NCBI RefSeq assembly: GCF_949628265.1
Contig: NC_088789.1
Coordinates: 30,311,883 to 30,375,882 of the forward strand
Reading direction: 5' to 3'
DNA: 64,000 nt
DNA from: Cloeon dipterum
Taxonomy: Eukaryota; Arthropoda; Insecta; Ephemeroptera; Baetidae
Under the pieces are notes generated by a model, which saw nothing but the letters and a program-made list of their open reading frames with translations, made no database searches and was not told where the DNA came from. Numbering within the stretch: the first letter of the stretch is position 1; every line of letters begins with the position of its first letter. Made by a program: the position numbers and the translations under genes. Below, in pieces: positions 1 to 64,000 of the stretch.

Positions 1-102
1 TGACCAGCTGTGTTTGTGTTTTGATTCTCTCGCCTTTAACGGGTGCGTAAGCGTGTTCGCTGGCCAGGCTTCAAAGTTTTAACGATTTCAACAGAAAACA
101 AG
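1..102 (+). other. Possible 5' UTR exon with strong splice donor
   Basis: The first about 100 bases end in AACAAG followed by GTGAGT at 103, a strong donor. There is no ATG-initiated reading frame of note. A pyrimidine-rich acceptor ending in CACAG at 1162 precedes the ATG of the NET-like gene at 1182, so this may be its non-coding first exon, with a 1.06-kb intron. The pairing is inferred from splice signals only. Confidence 0.3.
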
Positions 103-805
103 GTGAGTTCTCAATAATTTTAACCTTAATTAAATTAACTCCGGTTAGCCTCACAATCAGTGATTATTTTAAACGTGTAGCCGGGTTCCTTTCGCCCGCC
201 GATTGAATTCAAAACGTCTTGTTTATTTACTCCGTCGCAGCGGCCGGCGTGTTTCGCACCTCCTGTTGTCCTTATATTATAAAAAATTAGAACTGTAATT
301 CATAAAAAGCTTTTTTTATAAATAATAGAAATCTGGATGTGCTCACTCGGTGACAGAGTTGAGCCATTCGTTAATTTCGAAATTTTAAATCACCTGATTG
401 TGAGGTGGCGCAAGGTAAACAGTGTTGATGCAGGTTAGACAGGAGATTCTTTATTTACGCTGCGACGCTGCTTCGTTTCGAAGCAGAACGGATCGCTCCC
501 CTTGATTTTCTAACTTGGGATGGGAGTCACAAATAGTCGGCTTGCCTGCTTGGCGCGATCAGCCACCAGCTCGCGCGTTCTTTTGTTAAAAATAATATGT
601 TTGGCAGCTGCTGGCCTGCTTTGGAAGGGTTACTCATAAAAATAAACTCACATATATGAGGGCGAAAGAAATAAATTCAGTTTAGAGCCTAATACACCAG
701 TCGTGTAAGCAGGCAACGAATTGTTCCGTAAAAAATTTGATTTTAAGGCACGTTTCCTCAAAGATTTGACTCTCAATCCTGTCACTGTACGTTTTTCAAT
801 TAATA

Positions 806-1000
806 TGCTTTCTTTTGACGTGCTGAAAACCAAAATCAGTCCAGCCAATCGCCGTAGAATTGTGAAAACTATTTTTTTTTTTAACTTTTCCAACGAATGA
901 CTGGACTGATTTTGGGTTTCAGCACGTCAAAAGAAAAAAAATTAGGGGAAGAATGCACAGTCGCAGTTTGAAATCCAAGTTAGCCTCTCGTTGTGGCCAA
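806..1000. mobile_element. Hairpin MITE fragment, family A
   Basis: Two arms (about 808-850 and 893-941) are inverted repeats built on GACGTGCTGAAA and CAAAATCAGTCCAG around an A/T-rich loop. The same core occurs inside the fuller copies at 44.43-44.87 kb and 52.13-52.40 kb, and the right flank (GAAGAATGCACAGT) also matches the 44.7-kb copy. This looks like the centre of a degraded non-autonomous DNA element. Confidence 0.65.
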
Positions 1001-1181
1001 AATTAAGATTCTAATGAGTAAAATTATGCTTATTTTGGTGGCAATTAACATTTTAATTTCAAATTCAACGAAAAATAGTTCCGTAAATAAAACATTCATC
1101 GCTTTGCTTACGTTTCTATATCAATTAAAATCTGTAAATAATAACACAAAATATTTTCACAGAGCGTAAGATCATCTTTAA

Positions 1182-1816
1182 ATGATGGACGTCCCACCAA
1201 CGATGCAAGCAGCGAACTATTACGAGAGTAAGAGAGCAGCGAAAGAGCTGAGGAAGCTAGAAAAAAAGGAGAGGAAGAAGGACAAGACGAAATGCTGGAC
1301 CTTAAAGGAGAAAATTGACTTGCAGGTTGACGTCGCACGAATGTCTGTGCATGGTACGGAACGAATTTGAAAAAATTGTGGAGAAGAGGAAAATAATCAA
1401 AATTATTCCAGATGAACAGTTGGCCGAACTTCGCCGGATTATGTCCTCAGACAGAAGGTGTCCTGTCAAGGCTGACTGTATCGACATAATTGACCTAAGC
1501 GACTTGACGCTCAACCGGCTGCGACATTATGTCGAATCCCAAAGAATTAGTGAGTTTCATAAATATAATTTAATATTCAACAAAAAAATGAGCAACTCAA
1601 AATCAATATTCACACCCAATGGCTTTAATTACATAATTTATCCGTTCATAAATATTATTTTCATTTGATTTTTTTCAATTATTAGATCCGGCTTCAACCT
1701 CATCGGGCTCTGACTCTTTGATCCCACTCGAAAAGCAAGCACCGCCGGATACTCGAAATTTGGTAAACTACAGCAATGCTGCAGGTATCAATAAATGCGG
1801 CCCTGCGGCCTTTTAA
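1182..1816 (+). CDS. Small NET-domain-like protein related to BET bromodomain C-termini
   Basis: The best-supported parts are a frame opening in a lysine/glutamate-rich stretch (1182-1370, with ELRKLEKKERKKDK) and an overlapping frame (from about 1354) reading IIPDEQLAELRRIM and then IDIIDLSDLTLNRLRHYVES. The latter has the hydrophobic and acidic pattern of the NET domain of BRD2/3/4 and fs(1)h. A donor at 1550 (GTGAGT) and acceptor at 1685 keep this second frame and lead to a short exon with SSGSDS, ending TAA at 1814-1816; AATAAA follows near 1824. No bromodomain is visible nearby. The basic first frame and the NET frame are offset and I cannot join them with a convincing intron, so this is either an unusual splice, a frameshifted duplicate, or a NET-only gene starting further downstream. 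Family assignment rests on pattern by eye. Confidence 0.4.
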
Positions 1817-2077
1817 GCGTGAAAATAAAACAGAAAGTACGAATGTAGGTAATTTCGACTCTTAAATACAGCTGAATTTTTTATATCTTTTGTAAGAACA
1901 ATTGAAAATAAAAAATCACGAGTCTATCTACAAATTGAGATGTTTAGAAAACACATACCAGAAATATTCCACTAGGTTTAGAAAGTACAATATATTTATT
2001 CATAGAAGCTATAATGAAAAACAAAACTAATTTTATGATCGCACGTATCGCGCTCAACATTTTGAACGAAAAAATAC

Positions 2078-2148
2078 CAATTTTACCTAATTAGACCCTC
2101 AAGAATCGATTAGTGTGCTAAGAAACTTCGTCAAAAGCCCGTAAATCC
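2078..2148. mobile_element. Single end of TTAA-type MITE, family C
   Basis: This stretch matches the terminal arm of family C (CTCAAGAATCGATTAGTGTG, then AAACTTCGTCAAAAG). Only one arm is recognisable; the partner arm is absent, so this is a remnant. Confidence 0.6.
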
Positions 2149-3378
2149 TGATAAGACATACATAGAACCCTTTTTTTAATTTCGTCATGACTGCACAGAG
2201 GAGTCATCAAGGCGCGACTAAAACTGCATATTAATTAGTGGTGTGGAGAACTTTGCATAAATTTTTTCAACAACTTCATTAAAAATCGTTCAATCTTTAG
2301 GAAATCAGGGCCGCAGAGGCTGTGATTGAAAATACTTCCAGCTCTTTGGTAACTGGTCTATTCGGACATTTATTGCAGATTTAATTACACAATCTTTCGA
2401 AGAAAAGTGAACTTAATTTGACCTTTTTAAAAAAATGTGAAATAACCTGTAAAATATTTTAATAATTTTTATTCTATAAATAATAGATTCAATTTGGGTG
2501 GGAATCATTTTGGGATGATCAATTTTCAAACCATAACAAGAATACTTTTGACTAGAATCCCCATTTTAAATTCTATTTTAGAACAAAAATCATCAAAGTG
2601 ACGCTAAAAATGTAGTTGAGGAACCTTTTTAATTTTTTAAATACACGTTACTTCTTTAACCTTCAGGGTGGGCCGTGAGAAGAAGGTTGATTGTTGAGAG
2701 TTGTCACCTTTTCAACCGTTCAAAATGCTGAACTGCCATCTATTTAGCGTACAAAATTAATTTCTCTTTAAAAATCTTCTTTACTCGCACCTAAATGGCA
2801 CAACGCTCCTCTCCAAGTCCAAATTTGTCGGCCACCACTTCAGAGACTCAACTAGGGCGACAGGAACCTAGAAATTATGGACAGATTTAATACTATATTT
2901 CCATCACATGTTATTTGTGTCTAACTGTTCCTGCCATAACCAATTAAGTCCGTGTCGACGACTTCCTCGGCCAATTCAGGTCCCTAGTTGATGATAAATT
3001 GAGTCTACAGCCACAATGACCACCTGGACAGCATGGACGCTTGAATCAAGGCTTCAGAGAAGCGATGTCTGGGCACCATTCATAGATCCCTACTCATTGT
3101 CAGAGCTGCAACATGATAGTAATTTTATTAGTATTTAACAAAGGCGAAATTAGAGCGGAGTATTAGATTCCATCGGTACTTGAAAGAGTTAATTGTTTGT
3201 ACCAGTAGTTATACAGTAAAAAAATCACAAATATATGCTTTTAAACGATCAAAATGCAATTTTAAAGATCATTTAAAGTAAAAACACCAGTCTTTACATC
3301 TAGTTCAATATCAAATAATTTAACTATGTAGTGTACTACCCTGATACAATACGCATGCGCCTTGTCATGCGGCTATAG

Positions 3379-3912
3379 ATCCGTTGCGTTTGTAAAAAAA
3401 CACCCTATTTTTATGGTACCATGCGAAAGTTAAGACTATTTGAGGCTAAATTAACCCAGCCCAAATCAACCCGTTGACGAAATGTTGCTTTACAGCCTGC
3501 AAGCAAACTGCGCATGCGTCAAGTCGTGTTCTGTTTCGAAGCAGCGCGGCGACCAATCAGATGCGCCAGCTCTCTAGGCCACCTAGCGTCCATCTCTCTA
3601 AAGAGTGATGCTATCTCTGCCCGCGACGACCGCTCTGACACTTCAGTGTAAGTAAAGGAGAAGTAAAGTATCAGCTGTGATGCCATTGTCACCTCCAAGT
3701 ATCTACTCTCCTTACCTTACACTGATCGTCGTGGGCAAAAAGAGCACCTTGTTTAGAGAGATGGACGCTAGGAGGCCTAAAAAGCTGGCGCATCTGATTG
3801 GTCGCCGCGCTGCTTTGCTACAAAGGGGCTGAGTGGCGCGGGGGTTAATTTAGCCTCAAACATCCTTAACTTGCGCATGGTACCATAAGAATAGGGTGTT
3901 TTTGCAACGGAT
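3379..3912. mobile_element. Foldback/MITE element, family P (about 530 bp)
   Basis: Long terminal inverted repeats start ATCCGTTGC at the left and end GCAACGGAT at the right. The arms pair over at least 200 bases (AACACCCTATT, ATGGTACCATGCG, TTTGAGGCTAAATTAACCC, GCGACCAATCAGATGCGCC). There is no coding capacity. Diverged pieces of the same family lie at 9.32-9.46 and 12.47-12.68 kb. Confidence 0.8.
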
Positions 3913-4966
3913 AAAAAAAAATTACAAATACATACACTGAAAAATATCATCATTCACGATAACAACTGTAAAACACGCAAAATAAAGACCAGAACTTCAT
4001 AATATATAAGTGAATGTTAACAATAAATTTTGACGCGTGTAATGAAAATATTATCTATCCATCCCCAATAACCACCGCGAGTATAATTATTATAATGAAA
4101 AGAGCACTACTTGGTGCAGCTTGTTCAATTAGTCTACATCGACCCTTTGAAGCAGAGTGGAAAAGGCGGGTTGTTTGAGCTATTATCATCACACAATCGC
4201 TCAAAAAGGTAATTCTTATTATTTTGCCTTGAATTTTTCTATAAATTCTTTGACTTTTCGCTCAAAAAGAGACGGATAGATATATTTTGCTCGCATAAAT
4301 TTCGATTCGGCATCAAAATTAATTATTTGGCCAAAGGCCGACTGAATTTTTAAATTAACTAAATATTAATCAACGGCAGGGGGCGTTTTTAGGGGGCTTG
4401 GGGGTGGCGGGGGCAGCAATGGTGCCTAACATACGCAGAATTTTTGGCGAGTTTAGCAATCATTGATTTTAGTCTCTAGGACAAACAGGAGCCGAGCTAT
4501 GAATTTTTAAAAACAAAAAAATATGGCCCCGACGATGCACCGCTTACTCTCAAATGAAATACAGTCCGATATCCTACAGCTGCATTGTTGGTTATTTTTT
4601 TAGCGTAAATAGCACCTGAGATATTAAGTTTATAAAGGGTACAAAAATCAGCGGGGTCCAAAGTCCAGAGTCCAGATGTGTAATAAAATTGGTTCACACT
4701 GCGCAGATCCAAGATGGCGTCTGAATGTGAGAAACATCTTTGGATTGCCGTACGAGTGTCAAGCGTTTGTTTTTACGATCCAAAAGACACAATTAATACA
4801 AGTAATGTCAGTATTTTGACCAAAACTTCCTTCTATTCGCACATTTTCACGCGCCGTACTCCACCGGACGCCATAATGAACGCATGAATCTGGCCCCCGC
4901 TGCTCTTGGCCAAAACGCAAAATAAGCAGCAATTTTTTCTCTAATAATTAACCGGCTCGTCTCACC

Positions 4967-5062
4967 GAGTTGACCCACCGTGACGACCTTTTTCAGGGTA
5001 AACCACCCTAAGATCGATCCCGGAACCACTTTTCGCGATTTTTCCAACGCCGCCGACTGATT
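4967..5062 (-). repeat. Short dispersed repeat D, copy 1
   Basis: Read on the minus strand this matches 49225-49312 and 57829-57905: a GTTGGAAAA start, a GGAACCGATCT-like core, TTACCCTGAAAAAGG, then a GTGGGT-like end. The copies keep the phrase while their surroundings differ. The identity of the repeat is unknown. Confidence 0.6.
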
Positions 5063-5169
5063 CACTTCAAATGGTCTTTTAGTCACTTTTATTTGTTCGT
5101 TTCATTATGTGATTTCTTTGCTCATAAATACTCATTGTAAACTTCCCAATTTAATCTCAGATCTACATA

Positions 5170-8057
5170 ATGGCAAGCACAACGATTCAGTCGAACTTTA
5201 AGGATCTCTGGGCTCAAATAGAGCCAGATGTGTTGAGAATTTTACGATCACAAACATTGACGTCCTACACGTTCATAAATTTCATGAACTCAACCATGTA
5301 AGTACATGAACAATTTGATCAATCTGCCTAAATAGATATCTCATTTGGGAAATTTAATCAAATTTTTAATTTCCAGCCAGATAATTATGAGAGAAAGCGA
5401 CAGTGAGTTCATAGAATTTATTTACGCGAAAGCCAGGGAGCTTTTGGGTACTCACGTCAGAAATATTATGACATCTTTCTATGGAATGAGGAATGATTGT
5501 GGTTTGTTCTTGTCAAATTTCAACAAGCAATGGGCTCTTTACAAAAATGCCTGCAACAACCTGGCGCAACTTTACGAGTTAAAAATATAATTTATATATT
5601 AAATCATTTTTTCAAGCTTTGTCATGTCCATTAGGTCCGCTCAAGGAAATTCTCATAGAATTTGGTCCATGAGCATAAATGATATAGGTATTAACAAGTT
5701 TTTCATTTCCGATAACAAAAAGTTAAAATAATTTAAATAGGCCACAGAGTCTGGTACAACGCAATGCAGGAGGAAGATGGTTTCCAAGATTATCTGATGA
5801 AATCTCTGGTGAATTTGGTTGGCGAAATTAGACGTGGCAACCAGAACGAGGAGATCCTTCATGAAATGGCACTGGCTGTCCAAAATCTTTCCGTTATTTA
5901 CAATCCAACATATTTGCAAGAGTCAGATGAAAGAGTAAGAATAAGCTTTAGTGTTATTCGATGTTTTTCTGACAAGATTCATGCAGGCTTTCGAGGACCT
6001 ATTTCAAGAAGAGTTCATCAAACCTGTGATCCAAATGTACGGTGAAAAAATGAACAGCATCTTGACCAAAAACGCTCGAGATCAAGAATTGTGCATCATA
6101 GAGTGTGTGGCCGGAATTTTAAAATTGGATAAAGTGTGGATAGAGGCAGTTTTTTCAGAAGAGTAATATTTTCACTTTAAAGCTTTGGCAGTCTATAAAC
6201 TCGGTATTTAATTTCAGGTCTGTTAATGATTTCTTCGTTGATATATTGGAAACATTTTTTGAGCCTTATAAACCTACAATACTGACAAATTTAGACCGAT
6301 TCTTTGAAGAAGATAGATATGAAGCGCTCTCAAACTTGTACTTCATCTTCAAGGACATTAGCGATGGTGTTGACATGGAGAGATTGACCTCGAAATTTCA
6401 TGCCATTGTCCAAAGAGAGACAAATGAAATAACGTCCAAATCCGCTGGAACTGATGTATGTGTTATTTTAAAGAATAAATACACGGTTTAATTATTTAAA
6501 TTGTAGCAGCAGGTGGTAGAGTACCTCGCCAAAATGTACAGTAAAAAGTTTAAAATGATTGAAACCGTCTTCAAAGGAGACAGTAATTTCTTGGACCTCC
6601 TTAACAAGGCTGTAGCACCCATTTTAAATAAGAAAACTGATCCGTACTCTCCTTGCAAATCTCCTGAGATGGTAATTTTTAATTTAAACAATTAATCATG
6701 ATTGTAAAACCACTTTTTAACAGTTAGCGAGATTATTTGACACTCTCATGCGCAACAAGGACCTTTCTGAGACCGAAATTCTGGAAAGATTTGATAATAT
6801 TGGCCCTGTTTACCAAATCCTCCTGGAAAAGGATGTTTTTGAAAGATTTTATATCGTTTTGACCGCAAATCGACTCCACCAGAAGAGTTATAGGTCGTTA
6901 GAACTCGAAAAAGGACTTTTGCAACGATTGCCAGAGGTGATTACGAGAGCCCAGTTTGCTTTATTGATCAAATTATGCATATTTATGTTGAAGTGGGGGA
7001 TCGGAGACCTAACCTTGAGAAGTAACATCATGACCATGATCGAAGATGTGCTAATTTCAAACAATGTGCTCGAAAATTTCAACACGACCAAAAATGATTT
7101 TGGCTTTGTATTTACCGCTCAGGTCATGAAAGTAAAAGTCTACTTCTACTTAGAAAATAACATATTCTAAATAATATTGTGCTAGACCCAAGCTTGGCCA
7201 ATCCGCAGCACTGACAATACCCAAATCAAACTCTCTGGCGAGTTGAAGGTTGCATTGGACAAGTACGAAAGCATCCATAAGCACTTTTTAAACAATCGAA
7301 AGCTGATTTGGAATTACCTTCACAGCACAGGTACGATTTAAATTGAAAAGACGAGCATTATAATGAAATACCTATATTCCTGTAGCCGAAATCCAAATCA
7401 ACTATTTGAACAAGCCCTATCTGCTCTCAATGAACACATATCAAATGGCAATCATGCTTCTATTCGAGGGAAATAACCACCTCGGCTTCATGGACATTAA
7501 AGAGACTCTCGCTATTCCTGACGAAACACTCGTTGATCAGCTCGCATGCCTGGTAGAAAGTGATCTCCTTGTTGCTCACCCAATGGTAAAGATATAATAC
7601 AACCGACGATTTATTAATATCTAATTTTTAAAACGGCATATTTTTTCCTAGGTTTTCAACGCCACTTGCCAATTATCGCTGAATTTCGAATTCAGGAGTG
7701 GAAAGACGAGAGTTAAAATCCCAAGCATTCCAGCACATCGCGAAGCATTTTTAGAACAAACTCAAGATATGGAGACTGTCCTCCATCAAAGGCAATTTAT
7801 CATTAAGGCTGCAATCATTAGATTCGCGAAGCGTCACTCGCCAATAAGCCACGACAATCTTTTCTCCGGGGTAATAGTGTTTTAAAAACAATTTATCACG
7901 CTGGATTTTAATATAATCTGGTTTCCAGGTGCGGAAAATGCTGGAGGATAAATTTGAGCTTGAAATTCCGGCGTTTGAAAGGGATACTGCCGATCTTGTT
8001 AACAGGAAGTACTTGGAACAGCACCTAAATGATAAGAAATTGTACAGATATCTCTAA
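5170..8057 (+). CDS. Divergent cullin, ubiquitin-ligase scaffold (12 exons, 751 aa)
   Basis: Exons: 5170-5297, 5377-5577, 5635-5687, 5741-5934, 5987-6162, 6218-6455, 6507-6671, 6724-7131, 7186-7330, 7386-7585, 7652-7870, 7929-8057. All introns are GT-AG and phases agree, giving 751 residues, the usual cullin length. Cullins scaffold RING ubiquitin ligases: the N-terminal helical repeats bind substrate adaptors and the C-terminal half binds RBX and receives NEDD8. The N-terminus (FKDLWAQIEP) and helical repeats are diverged. The C-terminal half is clearer: AWPIRSTDN resembles the SGYWP region, and RKLIWNY, a winged-helix stretch and the terminal neddylation domain follow. The expected acceptor lysine is present in AAIIRFAK (about K696), and the protein ends LYRYL like other cullins. 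CUL1 type seems likeliest by eye, but the paralogue is not settled. No broken exon was seen. Confidence 0.9.
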
Positions 8058-9317
8058 CCCTAACTCGTTTTTCGGATAGCTACGAACGCCAATGACTCTA
8101 AAAATTATTTAGTAGGTCTCAAAACTATTAACGGAGAATGTAGAGAAGCTGAATTTTTGTTAAAATGCACATCCAATAAATTTTCGAATGTTTTGCAGCA
8201 AATTTTGAACGATCTTTTACTGTGTAGTTCAGATTTTAGTTATTGAAGTGAAGTACTAAAGATCCTACGGCTAAAAAACCGTCACTTAAGATACAAGATC
8301 GTTGTTATTTAATTCACTGTGTGGAAGCAGAGATTTTCCGTTAAAATTTTAAGTGTTGCACAAGCATCTCAATGAAATTCAACCCTTTATCGGATTTTAC
8401 AGGAAATTGGGCAATCTTTGGTGTCTCAACGAGTTTAGGTGTCAAGTTTGAACTCTACTTTCAACCCTGTGTGACCTTATTTTTCATTAAAAGTTTGTTT
8501 TCCTTTGATGCATTCAATATTTTTGTGTTCTAACTATGAGAGAATCTAAATTATTGGCGAACTGAGAGAAACTTCCTGACCCTGAGAATCAAAAACTTCG
8601 GACCGTCCAAAACGATAACATTTATAATGTCTTCATGAAGTGCTATTCTGATCTGAGCCATTTAGGAAACTAATTTTTACAAAATTGCTGGCTTTGGGTA
8701 TTTCTATTGATTATTATTCATTTTGCTTAAACGAAAAGCTACATGTATTGAAATTAGAAATTTCGTAGAATATCGTTTATGTATCGCATTCGTGTGCACC
8801 TAGACGACAGAGATAAGTTTTATATTTTAAATTTAACTCACCGCTTTTGAAGATTTCGTCATAGCAGCAACATCAAAGCAAAAACCAATTTTCTCTCTGT
8901 GTGACACCTGCTGAAAACGAGTCTTGAAACGAACTGAGATGCCGTTTGCGACATTTTTGAAATGAATTAAAATCCGAAAGAATAAAAGAACCGCGTACTT
9001 GTTCTGTTTGTGTATGTTTTGGTCTTCTAAATCAGCTGTCAGCTCGGTGATGCGCCCCGCCCAGCCGCACTCTCTCGTATGGCGCGCCACTCACGTCATT
9101 GCGTTAATTCGAAGAAGTTCTGTAACCACTCACTGGGAGCAGGGTAAACGTTTTTTTTGTGCGTCAGCCAATCAGAAGCCTCCAACACAAAATCTGGGAA
9201 GCAAGTACTAGGAAGCTTGTTGGCTGGATGCAGCGCTCGACATGCCACCTGTGAGTAGCCGCAGAATTATTTACCTTTTTAGATCTCTCAAGACACGCGC
9301 CGTAACGAACAGGGGAT

Positions 9318-9460
9318 GGATATGGATAGCGTGGCGACCAATTAGTTTCGTCAGCTCTCTTGGCCCCCTAGCGTCCATCACTCTAAAGACAGGATTTTTT
9401 GCCCGCGTCGACCGCTCCCACTTTATAGCGTAAGGAAAGGAGAGTAGATACTACCAGGGC
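9318..9460. mobile_element. Family P fragment
   Basis: The phrases GGCGACCAATTAG, CCCTAGCGTCCATC, CTCTAAAGA and GCCCGCG..GACCGCTC repeat the inner arm of the 3.4-3.9 kb element. Only a single arm is present. Confidence 0.6.
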
Positions 9461-9499
9461 TAGCAGGCGACAATGGCAGAAATACAAAAATAACACGAT

Positions 9500-9835
9500 T
9501 CATTAAATCTCTCGAGTAAGCCAATCAGAATGAAGCAATCAAAGAGTGCTGAACGCTGATTGGTTGCCTCTGGAAACATAAGAGAGTTAAGACAAGGAGT
9601 TAATATCACAACTTGAATTATACAATTTTTAAGTATAAAACTCAATTTATCTAATGTCATGATCACACGAAAGTAGTTAATAGTTTAAAAAGTAAACAAA
9701 CGATAAATACGAATCTGAAAAAACAGTTATCAGCATCAATAATTTCTTTTCCTTGTCGCACACTCCACTATGACTAGGGGGCGGAGTTATTGGTTATTGA
9801 CAACAGCTGATTGTGAGTTATTTTGCAAGCACGCG
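9500..9835. repeat. Dispersed repeat V, copy 1
   Basis: About 330 bp matching 12145-12465: ACGCTGATTGGTT, GAGAGTTAAGACAAGGAGTTA, then CTTTGTCGCACAC/CCACT and GGGGGCGGAGTT. The two copies bracket the zinc-finger gene in the same orientation. Weaker relatives lie in the 5' introns of the subfamily I ankyrin genes (about 25.66-25.79, 30.86-31.13 and 36.48-36.75 kb). Confidence 0.65.
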
Positions 9836-9981
9836 ACTTCAAGTTCAAGAGCAAGAAGCAAAAGATCCGTGTGGAAAATTTGTTTGTTTACGACTGCAAA
9901 TCCAACGCAGGATCTGGGCATTGAAGATTAAAAAATAGGAAAGGAATTTCTTGGTAAGGGAGTCGCTTGAGGAGTCAAGAG

Positions 9982-11734
9982 ATGAAGCTGCGAGGCAATG
10001 AAGCAAAAACTCCTATTCAAAAGCCACTGTGCAAACTGTGCGAGTGTCCGACGTCGGACGGCCACGTCCTCGCGTCGCAGGTGGACAGGCTCAAGCTGAG
10101 GAAATGGGCCATGGAGGTCATGAACCTGACGGAAGAAGACGAAAACTTGCCGGAAGTGGTCGAAGAAGACGCTTTGATCTGCTATTTTTGCATCTGGCAT
10201 GCCGAGTATGTTTTTACGAGCTTAAAAATTGCAGTTTATTAATTTTGACACGTGTTTTAGGTTCGGGGATGAGTCTGGAGACGAGGCTGTTGCTTGGTGG
10301 CCGAAAAATCTTGATTTGGAAGAAAACGCAAAGGTGCTTCGGGAGAATTATTCAGGTACTTTGGAATTTTTAATAAAAAATATTCATCAGAGTGATATCT
10401 ATTGTTTAAATTTTACAGTTGGAGAAGTAGAACAGTGTTGGGTGCAGTTGAAAGAGGTTGATCTCGCCAAATATGAAAAGAAAGTACCTAAGAAGAGAAA
10501 ATTCGACATTGGCCTGGCAAAATACGATAAGGAAATCCCTAAAAAGAGGAAATTGGTCAGTGGAGTGTGTCTTTACTGCGGCAACAGATACAACCGACTG
10601 ATGGTGCACGTCAAGCAGATGCACAAAGAAGCCATCAAATGCGGAATTCGGGGCTGCACGACTTACTTTCACACCGAGGAGGAAAAAGAGCAGCACATGC
10701 AGCAGGATTTACATGAGAAACCTTACAAACCACGAGTATGCAGCAAAATTCACTGCGAATATTGTGAAATCAGCAAATTACATTCCTCAATAAATATGTG
10801 GAGGTATCACATGAAAAGCGTCCATCCGGAAATTCCGGTGCGGTGCTCGCGCTTTCGCTGCAGAAAGTACTTTAAATCCAAATCCGAAATGATTCTTCAC
10901 GTCAACTCGAAGCACAAGCCAGGAAGAAGTCAAGATGTGTACCAATGCGAGCAGTGCGATTATTTCTCCACCATGAAGGGTGATTTGAAAAAACACAAAG
11001 AGGCGTTGCACATGCCAAAAATTTTGAAATGCGACAGTTGCGACGACGCCAAATTCGGTTCGAAACAGCTATTGAATGTGCACTTAAAACGATATCACAA
11101 TTTCCAGAAGTGCAAATCTTGTGGCCGGGACGTGGCTCGCGGACTCAAGTCAAATCACACGAAGACATCGTTTTGCTACAGATGCAAACGCAGTTTCGAG
11201 TGCTCGGGTTTGTATCAACTGCACAGGGAGAACTGCAAAACAACCACCTTTAGTTGCGAAGAGTGTGGGAAAACGTTCTCCTTTAAATACTTGTTGAATC
11301 ACCACATATTAACTGTTCACACCAAAACTATGATTTTTTGCTGCGCCCATTGCGACCATTTTACAAATGAAAAGAGATTCCTGAAGGATCACATTGAACG
11401 CAAACATTTGCCAAAGACGGTTAGGTGTGAATTTTGCGACAGATTGTTTGCCTCGGAACCAATACTCAAGCATCACATGTCCGAGGTGCACAGATTCCTT
11501 CGCTGCGTCGAATGTGATCAGAAGATATGCCATCGAAAAATGATTAAACACCAGACCGTCAAGACTTGCCGCCGCTGCGAGTGCAAGTTCGAGTGCCAAG
11601 GACTTCTTGACAGCCATATTAAGATCTGTGTGCAAGAAAATAATAATGATTTCTATTGTGACATGTGTCCGAAATTTTTTAGGAAAAAGACAGATTTGTA
11701 TGGTCATATTCTCAGGAATCACATTGTAAAATAA
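9982..11734 (+). CDS. ZAD and C2H2 zinc-finger protein 1 (544 aa)
   Basis: Three exons: 9982-10205, 10261-10355, 10419-11734. The start is the ATG at 9982, followed by a ZAD-type zinc module: C17-x2-C20 paired with C67-Y-F-C70. The second exon carries a VAWWPKNLDLE motif and the third begins VGEVEQCWVQL; both have equivalents in the 59-kb and 62-kb genes, which share the same intron positions and phases. About 14 C2H2-type fingers follow, from CLYCGNRYNRL to CDMCPKFFRKK. Several are irregular: some knuckles have CGIRGC spacing and some end in cysteine instead of the last histidine. ZAD domains mediate dimerisation, and C2H2 arrays bind DNA, so a nuclear transcription or chromatin factor is likely; the target is unknown. 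Poly(A)-like AATAAA motifs follow near 11.8 kb. Confidence 0.9.
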
Positions 11735-12144
11735 ATTTTACCGTTTAATTAAAACGAATAGCGGCATTCTGAAAAATTTATAAAATCCATGTATTTTAAA
11801 AATAAAGCTGTATACAGAAATGTTGTAAATTCTCAAAATAAAATATAAGGGAAATCCAGAGAAACTTTCGCGAATTTTTTTTTATCATGAATAATTTAAC
11901 TTTAATTTACAGAGGAAACAAACATAAATAAAGATGTGGAAAAAGAGTTGTTAAAGGTTAACTTTGCCATGTTTATTCCAAGCCAAAATTTTTATTTCAT
12001 TGGTGCAAATGCAAAACAAAAACGTTGTTTGCACCATTTGCCAGATTTACCTTTATTTTACAAGATGTGTAGATGTGCCATCCACCCGCAGCCGCATTAA
12101 AAAGCGCGTACTTTTTCCCTTACGCGTAAAGAAATAAAAAAATT

Positions 12145-12465
12145 AAGTGTACGCCAATCAGATAACAGCAATCAAGGCGCGCTAAACGCTGATTGGTTAC
12201 CAGTAAAAAACAAGAGAGTTAAGACAAGGAGTTATAATAACACAACAAAAATTTTCAGGCATTAAAGTATTAATCTAAAGCTCTGCAACTTCATGATATC
12301 ATTAAATTAATAATTTAATTTAAAAGGTAACAAAAGATGAATAAAACAAGGATATAAAGTCACCGACCAGCTTGGAATTTTCTTCTCTTTGTCGCACACA
12401 CCACTGAGAACGGGGGGCGGAGTTGTTGAAGTTGAAAGCGAAAACAGCTGTGTTAGCTTGTAAAC
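12145..12465. repeat. Dispersed repeat V, copy 2
   Basis: This is the partner of 9500-9835, with the same ordered phrases (AAACGCTGATTGGTTACC, AGAGTTAAGACAAGGAGTT, TCTTTGTCGCACAC, GGGGGGCGGAGTT). It abuts a family P fragment on its right. Confidence 0.65.
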
Positions 12466-12685
12466 AAGTGGCGAATCTGATTGGTCACCGCGTTGCTTTG
12501 CTACATGGTTTGCTATGTAAGCTGAGTATGCTCAAAAATCATTTTCGCAAAGGGTTCCTTGGGGTCCCAGGGGCTGAGTGGCAAGGGGGTTAATTAAGCC
12601 TTAATTATCCGCAACTTTTGCATGGTGTATCATAAAAATAGAGGGGCGAGAGGGGCTTTTTACAAACGCAACTGGTCTTCAAAGT
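12466..12685. mobile_element. Family P fragment
   Basis: GATTGGTCACCGCGTTGCTTTGC, GGGGCTGAGTGGC, GGGGGTTAATTAAGCC and GCATGGT..ATCATAAAAATAG follow the right arm of the 3.4-kb element, ending near ACAAACGCAAC. The left arm is missing. Confidence 0.65.
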
Positions 12686-12955
12686 TTTGCGGGAAAGAGA
12701 TTTTCAGCCAGCATAAATGAATCTTTGAAGGAATCACGCAGCCTTAGCACAATTTTACCATTTAAAAAAATAAAAATAAACAGGCTGGTGCGGGTAAAAA
12801 GTTATATTAGAAATGTTATTATTAGAGCAATTCTGTAATCCTGTAATTGAAAATTGCCTGAATTGCATCGCGGGTTAAAAGGAATGAATCAGACGCCAAT
12901 CATTTCTGTACTTGGGTTAGTATAGTTATTCGTGAATTAGAGTGAATTTTTAAAG

Positions 12956-13386
12956 AGGAATGATACTGGAAAAGCCTGGAAAATGCTTGTTGCCAATGCA
13001 TAAACTCATCCCTTAGGATTCAGTTAAAGCCTAAATTGACCTAAGGAGCGCTGTAATTTTTTGAGAAAATTGGCTGCAAAGTTACCGTGCTTTTCAAATG
13101 GCAATGGCTGTCTCCTTACTTGAAATCCGATTTAATTTCAAAACCAAGAGTTTCCCCAATAAGTGGCATACACTGTTGAACAGATCTCGATGAGAGGAAT
13201 CGGAATATGCCAAGAAAATATGTTCGAGCACTGTAAATTTTGGAGAAAATTGGCAAAATTTGAATTTTTATTGTAGGAAGGACATTTTTTTACTATTGCA
13301 AATTGTTGAACAAATTGTTTACCGGTCAATTGTTTAAGGTATCCAACAATTTAAATAATTTTCAATTGTTGCCCAGTATCATTCCA
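12956..13386. mobile_element. MITE family U, complete copy (about 430 bp)
   Basis: The element is bounded by a short inverted repeat, GGAATGATACTGG at the left and CCAGTATCATTCC at the right. The interior has no coding frame. A second copy lacking the left end lies at 27.82-28.20 kb and is closely similar through TCCCCAATAAGTGG. Confidence 0.7.
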
Positions 13387-14037
13387 CTTTAAGTGGATTT
13401 TTTTTTAAAAAATGTTGGACCTAGAAATTTAAACGGATTAATAAATGTTTCCAGTTAATTTTAAAGATGACAAGGAAAATCTTCCCGAAAAAAAACAGCT
13501 TGTTCGAATAATTCGAAATGTTAATGACATAAATTAATTAAAAACAATTTTTTTCGGAGCTTGAGCTTCCTCTCTTTATTCAATTTCCATTCGTACAAAA
13601 ACACACCCACGCACACACTACAATTGACAGATTCTGCCGTATGTTGACAAAAGTATTAAATGCAAAAAGCAAAATAACTGACGTGAAAATATTAGGATAA
13701 AAGAGAACAGCTAGTATAGAACACTGGCTCTGTCTAAGATCCTTCCTAGCATATATACATTTTTAATTAACAATTTATTAAATTTTTAAAACTCAACGTG
13801 TAAGAATTGTAAAACAATTGAATTTTAATTGTAAGTTTTGCTGTTCTTCTACGTTTAACCGTCCATGACGCATAGATAATATCGTGTCGTAAAATGACAC
13901 CTCGCGAATTATCCTCGGGTCTTCAATTCATGGGAGCAAAAGAATTTAGAATTTGCTTTCAAAAAAAAAAAAAAAATAAAATTATAAAAAAAAAATGTAA
14001 CTGATGAACCATTGTGTCCGTTTGTCTGCTTTTAGTG

Positions 14038-14363
14038 AAGACCGTCTTTGACGAAGTTTCTAAGCACACCAATCGATTCTTGAGAGTCGAATTAGGTAAA
14101 GTGGACATTCGTCTGACCAAAAAGTGCAGTGTGACGTGCGAACCTTTTTCCCCACCAAAACGATGCGTCAGAGCTGGTGTGACCGAGGAGAGGCGTCACG
14201 TCAGCCGACAGTTGGCGCATGCCACCTCTGACGCATGCGCAGTTCTCATATTGTTTTAGCGGGAAAAATATCCGCCCCTTTTGGTCTGCAAAAATATCCA
14301 CCTTACCTAATTCGACCCTCAAGAATCGATTGGTGCGCTCAGAAACTTCGTCAATGACGGCCT
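14038..14363. mobile_element. MITE family C, copy with both ends (about 325 bp)
   Basis: Terminal inverted repeats run from AAGACCGTCTTTGACGAAG to the inverted CTTCGTCAATGACGGCCTT, with inner blocks CACCAATCGATTCTTGAGAG and TTAGGTAAAGTGGAC. The inner sequence TGACGCATGCGC sits near the fold centre. It has no coding capacity. Confidence 0.8.
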
Positions 14364-14465
14364 TTATTAGGTGAATGAACGGAAATTAGCATAAATATTA
14401 AGTTGCTCAGGCCCTCTTTTAAATCCGAAGACAATTTTCTTAATGAAGTGAGGCTGTAGTCTAGC

Positions 14466-15586
14466 TCATGGCTGATTTTGTTTTACGCTGGCCAGCCAGT
14501 CGATCACTTCCTCATTTTCAGAAAACATGGAAGCCAATGCAAACACGTCCATCTCGTCATCTAATGTCTCTTTGATCAGATCGCTGTTAAGTTCGTGCAC
14601 TAATTTGGCACTATTTAGTTTGTTCAGCATCACGCAATAGTGGAGGTAGTTTTTATCGTCCTTCTTTATCGCTAAGGAAGCCTCGATTTCTATTAGGGCT
14701 TCCACAGCCTTCAGGTTTTCCTCTTTCAGGGCGTAATGGAGCGGAGTTTCTACAAAATCGTCGATTGCGTCCTTCAGATAATTCAACTCTGAGGAAAAAT
14801 ATCGGATGATTTCGTGTCCACTCTCCTTGTTCTTGGCAGCGTAGTGCAGGACGGTGGCATAATTAACACAATTGCCGACATGAGGATTCTGACCTTTCAC
14901 CATCAGCCATTTGCACAATTCGACGTCGCCAAATTCTGCTGCCAAGTGGAGCAAAGTCCTGCCATCCTCTACAACCCCATTCAAGAATACTGTAATGTGT
15001 TCAATTAAGACTTCATTGCCCGCCTTGAGTGAATCCTGTACTGTGCATCTAATTTTGTTAATTAAAAGGGTGGTGACTGGATCATTCCTGGCTTTCAGGG
15101 CGTAGTGCAGCGGAGTTTCCCCTTTGTTATCTCTCTCAAAACAACCACACTGGAGGCTTAAGATGAACCTAACGATGCCCACTCCGTAGTTGTGGTTCAA
15201 GGCAGCAAAGTGCAAAGTGGTTGCGCCAGTTGTTTCGCACCTGGCGTTTAGGTTGGCACCGTTTTCCAAAAGCCAGCGGCAGAAATTCTCGTTGCAGTAT
15301 TTTGCCGCGTAAGGAAGCTCAAAAACTCTTTTTCCAAGGGAAGACCATAATTTATTGACGTTGCTTATCACCTCGAATTCAGACTTTGCCGGTTTAGACT
15401 CATCAGCTAAAATTATTGAATATTTTTTAATCAAGAGAAAGTTCAAAAAGAGTACAGTTGATCCCTACCTTCGCTGAATTGTAGTATGCTGTTATACAAT
15501 GCTGATAATACCACGGAAATCAACTGCTGTATCGTTAAGGATGGATCTGCTTTCGCATCATTTGGGTTCAGTTCCCTCTTTACCAT
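14466..15586 (-). CDS. Ankyrin-repeat protein A0, diverged family member (about 352 aa)
   Basis: Two exons are supported: 15469-15586 (ATG at 15586) and 14466-15406, joined by a 62-base GT-AG intron in phase 1. The N-terminal exon reads MVKRELNPNDAKADP. The second exon carries about six ankyrin repeats with LHFAALNHN, TPLHYALKARN, TLLHLAAEFGD, VLHYAAKNKES and TPLHYALKEEN. The C-terminal half aligns by eye with the subfamily I genes of the 26-42 kb array (LHYAA, FVETPLHYAL, NYLHYCVMLNKL, LVHELN), but the shared C-terminal repeat TTLHIAAD is replaced by a short tail. Ankyrin repeats bind proteins; there is no signal peptide or membrane segment. An acceptor just upstream (near 15609) leaves room for an earlier exon, so the true start is uncertain. 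Confidence 0.8.
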
Positions 15587-15858
15587 CTTTTTTACGGCTA
15601 TATAAATCCTGCAAGAAAAAATCGATTGTGAAAACGAGCTTTTTGGTTACGTGGTCAAGCCACGCCATTCACTATTATATTCAAATAGTCTAAAATTATG
15701 GAGAAAAAATTGGTCTCCCGCGGCCCGCAGCACATTTTGTCAGCCGCGCCAGTAGCTGACACCTGCAATAAAGCTCAGCTGCAGCTCCCGACCTTAAATT
15801 ACGAGGCTGTGACACTTCTGATAATTTATCACATTTTACCACTTCCCTGACACCATCT

Positions 15859-16214
15859 AAAGACCTTCTGGAGGGTCCAATTAGGCAAAGTGGATATTTT
15901 TTCCGACCAAAGAGTCCAGCGCGACATGCGAACTTTTTTCCCGCCAAAACAATTTATACGTATTTGCGAGAACTGCGCATGCGTCAGAGCTGGTTTGAGC
16001 ACTTGCAGAGAGACCGCCTGTACGTTTAACGTCTTTGTCATATCCAGCCAGCTCTGGCGCATGCGCACTTCTCGCAAATACGTATAAATTGTTTTGGCGG
16101 GAAAAAGTTCACTGTCGCGCTGGACCTTTTGGTCGTGAAAAATGTCCAATTTACCTGATTCGACCCCCAAGAATCGATTGGTGTGCTAAGAAACTTCGTC
16201 ATAAACGGTCTTTA
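15859..16214. mobile_element. MITE family C, copy with both ends
   Basis: The arms fold over most of the element: the right arm has CTTCGTCATAAACGGTCTTTAA, and the inner arms contain CGCGACATGCGAAC and AATTTATACGTATTTGCGAG. The left terminus is degraded. Flanking sequence on both sides shares a diverged direct repeat (ACTTCTGA..AATTTA, ACACTTCCCTGA), about 65 bases at 15795-15858 and 16218-16285, which may be an older tandem duplication. Confidence 0.75.
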
Positions 16215-16993
16215 AATTATTCGTAGCTGTACAACTTCTGAAAATTTAATAAAAAAAAACAATTTTACACTTCCCTGATATCATTTAAAATAAAAATTGG
16301 AATAATATCACTTGCACGTCTTTTTGATGGGAAAGAGTAAAAAGGGACTCATTTAAACATTTTTAATTGTATATGGCAGCTGGTTATTATTATCAGTTGG
16401 TGAGTTGAGGAATGCGCATGCGATGAAATCACAAAAAGATTGAAATCAGCGCTCTGCCACTGCGAAAGAACCAATTTCATAAAGTCGTTGCGTAACTGCA
16501 TGGTAACTGCAGCAATGGAAAGAGCTGTTACGCAAACACAAGACTTTTTACACATTTTACGTCACTTCGCCTTGCTTCTAAAAATGGATTGGACGGCGTA
16601 AGGTTACAAAATCCGGTCTGATCCAAAGAGTGAAGTTGCTCGCCGCCAACGATCATGCACGATTTTTTCAATTTTAAATTCGATTTCGAGGGCTAAGGAT
16701 CAAGATAAAAAGAGGACCATATTAACTCATATCAAATCTTTTGTTAATTAAAAGATTTTCAACATTTTATGGTTATTTTCTTGATTTTTTTCAATTTCCT
16801 GCCTTTAATTGTATTCGATCTACATGCAAGATTAACCCTTCAGACTGTTTTTTTTACAATTTTCAAAATAAATCGTAAAATTCATAACTCAATCAATTTA
16901 TTTCTTGAACTGAAAGTGAAAAATTATCTTCTCTCCACTGATATTTTTACGTTTTACGACTGGTGGTTGAGACTGGCCACCAGAAAACAAGGC

Positions 16994-17175
16994 CTAGTCA
17001 TCGCCAACTGTTTTTGAATATCGATATATATCGATTTTTATCGTCTAAAAAACATCGATTGTAAAATATCGTCCTTTATAACCAATGTAAGGCCACAAAA
17101 ATTATCGATAAACATCGATAAATATCGTCAGAAAAAATATCAATAATAAAAATCGATTTTTATTTGACCATGTCT
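16994..17175. mobile_element. hAT-like MITE family T, copy 1, rich in ATCGAT
   Basis: Starts TAGTCATCGCC and ends near GACCATGTCTA, with repeated ATCGAT and TATCGATA-like words between. Related copies are at 21.36-21.55 and 25.10-25.27 kb. No clear target duplication is left at this copy. Confidence 0.7.
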
Positions 17176-18004
17176 ATAAAAAGCAATTTTTTAGGGTGGC
17201 TATTTCCTAAAACAACCTTAAAAATTACGTAATGAACCGAGAAATATTTTTTTTGCTTTTTCATTACGTGTTTCTTGGTTTTTTGTGCATAAAATATTGG
17301 ACGGCGTGAAGCTGATAACAACGTGCACTAAAATTCACGATAAAATTTACCTTTGCGTGATTGTCCCCCGCCCTCCTGCCGTTCGCACGGATGATCGGCC
17401 GGCGAACCATGATGCAGCAGAAATTTCGGCCTGTGAGCCCATTTTTTTTATATAAAAAATCACGAAAGTCGCTCAAAAACAACAAAGAAGGCTTGCGTGT
17501 AGAAAGAGACAAATTTTCTTACATCGTCACGAACAAGCCCAAGCGCAAAAATGAATAAAATTAAATTCAAAACTCACCTGTGAGGGTTAAGAGGAGGAGA
17601 GCACACCACGTTAGAGGTGTTCACTTCTAGGTAAATGAGTCAGGATTGCAGGTGCAACGGCATCGAGAGCGGCCCGGCAGAAATTTCGAAATTAAACATT
17701 GCCCCTCTCACTCTCAGCGTGTTGCGACATATATTTCACCTTTTATTATCCCTCCGGTGTATTTTTTAAAAGAACACCATTAAAATTTTTGAGGATTTAG
17801 AGAAGCTGTCAGTTTGTTGGGTTAAATAAATGAATTTCTACATATTTAATTCTGGTGGTTGAAAAGTATTTTCAAATCATTTTAAATTTATTGGTTGAGA
17901 CTTCACACATAATACTCGCAAATATTGCGAGCTGTTCATGTATTTTAAATTCACTTGCGTAGATTAGTTAAGAAGTTCTCAGAGTTTAAAACACACAAAA
18001 ACCA

Positions 18005-19447
18005 CTATTTCTTGCACAAAATCTCATATCTGTCATCGATTATAAGTACCTCATCCTTCTTCCGAACGTAAAGAACTTCACCGATGATCATGCCGACTAG
18101 GAAGACGCCGTCGACCTCGCGACGGCCAATTAGATATAATCCTTTCTTTTCGTTCATGATGGTAAACGCATCAGGCGGAATGTATTTCCATTTTTTAGAA
18201 TCGTATGGCCGCCAGAAAAAGTCCATTCCGACCAACGCAAAGTAGTGCTGCCTCTCGGTGAAGGTGTTTTTAGCGTCGTCGGGCAAGACCCCGACCACGC
18301 CCACCTCGGGCAGCAGCATGCCAGGGATGAAGCCGAAATTGGGAGTGAAGTGGGCCCCCACGTGGGCTGGGTGGGCATTAATGTCGTCGTCGTCGTCGTC
18401 TATGCAGTAAGCATCCGCAGGAACACTGCCGTTTACTGAGTAGGTCCAGTCTGGCTTTTGATTGACCACAGGTTGCTCAATACCTGAAAAAATTATAAAA
18501 CGGGATTTTAGACTGTTCCAGGATAATCCTTTAAATCACATACCTTCATGTGAAGTAGAGGGTCGTGGCTGAAACTGAGACCACTGCATGTACAAATCTG
18601 TAGACAGAAAAAAACATTTATTAGCTTACCACGTGGATAAATTAGCCGGGACTGTTTAATTGAATATTAATATCTCATGCGCAAAATGTCTGAATGGAAA
18701 CGGTCATGGTAAAAATATTAGAGAGCAGGGGGCCGATCACGGCAACGCACCCTTGAGAAAAAATGGCAACGCTGGGCATAAGGCAAGCACCGTACAGTGT
18801 TTCAAAGTCGAGCTAAAAAACGGTGCCGTGATCAGCCCCTGTTCACTCATATGGCGCGAAAATGCGCCAGCTAAATAGTTCTGCAGCCACACACAGGTGG
18901 CAGGTCGATAGCTTTTTAAGCCAATCAGAGGCCGTCTCGGAGTTTGTTGCCTGTTACGCCCACGGGCAGAGGGAGGCCAGCCCCTGCTCACTCATATGGC
19001 GCGTCCGTGAGCAAGCTAAGAAGTTCAGCATCCACTGGCAGGTGGCAGGTCGATAGCTTTTTAAGCCAATCAGAGGCCGTCTTGAAGTTTGTTGCCTGTT
19101 ACGCCCACGTGCTGAGGGAGGCGAAGAGGGGCGTGTGTCGGAGTTTTTCGTGGGCGTAACAGGCATTAAACTCCAAGACGGCCTCTGATTGGCTTAAAAA
19201 GCTATCGACCTGCCACCTGTGTGTGGCTGCAGAACTATTTAGCTGGCGCATTTTCGCGCAATATGAGTGAACAGGGGCTGGCCGTGATCCACCCCCAGCT
19301 CAATGTTTTCTCTAAAAAATCAGCAGTTCAATGTTACAAAAATTCAGGAATAATAACGCTCCAATGTAACGTCTCAAAGCTCAGGATGTAAATAATTAGG
19401 GGAATGATAAATATTTACTTACTGATAATGCCATGGATAGAGGACAT
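18005..19447 (-). CDS. DM9-like domain protein (three exons, 185 aa)
   Basis: Exons on the minus strand: 19423-19447, 18544-18597, 18005-18483. All introns are GT-AG and the phases agree. The N-terminus reads MSSIHGIINLYMQWSQ, then a low-complexity linker with a six-aspartate run. The C-terminal third (WKYIPPDAF, LYLIGRREVDGVFLVGMI, RYEILCKK) follows the pattern of DM9 repeats (PxxA..G, LYVGRA..dG, YEVL), found in secreted or cytosolic insect and mollusc lectin-like proteins. Only about one and a half repeats are recognisable and they are diverged, so the assignment is moderate. No signal peptide is seen. Intron 1 (825 bases, far longer than other introns here) holds a foldback element. Confidence 0.7.
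18725..19293. mobile_element. Foldback element S with a duplicated left arm
   Basis: The right arm (about 19147-19293) pairs with two successive left-arm copies (about 18828-18962 and 18975-19110). All share GCCTGTTACGCCCACG, AGCCAATCAGAGGCCGTCT, GGTGGCAGGTCGATAGC and GTTCACTCATATGGCGCG or their complements. The element lies wholly inside the first intron of the DM9-like gene and has no coding frame of its own. Confidence 0.8.
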
Positions 19448-19708
19448 GTTGTATAATGTGTGTTTTAAGAACTGAAATCAATCGATCCGCTCAGGTGGCC
19501 GTACAGCAGGATACTGGTTGGATCGTCGTGAGTGTCTCTCCCTCTCTACGTGCGAATAGAGAGAGGCGCGTAAGTTGAGCCCTACGAATGCAGCACCTGG
19601 CTCTCTATTATCTCTAGTTAACTGTCGGAGTTTGTACCACCGGCGCCGTATTTGATGATGTCCAACAAAAGCGCACAAGTTGATCTAAAACACAAGTCGG
19701 AACTATTG

Positions 19709-20038
19709 TAAGGAGAGTAGATAATAGGAGGCGGCATTCGGTACCAGAGCTGATCTGGCACCCTACTATATGCACGTAAGCTTTATTTGCACGGTATTAG
19801 TATGTTGGAGAAATCCACCCGACTGTCCGAAGGTCTGTATCCGTCCCGAACGCGAGATTTCAGGGCTTTCCTGTGATTTTGAGAGTGCGACCCAGTGTTA
19901 GATTGATTGTTTACTAGGAATCAGTCGCGTTACTTAGCAACATACTAACACCGTGCAAATAAAGCTGACGTGCATATAACATGTAGTTGGGTAACGGCTC
20001 TGATACCGAATTTCGCCTACTAGTATCTATTCTCCTTA
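19709..20038. mobile_element. MITE Q (330 bp, about 105-bp inverted ends)
   Basis: Left arm TAAGGAGAGTAGATA through ATTCGGTACCAGAGC, ATATGCACGTAAGC and TTTATTTGCACGG to TTAGTATGTTG is matched by an inverted right arm ending in TATCTATTCTCCTTA. The centre is short and non-coding. The left-end word also occurs near family P fragments (9.44 kb, 3.71 kb), so P and Q may share a transposase source. Confidence 0.75.
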
Positions 20039-20188
20039 GAGCTGGCTATTTTTACAAATAAATAATTGATAAATTTTACCTAATATTGCTTGCGCACTTA
20101 ATTCCGCGTCAGTTCCGTCAGTTTATGAGCAGTGAGCACGTCGTTCCGTCGTTGATAGTTCAGTTCTGCAACAAATAATAATCCACCT

Positions 20189-21590
20189 TGCAGGGCCACA
20201 AGAACAGCTGGAGTTGCGCGAGTGGTGAGTTTAGATCGGAGAGGACAATTTGGTTTGGTACTTAACCTGATTTTATCTTATTTACTTAAGATTTAACCTA
20301 AACGTGAATTAAATTTTCATGTTTCACTGAAAACCTTTGCAGAAGTAAAAATTATCACTAAAAATTAATAGAGAATGATTAAGGTTGTTAACTCCCGATT
20401 GCACTCTCTAAAGCAAAGGCTTCAACGGCCAACGGCGGAGTAACCGTCAGGCACAGCTGCCTGTGAGCCGACCAATGAGATCGCTCGGTGACGTCACCTG
20501 CTGTCTTGTTGCCATGGTGATTCCGTGATGCGTGCTTCTCGGAAACCGAAAGCCGTTGGCGTGCGATCATCGCTGGTCGCGGTTGACGGTTGCTGTCAGC
20601 TGTCAGCTCTCGCTCTGCAATATAGGCAGGCTGATTTCAGCGGCGGATTTTCTCGGCGTTCTAGAATTTTTATGATTGAGTTGCTCTTGTTTTTTAGCTC
20701 CTCCTCCCTGGAAGGTGATTTGAATGAACGAAAATTTTGAAGATTCACCACAATAAATGCGAGCTGGCTATTTTCTTACTAATAAATAATTTATAAATTT
20801 ATAAAACAATTGAATTATTTTAATTCGACTAACAAGTCTCCCATCAATAAAATTAAAAGCAATTTCCGATTTATTATATTTTCTGCCTCTTGATTTGAGA
20901 TATTATTTCCATCGTCATTCAGTCTGTCATACAAATTCAAGAACGCCGAAAAACAGGCGCAAATCAGCCAGTCAGCTGACTGCTAGCTCGAGCTCGTCTA
21001 TGCGATAGAAAGGAAAAGGAATGTAGGCGGAGTGAATGACAGGCGATAAAGCTGCCCTCTTGCGCTGTGATGCTAAACTGTTGGTATTGTGACGTGCAGA
21101 CTGCAGAGAGTAGTTCTGTTTGAAATTATCCCGCAAATTATCGCATTGCAGCCTTCGCGTTAAAGAGTGCAATCGGGAGTTAAGAACTTTAAGCATTTTC
21201 TTTTAATTTTTTTTAATAATTTTTATTTCTGCACAAGTTTTTAGATAAACATTAAAATTTAATTCATGTTTAAGTTTAATCAAAAGTAATTAAGTTTATA
21301 TCAGGTTAAGTACCACTCTCAATTCTCCTCTCCGATCGTCCGATCTACACACGCCACTCCAGCTAGTCATCACCAATCAATTGTTTTTTACTATCGATAT
21401 ATATTGTCTGAAAAATATCGATGTTTTAATATCGACCTATATAACCTATGTAAAGCTTACAAAAATATCGATAAAAATCGATAAATATCATAAATATCGT
21501 CAGAAAAAACATCTACATTAAAAATCAATTTTTATTCGGCCATGACTAACTCCAGCTGCTGTGGTCGTTCTTGCTGCAGAGGCAGAACCG
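20189..21590. mobile_element. Large foldback element R, interrupted by MITE T
   Basis: The left arm (about 20189-20420: AACAGCTGGAGTTG, GATCGGAGAGGACAATT, GGTACTTAACCTGAT, AACTCCCGATTGCACTCT) is found inverted at about 21155-21590 (AGAGTGCAATCGGGAGTTAA, ATCAGGTTAAGTACC, CTCTCCGATCG, CACTCCAGC). The interior also contains imperfect inverted segments around CAGCTGTCAGCT. It has no reading frame suggesting a transposase. MITE T sits inside the right arm. Confidence 0.7.
21364..21548. mobile_element. hAT-like MITE family T, copy 2, with 8-bp target duplication
   Basis: Ends TAGTCATCACC and GGCCATGACTA are inverted repeats, flanked on both sides by ACTCCAGC (21356-21363 and 21549-21556), an 8-bp target-site duplication as hAT elements make. 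The interior contains clustered ATCGAT words. It is inserted in foldback R, so it is younger than R. Confidence 0.85.
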
Positions 21591-22453
21591 AATTATCAAC
21601 AACTCTGTGCTCGTGAATAGACGCGCTGAGGCGGAATTAATTGGCAAGCAACCTTTGGTCAACTCGAATAAAATATTTATTAACATGCTGCTTTTAGTTT
21701 CAAGGTTTTACGGTTGGTTTTAGGCCAAAGTTGAGGTTGTGGGTGGATGAGTCTTTGAAGGGGTGGCCGTAATAATGTACTGATGAGAATTAAACGAAAA
21801 TACGTCAACGAAATAAATTTGTGTTTCGGTAAATTTGGTGTAAATTTTAAATTGTGGCATAATGTTTACTATAATTTAGTTTTTGAGGGAAAAGTGGAGC
21901 AATTTTAAGTCCAGATTGAAGGAATCGAGCTTTCAAAGGGTGAAAAACATCTAGACATACAAATATTATAAATTAGAAATCGTGGAAATTTTGGTTTTGT
22001 AATTTTTAAGTTAATTTGTGCATTTTTGGAACAATTTAACTGGCTCAAAAGATTGCGGAATGAAAATATATCTTGATTTATTTCCTAAAGGACAAATTTC
22101 CTGGCTTTTGCTTTGTTTTAATATATTCAGAATATCAAATTAAATTTCTGCCCTCCATAAATCAAATTAAAGGTAAAAAAAAATGTCAGAGAATCTGGAG
22201 TAAACCTACCGCTGTGTTAACTATCGGTCTTTCTACGTCAGTCTTCTGTTTTTGCAAGTCCTTTGGGGGTTCCTTGAGTCTGGAAAACGAGCGTGTTACG
22301 ATGGTTGGAATGAACACTTTTTAAAAATTATTTTTTATGAAGGAGAATGGTATACATTAAGTGTTTTGACTCTGATTTTTGTCCAGGAAAGGTTTTATTT
22401 TTTAAGAGATACATATTTTCTATTTTTACAGGAATTCCTAGCCAATTGAAAAG

Positions 22454-22544
22454 ATGTCATTTCACCCGTATGATAAGAAAGGACAATTAAATACAGAAGA
22501 AAATCTGATTTACGAAAAAATAGTAAAATTAAGTCCCAGGACAG
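22454..22544 (+). pseudogene. Orphan coding-like exon
   Basis: An acceptor-like tract (TTTTTACAG before 22431) leads to an ATG at 22454 opening MSFHPYDKKGQLNTEENL and running 30 codons to PRT, then a donor GTATAT at 22545. No matching downstream exon is found; a family C remnant begins 30 bases later. It may be the first exon of a gene broken by insertions, or a gene continuing past what I can detect. I do not recognise the peptide. Confidence 0.3.
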
Positions 22545-22572
22545 GTATATTATTTTTAAATTAACATTTAAA

Positions 22573-22703
22573 AACTATCTCTGAGCACACCAATCGATTC
22601 TTGAGGGTTGAATTAGTTAAAGTGGATATTTTTTCCCTCCAAAAAGTTCAGCACGACGAACTTTTTCCCACCAAAGCAATATGAACCTAAATGCGAGAAG
22701 TTT
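22573..22703. mobile_element. Family C remnant (one arm)
   Basis: CACCAATCGATTCTTGAGGG, TTAAAGTGGATATTTTT and CCACCAAAGCAATATGAAC reproduce the left arm of family C. The right arm is absent. Confidence 0.65.
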
Positions 22704-23199
22704 CTGTGTGGGTCGATGCTCTTTCTTTCTTCTGTATGGGAGCCGATTCATCACAAAGGATGGTGAGAAAGAATGTCAGCTGCGTCTTGATCTCTCGCTG
22801 CCGCCAACACAAACCATCCCTCTTATTCATAATAGCGATTGCCGCCAACGACGGGACGGCACATAAAAATGCTGCTCGGTGAAAGCCTTTGTGTGTTGAA
22901 GCAGGTGTGTTGCTCAATTTTTCTCTCCGCTTGTGTCAGCCGGCTTCTTTCACAATCGCCCCCACACACCTGCTGCTTGGAATTTTCTTTGTTATCTTGG
23001 CTCTTGCAGCTGCCGGGTAAACTCGCCTTTCAAAACGCATTGGAAACGGTCGCCTTTGGGTGGTCGTCTCCTCTTCTAGCTCGCTTGTTGCAGCACAGAA
23101 AAAAAATCTCATTGTCGAGCAGTAACATGAGCACGTCAACCCTCTGTTATTCTCGCCCCATTTTCTCGCTTCTTACTAAATCGCATTTTAAATATTTAT

Positions 23200-23650
23200 C
23201 TTGAAAAAATCGGTCTGTAATCCAATCAATAAGTCAGTAAGTTGTATATCAACCCTCTTTCCGCCCACTAAATCCTCGTATCCGAATTGCTTCCATGAAA
23301 AGTAGACCATTTATTTTACCTTGCCACTTTAATTGCGGCAAATATATAATAATAATTATTCTCTGTGTACTCAAGGCAGGCACTAAAAATTTTAATTATT
23401 TCTATAAACATTTGCATTTTCTTCCTTCCATGCGCGACTTGTGCACCTTGTTTATTTTTCTCCCCTCGATTGGCCCCGCTATGCTTGGTGTGCGAGCGTC
23501 TCAGGCACAGACTGGACCAAAAAAATTTGAACAGGAGTGGACTGGCCAGTTTTTATTGAATCGTCAGTGTAATGCATTTTTACAATTAGAGGGGATTTTC
23601 CCATTAAAAAATACTGATTTCGTTCATTCAAATATTAATTAAGAACATTT
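23200..23650 (+). repeat. Relic of an ankyrin-gene 5' flank
   Basis: CCACTAAATCCTCGTATCCGAATTGC followed by a GCCACTTT..GCGGCAAATATA block parallels the 5' flank of the subfamily I genes (for example 25.44-25.54 kb). The later block with GCGTCTCAGGCACAGACTG parallels the flank of the fourth gene near 40.0 kb. No ankyrin coding sequence remains here. Confidence 0.45.
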
Positions 23651-24309
23651 TTTCTAATGGAGAAGGCGTTTATGCGAGAAGAAATATTAGGTTTTTTTTT
23701 AAATTTTGCCGTTCTTTGTAGCTCATAACACCATAAGGTTTCCTCGATAGACAAGTTCAGTAAAATATGGTTCTAAAAAAAATTGAGACTTATTCACAAA
23801 TATAGTTTAAAAGAAAAAAACGAGTATTACTTTTTATTGATTGTATGTATTGTATGTTAACTACTTTGGTGCCACCTGTATTTAGAAAAGAGAACTCTCT
23901 CATCTTATTAGCGCAACAGAAATCAGGAGACAACCTCCTGCTCTCTCATGAAGACCTGTCACTAAAAACTAACCGAAGGGTAGATTTGTTACTTCAATAA
24001 CGAAGGTTGCGCTGCACTTACTAATCTGCTTGTTGGGAGCAGGGGTTCTAGAAATAAAATCGACGATGTCCAGTAACATTTGAATTTTTTTTGTGCGGTG
24101 GCACTTTTAGGAAATGCTATAGGAAATTCGCGCATCAAATTTCACTATCTTGGTGCCATTCAGAAGGCGGAACTCTAGTTTGTTACTCAATAAAGAAGGT
24201 TGCGCTGCAGTTATAAATCCTGCGTGTGGGGTGGTGTGCTTTTAAAAATAAAAGTTTCGAGCTACTATCTAACCAACTGAATGAATTTTTTTAATTAAAA
24301 TTGAAAATA

Positions 24310-24693
24310 TTGGCCCGTTGGCTCGCATTTTTAGGGCATTCTCAGTGTCATAGCAATGGGAGGTATTTGAGCAGTTCGGAGATCTAATACTGGCTACCCA
24401 ATGTCAGAGATGGCAAAAAGTGATTAGTTTAGTGACCCAAAATGCTCAAATTGCTCAACGGGCTGGTTTGCACCTTTCCAGCCTTTCATGCGTGATTTGG
24501 CTTCACGGGACGAATGTCTAGCGTTTCAATGCAGTCCTCGGTGCGGAGGCAAGTGGCCCTTCAGTGGACTGGGTCCTTGTGCGGCCTGGTGCGCCCATGT
24601 TATCCGTTCGCGGTGTTATTGGCACCCGGGGTTTCAGCATTCGTGTTAGTGCAGTGCGCGCCCTTCCCGGTCCTCGGACAGGGATAAAAAAAA
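24310..24693 (+). mobile_element. LINE or SINE 3' fragment inserted in ankyrin 5' flank
   Basis: Compared with the equivalent flanks of the next two genes (near 30.0 and 35.6 kb), about 384 bases interrupt the sequence between TTGAAAAT and AATCAAGTGG. The insert is GC-richer (GGTGCGGAGGCAAGTGGCCC, CCCGGTCCTCGGACAGGG) and ends GATAAAAAAA, an A-rich tail typical of target-primed retrotransposition. It is short and non-coding, so it is a 5'-truncated copy or a SINE. Confidence 0.6.
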
Positions 24694-25099
24694 TCAAGTG
24701 GTAAAGTTACATAAATTGCCTGGAGATTGAATTTGCATTGTACGCCACGTTTAGGCTGCTTTTATTAAAATTTTCAACTGTCGCAAGTCGCAATCTGTTT
24801 GTGTTTTTGATACTGTAATAGGCATGCGCCATACCACCTGTTGCATGGCTGCTAAGGAGAGTGAGATCAGGAGGTAAAGAATTCTGAAACAACATCTGGC
24901 TAAAACAATAGATATAAGGTTTCAATTAGCATTTAAAAAGTTTAAACAGGTCGATAATTGTGAAAAGGTACTTCGATTTCTAAGATGCAGGCTTTTGAAG
25001 TTAAGTACATATTTTCTTTTTATCTCCTCATCTCACACTTCGCAATACATCTGCTGGACCAGCTGGGAGGTCTCCTTCATCTCCCTCTCTCTTGCTCAC

Positions 25100-25272
25100 A
25101 GTCATCGCAAAACGTTTTTGACTATCGATATATATCGTCTGAAAAAATATCGATGCCTTAATATCGTCCTATATAACCTATGTAAAGCCACTAAAAAACA
25201 TCGATAAAAATCGATAAATATCGTCAGAAATAATATCGATAATAAAAATCGATTTTTATTTGGCCACATGTC
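25100..25272. mobile_element. hAT-like MITE family T, copy 3
   Basis: AGTCATCGCAAAACG at the left, ATCGAT-rich interior, ATTTGGCCACATGTCTA at the right, with CTCAC at both sides. It interrupts the A1 5' flank at a place where A2 and A3 read straight through (TTGCTCGCTTGGTGCAGCGG), so insertion probably followed the segmental duplication. Confidence 0.75.
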
Positions 25273-25858
25273 TACTCACAGCTCATTGCTACTCCAAGCC
25301 TAGAGCAGTGAGCACGTAGCCCCGCATACTCTCCTCAATTTCTCGCCTGAAGCAGCGTCAGTTATCCGTAAGTCGCTCAGTTGTATTTTATATACATGTC
25401 TGGAATAGTCGGCCTGAAATTCCATATTTAATACCCATTCCTGCCACTAAAACCTCGTGCTGTTGGCTCGAATTGCCTCTATTCAAAAAATATAACCCCT
25501 ATTTTACCTAGGCACTTTTACTGACGCAAATATAAAAATGAATTCCGACTTTGGTACAGTTTTCTCGATTAACTTTTAGACCGATGTACAGAGATATACT
25601 TTTTGAAATACGAATCAGATAAAATTTTTGAAATAATCGCGAATACACATACCATTAACACAGCAAACAAAGATTGCAGAACGCTGAATAGCTACTTTAA
25701 GAAATACGATGGATTTTAGACAAAGGAAGTGTAAATATGACACAAATTATTGCGTATTAAAGAATTAATCTAATGATTTCTAAGATAAATCTATGCTATA
25801 CTGCGGTGAATAAAAAATATTTCTTTCTTTTTTTGTTTGCAGCCACGACTAAGCAACG

Positions 25859-27686
25859 ATGAGCAGCAAAATGGAGAAGAGTACTGTAACAAATACCGAA
25901 AGTACGAACGGTGGGCTATAATCCTTAGAAATTTGAACTCGTTTTTACAAATTCTTTTCTCAGATGTACTAAAAAATAACACAAAAAATCCTCCAAAGAT
26001 GGAAATGAAGTTGGCTGAAGAGAAAAAAGAAATGCTAGAGACCAAACTTGACTACGTCAAAGCGGAGGAAAAGGATAAGGAAACTGCAGCAAATACCGGA
26101 AGTACCAACGGTGAGTTATAATCCTTAGCAATTTGAACTCGTTTCCATAAATTCTTTTATCAGGACTCAAGAAGGAGCCGAAAAATCCTCCAAAGATGGA
26201 AAAGGAATTGACTAATCAGCCAAATGATATATTAAAGGCCAAGGTGGACTATGTCAAAGCGAAACGAGGCAACCTTCCGGCTCTGCACTTTGCAGCCTAT
26301 AAGACGGATGTTGAGGTTTGCCGTCATCTCGTTGAACAGAAGGGTGCCGATATAAATGAATTATGCAGTAAAAATGGCGCTACTGCTCTGCACTACGCCG
26401 CCATGAACGAACATCGCGGAGAAGATCTGATCGACTACCTCCTTGAGAAGGGATGTGACCTCGAAAAAACAGATAGTCATGAAAAGAAGCCTGTATTTTA
26501 CGCCCTCAAAGTTGGAAATTATGAGCTTGCAATCAAACTGTTCCACCTATCACAAGATCGTCGAAACCTTGAGAGTAGATCGAGCTTGCTATGCTTTTCT
26601 CTAGAGATGAACAACTTGGAATTCGCTAAATACGTCTCTAAGAACGATGAGATTTTATGCAAGGATCGAGATTATGATCTTCAAGTTATTCTGACAGCAT
26701 GCAAGTATGGAGATTTAGCGATCTGCGAGTGGCTGCATGAAGAGGTCAAAATACACTGTATGTGGATTTGGGAAGACACAGTGAAAAGCAAAATTCTTTG
26801 CCATGCAGCTTCGAACAGATACTATTCAAGAGAAATCCTTCAATATCTGTTCTCATTGTTACAATCCTCCACTGATGAACAAAGAAATGCGTATGGGAAC
26901 GCTCTTGTGGCAATTTTTCAAAGAAATACTTTCAATCCTGTAAGGGCAGAAATGTTGCTTGAGTTGTTAGGCTGTAATGTTAGGTTCAAAATATCAGGAT
27001 TTACTTTGATGCATTACGCCGTGACAAGCAGTCTAGCCGCAGTGCAGTTTGTGTACGGAAAGGACATAAGCCTGATCGACGTGGTCAGTGACGATGGTGC
27101 TACTGTTCTCCATCTCGCAGCAATGTTGGGAAACGTCGATATGTGCATGTGGCTGATCAATCACGGACAAGACATCTGCGCTGTGAACAAAAACAACGAT
27201 GGAACTTTCCTCCATTACGCTGCTCAGAACGTGAGCAGCGGGGACTTGATCATTCAAAAATTTGGACACAACCTGCTCGACTTCGTGAACCGAGTCGATG
27301 AATATTCCTACACTCCCCTTCATTTTGCCCTGGTCAACAAAAATAATGCAACTGAAATCGCTGGAACTTTGCTAAACTTTGGCGCCGATTTGAGCGTGAA
27401 ACAAAAAGGAAACAACTTCCTTCACTTCTGCATCGTTATGGGCAAGTTGGAATGTGCAAAATTCGTGCATGCCAAGGATAAAAATCAGATCAAGGAAAAG
27501 GGCGAAGGAGGAAAAACCACACTGCACATTGCTGCCGACCACTTCAATGAAGAAATCTGCGCATGGCTGGTGAGTGTGGGTGCCGATCCACAAGAAACTT
27601 CCGTCGGAGGTAAATCCGTGCTAGAATCCACTTGCAGTGCGGACGCCAAGAAGTTTTTCCAATCGGTGATCACAACCAAGAAATAG
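25859..27686 (+). CDS. Ankyrin-repeat protein A1, subfamily I (573 aa)
   Basis: Three coding exons: 25859-25910, 25964-26110, 26164-27686, all joined in phase 1. The start MSSKMEKSTV follows a shared acceptor. Exon 2 (KNPPKMEMKLAEEKKEMLE, LDYVKA) and the head of exon 3 (KNPPKMEKELTNQPND, VDYVKA) are duplicates, as are the introns before them. Ankyrin repeats then run almost to the C-terminus: LPALHFAAYKTD, TALHYAAMNEHR, PVFYALKVGN, a degenerate middle, TLMHYAVTSS, TVLHLAAMLGN, TFLHYAAQNVS, TPLHFALVNKN, NFLHFCIVMGK and TTLHIAADHFN. The tail is DAKKFFQSVITTKK. There is no signal peptide, membrane helix, kinase, death or SOCS-box domain I can see. Likely a cytosolic protein-binding solenoid of unknown partner. 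The frame is intact. Confidence 0.9.
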
Positions 27687-27822
27687 ACATATTTTCAAGA
27701 GTCAAATCATTGAATTAAATGTCGCATTCTGTATACTAAAATTCGCTGTACAAAATTAAAAGAGTTTTCCGCAAGATGAAAATCCGTCTTTGATTCCACT
27801 TTCACTGAAGAAACCAATAATT

Positions 27823-28198
27823 ACCCTTAGGATTCAGTCAAAGCCTAAATTGACATAAGGAGCGCTGTAATTTTTTGAGAAAATTGGCTGGAAAGTTAGC
27901 TTGCTTTTCAAATGGTAATGGCTGTCTCCTTACTTGAAATCCGATTTAATTTCAAAACCAAGAGTTTCCCCAATAAGTGGAATACACCGTTGGACAGATC
28001 TCGACCAGAGGAATCGGAATATGCCAAGAAAACATGTTCAAGCACTGCAAATTTTTAAGAAAATTGACAAAATTTGAATTTTTTGTAGGAAGGGCCGTTT
28101 TTAATTATTGCAAATTGTTGAACAAATTGTTTATCGGTTAATTTTTAAGGCATCCAACAATTTAAATAATTGTCGATTGTTGCCCAGTATCATTCCAC
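27823..28198. mobile_element. MITE family U, copy lacking left end
   Basis: From CCTTAGGATTCAGTCAAAGC to the right terminal CCCAGTATCATTCC this follows 13011-13386 closely. Its left end is lost at a junction with the A1 3' flank, and its right end abuts the inside of element B, so a deletion probably joined U and B. Confidence 0.75.
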
Positions 28199-29190
28199 TT
28201 TTAACCGTGTCACTGCTGGCCTGCCGCCGCTGCACGCTGGCCGCCGTGGCGTACGCTGGACGCTGGCCTGCAACCCCGCGACCGCCGCATACGCTGGCCT
28301 TTCACCCCACGGCCGCTTTACGCAGGCCGCCGCACGCTGGCTGCCGCAGCTAACGCTGGATGCTTCCAATTAATGCGGCGGCTGCCTCGTTTAAAATTTT
28401 AAACGTCAATATGACAAGGAAAAAACTTGTCAAATTGACAAGCGTCATTGGTAGCCTGCCGCTGCTGGCCGCCTTCGCTGCGGCCACGCCAGTACAGCTC
28501 GCCGCCCCCCGGTGTTGGCCGCCTCCTCCGCGGCCGCTCCTGGTGGTGGCCACTACCTCTGACCGGCCGCCCCTATAAGTTAAGCCGCCTCCTGCGCGTG
28601 ACCACCCAATTGCTCGCCGCCCCAGGTGTGCTCGCCGCACGACATTGCTTTATGTTATTTATCCCAATTAAATAAAAATAAATGCGGTGTGTGGAACATT
28701 AAACGTCTTGCCTTTTTGGTTTAATCCAGCACCAGAGGCACCACGAACACCAAATTTCGCACAATTTGGAGATTTAATGTGCATATTCCTCAAAGAGTCC
28801 GACCTCGAGCGGGAATATGCACAAAAAAATCAAATGCATCGCACTCAATTCCCGGATAAAACTGGACGCACGTCGTTAATGACCGTTGGTGTTGCTCTAA
28901 GTCTGAGATTTGAAGCTCACGCGAGATTGACGGTTTGTCTGCGTCTTAGCACGGATAAAACCTCTTGCTGCAACACATTTGAACCGCGTCAAAGCGCTTT
29001 GACAAGTTTTGACCATGTCATTTTGAGCAGGATATTTTTGACATGGATAAAGCCTCTCATTGCGATACGTTCTAACCGTGTCATCGCACTTTGACAAGTT
29101 TTATCCTTGTCGTGACAAGGTTTAACCTCGTCACTACGTCGCTGACCAGCTTTTTCCTTGTCAGCTTGACTCATTTTAGATACAGTGTAG
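28199..29190. mobile_element. Element B, copy 1, left-truncated, GC-rich core
   Basis: It begins inside the element at ACCGTGTCACTGCTGGCC and ends at the terminal TTTTAGATACAGTGT. The GC-rich core repeats GCTGGCCGCC-like words (28210-28640), in sharp contrast to the AT-rich surroundings. It is followed by a segment with AACCGTGTC, GACAAGTTTTATCC and GGATAAA-rich inverted words. Copy 2 at 34.0-35.3 kb has both ends. Open frames in the core are by-products of GC content. Confidence 0.7.
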
Positions 29191-29213
29191 ATTTGATTTG
29201 TTTTATTATGAAT

Positions 29214-29725
29214 GTAGGGTACCTACATTCCGTCAAACAATGACCATTCTTCAACACACAAATTCACACAACAGACAAATCACATTGTTTGACGAGCATA
29301 TATAAACCGACGCGACTCAATTCAAAGAGAGAATTCCTGCAGCAGCCTAGACGACCGGACCAACCCTGAGGACAAACTGGACGAGGACCCTGTAAGACGT
29401 AAAGATCGCCATCGCAGCAGGACGATTTTGCTTCCGTCCCCAATGTTGTCGATCGCACGCCTGGGCCTAAGCGGTACCACACTTCGGATGCTGCGCCCCG
29501 CTTCACCGAAGTCCCTGACGAACCCACTCGGACACGTCCCGAGTCTGTATTCCGTCCCACTCTCCGAGCCTCACTACCACTACACATTCAGCCGCGCAGC
29601 CCAGTCTACTTATTTCCGATGTCGTCCAATCTACCACAAGTCGCAGTCCACACACGCAGCCAACAGCAACAACTTTAATAAAATTCTTAACATAGGAAAA
29701 TACTGCGCATCGTAATTCTTTCCTA
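29214..29725 (+). mobile_element. Possible solo LTR (fossil), about 510 bp
   Basis: Relative to the copy at 35.34-35.36 kb, an insert of about 512 bases separates a duplicated TATGAAT (29207-29213 and 29726-29732). It contains a TATA box (CATATATAAA near 29298) and AATAAAATTC near 29680, the arrangement of a retroelement LTR; no internal coding region is present. Ends are not the classical TG/CA, so a different insertion type is possible. Probably young, because it postdates the segmental duplication. Confidence 0.45.
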
Positions 29726-29809
29726 TATGAATAATATACAACCGCTTGATAATATAATGTTTCAAAAGAGAAATGAAAAGGTAAACCTTCTTTTTTAATG
29801 TGCAACTGC

Positions 29810-31315
29810 GCTTTTAGGAAATGCTATAGGAAATTCGCGCGTCAAATTTCACTATCTTGTTGCCATTCAGAAGGTGGAACTCTAGTTTTTTCCTAAATAA
29901 CGAAGAATGCGCTGCAGTTATTAATCCTATGTGTGGTGTGGTGGGCTTTTAAAAATAAAAGTGCCGATCTACTATCTAACCAACTGATTGAATTTTTTAA
30001 ATATTGAAAATCAAGTGGTATAGTTACATAAATTAAATGCCTGAAGATTGAATTTGTATTGCACACCACAGTTAGGCCGCTTTTATTAAAATTTTCAACT
30101 GTCTCTTTCTCTTAATCAATTTACTGTCGCAATCTAATCTGTTTGCATTTTTTATGCTGTAATAGGCATGCGCCATACCACCTGTTGCATGGCTGCTAAG
30201 GAGAGTGAGATCAGGAGATAAAGAATTTTGAAACAATATCTGGCTAAAACCAAAGATATAAGGTTACAATTAGCATTTAAAAAGTTTTAACTGGTTTATA
30301 ATTGTTAAAAGGTAATTTCATTACCAAGATGCAGACTTTTGAATTTACAGTAAGTACATATTTTCTCTTTTTCTCCTCATCTCACACATCACAATTCATC
30401 TGCTGGACCAGCTGGGAGGTCTCCTTCATCTCCCTCTCTTTTGCTCGCTTGGTGCAGCGGCTGCAGCTGCGACTCACAGTGCTACTCTAAGCCTAGAGCA
30501 GTGAGCACGTAGCCCCGCATACTCTCCTCAATTTCTCGCCTGAAGCAGCGTCAGTTATCCGTAAGTCGCTAACAATAAGTCGTATTTTATATACATGTCT
30601 GGAATAGTCGGCCTGAAATTCCAAATTTAATACCCATTCCTGTCACTAAAACCTCGTGCTGTCGGCTCGAATTGCCTCTATTCAAAGAATATAACCCCTA
30701 TTTTGCCTAGGCACTTTTACTGACGCAAATATAAAAATGAATTCCGTCGTTTGTACAGTTTTCTCGATTAACTTTTAGACCGATGTACAGAGATATACTT
30801 TTTTAAATACGCATCAGATAAAATTTATAAAATAATCGCGAATACACATACCATAACGCAGAAAACAAAGATTGCTAAACGCTGAAGCTGCTATTATAAA
30901 TACGATGGATTTTAGACAAAGGAAGTGTTAATATGGCACAAATTATTGCGTATCGAAGAATTAATCTACAGATTTCTAAGATCACGTTGTTGAAGTTATA
31001 TTTTTAATTTAAAAGTGAGTAAATAAATAATGAAAATTTTCTTCTCCTTGTCGGACACGCCACTGCGGGGACAGTGTAATTGTCAACCGCTGACAATGAA
31101 AACACATGACTCGGTTTTACAGACAATGCATATAAGAATCTATTTTACAAAAATAAAGCTCTAGAAAGCATAAACTTGCAAAATGTTTTGCACAATTATT
31201 CCAGCATTCAATTAGTGTCAAAAGCAGGAAAAAATGAAAGAATAAATCTATGCTATACTGCGGTAAATAAAAAATAATTCTTTCTTTTTTTGTTTGCAGC
31301 CACGACTAAGCAACG
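29810..31315 (+). promoter_or_regulatory. 5' region of ankyrin gene A2 (duplicated unit)
   Basis: Equivalent to the A1 5' unit without the retroposed fragment and without MITE T. The non-coding exon-like stretch ends at the GTAAGT at 30561, and the acceptor TTTGCAG precedes 31300. The intron carries a diverged repeat V piece (CCTTGTCGGACACGCCACT near 31050). Confidence 0.6.
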
Positions 31316-33146
31316 ATGAGCAGCAAAATGGAGAAGAGAACTGTAACAAATACCGAAAGTATGAACGGTGGGTTATAATCCTTAGAAATTTGAACTCGTT
31401 TTTACAAATTCTTTTCTCAGATGTACTAAAAAATAACACAAAAAATCCTCCAAAGATGGAAATGAAGTTGGCTGAACAGCAAAAAGAAATGCTAGAGACC
31501 AAACTTGACTACGTCAAAGCGGAGGAAAAGGATAAGGAAACTGTAGCAAATACCGGAAGTACCAACGGTGAGTTATAATCCTTAGAAATTTGAACTCGTT
31601 TCCACAAATTCTTTTATCAGGACTCAAGAAGGAGCCAGAAAATCCTCCAAAGATGGAAAAGGAATTGACTAATCAGCCAAATGATATAGTAAAGGCCAAG
31701 GTGGACTATGTCAAAGCGAAACGAGGCAACCTTCCGGCTCTGCACTTTGCAGCCTTTAAGACGGATGTTGAGGTTTGCCGTCATCTCGTTGAACAGAAGG
31801 GTGTCGATATAAATGAATTATGCAGTAAAAATGGCGCTACTGCTCTGCACTACGCCGCCATGAACGAACATCGCGGAGAAGATGTGATCGACTACCTCCT
31901 TGAGAAGGGATGTGACCTCGAAAAAACAGATAGACATGAAAAGAAGCCTGTATTTTACGCCCTCAAAGTTGGAAATTATGAGCTTGCAATCAAACTGTTC
32001 CACCTATCACAAGATCGTCGAAACCTTGAGAGTAGAACGAGCTTGCTATGCTTTTCTCTAGAGATGAACAACTTGGAATTCGCTAAATACGTCTCTAAGA
32101 ACGATGAGATTTTATGCAAGGATCGAGATTATGATCTTGAAGTTATTCTGAAAGCATGCAAGTATGGAGATTTAGCGATCTGCAAGTGGCTGCATGAAGA
32201 GGTCAAAATACACTGTACGTGGATTTGGGGAGACACAGTGAAAAACAAAATTCTTTGTCATGCAGCTTGGAACAGATACTATGCAAGAGAAATCCTTCAA
32301 TATCTGTTCTCAAGGTTCAAATCCTCCACTGATGAAAAAAGAAATGCGTATGGGAACGCTCTTGTGGCAATTTTTCAAAGAAATACGTTCAATCCTGTAG
32401 GGGCAGAAATGTTTCTTCAGTTGTTAGGTTGTAGTAATGTTAGGTTCAAAATATCAGGATTTACTTTGATGCATTACGCCGTGACAAGCAGTCTAGCCGC
32501 AGTGCAGTTTGTGTACGGAAAGGACATACGCCTGATCAACGTGGTCAGTGACGATGGTGCTACTGTTCTCCATATCGCAGCAATGTTGGGAAACGTGGAC
32601 ATATGCATGTGGCTGATCAATCTCGGACAAGACATCTACACTGCAAACAAAAACAATCATGGAACTTTCCTCCATTACGCTGCTCAGAACGTGAGCTGCG
32701 GGGACTTGATCATTAAAAAATTTGGACATAAAGTGCTCAAATTGTTAAACCGAGGCGACAAATATTCCTACACTCCCCTTCATTGGGCCGTGATCAACAA
32801 AAATTATGCAATTGAAATCTCTAGAACTTTGCTAAACTTTGGCGCCGATTTGAGCGTGAAACGAGAAGGAAACAACTTCCTTCACTTTTGTATCGCTCAG
32901 GGCAATTTGGGATGTGCCAAACTCATACACGCCAAGAATTCAAATTTGATCAAGAAAAAGGGTGAAGGAGGAAAAACCACACTGCACATTGCTGCTGACA
33001 ACTTCAATGAAGAAATCTGCGCATGGCTGGTGAAAGAGGGGTGTGATCCCCGAGAATTGACCGTCGGAGGAAAATCTGTGCTAGAATCTACTTGCAGTGC
33101 GGACGCCAAGAAGTTTTTCCAATCGGTGATCACAACCAAGAAATAG
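31316..33146 (+). CDS. Ankyrin-repeat protein A2, subfamily I (574 aa)
   Basis: Coding exons 31316-31367, 31421-31567 and 31621-33146, with the same phase-1 introns as A1. The protein is close to A1 through the N-terminal and central repeats, including the duplicated N-terminal exon. One codon is gained in the centre (LLGCSNVRF against LLGCNVRF). The C-terminal third differs from A1 and matches A3: FCIAQGN, NSNLIKKKGEGG, AWLVKEGCDPRELTV. The frame is complete to the shared VITTKK end. Cytosolic ankyrin solenoid, partner unknown. Confidence 0.9.
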
Positions 33147-34008
33147 ACATATTTTCAAGAGTCAAATCATTGAATTAAATGTCGCATTCTGTATACTAAA
33201 ATTCGCTGTACAAAATTAAAAGAGTTTTCCGCAAGATGAAAATCTGTCTTCGATTCCACTTTCACTGCAGAAACCGATAATTACCTTATTCTGTCAGTAT
33301 CAGTATAGAATGTTCCCCAGAAAAAAATACCATTCCTAAAAGGTTATTTACTATTAATACTCTTAGAAAAAGGCACAACTCTTGTGCTTTATTCGTTTAC
33401 TCCAATTTAGTATCAGATGTTTTCAGAAATTTTGACACAAAGCTGCAAACGAAAACTTAATTATCACGGGGGAAAGATAGGGACGTGGATCTGCACAGTG
33501 AAAGCGCATTGGTCCGCTAATATGCGCGACTCACAATATAAGGACTCTTATTTATTGGAGGGAGCATTATGTATTCCAGAGGACCTCGTAAATGTGAGTC
33601 AACAGAATATATTTGAGTCTAAATTATCCAATCACCCTCTTCGTAAGAAATTCCAAGCATTTTCAATGTGAGGGTTAAAAATGAGATTTTCAAATATCGC
33701 ATGCATTTTCTTCATTACCTCCATTACCTCATTCTTCTTGGGCTTTCAAAACCTTTCGGATGGCCGCTAAATACATTGCGATAAGGAGCGAGATCACCTT
33801 TAATTATTTTGAAGCACAAATAGAAGTATTTAGTTTAGAATTGAATATAAAGTACTTTTAATTAATATGAACTTTTAAAAAGGTTTTTTGAATAGCATTA
33901 AGTAGGGTTACCCAATTATAAGGACATGACTTCTTTTATCTTCCTCATCTCACACTTCACTACTCATCTCGCCAGGACCAGCTGACTGCTAAAGCGGTTA
34001 CACTGTAT
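33147..34008. other. 3' flank of A2 and unexplained spacer
   Basis: The first about 250 bases repeat the A1, A3 and A4 3' flank (ATATTTTCAAGAGTCAAATC, then TTCTGTCAGTATCAGTATAG shared with A3). About 33471-33545 (GGAAAGATAGGGACGTGGATC, AAGCGCATTGGTCCGC) matches 42036-42110 downstream of A4. The rest shows nothing I can name. Confidence 0.5.
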
Positions 34009-35335
34009 CTAAAATGGGTCAATTTGACAAGGAAAAAACTTGTCAAATTGACGATGACTGCGTTTTAACAAGCTTTAAACTCGTCACGGTTTTAAGCTCT
34101 TGACTAGCTAAAAGCTTGTCAGAGCATACTGTCACTGACTAGCTTAAAACTAGTTAAAACGGGGTCATCGTCAATTTGACAAGCTTAAACCGTGTCACTG
34201 CTGGCCTGCCGCCGCTGAACGCTGGCCGCCGTGGCGTACGCTGGACGCTGGCTTGCAACCCCGTGACCGCCGCGTACGCTGGCCTGTCACCCCACGGCCG
34301 CTTTACGCAGGCCACCGCACGCTGGCCGCCGCAGCTAACGCTGGATGCTTCCAATTAATGCGACGGCTGCCTCGTTAAAAATTTTAAACGTCAATTTGAC
34401 AAGGAAAAACTTGTCAAATTGACAAGCCTGCCGCTGCTGGCCGCCTTCGCTGCGGCCACGCCACTACCGCTCGCTGCCCCCCGGTGTTGGCCGCCTCCTC
34501 CGCGGCCGCTCCCGATGTTGGCCACTACCGCTGGCCAGCCGCTCATACGTTCGCCGCATCCCTGGTGCTGGCCGCCTCCGCTGCGGCCGCTCCTGGTGGT
34601 GGCCACTACCTCTGACCGGCCGCCCCTATAAGTTACGCTGCCTCCGGCGTGGCCATCCAATCGCTCGCTGCCCCCGGTGTGTTCGCCGCACGACATTGCT
34701 TTATGTTATTTATCCCAATTAAATAAAAATAAATGCGGTGTGTGGAACATTATACGTCTTACCTTTTTTGGTTTAATCCAGCACCAGAGGGACCACGAAC
34801 ACCAAATTTCGCACAATTTGGAGATTTAATGTGCATATTCCTCAAAGCGTCCGACCTCGAGCGGGAATATGCACAAAAAAATCAAATGCATCGCACTGCT
34901 TTCCCGGATAAAACTGGACGCACGTCGTTAATGACCGTTGGTGTTGTTCAAAGTCTGAGATTGGAAGCTCACGCGAGATTGACGGTTCGCCTGCGTCTTC
35001 GCACGGATAAAACCTCTTGCTGCAACACGTTAGAACCGTGTCAAAGCGCTTTTACAAGTTTTGACCATGTCATTTTGAGCAGGATATTTTTGAAATGGAT
35101 AAAGCCTCTCATTGCGACACGTTTGAACCGTGTCATCGCGTATTGACAAGTTTTAACTATGTCATTTTAAGCAGGATGTTTCGACATTTGATAAAACCTC
35201 TCATTACAACACGTTCTAACCATGTCATCGCACTTTGACAAGTTTTATCCTAGCCGTGACAAGGTTTAACCTCGTCACTACGTCGCTGTACAGCTTTTTC
35301 CTTGTCAGCTTGACTCATTTTAGATACAGTGTAGA
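34009..35335. mobile_element. Element B, copy 2, both ends present (about 1.33 kb)
   Basis: Inverted ends ACACTGTATCTAAAATGGGTCA and its complement (TGACTCATTTTAGATACAGTGT). Inside are repeated inverted words around TTGACAAG/CTTGTCAA, a GC-rich core of GCTGGCCGCC-type units (34195-34690), and a right part with a tandem repeat of about 92 bases (35060-35145 and 35146-35238; CATGTCATTTTGAGCAGGAT, AAGCCTCTCATTGCGACACG). Copy 1 has only one such unit and lacks about 75 bases of the GC core. No transposase frame is seen. Confidence 0.75.
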
Positions 35336-35439
35336 TTTGATTTGTTTTATTATGAATAATATACAACCGCTTGATAATATGATGTTTCAAAAGAGAAATG
35401 AAAAGGTAAACCGTCTTTTTTAATGTACAACTGCGCTTT

Positions 35440-36937
35440 TAGGAAATGCTATAGGAAATTCGCGCGTCAAATTTCACTATCTTGGTGCCATTCAGAAGGC
35501 GGAGCTCTAGTTTGTTCCTCAATAACGAAGGTTGCGCTGCAGTTATTAATCCTATGTGTGGTGTGGTGGGCTTTTAAAAATAAAAGTGACGATCTACTAT
35601 CTAACCAACTGATTGAATTTTCAAATAATATTGAAAATGAAGTGGTATAGGTACATAAATTAAATTCCTGGAGATTGAATTTGTATTGCACACTACATTT
35701 AGGCCGTTTTTATTAAAATTTTGAACTGTCTTTTAATCAATTTACTGTCGCAATCTGTTTGCATTTTTGATGCTGTAATAGGCATGCGCCATACCACCTG
35801 TTGCATGGCTGCTAAAGAGGGTGAGATCAGGAGATAAAGAATTTATAAACAATATCTGGCTTAAACCAAAGATATAAGGTTGCAATTATTAGCATTTAAA
35901 ACGTTTTAACTGGTTGATAATTGTTAAAAGGTAATTTCATTACCAAGATGCAGGCTTTTGAGTTTAAGTACATATTTTCTCTTTTTCTCCTCATCTCACA
36001 CTTCACAATTCATCTGCTGGACCAGCTGGGAGGTCTCTTTCATCTCCCTCTCTCTTGCTCGCTTGGTGCAGCGGCTGCAGCTGCGGCTCAGTTCAGTGCT
36101 ACTCTAAGCCTAGAGCAGTGAGCACGTAGCCCCGCATACTCTCCTCAATTTCTCGCCTGAAGCAGCGTCAGTTATCCGTAAGTCGCTAAGTAAGTCGTAT
36201 TTTATATACATGTCTGGAATAGTCGGCCTGAAATTCCATATTTAATACCCATTCCCCATTCCTGCCACTAAAACCTCGTGCTGTTGGCTCGAATTGCCTC
36301 TATTCAAAGAATATAGCCCCTATTTTGCCCAGGCACTTTTACTGACGCAAATATAAAAATGAATTCCTTCTCTTGTACAGTTTTCTCGATTAACTTTTAG
36401 ACCGATGTACAGAGATATACTTTTTGAAGTACGAAACAGATAAAATTTTCGAAATAATCGCGAAAACACATATCGTAATGCAGCAAACAAAGATTGCTAA
36501 ACGCTGAATAGCTGCTTTTAGAAATACGATGGATTTTAGACAAAGGAAGTGTTAATATGACACAAATTATTGCGTATTGAAGAATTAATCTACAGATGTC
36601 TAAGATCACGTTGTTGAAGTTATATTTTTAATTTAAGAGTAAATAAATACTGAAAAATTTCTTCTCTTTGTCGCACACGCCACTGCGGGGACAGTGTTAT
36701 TGACAACAGCTGACAATGAAAACACGGGACTCGGTTTTACAGACAATGCATATAAGAATCTTTTTTACAAAAATAAAGCTCTAGACAGCATAAACTTTCA
36801 AAAAATGTTTTGCACAATTCTTCCAGCATTCAATTAGTGTCAAAAGCAGGAAAAAATGAAAGAATAAATCTATGCTATACTGCGGTAAATAAAAATTAAT
36901 TCTTTCTTTTTTTGTTTGCAGCCACGACTAAGCAATG
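35440..36937 (+). promoter_or_regulatory. 5' region of ankyrin gene A3 (duplicated unit)
   Basis: Same order as the A2 unit: AGGAAATGCTATAGG, TAGGCATGCGCCATACCACC, a non-coding exon-like stretch with GTAAGT at 36178, a diverged repeat V piece, then the acceptor near 36921. No LINE, T or LTR-like insert is present, so A3 shows the least interrupted state. Confidence 0.6.
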
Positions 36938-38765
36938 ATGAGCAGCCAAATGGAGAAGAGAACTGTAACAAATACCGAAAGTACGAGCGGTGGGCTATAA
37001 TCCTTAGAAATTTGAACTCGATTTTACAAATTCTTTTCTCAGGTGTACTCATAAATAACACAAAAAATCCTCCAAAGATGGAAATGAAGTTGGCTGAAGA
37101 GCAAACAGAAATGCTAGAGACCAAACTTGACTACGTCAAAGCGGAGGAAAAGGAGAAGGAAACTGCAGCAAATACCGGAAGTACCAACGGTGAGTTATAA
37201 TCCTTAGAAATTTGAACTTGTTTCCACAAATTCTTTTCTCAGGACTAGAGAATGAGCCGAAAAATCCTCCAAAGATGGAAAAGGAATTGACTAAACAGCC
37301 AAATGATATATTAAAGGCCAAGGTGGACTATGTCAAAGCGAAAAGAGGCAACCTTCCGGCTCTGCACTTTGCAGCCTATATGACGGATGTTGAGGTTTGC
37401 CGTCATCTCGTTGAACAGGAGGGTGCCGATATAAATGAATTAAGCAGTAAATATGGCGCTACTGCTCTGCACTACGCCGCCATGAACGGACATCGCGGAG
37501 AAGATGTGATCGACTACTTCCTTGAGAAGGGATGTGACCTCGAAAAAACAGATAGTAATGAAAATAAGCCTGTATTTTGCGCCCTCAAAGCCGGAAATTT
37601 TGAGCTTGCAATCAAACTGTTCCACCTATCACAAGATCGTCGAAACCTTGAGAGTAGAACGAGCTTGCTATGCTTTTCTCTGGAGATGAACAACTTGGAA
37701 TTCGCTAAATACGTCTCTAAGTTCGATGAGATTCTATGCAAGGATCCAGATTATGATCTTCAAGTTATTCTGACAGCATGCAAGTATGGAAATTTAGCGA
37801 TCTGCAAGTGGCTGCATGAAAAGGTCAAAATACACCGTACTTGGTTTTGGGGAGACACATTGAAAAACAAAATTCTTTGCCATGCAGCTTCGAACAGATA
37901 CTACGCAAGAGATATCCTTCAATATCTGTTCTCAAGATTCAAATCCTCCACTGATGAAAAAAGAAATGCCTATGGGAACGCTCTTGTGGCAGTATTTCAA
38001 AGAAATACTTTCAATCCTGTAAGGGCAGAAGAGTTTCTTCAGTTGTTACGTTGTAATGTTAGGTTCAAAATATCAGGATTTACTTTGATGCATTACGCCG
38101 TGACAAGCAGTCTAGCCGCAGTGCAGTTTGTGTACGGAAAGGACATAAGCCTGATCGACGAGGTCAGTGACGATGGTGCTACTGTTCTCCATCTCGCAGC
38201 AATGTTGGGAAACGTGGACATATGCATGTGGCTGATCAATCACGGACAAGACATCTACGCTGTGAACAAAAACAATTTTGGAACTTTCCTCCATTACGCT
38301 GCTCAGAACGTGAGCTACGGGGCCGTGATCATTAAAAAATTTGGACCCAAAGTGCTCAAATTCGTGAACCGAGTCGACGAATATTCCTACACTCCCCTTC
38401 ATTACGCCCTGGTCAACAAAAATAATGCAACTGAAATCGCTAGAACTTTGATAACTTTTTGCGCCGATTTGAGCGTGAAACGAGAAGGAAACAACTTCCT
38501 TCACTTTTGTATCGCTCAGGGCAATTTGGAATGTGCCAAACTCATACACGCCAAGAATTCAAACTTGATCAAGAAAAAGGGTGAAGGAGGAAAAACCACA
38601 CTGCACATTGCTGCTGACAACTTCAATGAAGAAATCTGCGCATGGCTGGTGAAAGAGGGGTGTGATCCCCGAGAATTGACCGTCGGAGAAAAATCTGTGC
38701 TAGAATCTACTTGCAGTGCGGACGCCAAGAAGTTTTTCCAATCGGTGATCACAACCAAGAAATAG
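36938..38765 (+). CDS. Ankyrin-repeat protein A3, subfamily I (573 aa)
   Basis: Coding exons 36938-36989, 37043-37189 and 37243-38765; an extra in-frame ATG at 36935 gives MMSSQ. It has the duplicated N-terminal exon and about ten ankyrin or ankyrin-like repeats as in A1 (LPALHFAAYMTD, TALHYAAMNGHR, TVLHLAAMLGN, TFLHYAAQNVS, TPLHYALVNKN, TTLHIAADNFN). The C-terminal block (CIAQGN, VKEGCDPRELTV) is shared with A2 only. Frame complete; the end and 3' flank are nearly the same as in the other three. Confidence 0.9.
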
Positions 38766-40225
38766 ACATATTTTCAAGAGTCAAATCATTGAATTAAACG
38801 TAGCATTCTGTATACTAAAATTCGCTGTACAAAATTAAAAGAGTTTTCCGCAAGATTAAAATCCGTCTTTGATTCCACTTTCACTGAAGAAACCGATAAT
38901 TACCTTATTCTGTCAGTATCAGTATAGAATGTTCCCCAGAAAAAAATACCATTCCTAAAAGGATATTTACTATTAATACTTTTAGAATATGGCACAACTC
39001 TTGTGCTTTATTTTTTTTTTTGCTCTTTTGATGGTCATGCTTGGAAGAACGGATACGAGCCAATTTCAAAATTTCAAACTAACTTATTGCCACGAAACTG
39101 TCATTCTGAAAATTTTCTTGCACATAATTTCACGGACATCAATGTGACTGTGTTTATTGTTTATTATTTATTCACACCGTAAAATTTACATACATGTTAA
39201 TAACAGTTTGTCAAAAAATTTAAAAAACATATATAGTGAAAAAAGGCACCATTCCTGACAAACTTCTCGCCAAAACTCTACCCGGGAGGGCAGAACGGAA
39301 TGGGCCTGGAATGTACCTAATTAAATTAAAGGGGTCTGTCACCGTGAAAAATCGATTTCTGGGAAACGGTCGTGTGTATTCCTGTATGGTACTAATAACA
39401 GTATAAATTTAAACTCATTTTAAATTCAATAATATTGTTCGCTTAACAATAATTGTCTCCCAATAGTACCACAAGTGATTTCAATTAAATTGCCAAACAC
39501 TCTAATAATATTATTTAAAATACAAAGTAATCTCATTGAGGACCAAAACATATTTATACTATTAAGTCCTCAATGTCCTTTGATTCAAAAATATTTTCGA
39601 TACAGGATAATGTTGTTCATTTGTTAATCTATTTTATACTCGATTACCGTCAGCAATGTTTTCCATTGGGCGAAACCCCGCTTGCCACTATATAACCGTG
39701 GACCAAATGGCACACTCGAGTCACTTGAGAGTTAATTTTCCACGCGTTACCACGGGCTGGTGTGGAAGACGTCCGCAGATATTCTTCTTTAATTGGCAGA
39801 GTGAGTGGTGAGAAACTTATAGTTAACTGAGCTTATCAATTCTTCTTATCAAATTCAATTTTGTAAATTAAAGCGAGAACTGTGCATGCGTCTGAGTGGG
39901 CTTTAACTTCTTTGTCAGATCCGTAATTCTTCGGTTCATTCAATTCTCTCCTTTATTTTTGGTATTTCTTTCTCCCCCAATGGCTCTGCTGCTTGGAATA
40001 CAAGCGTCTCAAGGCACAGACTGAATTTAAAAAATAAAACAGCGACGGACTTGCCATATATATCATAAATCTATTAAAATGTTACTTGGTAGAGACAAAT
40101 GAGTACGGTATCCAGCATTCAAAGAGTGTCAAAAGCAGAAAAAATTAAAGAATAAATATTTGCGACACTGCGGTGAATCAAAAATAATTCTTTCGTGTTT
40201 TGTTTGCAGTCACGACTAAGCAAAG
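38766..40225 (+). promoter_or_regulatory. A3-A4 spacer with TATA-type promoter of A4
   Basis: After the shared A3 3' flank the sequence becomes unrelated to the A1-A3 5' unit. CTATATAA at 39688-39695 is followed about 25-30 bases later by a likely start region and a non-coding exon ending GGCAGA with GTGAGT at 39801; the acceptor TTTGCAG lies at about 40209. So A4 seems to use a different, TATA-containing promoter from A1-A3. A small family C-like fragment (GCGAGAACTGTGCATGCGTC) lies at about 39872-39928. Confidence 0.5.
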
Positions 40226-41856
40226 ATGAGCAGCAAAAAGGACATGAGAACTGTAACAAATACCGGAAGTACCAACGGTGAGTTATAACCCATAGCAATT
40301 TGAACTTGTTATCATAAGTCCTTATATCAGGAGTTCTCAATAACACCCCAAAAAACCCTCCAAAGATGGAAATGAAATTGGCTGAAGAGCAAAAAGAAGA
40401 GCTAAATACCAAACTTGACTACGTCAAAGCGAACAGAGGCAAGCTCCCCGCTCTGCACTTCGCGGCCATGGTGTTGGATGTTGACGTTTGCCGTTACCTC
40501 GTTGAACAGGAGGGTGCTGATGTAAATAAAAAAGGCAGTAGATATGGCGCTACTGCTCTGCACTTCGCAGCCTTGAACAAAACCCATGGAGATGCTCTGA
40601 TCGACTACCTCATTGAAAAAGGAAGCAATCGTAAAGAAAGAGATAAAGATGATCAATGGCCTTTCGATTATGCCCTGAAAGTTAGAAATTTCAAGCTTGC
40701 AACAAAATTGTACTACCTATCACCATGTTGTGAAACTTTTAAATTAATGAAGAGCTTGCTACGTTATTCTCTAAAGGTGAAAAACTTAGAATCCGCTAAA
40801 GACGTCTCTATGAACGATAAGAAGTTGGGCAAGGATGATGAATATGATATTAACATTATTCTGAAAGCATGCAAGATTGCCGATTTAAGGACCTGCAGAT
40901 TGATGCTTGAAGAGTTCAAAATTCACGTCAGGTGGCTATCGAGAGACACATGGAAAGTCAAATTTCTTTGCCATGCAGCTGCGAACAGAAACCATGCAAG
41001 AGAAATCCTTCAATATCTGTTCTCAATGTTCCAAATCTCCACTGATGATCAAAGATATGCCTATGGGAATGCTCTTGTGGCAGTACTTGAAAGCGTACCT
41101 TTCAATCCTGCAAGTGCAGAAGAGTTTCTTGAGTTGTTAGGCTGTAATATTAGGTTCAAAATATCAGGATATACTTTCATGCATTACGCCGTGACAGGCA
41201 GTCTAGCCGCAGTGAAATTTGTGCACGGAAAGGACAGAAGTCTGATCGACGAGGTCAGTGACAATGGTGCCACAGTTCTCCATCTCGCAGCAGCTTTGGG
41301 AAACGTGGAAATTTGCGAGTGGCTGATCGAACACGGACAAGACATCTACGCTGTGAACAAAAACAATCATGGAAGTTTCCTCCATTACGCTGCTCAGAAC
41401 GTGAGAAACGGAGACTTGATCATTCAAAAATATGTACACATGCTGCTCGACTTCGTGAATTACTTCGACGATAATTACTACACTCCTCTTCATTGGGCCC
41501 TGGTCAACAAAAAAAATGCAATTTATAATGCTAGAACTTTGCTAGACTATGGCGCTTCTTTGTGCGTGAAAAGAAATGAAAACAACTTCCTTCACTTTTG
41601 TATCGTTAAGGGCAAGTTGGGATGTGCCAAACTCATACACGCCGAGAGGATAAAATTGATCAAGGAAAAGGGTGAAGGAGGAAAAACCACTCTTCACATT
41701 GCTGCCGACCACTTCAATGAAGAAATCTGCGCATGGCTGTTAAGTGTTGGTGCCGATCCTCAAGAAACTACTGTTGGAGGAAAATCCGTGCTAGAATCCA
41801 CTTGCAGTGCAGACGCCAAGAAGTTTTTCCAATCGGTGATCACAACCAAGAAATAG
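40226..41856 (+). CDS. Ankyrin-repeat protein A4, subfamily I, single N-terminal exon form (525 aa)
   Basis: Two coding exons, 40226-40277 and 40331-41856, joined in phase 1. MSSKKDMRTV leads into NPPKMEMKLAEEQKEELNT and LDYVKANRGKLPALHF, so the N-terminal exon pair found in A1-A3 is present once. The repeats diverge from A1-A3 in the first half (VLDVDVCRYLVEQEG, LATKLYYLSPCC) and are closer in the second half (TVLHLAAALGN, SFLHYAAQNVR, TPLHWALVNKK). The last about 60 residues are almost the same as A1 (AADHFNEEICAWLLSVGADP). This is probably the ancestral gene structure of the subfamily. Frame complete. Confidence 0.9.
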
Positions 41857-42291
41857 ACATATTTTCAAGAGTCAAATCATTGAATTAAATGTGGCATTCT
41901 GTGTACTAAAATTCGCTTTACAAAATTAAAAGTGTTTTCCGCAGGATGAAAATCTGTGTTTCTTTCAGCGCTGAAGCCAAAAAATATTTTCTGCTGTGAT
42001 AGTAGTGAATGTTTAAAGGAAACTCATTAAACATAGGGAAAGATAGAGACGCAGATCTGCGCAGGGCGAAAGCGTGTTGGTCCGCATATCAGCGCGACTC
42101 TCAAGACTATCATCTCAATCATCTGTTAGCAGAAGATCAAGAGCCGGTGTCATAATCTTTGTTATGTCTGCATCGCGTGCGCTATCTGTTGGCGGCTTAG
42201 AACATTAAGGGCTATTTGGTATAATTTTTGGGATTTTTATATCTTATATGGGTTGTTAAATTAAACTTTTATGTGTTTCACACTTTTTTGG
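41857..42291. other. Spacer between convergent A4 and A5
   Basis: Begins with the conserved subfamily I 3' flank; 42036-42110 matches a segment downstream of A2 (33471-33545). Nothing else recognisable. Confidence 0.45.
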
Positions 42292-43817
42292 TTAAAATAT
42301 AAATAAATTTGATGCAAAATAAATAAAACGTACATTGTTTAGGGCCAATTTTTTTACGGCTATCGAACGCAGCCATTCTTTTATTTCAACATTTTTATAT
42401 ATGGTGCCGATGTGTATAGCAGTTCTCATGTTTCCACCCTCCAGCAGCTGGTGCTTGTACCTGGCGTACACAAACTTGGCGCCCTCTAGGAAATTAATCC
42501 CCAAGCAGTAGATCAGTAAATTGACAAAGCCCCTGAATTTCACCTTGGGATCTGCACCAATCCCGAGCAACGCCATTGCAGCGTCAAGGTTTGTATTCCT
42601 CATGGCCGCTTGAAGTGGAAAAAGTGGAGGGTCGTATATTCTGATGGGCACATTTACATACGGACGCACTATTTGAGCTAAAATAGTAATGAGATATGCA
42701 CCTTTCATCTGCCGCAGCAAAAGAGAGTTGAGAAAGGCTGGCATATGAGCCACCATGTCAGGGTCATTGAGACGGTCAACCAGCCACGCGTAAATTCCCC
42801 AGTTCCACGCGCCAGTCAGTAAGGTGTCCACGCTAATCCCTGTTCCCGTCAGGTTGTAAACGAACTGAATGGCCCGTATTGGACCTTTCGCCACGCAGTG
42901 GTCAAGGAGTGTTTTTCCTTCGATTATCACATTATTCAAGTTGGCACCACGCTCAACAAACATTTTGACGACTTCAAAGTTCACCAATTCTAACGAGTCA
43001 CTGGACATGACACGAACAAGAAGATCCGTCGATTCTTTCCTTGTCACGCCATTCTTGATGTGGTCCGAAAACATGAATCTGGCGATTTCCTCGCCATATT
43101 TCGCGTTGAGTGCGGCGTACCGAAGAATTTCAAGTTGCCATTCTTTGCTCTTGACCAAATTTTCGTCGATTCTGCTGGCGATCTCGACAATCCATTTAAA
43201 TTTTTCAATATTGGCGGTACATGCCGCATCATACGAAATGCTCTCATCGAATTCATCCTTGCCATTCACTCTGAACACTGACGGATCCATCTCAAAGGCA
43301 TATTTCAACAAATCTAGATCTTCATGAATGCAATGCGAAATAAAACTTTTCTGCGATTCAAATGCGTTGAACAGCTTGATTGCAAACTCAAAGTTCCTCT
43401 GGCGGAGAGCTATTATAACTGCATCAAGACCAAAATTATTTCTCCTTTCCATTTCGGCACCGTGATACGCGAAGAAATCGATCAATTGCAATCCGTTCTC
43501 GCAGGAGTTCTTGGCGGCACAATGATACACGTCGTTGCCATTTTTGTCCGTCACGTTGACGTCTGCGCCTTGATTCAGCACGAGTTCCTAGCAAACCTCT
43601 AAATCTCCGAATTCTGCAGCAGCCAGAATCGCAGGAATGGAACCTCTGCATTCGTTGACGAATTCCAATTTTTCTTCAAGAGATGCTTTTGGGTACAATT
43701 CCAGTTCCTCGCTTGACTCGAATTCCTCTACAAAAGGAAAATTCCTAAAATTCCAATTCTGGGCATTACCCGACATTACTTACGGTCATTGTTGCTCTCT
43801 CTTGGGAAATCACCCAT
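42292..43817 (-). pseudogene. Ankyrin-repeat gene A5, subfamily II, with one in-frame stop
   Basis: Minus-strand exons 43784-43817 and 42292-43727, joined in phase 1; the coding frame is open for 490 codons except for a TAG at codon 58 (43588-43590), where A6 has CGG (Arg) in the phrase GDLEVC-ELVLN. The first about 120 residues and the 5' flank are almost the same as A6 (GADVNVTDKNGNDVYHCAAK). The later part is its own (TLLTGAWNWGIYAWL) and ends with a longer tail, KKLALNNVRFIYFASNLFIF, not shared by A7 and A8. Either a recent pseudogene, a read-through gene, or a sequencing error at one base; downstream ATGs could still give a 429-residue protein. Confidence 0.8.
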
Positions 43818-44290
43818 TTTTAAGGAAAACCTGAAATAAGATAAAAGGAATTAGATCCACAAATGCAAAAAGATACACACAATAAAGGGACAGACTAAAA
43901 TATTTTAGCAGGTTTAATTGTATTTGTACATCTTTAGAAATCCCCCTGACCTGCTTAATAAATGCCACAAGATTCTTAAAAAAGTTTACAATTCGACTCT
44001 GAAGGAATTCAGTACAAAAATTAAATAATTGACTTATTCTTCAAGAAATTTTCTTTTAGGCCAAGAAAATAGAACATACCTTAATAAAATCGGTTTCACT
44101 GCAGGAGCAGCCCCCTCACTCGTGATTTCTGCTGCTTGGCTGCTGACTTCTGAATAAAACTTCCGTTAATCGAGGCAACAGCACCCTTAAAAGGTTAAGC
44201 AGCGCATGCTCCATTTCTTGTAACGGGGAGGGGACTTTTAAAACTTGGCGCGAATATCTCACGTCTTTGACTGTTGAACTCCTGCGCAAG
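43818..44290 (-). promoter_or_regulatory. A5 5' flank, inverted copy of the A6 5' flank
   Basis: Read in reverse this matches 49400-49865: GCATGCGCTGCTTAACCTTT, GGGTGCTGTTGCCTCGATTAA and TCCTTAAAAATGG. The duplication therefore includes the probable promoter and 5' UTR. Confidence 0.6.
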
Positions 44291-44432
44291 TGCGCAGCAC
44301 TTCCTGCTCTCTGTGGCCATTGAGCTCACCGGATCCAAAAGTAACAATGCCGAGAGGTCGCAGGGCCCTGACTCAGGGGCCCCAGTGGAGCTCCAAATTA
44401 GCCATTGATTAATTAATAATTTCAATTCAATT

Positions 44433-44868
44433 GACCAGTTGCATAAACCCTTAGTGTTCGAAGTCGCCAACAGATGGCGCAACTAGACTCTTTCTTTAAA
44501 AAATTTGTTTTAAGCGGTTTTAAGGCATTTCCGCTAAGATTTCAGACTCAATCTAGCTATTTTGCATTTTTTTAATTAATTTGCTTTTTTTGACGGACTG
44601 AAAACCAAAATCGGTTCAGCCATTCGCCGTAGAAACGTTGGAAAAGATTTTTTATTTCAAAAAATAGTTTTTCACGATTCTACGGCGATCGACTGAACCT
44701 ATTTTGGTTTCCAGGACGTCAAAAAATAGCAAATTAATTGAAGAATGCACAGTAGCTAGATCGAGTCTGAAATCGCAGCGGAAGTGCCTTAGAAGCGAAA
44801 GTTTACGGTGGTGCCATCTTTTGGCGGCTTCGAACACTTAGGGTTTATGCAACTGGTAAATTGAAACA
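44433..44868. mobile_element. Hairpin MITE family A, full copy (about 435 bp)
   Basis: Inverted ends ACCAGTTGCATAAACCCTTA and the complement of TAGGGTTTATGCAACTGGT. Arms of about 200 bases pair almost end to end: GTGTTCGAAG, GGCGCAAC, CTTCCGCT, CAGACTCAATCTAGC, GACTGAACC. Flanks CAATTG and AAATTG suggest a short target duplication. Non-coding. Confidence 0.85.
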
Positions 44869-46945
44869 TGTTTTTATACATGTTTCAATGCACATACCAC
44901 CTGGCTCATGTCCTTGTGACAAGTTTTATTTTATTCTTCCTGAAACGTACTGTCCCTGATAATCCAAATTATCCCTTTTACTATATGTAATTACATTTAT
45001 AAACGTTATATTGAATAATAAAAACCGAAATGGTTATAATACACAAACTAATCGATCTAAAACGATTCGGTAATTTTTTCTGGCTTTGATATATTTTCTT
45101 AAGTTACACAACTCGAAGAAAAGACACGACGATTCTTAATTTGCATGGCCTTTGATTTTCTAATTTCGACCTTGCGAGGCCTGATTAAGCTAAAAATTGC
45201 TTGGGAACCCAAGCTAAAAAGAGCCATTGAATTCTTTTTCTCCGTCATTCTTTAGCAGCTGTGAATAATGGGAATTGTGCGAAGGGTACAATTGTATAAA
45301 GCAACAAAAGATTGACAGGGCGCTGCATTCCAGAGAAGTGAAAAATATTTCTTTGTTATTTTAGGTCGCTCTACCGCCGCTTTTCAGCCCGGCCAGTGGT
45401 GGCTAGGCTATGCTGACAAAGGATCCTTTTGTGGCGACTGCATTCCAAGCAGACCCTCAGTTAAATTGTAGAGAGGGTCCACATTTTCGCTTTTGTACCA
45501 GAAAGGCAGGAATGTCTTTTATCTGGGAAATAAATAAAATAACCAGAGCCGACTGATGTGCGACCCAGACCCACCTCCAATTTCACGCGGCAGCTGTATT
45601 TTTGTACAGCAGCCACGCATTTTCTCTCCTATGCGAATATTCGAAAAACACTCAGAATTAAATTAAAATAATTGAAGCATAAGAGAAAATTTAAGGAAAA
45701 AAGTTTGCTCTGCGATTAATTAATAATTCACTGAATGATAAGTAAAAAAGGCAAATAATGCAAGCGATCAAGTCGCTGAAAAAGTTTTCCAGTGACGAAA
45801 ATTGTTGCTCAACAAAATATACTTGGCTGCAGAGGCGAGAGAAATTTCATCTGACAAAAAAGGTTATCGTTTGGATGGAATTTCCATTGTGTAACTTAAC
45901 AAAAGCCCAGAAATATTTTTCAAGGCAGCGCAACGTGAGCGGGCCTGTTTATAGGAGAGGAGAGAAATATTAATGGTTGTTTTTCTCACGTGGTGGAATA
46001 GCAGGAAAGCTTCAAAAGTGGTCTCGTCGTGTTAAATTAATGTGTAGAAAGTGCATTTAATTTAATTTTATACGCAGATGATTAGGAGTGCATGCCTGCG
46101 AAGCCGACCAACAATCTCTTTGAATTAATAACTATTAATTTAATTCAGAGGGATAAATAATATTGTTGGCAAGAGTTTAAACGCTTTTAAGCGTGCTGAA
46201 ATAATTAATTGTCAATAAAATCAAATAAATTAGGGGGCATGAAAATTCACGCAATTAATAAAATTTTATTTTCTCACGCTAGCGCCGCACTTGGACCTTG
46301 GACGATGTAATTAATTTTACTTTTAAAACTTAAACTGGCATAAGTTTGACTATCAAACATTTGAAAGAAATAATAACAAATTTGTTGTTAAAGAAACCCA
46401 GCAAAAAAAATATTAAAAATGAGGAGAAGCGCCGCGCGAGCACAGCTGATTGTGAATCTCGCCCGTGTCAGCTGAAATGGATGTGAGAGAGATTTGACAC
46501 GAAACGGGAGAGAGAAAAGTCGCTTGCATGAGCTGGACCTAGGTGGCGCAGCACAACCACCAAATTAAAACCCTTATTTATTTCAATAAAAATTGCCAAT
46601 AATGCAAACAATTTATTTTTGCTATTTAATATTCTTAAATCAAGTTTGAGCTTCGTTCTAAAATTTGTTTCAAACCAATACGATACTCTCAACTGTAGTT
46701 ATAGCTATTTTTATTATTTTACTCTGACGCAAAGACATCAAAACTCATACATTACATACATGGTTGCTGTCGCATTACGTTAGGCTGAACGTATTACGCA
46801 ATAATTCGATCGGAACTTCCTTAAATGGTTATCATCAAGAAGGCATAAAGAGGTAAATAGTTGTTAATTGATTTTCTGTAGGAGGAATTTTTAGATTAAT
46901 GATAAAAATCCCCCAGCGAGATCATATAAACACCACGCAGGATGA
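44869..46945. other. Gene-free interval
   Basis: AT-rich sequence with no splice-supported frame, no repeat shared with the rest of the window, and no recognisable RNA gene. Confidence 0.5.
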
Positions 46946-46948
46946 GAG

Positions 46949-47040
46949 GTCACGTGACTTAATCGCTCGATTCTATTGGCAGAGAGAAAGCATGCGAACC
47001 TGCTCTAGGCCAATGAGATCGCGGAATCGAGTCACGTGAC
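46949..47040. promoter_or_regulatory. Paired GTCACGTGAC palindromes with two CCAAT boxes
   Basis: GTCACGTGAC-type sites occur at about 46949-46958 and 47031-47040, with flanking words in inverted order (CTCGATTC and GAATCGAG). Between them are ATTGG and CCAAT. GTCACGTGAC is the E-box form bound by bHLH-zip factors such as USF and MITF/TFEB. A TATA-like GGCTATATAAG is at about 47500. It could serve the lysine-rich gene starting at 47986 or an unseen transcript. Confidence 0.4.
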
Positions 47041-47985
47041 TGCTTACGTTTGTTTCTGTCTGTACTCTTGCTGGGTGCGGCAGATGTCTCTACTGTCGCT
47101 AAGCAGCATTTGCATTTGCACACTCTCAGGGTTTTACGTGACGATAATACGATCAATAATATTTGTAACGAGGTAATCAATGTAAAATATTCGGGTGCCC
47201 AAAGGGGAGAGAGTAGAGGGAGAGTCTCAGGTTATACAACCATACCCCTCACGGAGGGGAGCGCTCGCACACACACTCGCGACGGGACTCTCCTGCTGGC
47301 GGCGGACCGGCCAAGTCGGGCCACTTCTCTCTCTCTCCCTCTGCTCATCCCTTGGGTAGCCGCTCTGTACAACTAGCGTCGACTTCCCTAGAGTAAATAT
47401 ACCCACAGGTATGTTGTTCCAAGATACACAGATTACACAGCTGCTTATTTACTCTATGGACGAGCTGATTAAGCCGTCGAACCCTTTCCTGTAATTACGG
47501 CTATATAAGAGAATATAAAGCTCATAGCTCGTGAGGAATCGGCACCGCTGACACACACAAAAAAAGACTCGTTGCACATATTTTTCAGTTACATTCTGAA
47601 TGTAAAGCTTTCGTTTGGCTACCTATTACGGCTTTATTATACCTTAAATTTCGTCACTGGGGCGATGGCGCTATCAAAATTTTTACAATTTAGTAACGTG
47701 TGTATGTCGTCACTCTTATTGTCATACTCTTGTTTTAGCTTTTAATATTTTGTTATAAGGGTAGTTATAAGTCCTCACTAATTACATTTATATTTGGCTT
47801 GTGTATCTTTTTGTTTGAATTAAAAGGTTAGCATAATTTTTCAAAAGTTTAGTTAATACAAAATTTCACTCCAATATAATCCAAAAACTAAATTTGCTTT
47901 TAAAATTTTTGCAGATCAATATTCTTTCGCCGATTCCTGCGTCAGGATCTTCTGAATATTAACTTCGAACTTTCACCCTTTCAAT
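47041..47985. other. Upstream region of the lysine-rich gene
   Basis: Contains CT-rich tracts (47315-47345) and a TATA-like box near 47500. Open frames start at non-ATG codons and end in low complexity, so I do not call a protein here; an untranslated exon is possible. Confidence 0.35.
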
Positions 47986-48719
47986 ATGGCTGGAAAAATG
48001 AAGAAGTCCAGTAGAAACAATGAGAAGAAGGACGAGAAGAAGAAGAAGGTGCTTCAGGTAGTAAAATTTTAAGAGCCCGCTGTTACAAAAAAACTGTTCT
48101 TGTAAATTTGTGCTACGGCCATTACGATTATATTCGATTTATGCCTTTAAAAAACGGTTTATCCATTGCTATCTGGAATTTATTCTTTTCTGATAATTGA
48201 CACTCATTAAGTAAAATTAATTTTTTAATACGCTCCCATATATGCATCAGTTACTTTAAATTTCAGACGATTTGTATCCTATTCTGTGTTTGGTGCAACT
48301 GAAATTTGCGATTTTTGTTTCATGTGTACGTTTTGCAGAAGGCGAAAAAGCAGGAAATTCGAGACAAGGCTTTTGACAAATTTAAAGCAATGTTTTTTGA
48401 ACAATTGCTGATGGAACAAAAAGAAGAAGCAAAAGCAGAAATAAGGAGGAGGAAGAGTTTTGATGAGCTGAAAAGGCAGGCATATTCGAAGAAAAAGAAA
48501 AATGATGACGATAAAGGAGGACTCGGCAAGAGAATAAAGACGGACGGACCAAGCAGGCAAGGATTCACTCGTTTAATTTATCAAATTTACAATTAAAAGT
48601 CTGATTTTTATGTATCAGTACTGAAATTTAGTAATTTTCTAACAGTTTCAATTATTTTTAGCTCCGTAAAGGATCCAAGCGGCCCAGAGAAGAAAAGGAA
48701 GAAGAAAAACGACATTTGA
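47986..48719 (+). CDS. Small lysine-rich protein with a GC-AG intron (115 aa)
   Basis: Exons 47986-48057, 48339-48556 and 48662-48719. The first intron is GT-AG; the second uses a GC donor (AGCAG before GCAAGG), which keeps frame and gives a C-terminus VKDPSGPEKKRKKKNDI. Reading through instead would end in ARG-poor GFTRLIYQIYN after exon 2. The protein is extremely basic with alternating Lys/Glu (NEKKDEKKKKV, FEQLLMEQKEEAKAEIRRRK), probably helical in the middle, with several nuclear localisation-like clusters. I do not recognise the family; a nuclear or nucleolar role is a guess. It lies between the inverted A5 and A6 ankyrin copies. Confidence 0.65.
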
Positions 48720-49865
48720 AGAGAAAATAAGAGCATGAATACGGATGAACAGCTGGACGTGCAAAATATCCAGAAGAATGCGATTTACTGATAAGTTCCT
48801 AGAATTAGTTTTAGATATTAAAAACTAATGTAGTTTAGTTGTGCACCTAAATTTGTACGAAAAATGTATTCAAACCTTAATTCAGGTTGCAAATGAAAAT
48901 GTATTTAGTTAAATCTTTTTGAAACAGTGGCCAAAAATAGCTATATGTTCCCTCTATCCGCATACATTTTGATTTGTGTCCTTTTTGGCCTGTATACTCA
49001 CGCCCATATCTTTAGTAATCCTGAATAAAAACGATATTAAAGAGATACAATTGGAACGACACGTGCGTGTGTTTGAATTTCCCACGCATAAGCAACCATT
49101 AAACGAACCGACCAATGGCTGCGAGGAGCAGATCATATCAGGGCATGAGAAGAAGTGGGACGAAGAGGAGAGAATAAATCAGCTGCAGTGGGGATGTTAA
49201 CAAAGTTTCAAAATTGTTGTTGACGTTGGAAAATTCGACAAAAGTTGCTCTGGAACCGATCTCAGGGTGCGTTACCCTGAAAAAGGACATCAGAGTAGGT
49301 CAGGTGATGACGCTCGATTCGTTTGAGACTTCGTGACTTGATATCCATCAATCCTTTGAATTATTAAACAATTAAAACCGCACAGGAATAAGTTCTGAAC
49401 AGGAGTTGATGAGCAGTCAAAAATGTGAGATTCGCGGCAAGGTTTAAAAGTCTCCCTCCCTTTACAAATAGACGGAGCATGCGCTGCTTAACCTTTCAAG
49501 GGTGCTGTTGCCTCGATTAACAGATAAGGTTTATTCCAAAGTCAGCCAGGCAGCAGAAATCACGAGTGAGAGAAACGCTCCCGGCACCCGCAACCTATTT
49601 TTAAATTTTATTGAGGTAGGTTTTATTTTATTGGTCAATAAAAGAAAATATCTTGAAGAAATAGACAATTATTTATATATTTGAACTTTTCCTGCGGTCG
49701 AATTATAAAAACCTTTTTAATATTCTTGCGGTGTTTTAAGCAGGTCAGGTTTTTTAAGGTAAATACCAAACCTACTAAAATATTTTAGTCTGCCCCTTTC
49801 TATTATTTATCTTTTTGAGTTCGTGGCACCAATTCCTTTTATCCTATTTCAGATTTTCCTTAAAA
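48720..49865 (+). promoter_or_regulatory. Spacer and 5' flank of ankyrin gene A6
   Basis: Beyond the lysine-rich gene there is no convincing gene to 49.2 kb. From about 49400 the sequence is the inverted partner of the A5 flank (43818-44290). No TATA box is obvious. Confidence 0.5.
49225..49312 (+). repeat. Short dispersed repeat D, copy 2
   Basis: Shares GGAACCGATCTCAGGGTGCG and TTACCCTGAAAAAGG with 57829-57905 and, inverted and more diverged, with 4967-5062. It lies just outside the duplicated A6 5' flank. Confidence 0.65.
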
Positions 49866-51241
49866 ATGGATGATTCCCCAACAAGAGAGAGCAACAATGA
49901 CCGTAAGTAATGTCGTGAAATGGCCAGAATTGGAATTTTAAGAATTTTCATTTTGTAGAGGAATTCGAGTCAAGCGAGGAACTGGAATTCGACCCAAAAG
50001 CATCTCTTGAAGAAGAGTTGGAGTTCGTGAACAAGTGCAGAAGTTCTATTCCTGCGATTCTGATTGCTGCAGAATTCGGAGATTTAGAAGTTTGCCGGGA
50101 ACTCGTGCTGAATCTAGGAGCGGACGTCAACGTGACAGACAAAAATGGCAACGACGTGTATCATTGCGCCGCCAAGAACTCCTGCGAGAACGGATTGCAA
50201 TTGATCGATTTCTTTGCGACTCACGGTGCCGAAATGGAAAGGAGAAATAATTTTGGTCTTGATGCAGTTATATTAGCTCTACGCCAGAGGAACTTTGAGT
50301 TTGCAATCAAGCTGTTCAATTATTATGATTCGCCGAACAGTTTCCTGTCGCATTGCATTTGTGAAAAACTGGAAACGTTGAAATTCGCTTTTGAGAAGGA
50401 CGCGTCAGTGGTCAAAGTGAAGGGCAGTGACGAATTTGACAGGGAAATTTCGTATGAGGTGGCGTGGATGCACAGTCTTGAAACGTTTAAGTGGATCATT
50501 GAGATCGCTGGCAGCTCTAATTTAGTCGAAAGTGAAGAATGGCAACTTAAAATTCTGGAGCATGCCGCGCGCAATGACGAAGCTGGCGAGGATATTGCCC
50601 GCTTCATGTTTTCTTCCTACGCAACTAACTTGACCAGCGAAGATTTGACAACTCTTCTTGGTGTTGTCATGTATTCTTGTTTTCTGCCTTTTGTGAACTT
50701 GAAAGTTATTGCATTATTAATTGAACATGGTGCCGACGTGAACGTGAGCATAGAAGGGAAAACACTCTTTGATTACTGCGTTGCAGAAAATTCTTTAAGG
50801 ACCGCCCAGTTTTTGTACGAACTGGACCAAGAGAAGACGATTTGCTCGCGCACGTTGTTTTACGCGGCTTGGAAAGCGGACGTTGCGATGTGCGAGTGGC
50901 TGCTCGGGCTTCCCATGAATCCGCCCTTCAAAGATCAAATTCTTTTGTTTCTTTGCGCCGCTTCACAGAACGAGATATACGGCGAAGAAATTATTAGCTA
51001 CTTTATTCACGCTCCGGTCCTCCCTGCAAATGTTAACGTTCCCATTAATTTTTACCAAACTCCTCTCCAAGTGGCAATGAAAAATGGAAATCTCGGAGCT
51101 GCAGAAGCTTTACTGGAAATTGGCGCCGACTTTAACATAAATTATGGGACCAACCGCCAAGTTTGTGTTCCCCAAGGACAAGAGCCAACTGCCGGCGGGT
51201 GCTTTACAGGAAACCGCTATGCATATCTCCAAAATGTATAA
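49866..51241 (+). CDS. Ankyrin-repeat protein A6, subfamily II, altered C-terminus (439 aa)
   Basis: Exons 49866-49902 and 49959-51241, phase 1. MDDSPTRESNND, then SLEEELEFVNKCRSSIPAIL, GADVNVTDKNGNDVYHC and further ankyrin-type repeats. The N-terminal part matches A5; residues around FYAAWKADVAMCEWLLGLP match A8 almost exactly at DNA level. Near the end a deletion of about 55 bases relative to A8 (removing the LIYCLGVNYLDG segment) shifts the frame after GADFNINYG, so the last about 28 residues are unrelated to the family; the lost frame (MHISKMYK) continues in the DNA. Possibly still functional, because most repeats remain. Confidence 0.85.
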
Positions 51242-51704
51242 AACCAGGAAATGGGACTGTGGCTAATCAGTGTCTCCTTTTGGACACTGGTCAACTCCGA
51301 TATAAGTTTACTATTTTAAGAAAGAATTACACATTAATATATATTTATCAAAATTGAGTCTGAAATTTTATAAAGTACAATAAAATAATATATAAAATAT
51401 CAAACAAGCAAATGTTTTTATTGTATAATAAAGTTCCCTCTGCTAAATCTTGTGTGGCCTCCATCTGCTTGCTTATTTTACTTTTGTTAAGCTGGTCAGG
51501 ATTCTTTCAGTGTCTGTACAATTTGCATTTTTTTAATTTTAGCCTTTTCATTTCGTTCAGCCTTATCAAAAAAATTGGCGATTGATTGTAACATTGGTGA
51601 AAACAACAGTGAGTTAGAAAAATCCCGTTAAGTAACGCATACGGAGATTTTTGGTTATTAGCCTGTATAGTACAACGGTCTGAAGAAGGAAAAATTCCAG
51701 TCCA

Positions 51705-52134
51705 CTGGCTTCTCTGGAATTCATCAACGTGCTTAAAATGACAGGAGAAATTCCTGCTCTTTAAAGTCTTTTGTTCGCGGTAAGCCTGCTGGCTGATGAA
51801 GAGACTTGACAAAAATTCGTGAACAAAATACGAAAATGTCAACGTGACGGACAGAAATGCGGTGACGACGTTTTCCATCGTGCAACTGATATTGGTTTCT
51901 TTTAGCGCTGCAGAGCTAAGAAAGAAAGAAAGGGAAAATTCCAGGGAAGAAAATGCAGTCATATATTCGCTCTAATTTGGAAAAACATCGAGTTTGCGAT
52001 CAAGCTGTATAATTTCTATCAAAATCAGAGGGCATATTTCTGTATCATTGCTTTCGCAATCCACTAAAAATATTGAAACTTGCTTATGACTTTCGTGGCC
52101 AAACTCAAGGGCAGTGAAAATTTCGACGAATTCA
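51705..52134 (+). pseudogene. Decayed subfamily II ankyrin fragment (A-psi)
   Basis: Phrases in several frames recall the subfamily: LEFINVLK followed by GEIPAL, then NVTDRN, FAIKLYNFY, and AKLKGSENFDE, in the same order as in A6 and A8. Stops and frame changes prevent translation, and it stops abruptly where a family A MITE begins at 52135. It is on the plus strand between A6 and A7. Confidence 0.75.
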
Positions 52135-52402
52135 CCAGTTTCATAAACCCTTTAGTGTACGAAGCCACCAACAGATGGCGCAACCATAGACTTTGTTAAA
52201 AATTGATTTTTTAAAGAACTTCCGCTGTGATTTTGGACTCAATCTCGTTTGGTTTTCAGCACGTCAAAAGAAAAAATATTAAGTAAAGAATGCAGAGTAG
52301 CTAGATTGAGTCTGATATCGCAGCGGAAGTTGCTTTAAACTAAATTTTTAAGAAAGTCTATGGTTGCGTCATCTGTTGGTGGCTTTGAACACTAAGGGCA
52401 AA
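52135..52402. mobile_element. Hairpin MITE family A, internally deleted copy
   Basis: CACCAGTTTCATAAACCC at the left and GAACACTAAGGGC at the right, with CAACAGATGGCGCAAC, GACTCAATCTCG and GAGTCTGATATCGCAGCGGAAG inside. The central hairpin is shorter than in the 44.4-kb copy. Confidence 0.75.
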
Positions 52403-52894
52403 AATGAGAAGGAGAATTTATAGTAGCTTAATTCAAGCACATTATTCTTGCTAAATGTTTATCAAAACTGCTGCTGAGACTTTCCAAATTTAAGAAATAT
52501 AAAAAATATTAATTAAAGAAGAATTGTTTAATTAATTTTTAATTTATATACAGCTAGCGCAATCAATGATAACAAAAAAATCAAACACATATTTTGCAGC
52601 CGATTAAGATTTGTAACTTCCTCCACTCCTTATTAACTTGACGAACCCTGGTTCATGCGCCGTGCAACTGCGGAAGGTGGGAACAGTCCCCCTGATTTTA
52701 ATCTAAAGCAGTCAGCAAAGTGACAGAGGAAAAAGAGAGGGCTGCTCTAGCCTGTGATCTTTTATATTATTTAACTTATTTATACAAGTAAGTATAAGCT
52801 GTGAAGAAGTTATAGTTATTAATATGTTTATAAATAAACAGGAAAATAATTTAACTGATATAATTCTTATATTTTCCAGGATTTTTAATAAAAA

Positions 52895-54394
52895 ATGGAT
52901 GAATCATATTTTAGTGATGACTCAAATGAAAGTAACTACCGTGAGTAACAATTTTGATTGTTAAAATTGGAATTTAGCCATTTTTCTTTTGTAGTAGACA
53001 TATCCACAGATGAAGAAGAGCAATTCGAGGAATTCGATCAATCGGCATCTCTCAAAGAAAAGCTGGAATTTATCCACAGTGGCAACTGCTGCCCCAAAAT
53101 TCCAGCCATTCTGCACGCGGCAGAATTCGGTGATTTAGAAGTATGCAAGGAACTCTTGGAGCAGGGCGAAGACGTCAACGCTACAGACGAACATGGCTAC
53201 GACGTCTATCACTGCGCGTCTTTGAATAAAATCTGCGGTTTGGAACTGATCGATTTGTTTGCAGCCCACGGTGCTGAAATGAAAAGAATAAGTCGCTCTG
53301 GCTTTGATGCCGTCTCGCTCGCCCTCAGCGATAAAAACGTAGAGTTTGCGATCAAGCTTTTCAATTTATACGAATGGCCGAACAGCTTTCTTTCGTGTTA
53401 CCTTCGTAAAAGTAACGACTTGGAATTGATGAAATTAGCTTTTGAGAAGGACCCATCTGTGGCCAAAGTAAAGGGAGAAGACGGATTCGACAGGAAAATT
53501 TCGTATAATTTGGCGTGTTGGTCCAATCTAGAAGTATTCAAGTGGATTATTCACGTAGCCCGCAGCGTTGAAGAAGATGTAGTGAAACAGAAAGAATGGC
53601 AACTTCAAATTCTTAAGTACTCTGCTTTCAACGACCACGGCGAGGATATCGTCAACTTCATGTTTTCCTCGCTCATCAGGAATTTGACGAGACAAGATTT
53701 GACCCCTCTCCTCGTTACTGTCGTGTCATCTAGGATGCCTCAAGCTGTGAACGTGAAAGTTGTTGGACTATTAATCAAACATGGTGCCGACGTGAATGCA
53801 AGCATAAAAGGAAAATCCCTCCTTGATCACTACGTGGCGTTGAATTTATTATCGGCTGCCAAGTATATGCACGAATTGAACCCAAAGGAGATTTGCGCGA
53901 GCACCTTGAATTACGCCGCAGCGAAAGCGGATGTCGAAATGTGCCATTGGCTCGTTGGACGTCGCATGGCCCCCAAGATGAAAGACTTAATTCCTGATTT
54001 CCTCAACAGCATTACACGGAACCACCAACACGGAGCAAATCTCATTCGTCACTTTGCTCCAATTCTGAGTGATTATGTAAATATTGCCTCCGGAATGAAG
54101 CCATATGATCTTAAGAGTCCACTTCAATCAGCTATGGATAACAAAAACCTCAGAGTCGCTGAAGCTTTGCTCGAAATCGGCGCCGATTTGAACGTGAGAT
54201 ATAGGACCCTTAATCTGCTCATCTACTGCTTGGGGATTAATTTTCTGGAAGGCGCCATATTTGTGTACTCCAAGGACAAGAGCCAGCTGCAGGCGGGAAT
54301 AAGGGACACCGCTATGCACATCGCCAAAATGTATAAAAACCTGGATATGGAGCTATGGCTGCGTATAATGGCAGTGCACCCTTTTGGGCACTGA
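52895..54394 (+). CDS. Ankyrin-repeat protein A7, subfamily II (481 aa)
   Basis: Exons 52895-52940 and 52995-54394, phase 1. The N-terminus is acidic (MDESYFSDDSNESNY, then STDEEEQFEEFD), followed by SLKEKLEFIHSGN, IPAILHAAEFGDLEVCKEL, GEDVNATDEHGYDVYHCAS and further degenerate repeats, to IKHGADVNASIKGKSLLDHY, LNYAAAKADVEMCHWL and LLEIGADLNVRY. It ends with LIYCLGINFLEGA, MHIAKMYKN and HPFGH, shared with A8. The frame is complete and this is the cleanest subfamily II member. No second domain is seen. Confidence 0.9.
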
Positions 54395-55683
54395 TCAACT
54401 CTCTTTAATTTATTTCTCGGGAGAATTATTTAATTTTTCAATGCACGTAACGTATATTTCTATATACTTTTCTTTTTTAAGAAGTATTTTCATTTCAAGA
54501 TGGACAATCTGATCTTATAGCTAATAAATAAATAACTATGCGAACTAAAAAATCTTGTGTTATTTCCAACTAATGTGCGCTTCCCTAACTATATATGGAT
54601 ATAATAACAATTTAATTTGAAAATACCGATCAATACATGGTGTTTGCATTTCGCATTTATAAATTAAAAAAGACGAAATGCATAAAAAGATGCATACAAA
54701 ATTCTAGCAACAATAGGGATCAGTACATAATTCTTTTGAAAAAGGTCAACGAACTTCTCATCTGAGCTTATAGGTGGAAGAGAACAATTATTCCAGGAAT
54801 TCCTGTCAAAAATTTAATACCTGAGTGAATTCTTGGGATGTAACAAAACCTTTGAGGGATATCAAAAATTTTAAAAGGGTAGAAGTAACTCAAATAGTCA
54901 AATTACTCTTGTTGCCGACTTTTTTTTATCTCAAAATTTGTGAAAATTAAACCATGCGAAAATTTCCTTTTACGTAAGCTGATTCTAATCAGCGGGGGCG
55001 TTTGATAATTTTAAAATTGTTTAAAAAAAATCACTGCCGAATTGCTTGTTGACCTTTTTTGCAACAAAATTAAATTCGCTGTTGGTTGTTGAAAGTTGCG
55101 CAACTCAAATCAACAATTAAGGAATTGGAAAATTTTGAAATTTAATTTTTAAAATACCGTTCAACATTTGTGCTATTTTACATGTGGAAAAATGTATTTG
55201 ATACATTTTAGGGATTTAGGATATTTTTAGCTGCACATATTTTCTGCTTCCATGGAATTTCGGTTAGTTCCTTTTATCTGCTGCTCTTTGAGTAGGTCTT
55301 GCATTTGCTACACGGCTCTCCCTTTAAAAGGATAAATCAGTTTCCCAGCAATTTAATTTTACCTGTGGGATTGAAAGGAGGATCTCTGTTTCCTCCCTTT
55401 CAGATAGATTTGATTTATAGAAGTCCGTGTAGCAAAGAAAAACACGACAGAGGACTAGTTCTGCCTGCAACTTCACTTAACTTTATCAAAGATAAGGTAT
55501 GTAATAACTTTTTCTGACTTTCAATTACAGCGAGGAGCTCTCAATTTGTATTTTATGAAAAATTTCATATTTAGACATTTATCTTAATAATTCCTGTCTA
55601 TTAATCTTTGATAAGGATGTGTTATTTTTTATAATGGCAGGCCAATTGCGTTAAATAAATTTATTCGATCTTTCAAGTTTCTT
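54395..55683. other. Spacer A7-A8
   Basis: AT-rich sequence with no supported gene. A short stretch at 55.30-55.50 kb is open but has no splice or domain support. Confidence 0.45.
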
Positions 55684-55985
55684 AAAGACCGTCTTTGACA
55701 AAGTTTCTGAGCACACCAATCGATTCCTGAGGGTCGAATTTGGTAAAGTGGATATTTTCCCGCCAAACAATATGCGAGACGTGCGCATGCGTCAGAGCTG
55801 GTTGGATGTGACAAATTAGTCATTTGTACAGGCGGTCTCTCTGCAAGTTCCCAAACCAGCTCTGGCGCATGCGCACGTCTCGCATATATACGTTCATATT
55901 GTTTGGCGGGAAAATATCAACTTTACCGAATTCGACTCTCAAGAATCAATTGGTGTGCTCAGAAAGTTCGTCAAGGCGATCTTTA
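55684..55985. mobile_element. MITE family C inserted at the A8 start (TTAA ends)
   Basis: The copy begins TTAAAGACCGTCTTTGAC and ends GGCGATCTTTAA, with nearly perfect long arms (CACCAATCGATTCCTGAGGG, TGCGCATGCGTCAGAGCTGG). TTAA at both borders suggests a TTAA target, as for piggyBac-type elements. It ends three bases before the relic ATG of A8 exon 1. Confidence 0.85.
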
Positions 55986-56042
55986 AAAATGGATAATTCT
56001 TTATAGTGGTTCAGGAGAAAGCAACTACACCCGTCACTAAGC

Positions 56043-57536
56043 ATGGATGCCATGGATGATGATTTCTCAGAGGAGGAAATGGATGATGACTTCTCAGAAG
56101 AAGCCATGGATGATGACGATTTCTCAGAGGAGGAAGATCAAGAACCAATGATCATTCGAAGCGTGGACCCTTCCTCATCTCTCGAACAAAAGTTGGAATA
56201 CATCAACAGGCATAGAAAACACATTCCAGCCATTCTATACGCAGCAGAATTTGGGGATTTAGAGGTTTGCCAGGAACTTGTGAATCAAGGTGAAGATATC
56301 AACGTGAGGGACATTTACGGCTACGATGTCTACCACTACGCATCTATGAACGCCAAAAACGGACTGGAACTGATCGATTTCTTCAAGTTTTCTGGTGCAA
56401 TAATGGAAAGGGAAAATGTTGCTGAGGTTGATGCAGTCACGTATGCTCTCCACGAATGGAACTTTGACTTTGCGATCAAGCTTTTCAACTGCTACGAATC
56501 AGAAGAGGCATCAAAGCTCAGCTTCCTTTCGTATTGCATTTGTTCTTCACTGGATTTATTGAAGAAAGCTCTCAAGAAGAATCCGTCGGTGGCCAAAGTG
56601 AAGGGCAGTCACGAGGTGTTCGACAAGGAAATTTCGTATGAGGCGGCAAGTTCGGCCAATCTGGAAAAATTCAAATGGACTGTGAAGATCGCCAGACGCC
56701 TGAACAAAGATTTGGTCCTCAGCAAAGAATGGCATCTTAAAATGCTCAAGTGTAGCTCACTCAATCGTAACCACGGCGAGGCAATCGCTAGTTTCGTGCT
56801 TTCCTCTTTCAAAATGAACTTCACGAGAAAAGATTTGACAACTGTCCTTACTAAGGTCGTTGCATCTTGGCCGCATTATTTGAACTTGAGGGTTGTCGGA
56901 ATGTTGGTTGAACATGACGCCGACGTGAATGCAACGATTCGAGGAAAGTACACCCTTTTCGATTACTGCGTTGCGGAAAATTCCTTAATGGCCGCCCAGT
57001 TTTTCTACGCACTGGACAAAGAGGAGAAAATTTGCTCTCGCACGTTGTTTTACGCGGCTTGGAAAGCGGACGTTGCGATGTGCGAGTGGCTGCTTGGGCT
57101 TCCCATGAATCCGCCCTTCAAAGATCAAATACCTTTGTTTCTTTGCGCCGCTTCACAGAACAAGAGGTACGGCAAAGAAATTATTCGTTACTTTGATGCT
57201 CCGGTTCTTCGTGCGAATGTCAATGTTCCCAGCAAGTTGTACGAACCTCCCCTGACTCCACTCCACTTGGCAATGAAAAATGGAAATCTCGGAGCTGCAA
57301 AGGCTTTGTTTCGGATTGGCGCCGACTTGGGCGTAAAATTTGAGGGCGTTAATTTGCTGATTTACTGCTTGGGGGTAAATTATCTGGACGGCGCCAAGTT
57401 TGTGTTCTCCAAGAACAAGAGCCAACTGCTGGCTGGCACATTACCGGAAACCGCCATGCATATCGCCAAAATGTATGAAAACCAGGAAATGGAACTATGG
57501 TTGCGTGGAATCGTACGGTTCCCTTTTGGGCACTGA
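56043..57536 (+). CDS. Ankyrin-repeat protein A8, subfamily II, new acidic N-terminus (497 aa)
   Basis: A single exon from the ATG at 56043. It opens with three tandem copies of a DDFSEE unit, then SSLEQKLEYINRHR, IPAILYAAEFGDLEVCQEL, GEDINVRDIYGYDVYHYAS, EHDADVNATIRGKYTLFDYC, FYAAWKADVAMCEWLLGLP, LHLAMKNGNLGAAKALFRIG, LIYCLGVNYLDGA and the HIAKMYEN..FPFGH end. Upstream, 55989-56035 resembles A7 exon 1 (ATGGAT, GAAAGCAACTAC) but has a stop and a weakened donor (CGTCAC). So A8 probably lost its two-exon start after the MITE inserted and now starts in the repeat. The translation start is inferred. Confidence 0.85.
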   Translation: MDAMDDDFSEEEMDDDFSEEAMDDDDFSEEEDQEPMIIRSVDPSSSLEQKLEYINRHRKHIPAILYAAEFGDLEVCQELVNQGEDINVRDIYGYDVYHYASMNAKNGLELIDFFKFSGAIMERENVAEVDAVTYALHEWNFDFAIKLFNCYESEEASKLSFLSYCICSSLDLLKKALKKNPSVAKVKGSHEVFDKEISYEAASSANLEKFKWTVKIARRLNKDLVLSKEWHLKMLKCSSLNRNHGEAIASFVLSSFKMNFTRKDLTTVLTKVVASWPHYLNLRVVGMLVEHDADVNATIRGKYTLFDYCVAENSLMAAQFFYALDKEEKICSRTLFYAAWKADVAMCEWLLGLPMNPPFKDQIPLFLCAASQNKRYGKEIIRYFDAPVLRANVNVPSKLYEPPLTPLHLAMKNGNLGAAKALFRIGADLGVKFEGVNLLIYCLGVNYLDGAKFVFSKNKSQLLAGTLPETAMHIAKMYENQEMELWLRGIVRFPFGH

Positions 57537-59284
57537 TCAACTACATACTTTCCTGTATTTACTCCTCGTTGCACGTAACATATTATTTGTGCTTTTATGT
57601 TTGAAATTATTTTCTAATACACGCCTCTAAAACCAGAAATAATAAAATTTTCAGACATCATCTACATCAAATAATTATTGTATTATTTACTATTATTTTT
57701 GGTCCTTGCCGTCAAGAAAATAGCGCTGCTTGTGCTTTGCTTCTTTGCCACTTGATTTAAAAAAATGAAATTCCCAAGCGGCTGTTTACAATCTCGAAAT
57801 TATAGCCTAAAATACGATCGGTGGCGCTGGAAAGACTGCGAAAAGTTGATATGGAACCGATCTCAGGGTGCGTTACCCTGAAAAAGGTCGTCAGGGTGGG
57901 TGGGGAAAAATCTTGGCCTATATTATGACAAAACTACATGCTCGAAATCACTGCAAATAATATAGCATTTAAAACCTGCCGCGATTTGGAATTTGGAGCG
58001 GAAATTCCACAACAGCCGGACCTGTGAGTATTCTAAGCATTTTTATCCTTTGAATTCGGCTTCATAAAGGCCCTCTGGTCTTCGGATAAATTTTTACGGT
58101 GATCTATGAGCAATAACGTAGAGAGCGAATTGGTAAAATACCTGGATAAGATATTATAAAAGTTTCCTATTGGCTATTTCTTGCTTAATTCAGGAGAGCA
58201 CAAGGCAATTCACGCCTTGTTAACATTTTATAGTTAGCTGCGCATTCGCCGTCAGAGAATTGAAAGCTTGAATTCCTTGTGTGAAAGTCTGCAAGCATGG
58301 TGTCCGATGAACGTCCAAAATATTTTTCAAAAATATTATTGACTCCGATCTTAAAGTATGGATTCTACAGCTTTAAGGTTTACAGCCTCCAATCAAAGGT
58401 AATGAATTTATTATGGTAATCTGATTAAAAGTCTAATCTCCAATTATAGGAAGATAAATAAAACAAAAATGCGCCAATTATCTTGGAAGAGATGATAAGC
58501 TTTATTTGATCTTATTCTAAAATTTGCATTTAAAATCTAAGGAGATGAGTAGTGCCAGTCAAAATGTAAGAATTGCTTGTTCATAACACCACCAATAAAA
58601 TGAGTGAAATACGAAATGAAAGGATAATTGATCAGGGCTTAGCAAGTGCAGCCCACAGATTTAAGCCATTCATCTATTTCCTTGTCCTTCTCGGCAAGAA
58701 GCAAATTACCTCGACAGCTTCCTTTATAGCGTGACAGAACATGGTCTTCTTGCTCAACTTCTTTCGGTCCGTCTTTCCAAATCGACGTCACGGCTGCGGT
58801 CTTCTAGTCCGTTGGTATATAGCCCGCCGGAAGATGGGGCAGTTTTTCAGCCGTTCTCCCGTCGCCGTCACGACGCGCTTCTACAGAAGCTGCGCGTATT
58901 CGGCCCGTGGATAAGCAACCCGCGGAGCTGTTCTGTCGTGCTGGTTGCCAGTTGCCAGCTGTCAGCTGCTCTCAAGAGCATTGAGGAATTGAATGCACAA
59001 TTTATGTGCTGATCTCAGAACGAGTTAAACAAGAGGTCTGGTTTATTTAGAAGGAAATACGTTCAGAAAATTTTTTTCTCCTTCTCAGATTCATATCGTG
59101 TTACAAAAATTATTTATTTAACCCTAAAAAGTGATATTAATCCTCTTGTCCTTATATGGCGCTAAAAGAATTCAAATGTTTCCAATTTTATTTCTTCCAT
59201 AAGAGCAGCGCTGTGATCGCTTATTAGCCACCTGGCACCTGCAACCTTCCATCCATTCATTCAGGTTCAGGTAGTCCATTAGAA
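57537..59284. other. Spacer between the ankyrin array and zinc-finger gene 2
   Basis: Contains repeat D copy 3. A GC-richer part at 58.73-58.98 kb (CGTCGCCGTCACGACGCG) is open but unsupported. 59233-59280 is the inverted partner of 63472-63520 and belongs to the duplicated 5' flank of the ZAD genes. Confidence 0.45.
57829..57905 (+). repeat. Short dispersed repeat D, copy 3
   Basis: GGAACCGATCTCAGGGTGCG and TTACCCTGAAAAAGG as in copy 2, then GTCGTCAGGGTGGGT as in copy 1. Confidence 0.65.
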
Positions 59285-60572
59285 ATGTCGATTCAAAAGG
59301 CGCTGTGCTTGATTTGCGAGCGTCCAACGGCGGATGGCGCTGTCCTCGCTGTCCACGTAGACAAGGACAAATTGCAGACTTGGTTCCTCAATGTCTGCGA
59401 ACACGAGTTGGCAGAGGAAATCAAGGACGAAGACCCGATTTGCTATTTTTGTCTCTGGGAAGCCGAGTGAGTTCAAAAGAATTTAGGAATCTTTTCATTT
59501 TATTAAAGAGAGTTTTCCCGAAGATTTCTTTGGAAATTCGATGAATTGGCAGACGAGGAATTGGTTTGGTGGCCACGGAATGCAGATTATTTGGACGATG
59601 CGGCAAAGGAGCTATGGATAAATTATTTTGGTGAAGATATAATAAACTTTGGAATTTTTAAATTTGATTAATTTTTATGTATTTCCAGAGGGAAAATTAG
59701 AGCAGTGTTGGGTGCAGTTGGAGAAAATTAAACTTCCAAAGAGTAACAGCGAAGATAATAGCAGACCAATTGAAGCCAAACAACAGTCACGCATATTGAA
59801 CTGCTTCTACTGCAAGATGAAACTTACATTTAGTTATCAACTGTCTAAACATATGAAGAAAATGCACAAAGAAGCCATCAGATGTGGAAATTACCATTGT
59901 GCTACTTATTTCCACACTCATGAAGAAAAAGAAGAGCACACAAAGAATGTCCACGAGAAGCTAAAGGAACGAGAAAAAATCAAGTGCAGTTTTTGTGGAA
60001 AGGAATTTGAGGGACTATCCAACTACAAATGTCATGTTCGCCATGTTCACAAAGAGTTTCCTGTAAAATGCTCTCATATTGGTTGCCTTTCGTTCTTCAA
60101 ATCAAAAATTGACATGGAATCACACTTTGACTCTGCGCACAAAAGTGAAAACGAGGCTAAGAGATTTCAATGCCATGACTGTGGTTACAGGGCAAGTCTT
60201 AAATCTAGTTTGAAAAAGCACATCTTCTACAAACATATTCCAAGATCAATTGAGTGCCACTTTTGCGGACATTCCTTCTCTTCTGAGAGTTCATTGAGAT
60301 TTCATTTGAGGTGTTCGCACACTTTCAAAGTTTGTTCCTTGTGCAAATTGAGTGTTTCTGTGGGGAGCTTTCAAAGTCGCCACTTAAAAGTAAAAAATTG
60401 CTCCCGCTGTAAGAACAAATTTCAATGTTCAGGACTCTATCAGTCACATTTGAAATCATGCAAGAAATCTCTGATCAAGTGTGGCAAGTGCCAAAAGACA
60501 TTCATCCATAGATGTTTGTTGAATTACCACATGAAAAGAAAACACTTGACGCGCGGGATTGAGCATAAGTAG
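59285..60572 (+). CDS. ZAD and C2H2 zinc-finger protein 2, C-terminally shortened (390 aa)
   Basis: Exons 59285-59466, 59524-59630 and 59689-60572, same phases as gene 1. ZAD cysteines C8-x2-C11 and C53-Y-F-C56; exon 2 has ELVWWPRNADYLDDAA; exon 3 starts EGKLEQCWVQLEKIKL. Nine C2H2-type fingers follow, from CFYCKMKLTFS to CGKCQKTFIHR. The ORF stops at TAG 60570-60572, but downstream DNA in another frame (about 60595-60776) still reads finger-like CAHCSKNFYKFSNLKNH and PCPDCKKK, so the C-terminal fingers have been cut off. DNA-binding regulator by family; target unknown. It is the inverted duplicate of gene 3. Confidence 0.88.
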
Positions 60573-60594
60573 CTTTTGGTTTAAAATTTGAATT

Positions 60595-60776
60595 TTCTGC
60601 AAAAAGTACTACAAAAGTGAACTAATCTTGCAAGAACATTTAAATAGAACCCACGACAAATTTTGCGCCCACTGCTCCAAAAATTTCTATAAATTCTCTA
60701 ATTTGAAAAACCATCTCTCTGTAAAGCATAACTTGATTGTTGGTCATTTGCCTTGTCCGGACTGCAAAAAGAAATG
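60595..60776 (+). pseudogene. Out-of-frame zinc-finger remnant of gene 2
   Basis: Reading from 60598 gives CKKYYKSELILQEHLNRTHD, then CAHCSKNFYKFSNLKNHLS, then PCPDCKKK and a stop. It is the former tail of zinc-finger protein 2, separated from the main frame by the stop at 60570 and a frame change. Confidence 0.75.
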
Positions 60777-62266
60777 AGTCTCATTGCAATTTCGAAATAA
60801 ACATTTAAAAGAGGTCCACGGAAAAACAAAGTCCGGGAAAGATGTCACATTTGAGGAACAACTATGTACTCGCGTTGTATTCAAAATCATTTAATGCTAA
60901 TTCACGGTGAAACGTCAGTCCACGAGTAATTTCTTTCTCTTTGCAATTGTTATATAAACGTTAATATCAGGTGCACCATTGCTGAAATGTAAACCATTCT
61001 GAGTAAATTATCGACACACCGTTCCAATCCTTACAATTTAAAACATGAAAATGCTAATCCAATTTCATCGAGTGTATCAAATTCATTGTTGTAAGACTGT
61101 CCTGCTATAAACACATCTTCGCTTCCGGTTGCATAATTCTGATGTAGATGAAAAGAACACCCAAGATAAATCGTTTCAATCTTTATAAAGTTAACAGTCA
61201 AAGTTCTTAAATAATTTTCGTATCAAAGCATTCTCTGAATAAATTTCTTTGTTAAAAATATTCAGCTTTTTCATGACTTATTTTTCCTCTTATTTTTCAC
61301 CCCATACAAATATCTGAAATAAATCAAATAGAAAAAGAGAGGGAGGGAATCTCACAATTCAAAATCCCATTAGGTATATTTTTTTAGAAACACTTCTTAT
61401 TTTTCCAACCTCATTTTTGAATTTTCGCCTGCTGCTTACTATCACCAAAATCAGGAAACTGCATATTTATAAAGCAAAAGAAGGCAAGCAAAAGTTTATT
61501 TTTGCTCTTTGATCGGCGCAACGTGTTATGACGCTGCCAGCAATTCGCGTAAAACAAATATTATTTAGGAATTGCAGTCACCCACGCAAAAAATTACGCA
61601 GCTTTAATTGGGCCAGTTGCGAGGATCGAAGCACCAATTGAGCGCGTGTCTCGAGAGAATCGCTCGCAATCAGGGAGTTGAATGCGCGTCTCACCTCGCA
61701 GCAGAGAACAGCGAGTGAATGAGTCTGTTTTTTTTAAATTGTTCGGATTGGCAGCAAATCTTTTTCCGCAGCACTCGCATCACAAAATGCACGGGCACTG
61801 CAATAATCAGCCGAAAATTTATATTCATCTGTGCTGTAAAATAAATAAGCGCCAAGCACTATTCTGATTGATGGCTGATCGCTTGCAGCCGCTGCGTTTA
61901 TTTATTTTTCGGCCAATTAATCGCGGCTCAGGGGACATTCTCGAGGACGTATTTGCGCGTCAAAATTTATGCCAGCACTGCTTTTGGCGCCGCCTTTTTA
62001 TTTCTTTTGGCTCCACTCAAAACGTCCGCTTCATTCACTCTCTGACATAAACTGACAAAAAAGGAAATGAAGCAAATAATTGGAATTTTTATCATGTATT
62101 TATTGAGACGTTGAATTCATGAAAAAGTTTCAAAGAATTGCAATCAATGAAAAAATTTAACAAAGTAAAGGAAGTAAGTATTAATATACAAATTTGAATG
62201 AAATTTTCGAAATTATATAAATGAACGTTGATGGTGTTTCCAGGAAAAATTAAATATTGACTTTTT
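60777..62266. other. Spacer between the convergent zinc-finger genes
   Basis: AT-rich with poly(A)-like motifs. The ORFs at 61.68-62.05 kb have no domain or splice support. Confidence 0.45.
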
Positions 62267-63461
62267 TTATAAATTTTTCTGAGTTTTGCAAGATTTCAAG
62301 TGAGATTTATGCAAACCTAAGCATCGGAATTTGCTCTTGCAGCGAATGCACTTCGTAATTTTCAAATGATAACATTTCTTGTTATAAACAGTCATCACCA
62401 TTTTGCAAAAAGCACAAACCTCGAAATTGTGATAGTATTTCACATGATTTCTCAATTCAGATCGACAGGAGAAAAGATTTTCACACATTTTACATTTCGT
62501 GGATTTGAGCAAGTGTTTTCTAGCTATGTGCCGTTCCAAATTACCTTTTTGCGTTGCTTTGTATTCGCAATCATTGCATTTGAACATTCTTGTCTCGTCA
62601 TCTTTTCCGTGAGCAGAATCAAAGTGTCTTTTCATTTCGATTTTTGATTTGAAAAATGACAAGCAACCCTTATGAGAGCATTTTACAGGAAACTCTTTGT
62701 GAACTTTGCGAACATGCATATAGTAGTTTTTCTGTCCGTCAAATCCCTTCTCACATAAACTGCACTTGAATTTTTCTCGTTCTTTTGGTTTCTCGTGGAC
62801 GTTCTTGTTGTGCTCTTTTTTTTCTTCAAGAGTGTGGAAATAAGTAGGACATTTGTGATTTCCACATCTGATGGCTTCCTTGTGCAATTTTCTAATATGC
62901 AGAGCCATAGAGTGAGAATTTTTATATTTTTTCCCACAGTAGATGCACTTCCATCGCTTCGGCCGATTTTCAGCTTCAACAATTCGCCTCTCTTCACCGT
63001 CAGCACTTTTCGGAATCTCAATTTTCTCCAACTGCACCCAACACTGCTCTAATTTACCCTCTGAAAATGAACAAAAATGAATAAAATTTAAAAACTTCAA
63101 AATTTATTTTCAATTCACCAAAATATTTCTTCCGCAGCTCTCTTGCTGCTTCGTCCAAATCCAAATTCCACCAAACCAAATTCTCGTCCGCCATCTCGTT
63201 GAATTTCCAATGAAACCTAAATGGGGGAAAATTCCTCATTTAAAAAAGAAGATTCCTTGAATACCTTCTAAAAACTCACTCGGCGTGCAAGAAACAGAAG
63301 TAGCAAATCAGGTCACCGTCGTAGATTTCGTCGTCCATTTCGTACTCGCAAACGTTGAGAAACCACTCCTGCAGTTTGTCCTTGTCCACGTGGACAGCGA
63401 GGACAGCGCCGTCCGCCGTCGGACGCTCGCAGATCAAGCACAACGCCTTTTGAAGCGACAT
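62267..63461 (-). CDS. ZAD and C2H2 zinc-finger protein 3 (357 aa)
   Basis: Minus-strand exons 63280-63461, 63119-63216 and 62267-63060, with phases equal to genes 1 and 2. The first exon (MSLQKALCLICERPTADGA) differs from gene 2 at only a few residues before the second cysteine pair (C53-Y-F-C56). Exon 2 has HWKFNEMADENLVWW, and exon 3 EGKLEQCWVQLEKIEI. Eight C2H2-type fingers follow, from CIYCGKKYKNS to CIRCKSKFRCLG, ending SCKTQKNL. It is one finger shorter than gene 2. Both genes share the irregular CGN..CxTYFHT and CSHxGCLSFFKSK fingers with gene 1, so all three are one subfamily. Confidence 0.9.
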
Positions 63462-64000
63462 CTCAGACAAGACTACCTGAACCTGAATGAAAGATGGAAG
63501 GTTGCAGGTGGCTAAGCTATTGAAGCGCCACCCTTAGGAGAGGCAACACACCCTTGAATTCGCTTAGTGGGGGGAAATTTGAATTTTGAAATATATAACG
63601 GACTTAAAAACGATTTTTTGCATGAGGTTATTGAGTAAAAATTCACGTCTTTACAACAATAGAATTCAAATAGAGCATTTTTTAAGTTGTAAAAATGGTT
63701 TTCTCTTATCTGGTTTCAAAACATGCTTCAACTCAGATATTTCGGAGACCAAGTAGTGTGCTATACCCAGGTGCCGAATCTGGGAATGACAATAAGAAGT
63801 GGATTAGAGCTGCGCAATGGCGGAAGCGATATTAGAGCTGCCTTTTGGGCAGATTACGTGCAAAAGAGGGGATTGGCTCGCAAAGCGGCGCGGAGAGAGG
63901 CTGAGTAAAGCGTCGGAGCAGTTACTGTTGCGTATTTCGCCAACATAGCCGCGTCTTGATGCCGGTCAGCAGCAAACATCATCAATTGCCGTGTCGTCGT
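63462..64000. other. 5' flank of zinc-finger gene 3 and window end
   Basis: 63472-63520 (CTACCTGAACCTGAATGAA, GAAGGTTGCAGGTGGCTAA) is the reverse complement of 59233-59280 upstream of gene 2. No TATA box is clear. The rest to 64000 has no supported gene. Confidence 0.5.

Follow-up and report, generated by a model that had tools for sequence, protein, structure and literature searches.

The window (the whole stretch of 64,000 nucleotides that was analysed) carries an array of ankyrin genes between positions 25859 and 57536. ORF listing and a Pfam scan found eight ankyrin ORFs in this interval, and the eight copies and one decayed fragment reported in a first-pass annotation were all found at the positions claimed. 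The features are given below with those of their surroundings that are referred to in the text.

14466..15446, minus strand: distant ankyrin cousin, outside 25859-57536, 33% identical to I1 in alignment
25100..25279, no strand assigned: MITE-like dispersed element of ~180 bp, in the I1 unit only and absent from the I2 and I3 units
25859..27686, plus strand: I1, exon 1 25859-25910, duplicated mini-exon 25964-26110, ankyrin exon 26164-27686
31316..33146, plus strand: I2, exons 31316-31367, 31421-31567 and 31621-33146, ankyrin exon intact
36938..38765, plus strand: I3, exons 36938-36989, 37043-37189 and 37243-38765, ankyrin exon intact
40226..41856, plus strand: I4, exon 1 40226-40277, ankyrin exon 40331-41856, intact, the duplicated mini-exon being absent
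42292..43817, minus strand: II1, exon 1 from 43817, ankyrin exon with an early in-frame TAG
49866..51241, plus strand: II2, exon 1 49866-49902, frameshift close to the 3' end of the ankyrin exon
51714..52142, plus strand: decayed ankyrin fragment, frame broken, 31% identical to II2 (E 6e-7)
52895..54394, plus strand: II3, exon 1 52895-52940, ankyrin exon 52995-54394, intact
56043..57536, plus strand: II4, single-exon ORF with an acidic N-terminus

Subfamily I is arranged in tandem, as first annotated, with I1 to I4 all on the plus strand and sharing 63-88% protein identity; the units of I1 to I3 are 93-94% identical in DNA. The mixed orientation described for subfamily II was also found, II1 being on the minus strand and II2 to II4 on the plus strand, at 47-61% identity. 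Position 25859 is the ATG of the short first exon of I1, a gene recognised by its ORF and by Pfam, with exons modelled from splice signals and frame, that is from sequence alone. The window genes appear to be spliced, a small intron separating a short 5' coding exon from one large ankyrin exon, and the same layout was seen in 60 loci, 24 of which, among those listed, entered the exon-layout alignment. In II4 a stop is present at the ancestral exon-1 site near 55989, and in some clades, e.g. IIb and C, the ankyrin exon opens with basic stretches. Frames are preserved, as had been stated for the whole array, in six of the eight ankyrin exons but not in II1 (TAG), which is likely a pseudogene, nor in II2 (frameshift), which is likely a pseudogene or truncated. 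The element at 25100-25279 has copies in the genome and inverted repeat arms and lies at a break in the alignment with the I2 and I3 units, in keeping with a MITE-like insertion.

The surroundings are gene-poor only in a relative sense because, besides the ankyrin cousin at 14466-15446, the array has C2H2 zinc-finger genes and cullin-like pieces as neighbours. Alternative 3' exons in common with these zinc-finger genes were considered and rejected, because their upstream exons are unlike those of the ankyrin genes.

All of the eight window genes show tandem ankyrin repeats, and no other domain, over the Pfam cut-off, which upholds their description as ankyrin-only. Ankyrin models also matched all of the 17 other family members scanned (out of 60 loci), and no effector or ligase-adaptor domain was found by Pfam in the window genes or in these 17. 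A fold search returned ankyrins, and AlphaFold predicted a solenoid for I1 (pLDDT 84.0) and II4 (pLDDT 81.3), which may be read as ~13 irregular repeats. The cousin at 14466 aligns in two registers, which suggests a longer internal repeat. A profile search of the whole genome with PRANC (PF09372) gave no match over the cut-off and three weak ones at E 1.7-8.1. A conserved C-terminal tail acting as effector was also considered, and site rates gave no support for it.

Two genome searches, once merged, yielded 126 related loci, of which 114 are packed into 4.5 Mb of one chromosome (C4, 28.6-33.1 Mb). The window array is a small part of this far larger family and is not isolated. Clustered duplicates are accompanied by pseudogenes, as seen here in the disrupted II1, II2 and fragment. 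No description of this ankyrin cluster was found in the literature searched, and the word 'ankyrin' is absent from the main text of PMC7250882, PMC11491810, PMC9960361 and PMC5960102.

Young, repeated duplication had been proposed for the array, and this applies to I1 to I3 (pairwise dS 0.05-0.10; 0.27-0.28 against I4) but not to subfamily II, which is older (dS 0.82-1.06). Gene conversion among I1 to I3 is likely because shared-derived sites are patchy along these genes: the 14 that I1 and I2 have in common are all located before nucleotide 1046, and of the 32 common to I2 and I3, 26 are at nucleotide 1044 or beyond. There was no sign of GC-biased conversion, recent nonsynonymous changes being 18 weak-to-strong and 19 strong-to-weak.

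The patchiness of these sites would suit an explanation in which a duplication-prone region is under relaxed constraint, the copies drift in a near-neutral manner and any signal of positive selection arises as a side effect of gene conversion and misalignment. Whole-gene omega is 0.75-1.04 among I1 to I3, and values are near 1 in the subfamily I clade; both favour this explanation, as does the disruption of two of the eight window copies. Recent changes in I1 to I3 (52 nonsynonymous, 22 synonymous) point the same way, since at ~2.4 nonsynonymous per synonymous change on the tips, against an opportunity of ~3.2, there is no nonsynonymous excess. However, stops are fewer than neutrality would predict. 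None is present in I1 to I4, a complete local set, where ~23 would be expected, and in six disjoint clades, for which ~485 nonsense changes would be expected, a stop was found in 6 of 55 sequences, the locus choice favouring intact copies.

Codon models, fitted with our own implementation and proportional branch lengths, also speak against relaxed constraint. M2a was superior to M1a in all six disjoint clades (2dlnL 17.0-103.1) as well as in the window's four subfamily I genes (2dlnL 12.5). Across the six clades the fast class comprises 6-22% of codons at omega 2.5-4.6, to be read with the caveat that gene conversion can inflate site models, and a constrained class comprises 28-45% of codons at omega <=0.21. 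When gene thirds were given their own trees, 12 out of 12 were significant (four clades so tested). Null simulations, run for two sets, reached a maximum of 4.1 in 40 runs for the window four (observed 12.5) and of 6.8 in 13 runs for the second set (observed 103.1). Considering also the lack of GC bias, we regard relaxed constraint as unlikely, while taking it as the foremost of the alternatives; if true, it would provide a clean case of duplication alone multiplying repeat proteins.

The fast sites were then located on the repeat, whose positions were anchored by hand, ligand-facing positions being those that touch the target in designed ankyrins. With six clades pooled, fast sites were enriched at ligand-facing relative to other exposed positions (p=0.0002), and the enrichment was significant singly in four of seven sets. 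It was not significant in clade D (p=0.074) or in subfamily I (p=0.42 for I14, comprising 14 genes; p=0.066 for I_win4, the four window genes), where fast sites are found on helix B as well. The earlier proposal that binding-surface variety is maintained is hence supported in part: across the family it has the support of the site models and the pooled test, while in subfamily I the site models favour it but the enrichment is not significant and I1 to I3 lack a recent nonsynonymous excess.

The reading we prefer, with confidence evenly balanced between acceptance and doubt, is that the array belongs, as a young offshoot, to a chromosome-scale family of ankyrin-only binding proteins that evolves by birth and death, with intracellular antagonism as the likeliest setting. 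The sequence shows both tandem and inverted duplication among the clustered copies, some of which are decaying. Each protein would form a ~13-repeat solenoid gripping a protein target via finger loops and inner helices, and a new copy would be kept if its modified surface binds a target that has changed in turn. The antagonism would most probably set a virus, microbe or selfish element against its host, and because no effector domain was found, the solenoid is proposed to block or sequester its target.

We consider it doubtful that the more than 100 clustered loci constitute a germline repertoire of natural DARPin-like binders, an intracellular recognition library in which an arms race keeps the target-contacting residues diverse. 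Such a library would be comparable to plant NLR clusters, but made of ankyrin repeats only.

A further alternative, and an improbable one, is that the genes encode endogenous developmental or reproductive regulators, turning over through network or gamete co-evolution and not through parasites. A precedent is given by the CLANK genes of Nasonia, some of which have a role in dorsoventral patterning (Pers and Lynch 2018, PMC6161386, in the portion of the article available), and the basic stretches with which the ankyrin exon opens in clades such as IIb and C would suit nuclear entry. Against this, no PRANC match over the cut-off was obtained, and the host is seemingly not a chalcid wasp, as judged indirectly by telomere motifs and Orco identity. 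The chalcid telomere motifs (TTATTGGG)3 and (TTACTTGGG)3 had no matches in the genome, nor had (TTAGG)5. Orco is well conserved among insects, and the three Orco pieces detected here, some of which cross introns, showed 34, 36 and 44% identity to chain 6c70, which we take to be Orco of Apocrypta bakeri, and 27, 32 and 47% to Drosophila, in a comparison made with no chalcid control genome. A search for COX1 gave a single broken match, below the cut-off. A newer assembly of Cloeon dipterum comprises about 190 Mb in five chromosomes. For the same species a 180-Mb assembly and a single Orco are reported in the available text of PMC7250882; that of PMC8977481 gives TTAGG as missing in Ephemeroptera and Odonata and states that no tandem motif was found in Diptera. 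The telomere and Orco results argue indirectly against Trichogramma or another chalcid wasp and would fit a mayfly.

It is very unlikely that the genes came from a virus or by horizontal transfer, as symbiont effectors or in the manner of polydnavirus genes: the best bacterial match lies on a contig of Wolbachia (28% identity, residues 26-492) and giant-virus and pox ankyrins lead the viral fold search, but the Wolbachia protein, the one inspected of 80 bacterial loci, consists of near-consensus repeats and shows no particular resemblance, the one relative among 22 viral stretches is likewise a generic array, and the genes here have introns and a common exon layout.

The CLANK genes of chalcid wasps are, in the available portion of PMC6161386, likewise a large, fast-duplicating and intron-bearing ankyrin family, and a lineage-restricted one, as the present family may be. 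Many of them have PRANC or PRANC-like C-termini (2 of the 15 CLANKs studied have no C-terminal extension), whereas no PRANC match over the cut-off was obtained here; they are dispersed in Nasonia, whereas 114 of 126 loci here occupy a single stretch, and their hosts are chalcids, which the present host probably is not. If our preferred reading is true, the present genes are candidates for a recognition family in a lineage of insects, perhaps mayflies, with little-known conflict genes; their cluster size and residue pattern would predict the target-touching residues and infection-responsive copies.

Clustered birth-and-death recognition families include nematode F-box, nematode MATH-BTB and plant NLR genes. 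These show chromosomal clusters and pseudogenes, as here, and diversifying selection on the binding face, which the pooled test suggests for the present genes as well, but differ from the present family, in which no effector or ligase-adaptor domain was found. DARPins share the fold, and the repeat positions randomised in them (2, 3, 5, 13, 14 and 33) are, with clades pooled, the faster positions here. Unlike DARPins, these are natural proteins, of ~13 irregular repeats, and birth-and-death of binding proteins, if true, would make the family a natural, testable counterpart of designed ankyrin binders.

All eight ankyrin open reading frames (ORFs) that the first-pass annotation had placed at window 25859–57536 were recovered by ORF and Pfam scanning, and the decayed fragment it described lies at 51714–52142. 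The array is genuine and, as had been claimed, young, and it belongs to an ankyrin family of chromosome scale. The units of I1–I3, three of the four subfamily I genes, share 93–94% DNA identity; I4, the fourth, is older than these. Pairwise dS is 0.05–0.10 among I1–I3, 0.27–0.28 between I4 and I1–I3, and 0.82–1.06 within subfamily II (II1–II4). The frames had been described as preserved, but II1 has an in-frame TAG and II2 loses its reading frame near the 3' end; therefore six of the eight ankyrin exons are intact.

The window also contains the following features, the first identified by ORF, Pfam and protein comparison:

14466–15446, minus strand, a ninth, distant ankyrin gene
10229–11734, plus strand, C2H2 zinc-finger ORF
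59649–60572, plus strand, C2H2 zinc-finger ORF
62267–63100, minus strand, C2H2 zinc-finger ORF

The Pfam cut-off was passed by two of the three zinc-finger ORFs. The cysteine-rich exon upstream of them resembles a ZAD domain by eye, and no Pfam match was found in the two of three upstream exons scanned. Pieces resembling a divergent spliced cullin gene occupy 5300–8000 (plus strand); the ORF at 6748–7170 (plus strand) matches Pfam Cullin at E 4e-7, under the curated cut-off, and the remaining pieces were assessed visually. Ubiquitin ligases use cullins as scaffolds. An ORF of about 136 codons is repeated between ankyrin genes (28687–29094 and 34733–35146, plus strand); a Pfam scan of the former gave no match.

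Two protein queries against the genome (190.1 Mb, 10 contigs) listed at least 148 and at least 96 matches, in at least 243 distinct places merging to at least 126 loci; these counts are lower bounds because only the best candidates were scored, and some merged loci form part of ankyrin ORFs that are larger or more distant. Contig C4, which carries the array, holds at least 118 of the loci, and at least 114 lie within C4 28.6–33.1 Mb, about 2.4% of the genome. In a tree of 60 loci the clades consist largely of locally clustered copies, although megabases separate some members. Just past the window are two truncated II4-like copies of 96–97% identity (L040, G000:C4 30377603; L041, G000:C4 30413404), each with TAG where the copy breaks off. 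A general ankyrin search also listed open ankyrin frames of about 1,100–2,700 residues (longest 2,699), most of those listed being on C4:

C4, 29–36 Mb
C1, 36.7 and 42.2 Mb
C2, about 1 Mb
C5, 29.1 Mb

The genome also has three Orco pieces, with 34–44% identity to chain 6c70 and 27–47% to Drosophila Orco, some alignments extending across introns. Neither chalcid telomere motifs nor the TTAGG repeat were found in the genome; PMC8977481 describes TTAGG as missing in Odonata and flies too. The Orco and telomere results fit a mayfly such as Cloeon dipterum, without proving it, and speak indirectly against a chalcid wasp, the host considered initially together with the CLANK genes of that group.

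The sequence upstream of the ankyrin exon was inspected at 60 loci and aligned for 24. Many have a short coding exon 1 followed by a small intron bounded by GT and AG, which is in phase 1 in the modelled window genes; II4 is without both. In I1–I3, a tandem duplication running from within exon 1 through the intron into the first part of the ankyrin exon has given an extra 147-nt exon, open and with phase kept in all three copies, and the first donor is GTGGG instead of GTGAG. These structures are models predicted from sequence.

For the 14 subfamily I genes a one-ratio omega of 1.006 gives no improvement over a fit with omega held at 1. Codon site models with a class of omega above 1 (M2a) improved on those without (M1a) by 2dlnL of 103.1 for these genes, 12.5 for the subset I1–I4, and 17.9 for eight genes from the clade that includes subfamily II of the window; four further clades gave 67.7, 83.1, 17.0 and 80.9. 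The fast class comprises 6–22% of codons at omega 2.5–4.6, and 28–45% of codons in the six disjoint clades have omega of 0.21 or below. M1a null simulations, covering two sets, reached at most 4.1 in 40 runs on the four-gene tree and 6.8 in 13 runs on the 14-gene tree. Gene thirds on their own trees gave 2dlnL of 11.8–50.1 in 12 of 12 tests, taking in four of the six clades (all except II_win, the window's subfamily II clade, and D). The family thus shows site-level signs of positive selection.

Weighing against this, the recent changes confined to a single one of I1–I3 comprise 52 nonsynonymous and 22 synonymous, so that these newest copies have no nonsynonymous excess (about 2.4:1 observed vs an opportunity of about 3.2:1). 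Their shared-derived sites are distributed patchily along the gene, and conversion between copies is therefore likely. Under neutrality about 485 nonsense changes are expected across the six clades and stops were observed in 6 of 55 sequences, the loci having been picked by best protein match, which biases toward intact copies. The fairest nonsense figure is that of I1–I4, a complete local set, with no stops vs about 23 expected if neutral.

Repeat positions were anchored by hand and transferred to other clades via the family alignment. At positions 2, 3, 5, 13, 14 and 33, in the numbering of designed ankyrin repeat proteins (DARPins), the posterior of omega above 1 exceeds that at other repeat positions in all seven sets (p 0.0002–0.017; all p values are from permutation with sites taken as independent, and per-set values are uncorrected for the number of sets). 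Because surface sites evolve faster anyway, exposed helix-B positions served as comparison. Against these the excess is significant in four of seven sets (II_win, 0.038; and clades IIb, 0.0008; C, 0.0012; E, 0.0006) and not in the 14 subfamily I genes (0.42), I1–I4 (0.066) or D (0.074); pooling the six disjoint clades gives p=0.0002. The strongest subfamily I sites include loop and inner positions of repeats 3–6 and helix B of repeats 7–12. The suggestion that variety in the binding surface is being kept is thus supported by sequence for the family, but lacks significance in subfamily I.

In the eight window genes ankyrin models alone exceeded the Pfam cut-off; among 17 other members scanned, the sole non-ankyrin-type match below E 0.001 (2.5e-4, in one) was taken as chance. 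AlphaFold models have mean pLDDT of 84.0 (I1) and 81.3 (II4), and I1 as modelled reads as 13 ankyrin repeats. Any function of the family is putative. Fold searches returned ankyrins and DARPins, and also viral ankyrin proteins, matches that indicate the fold and nothing more.
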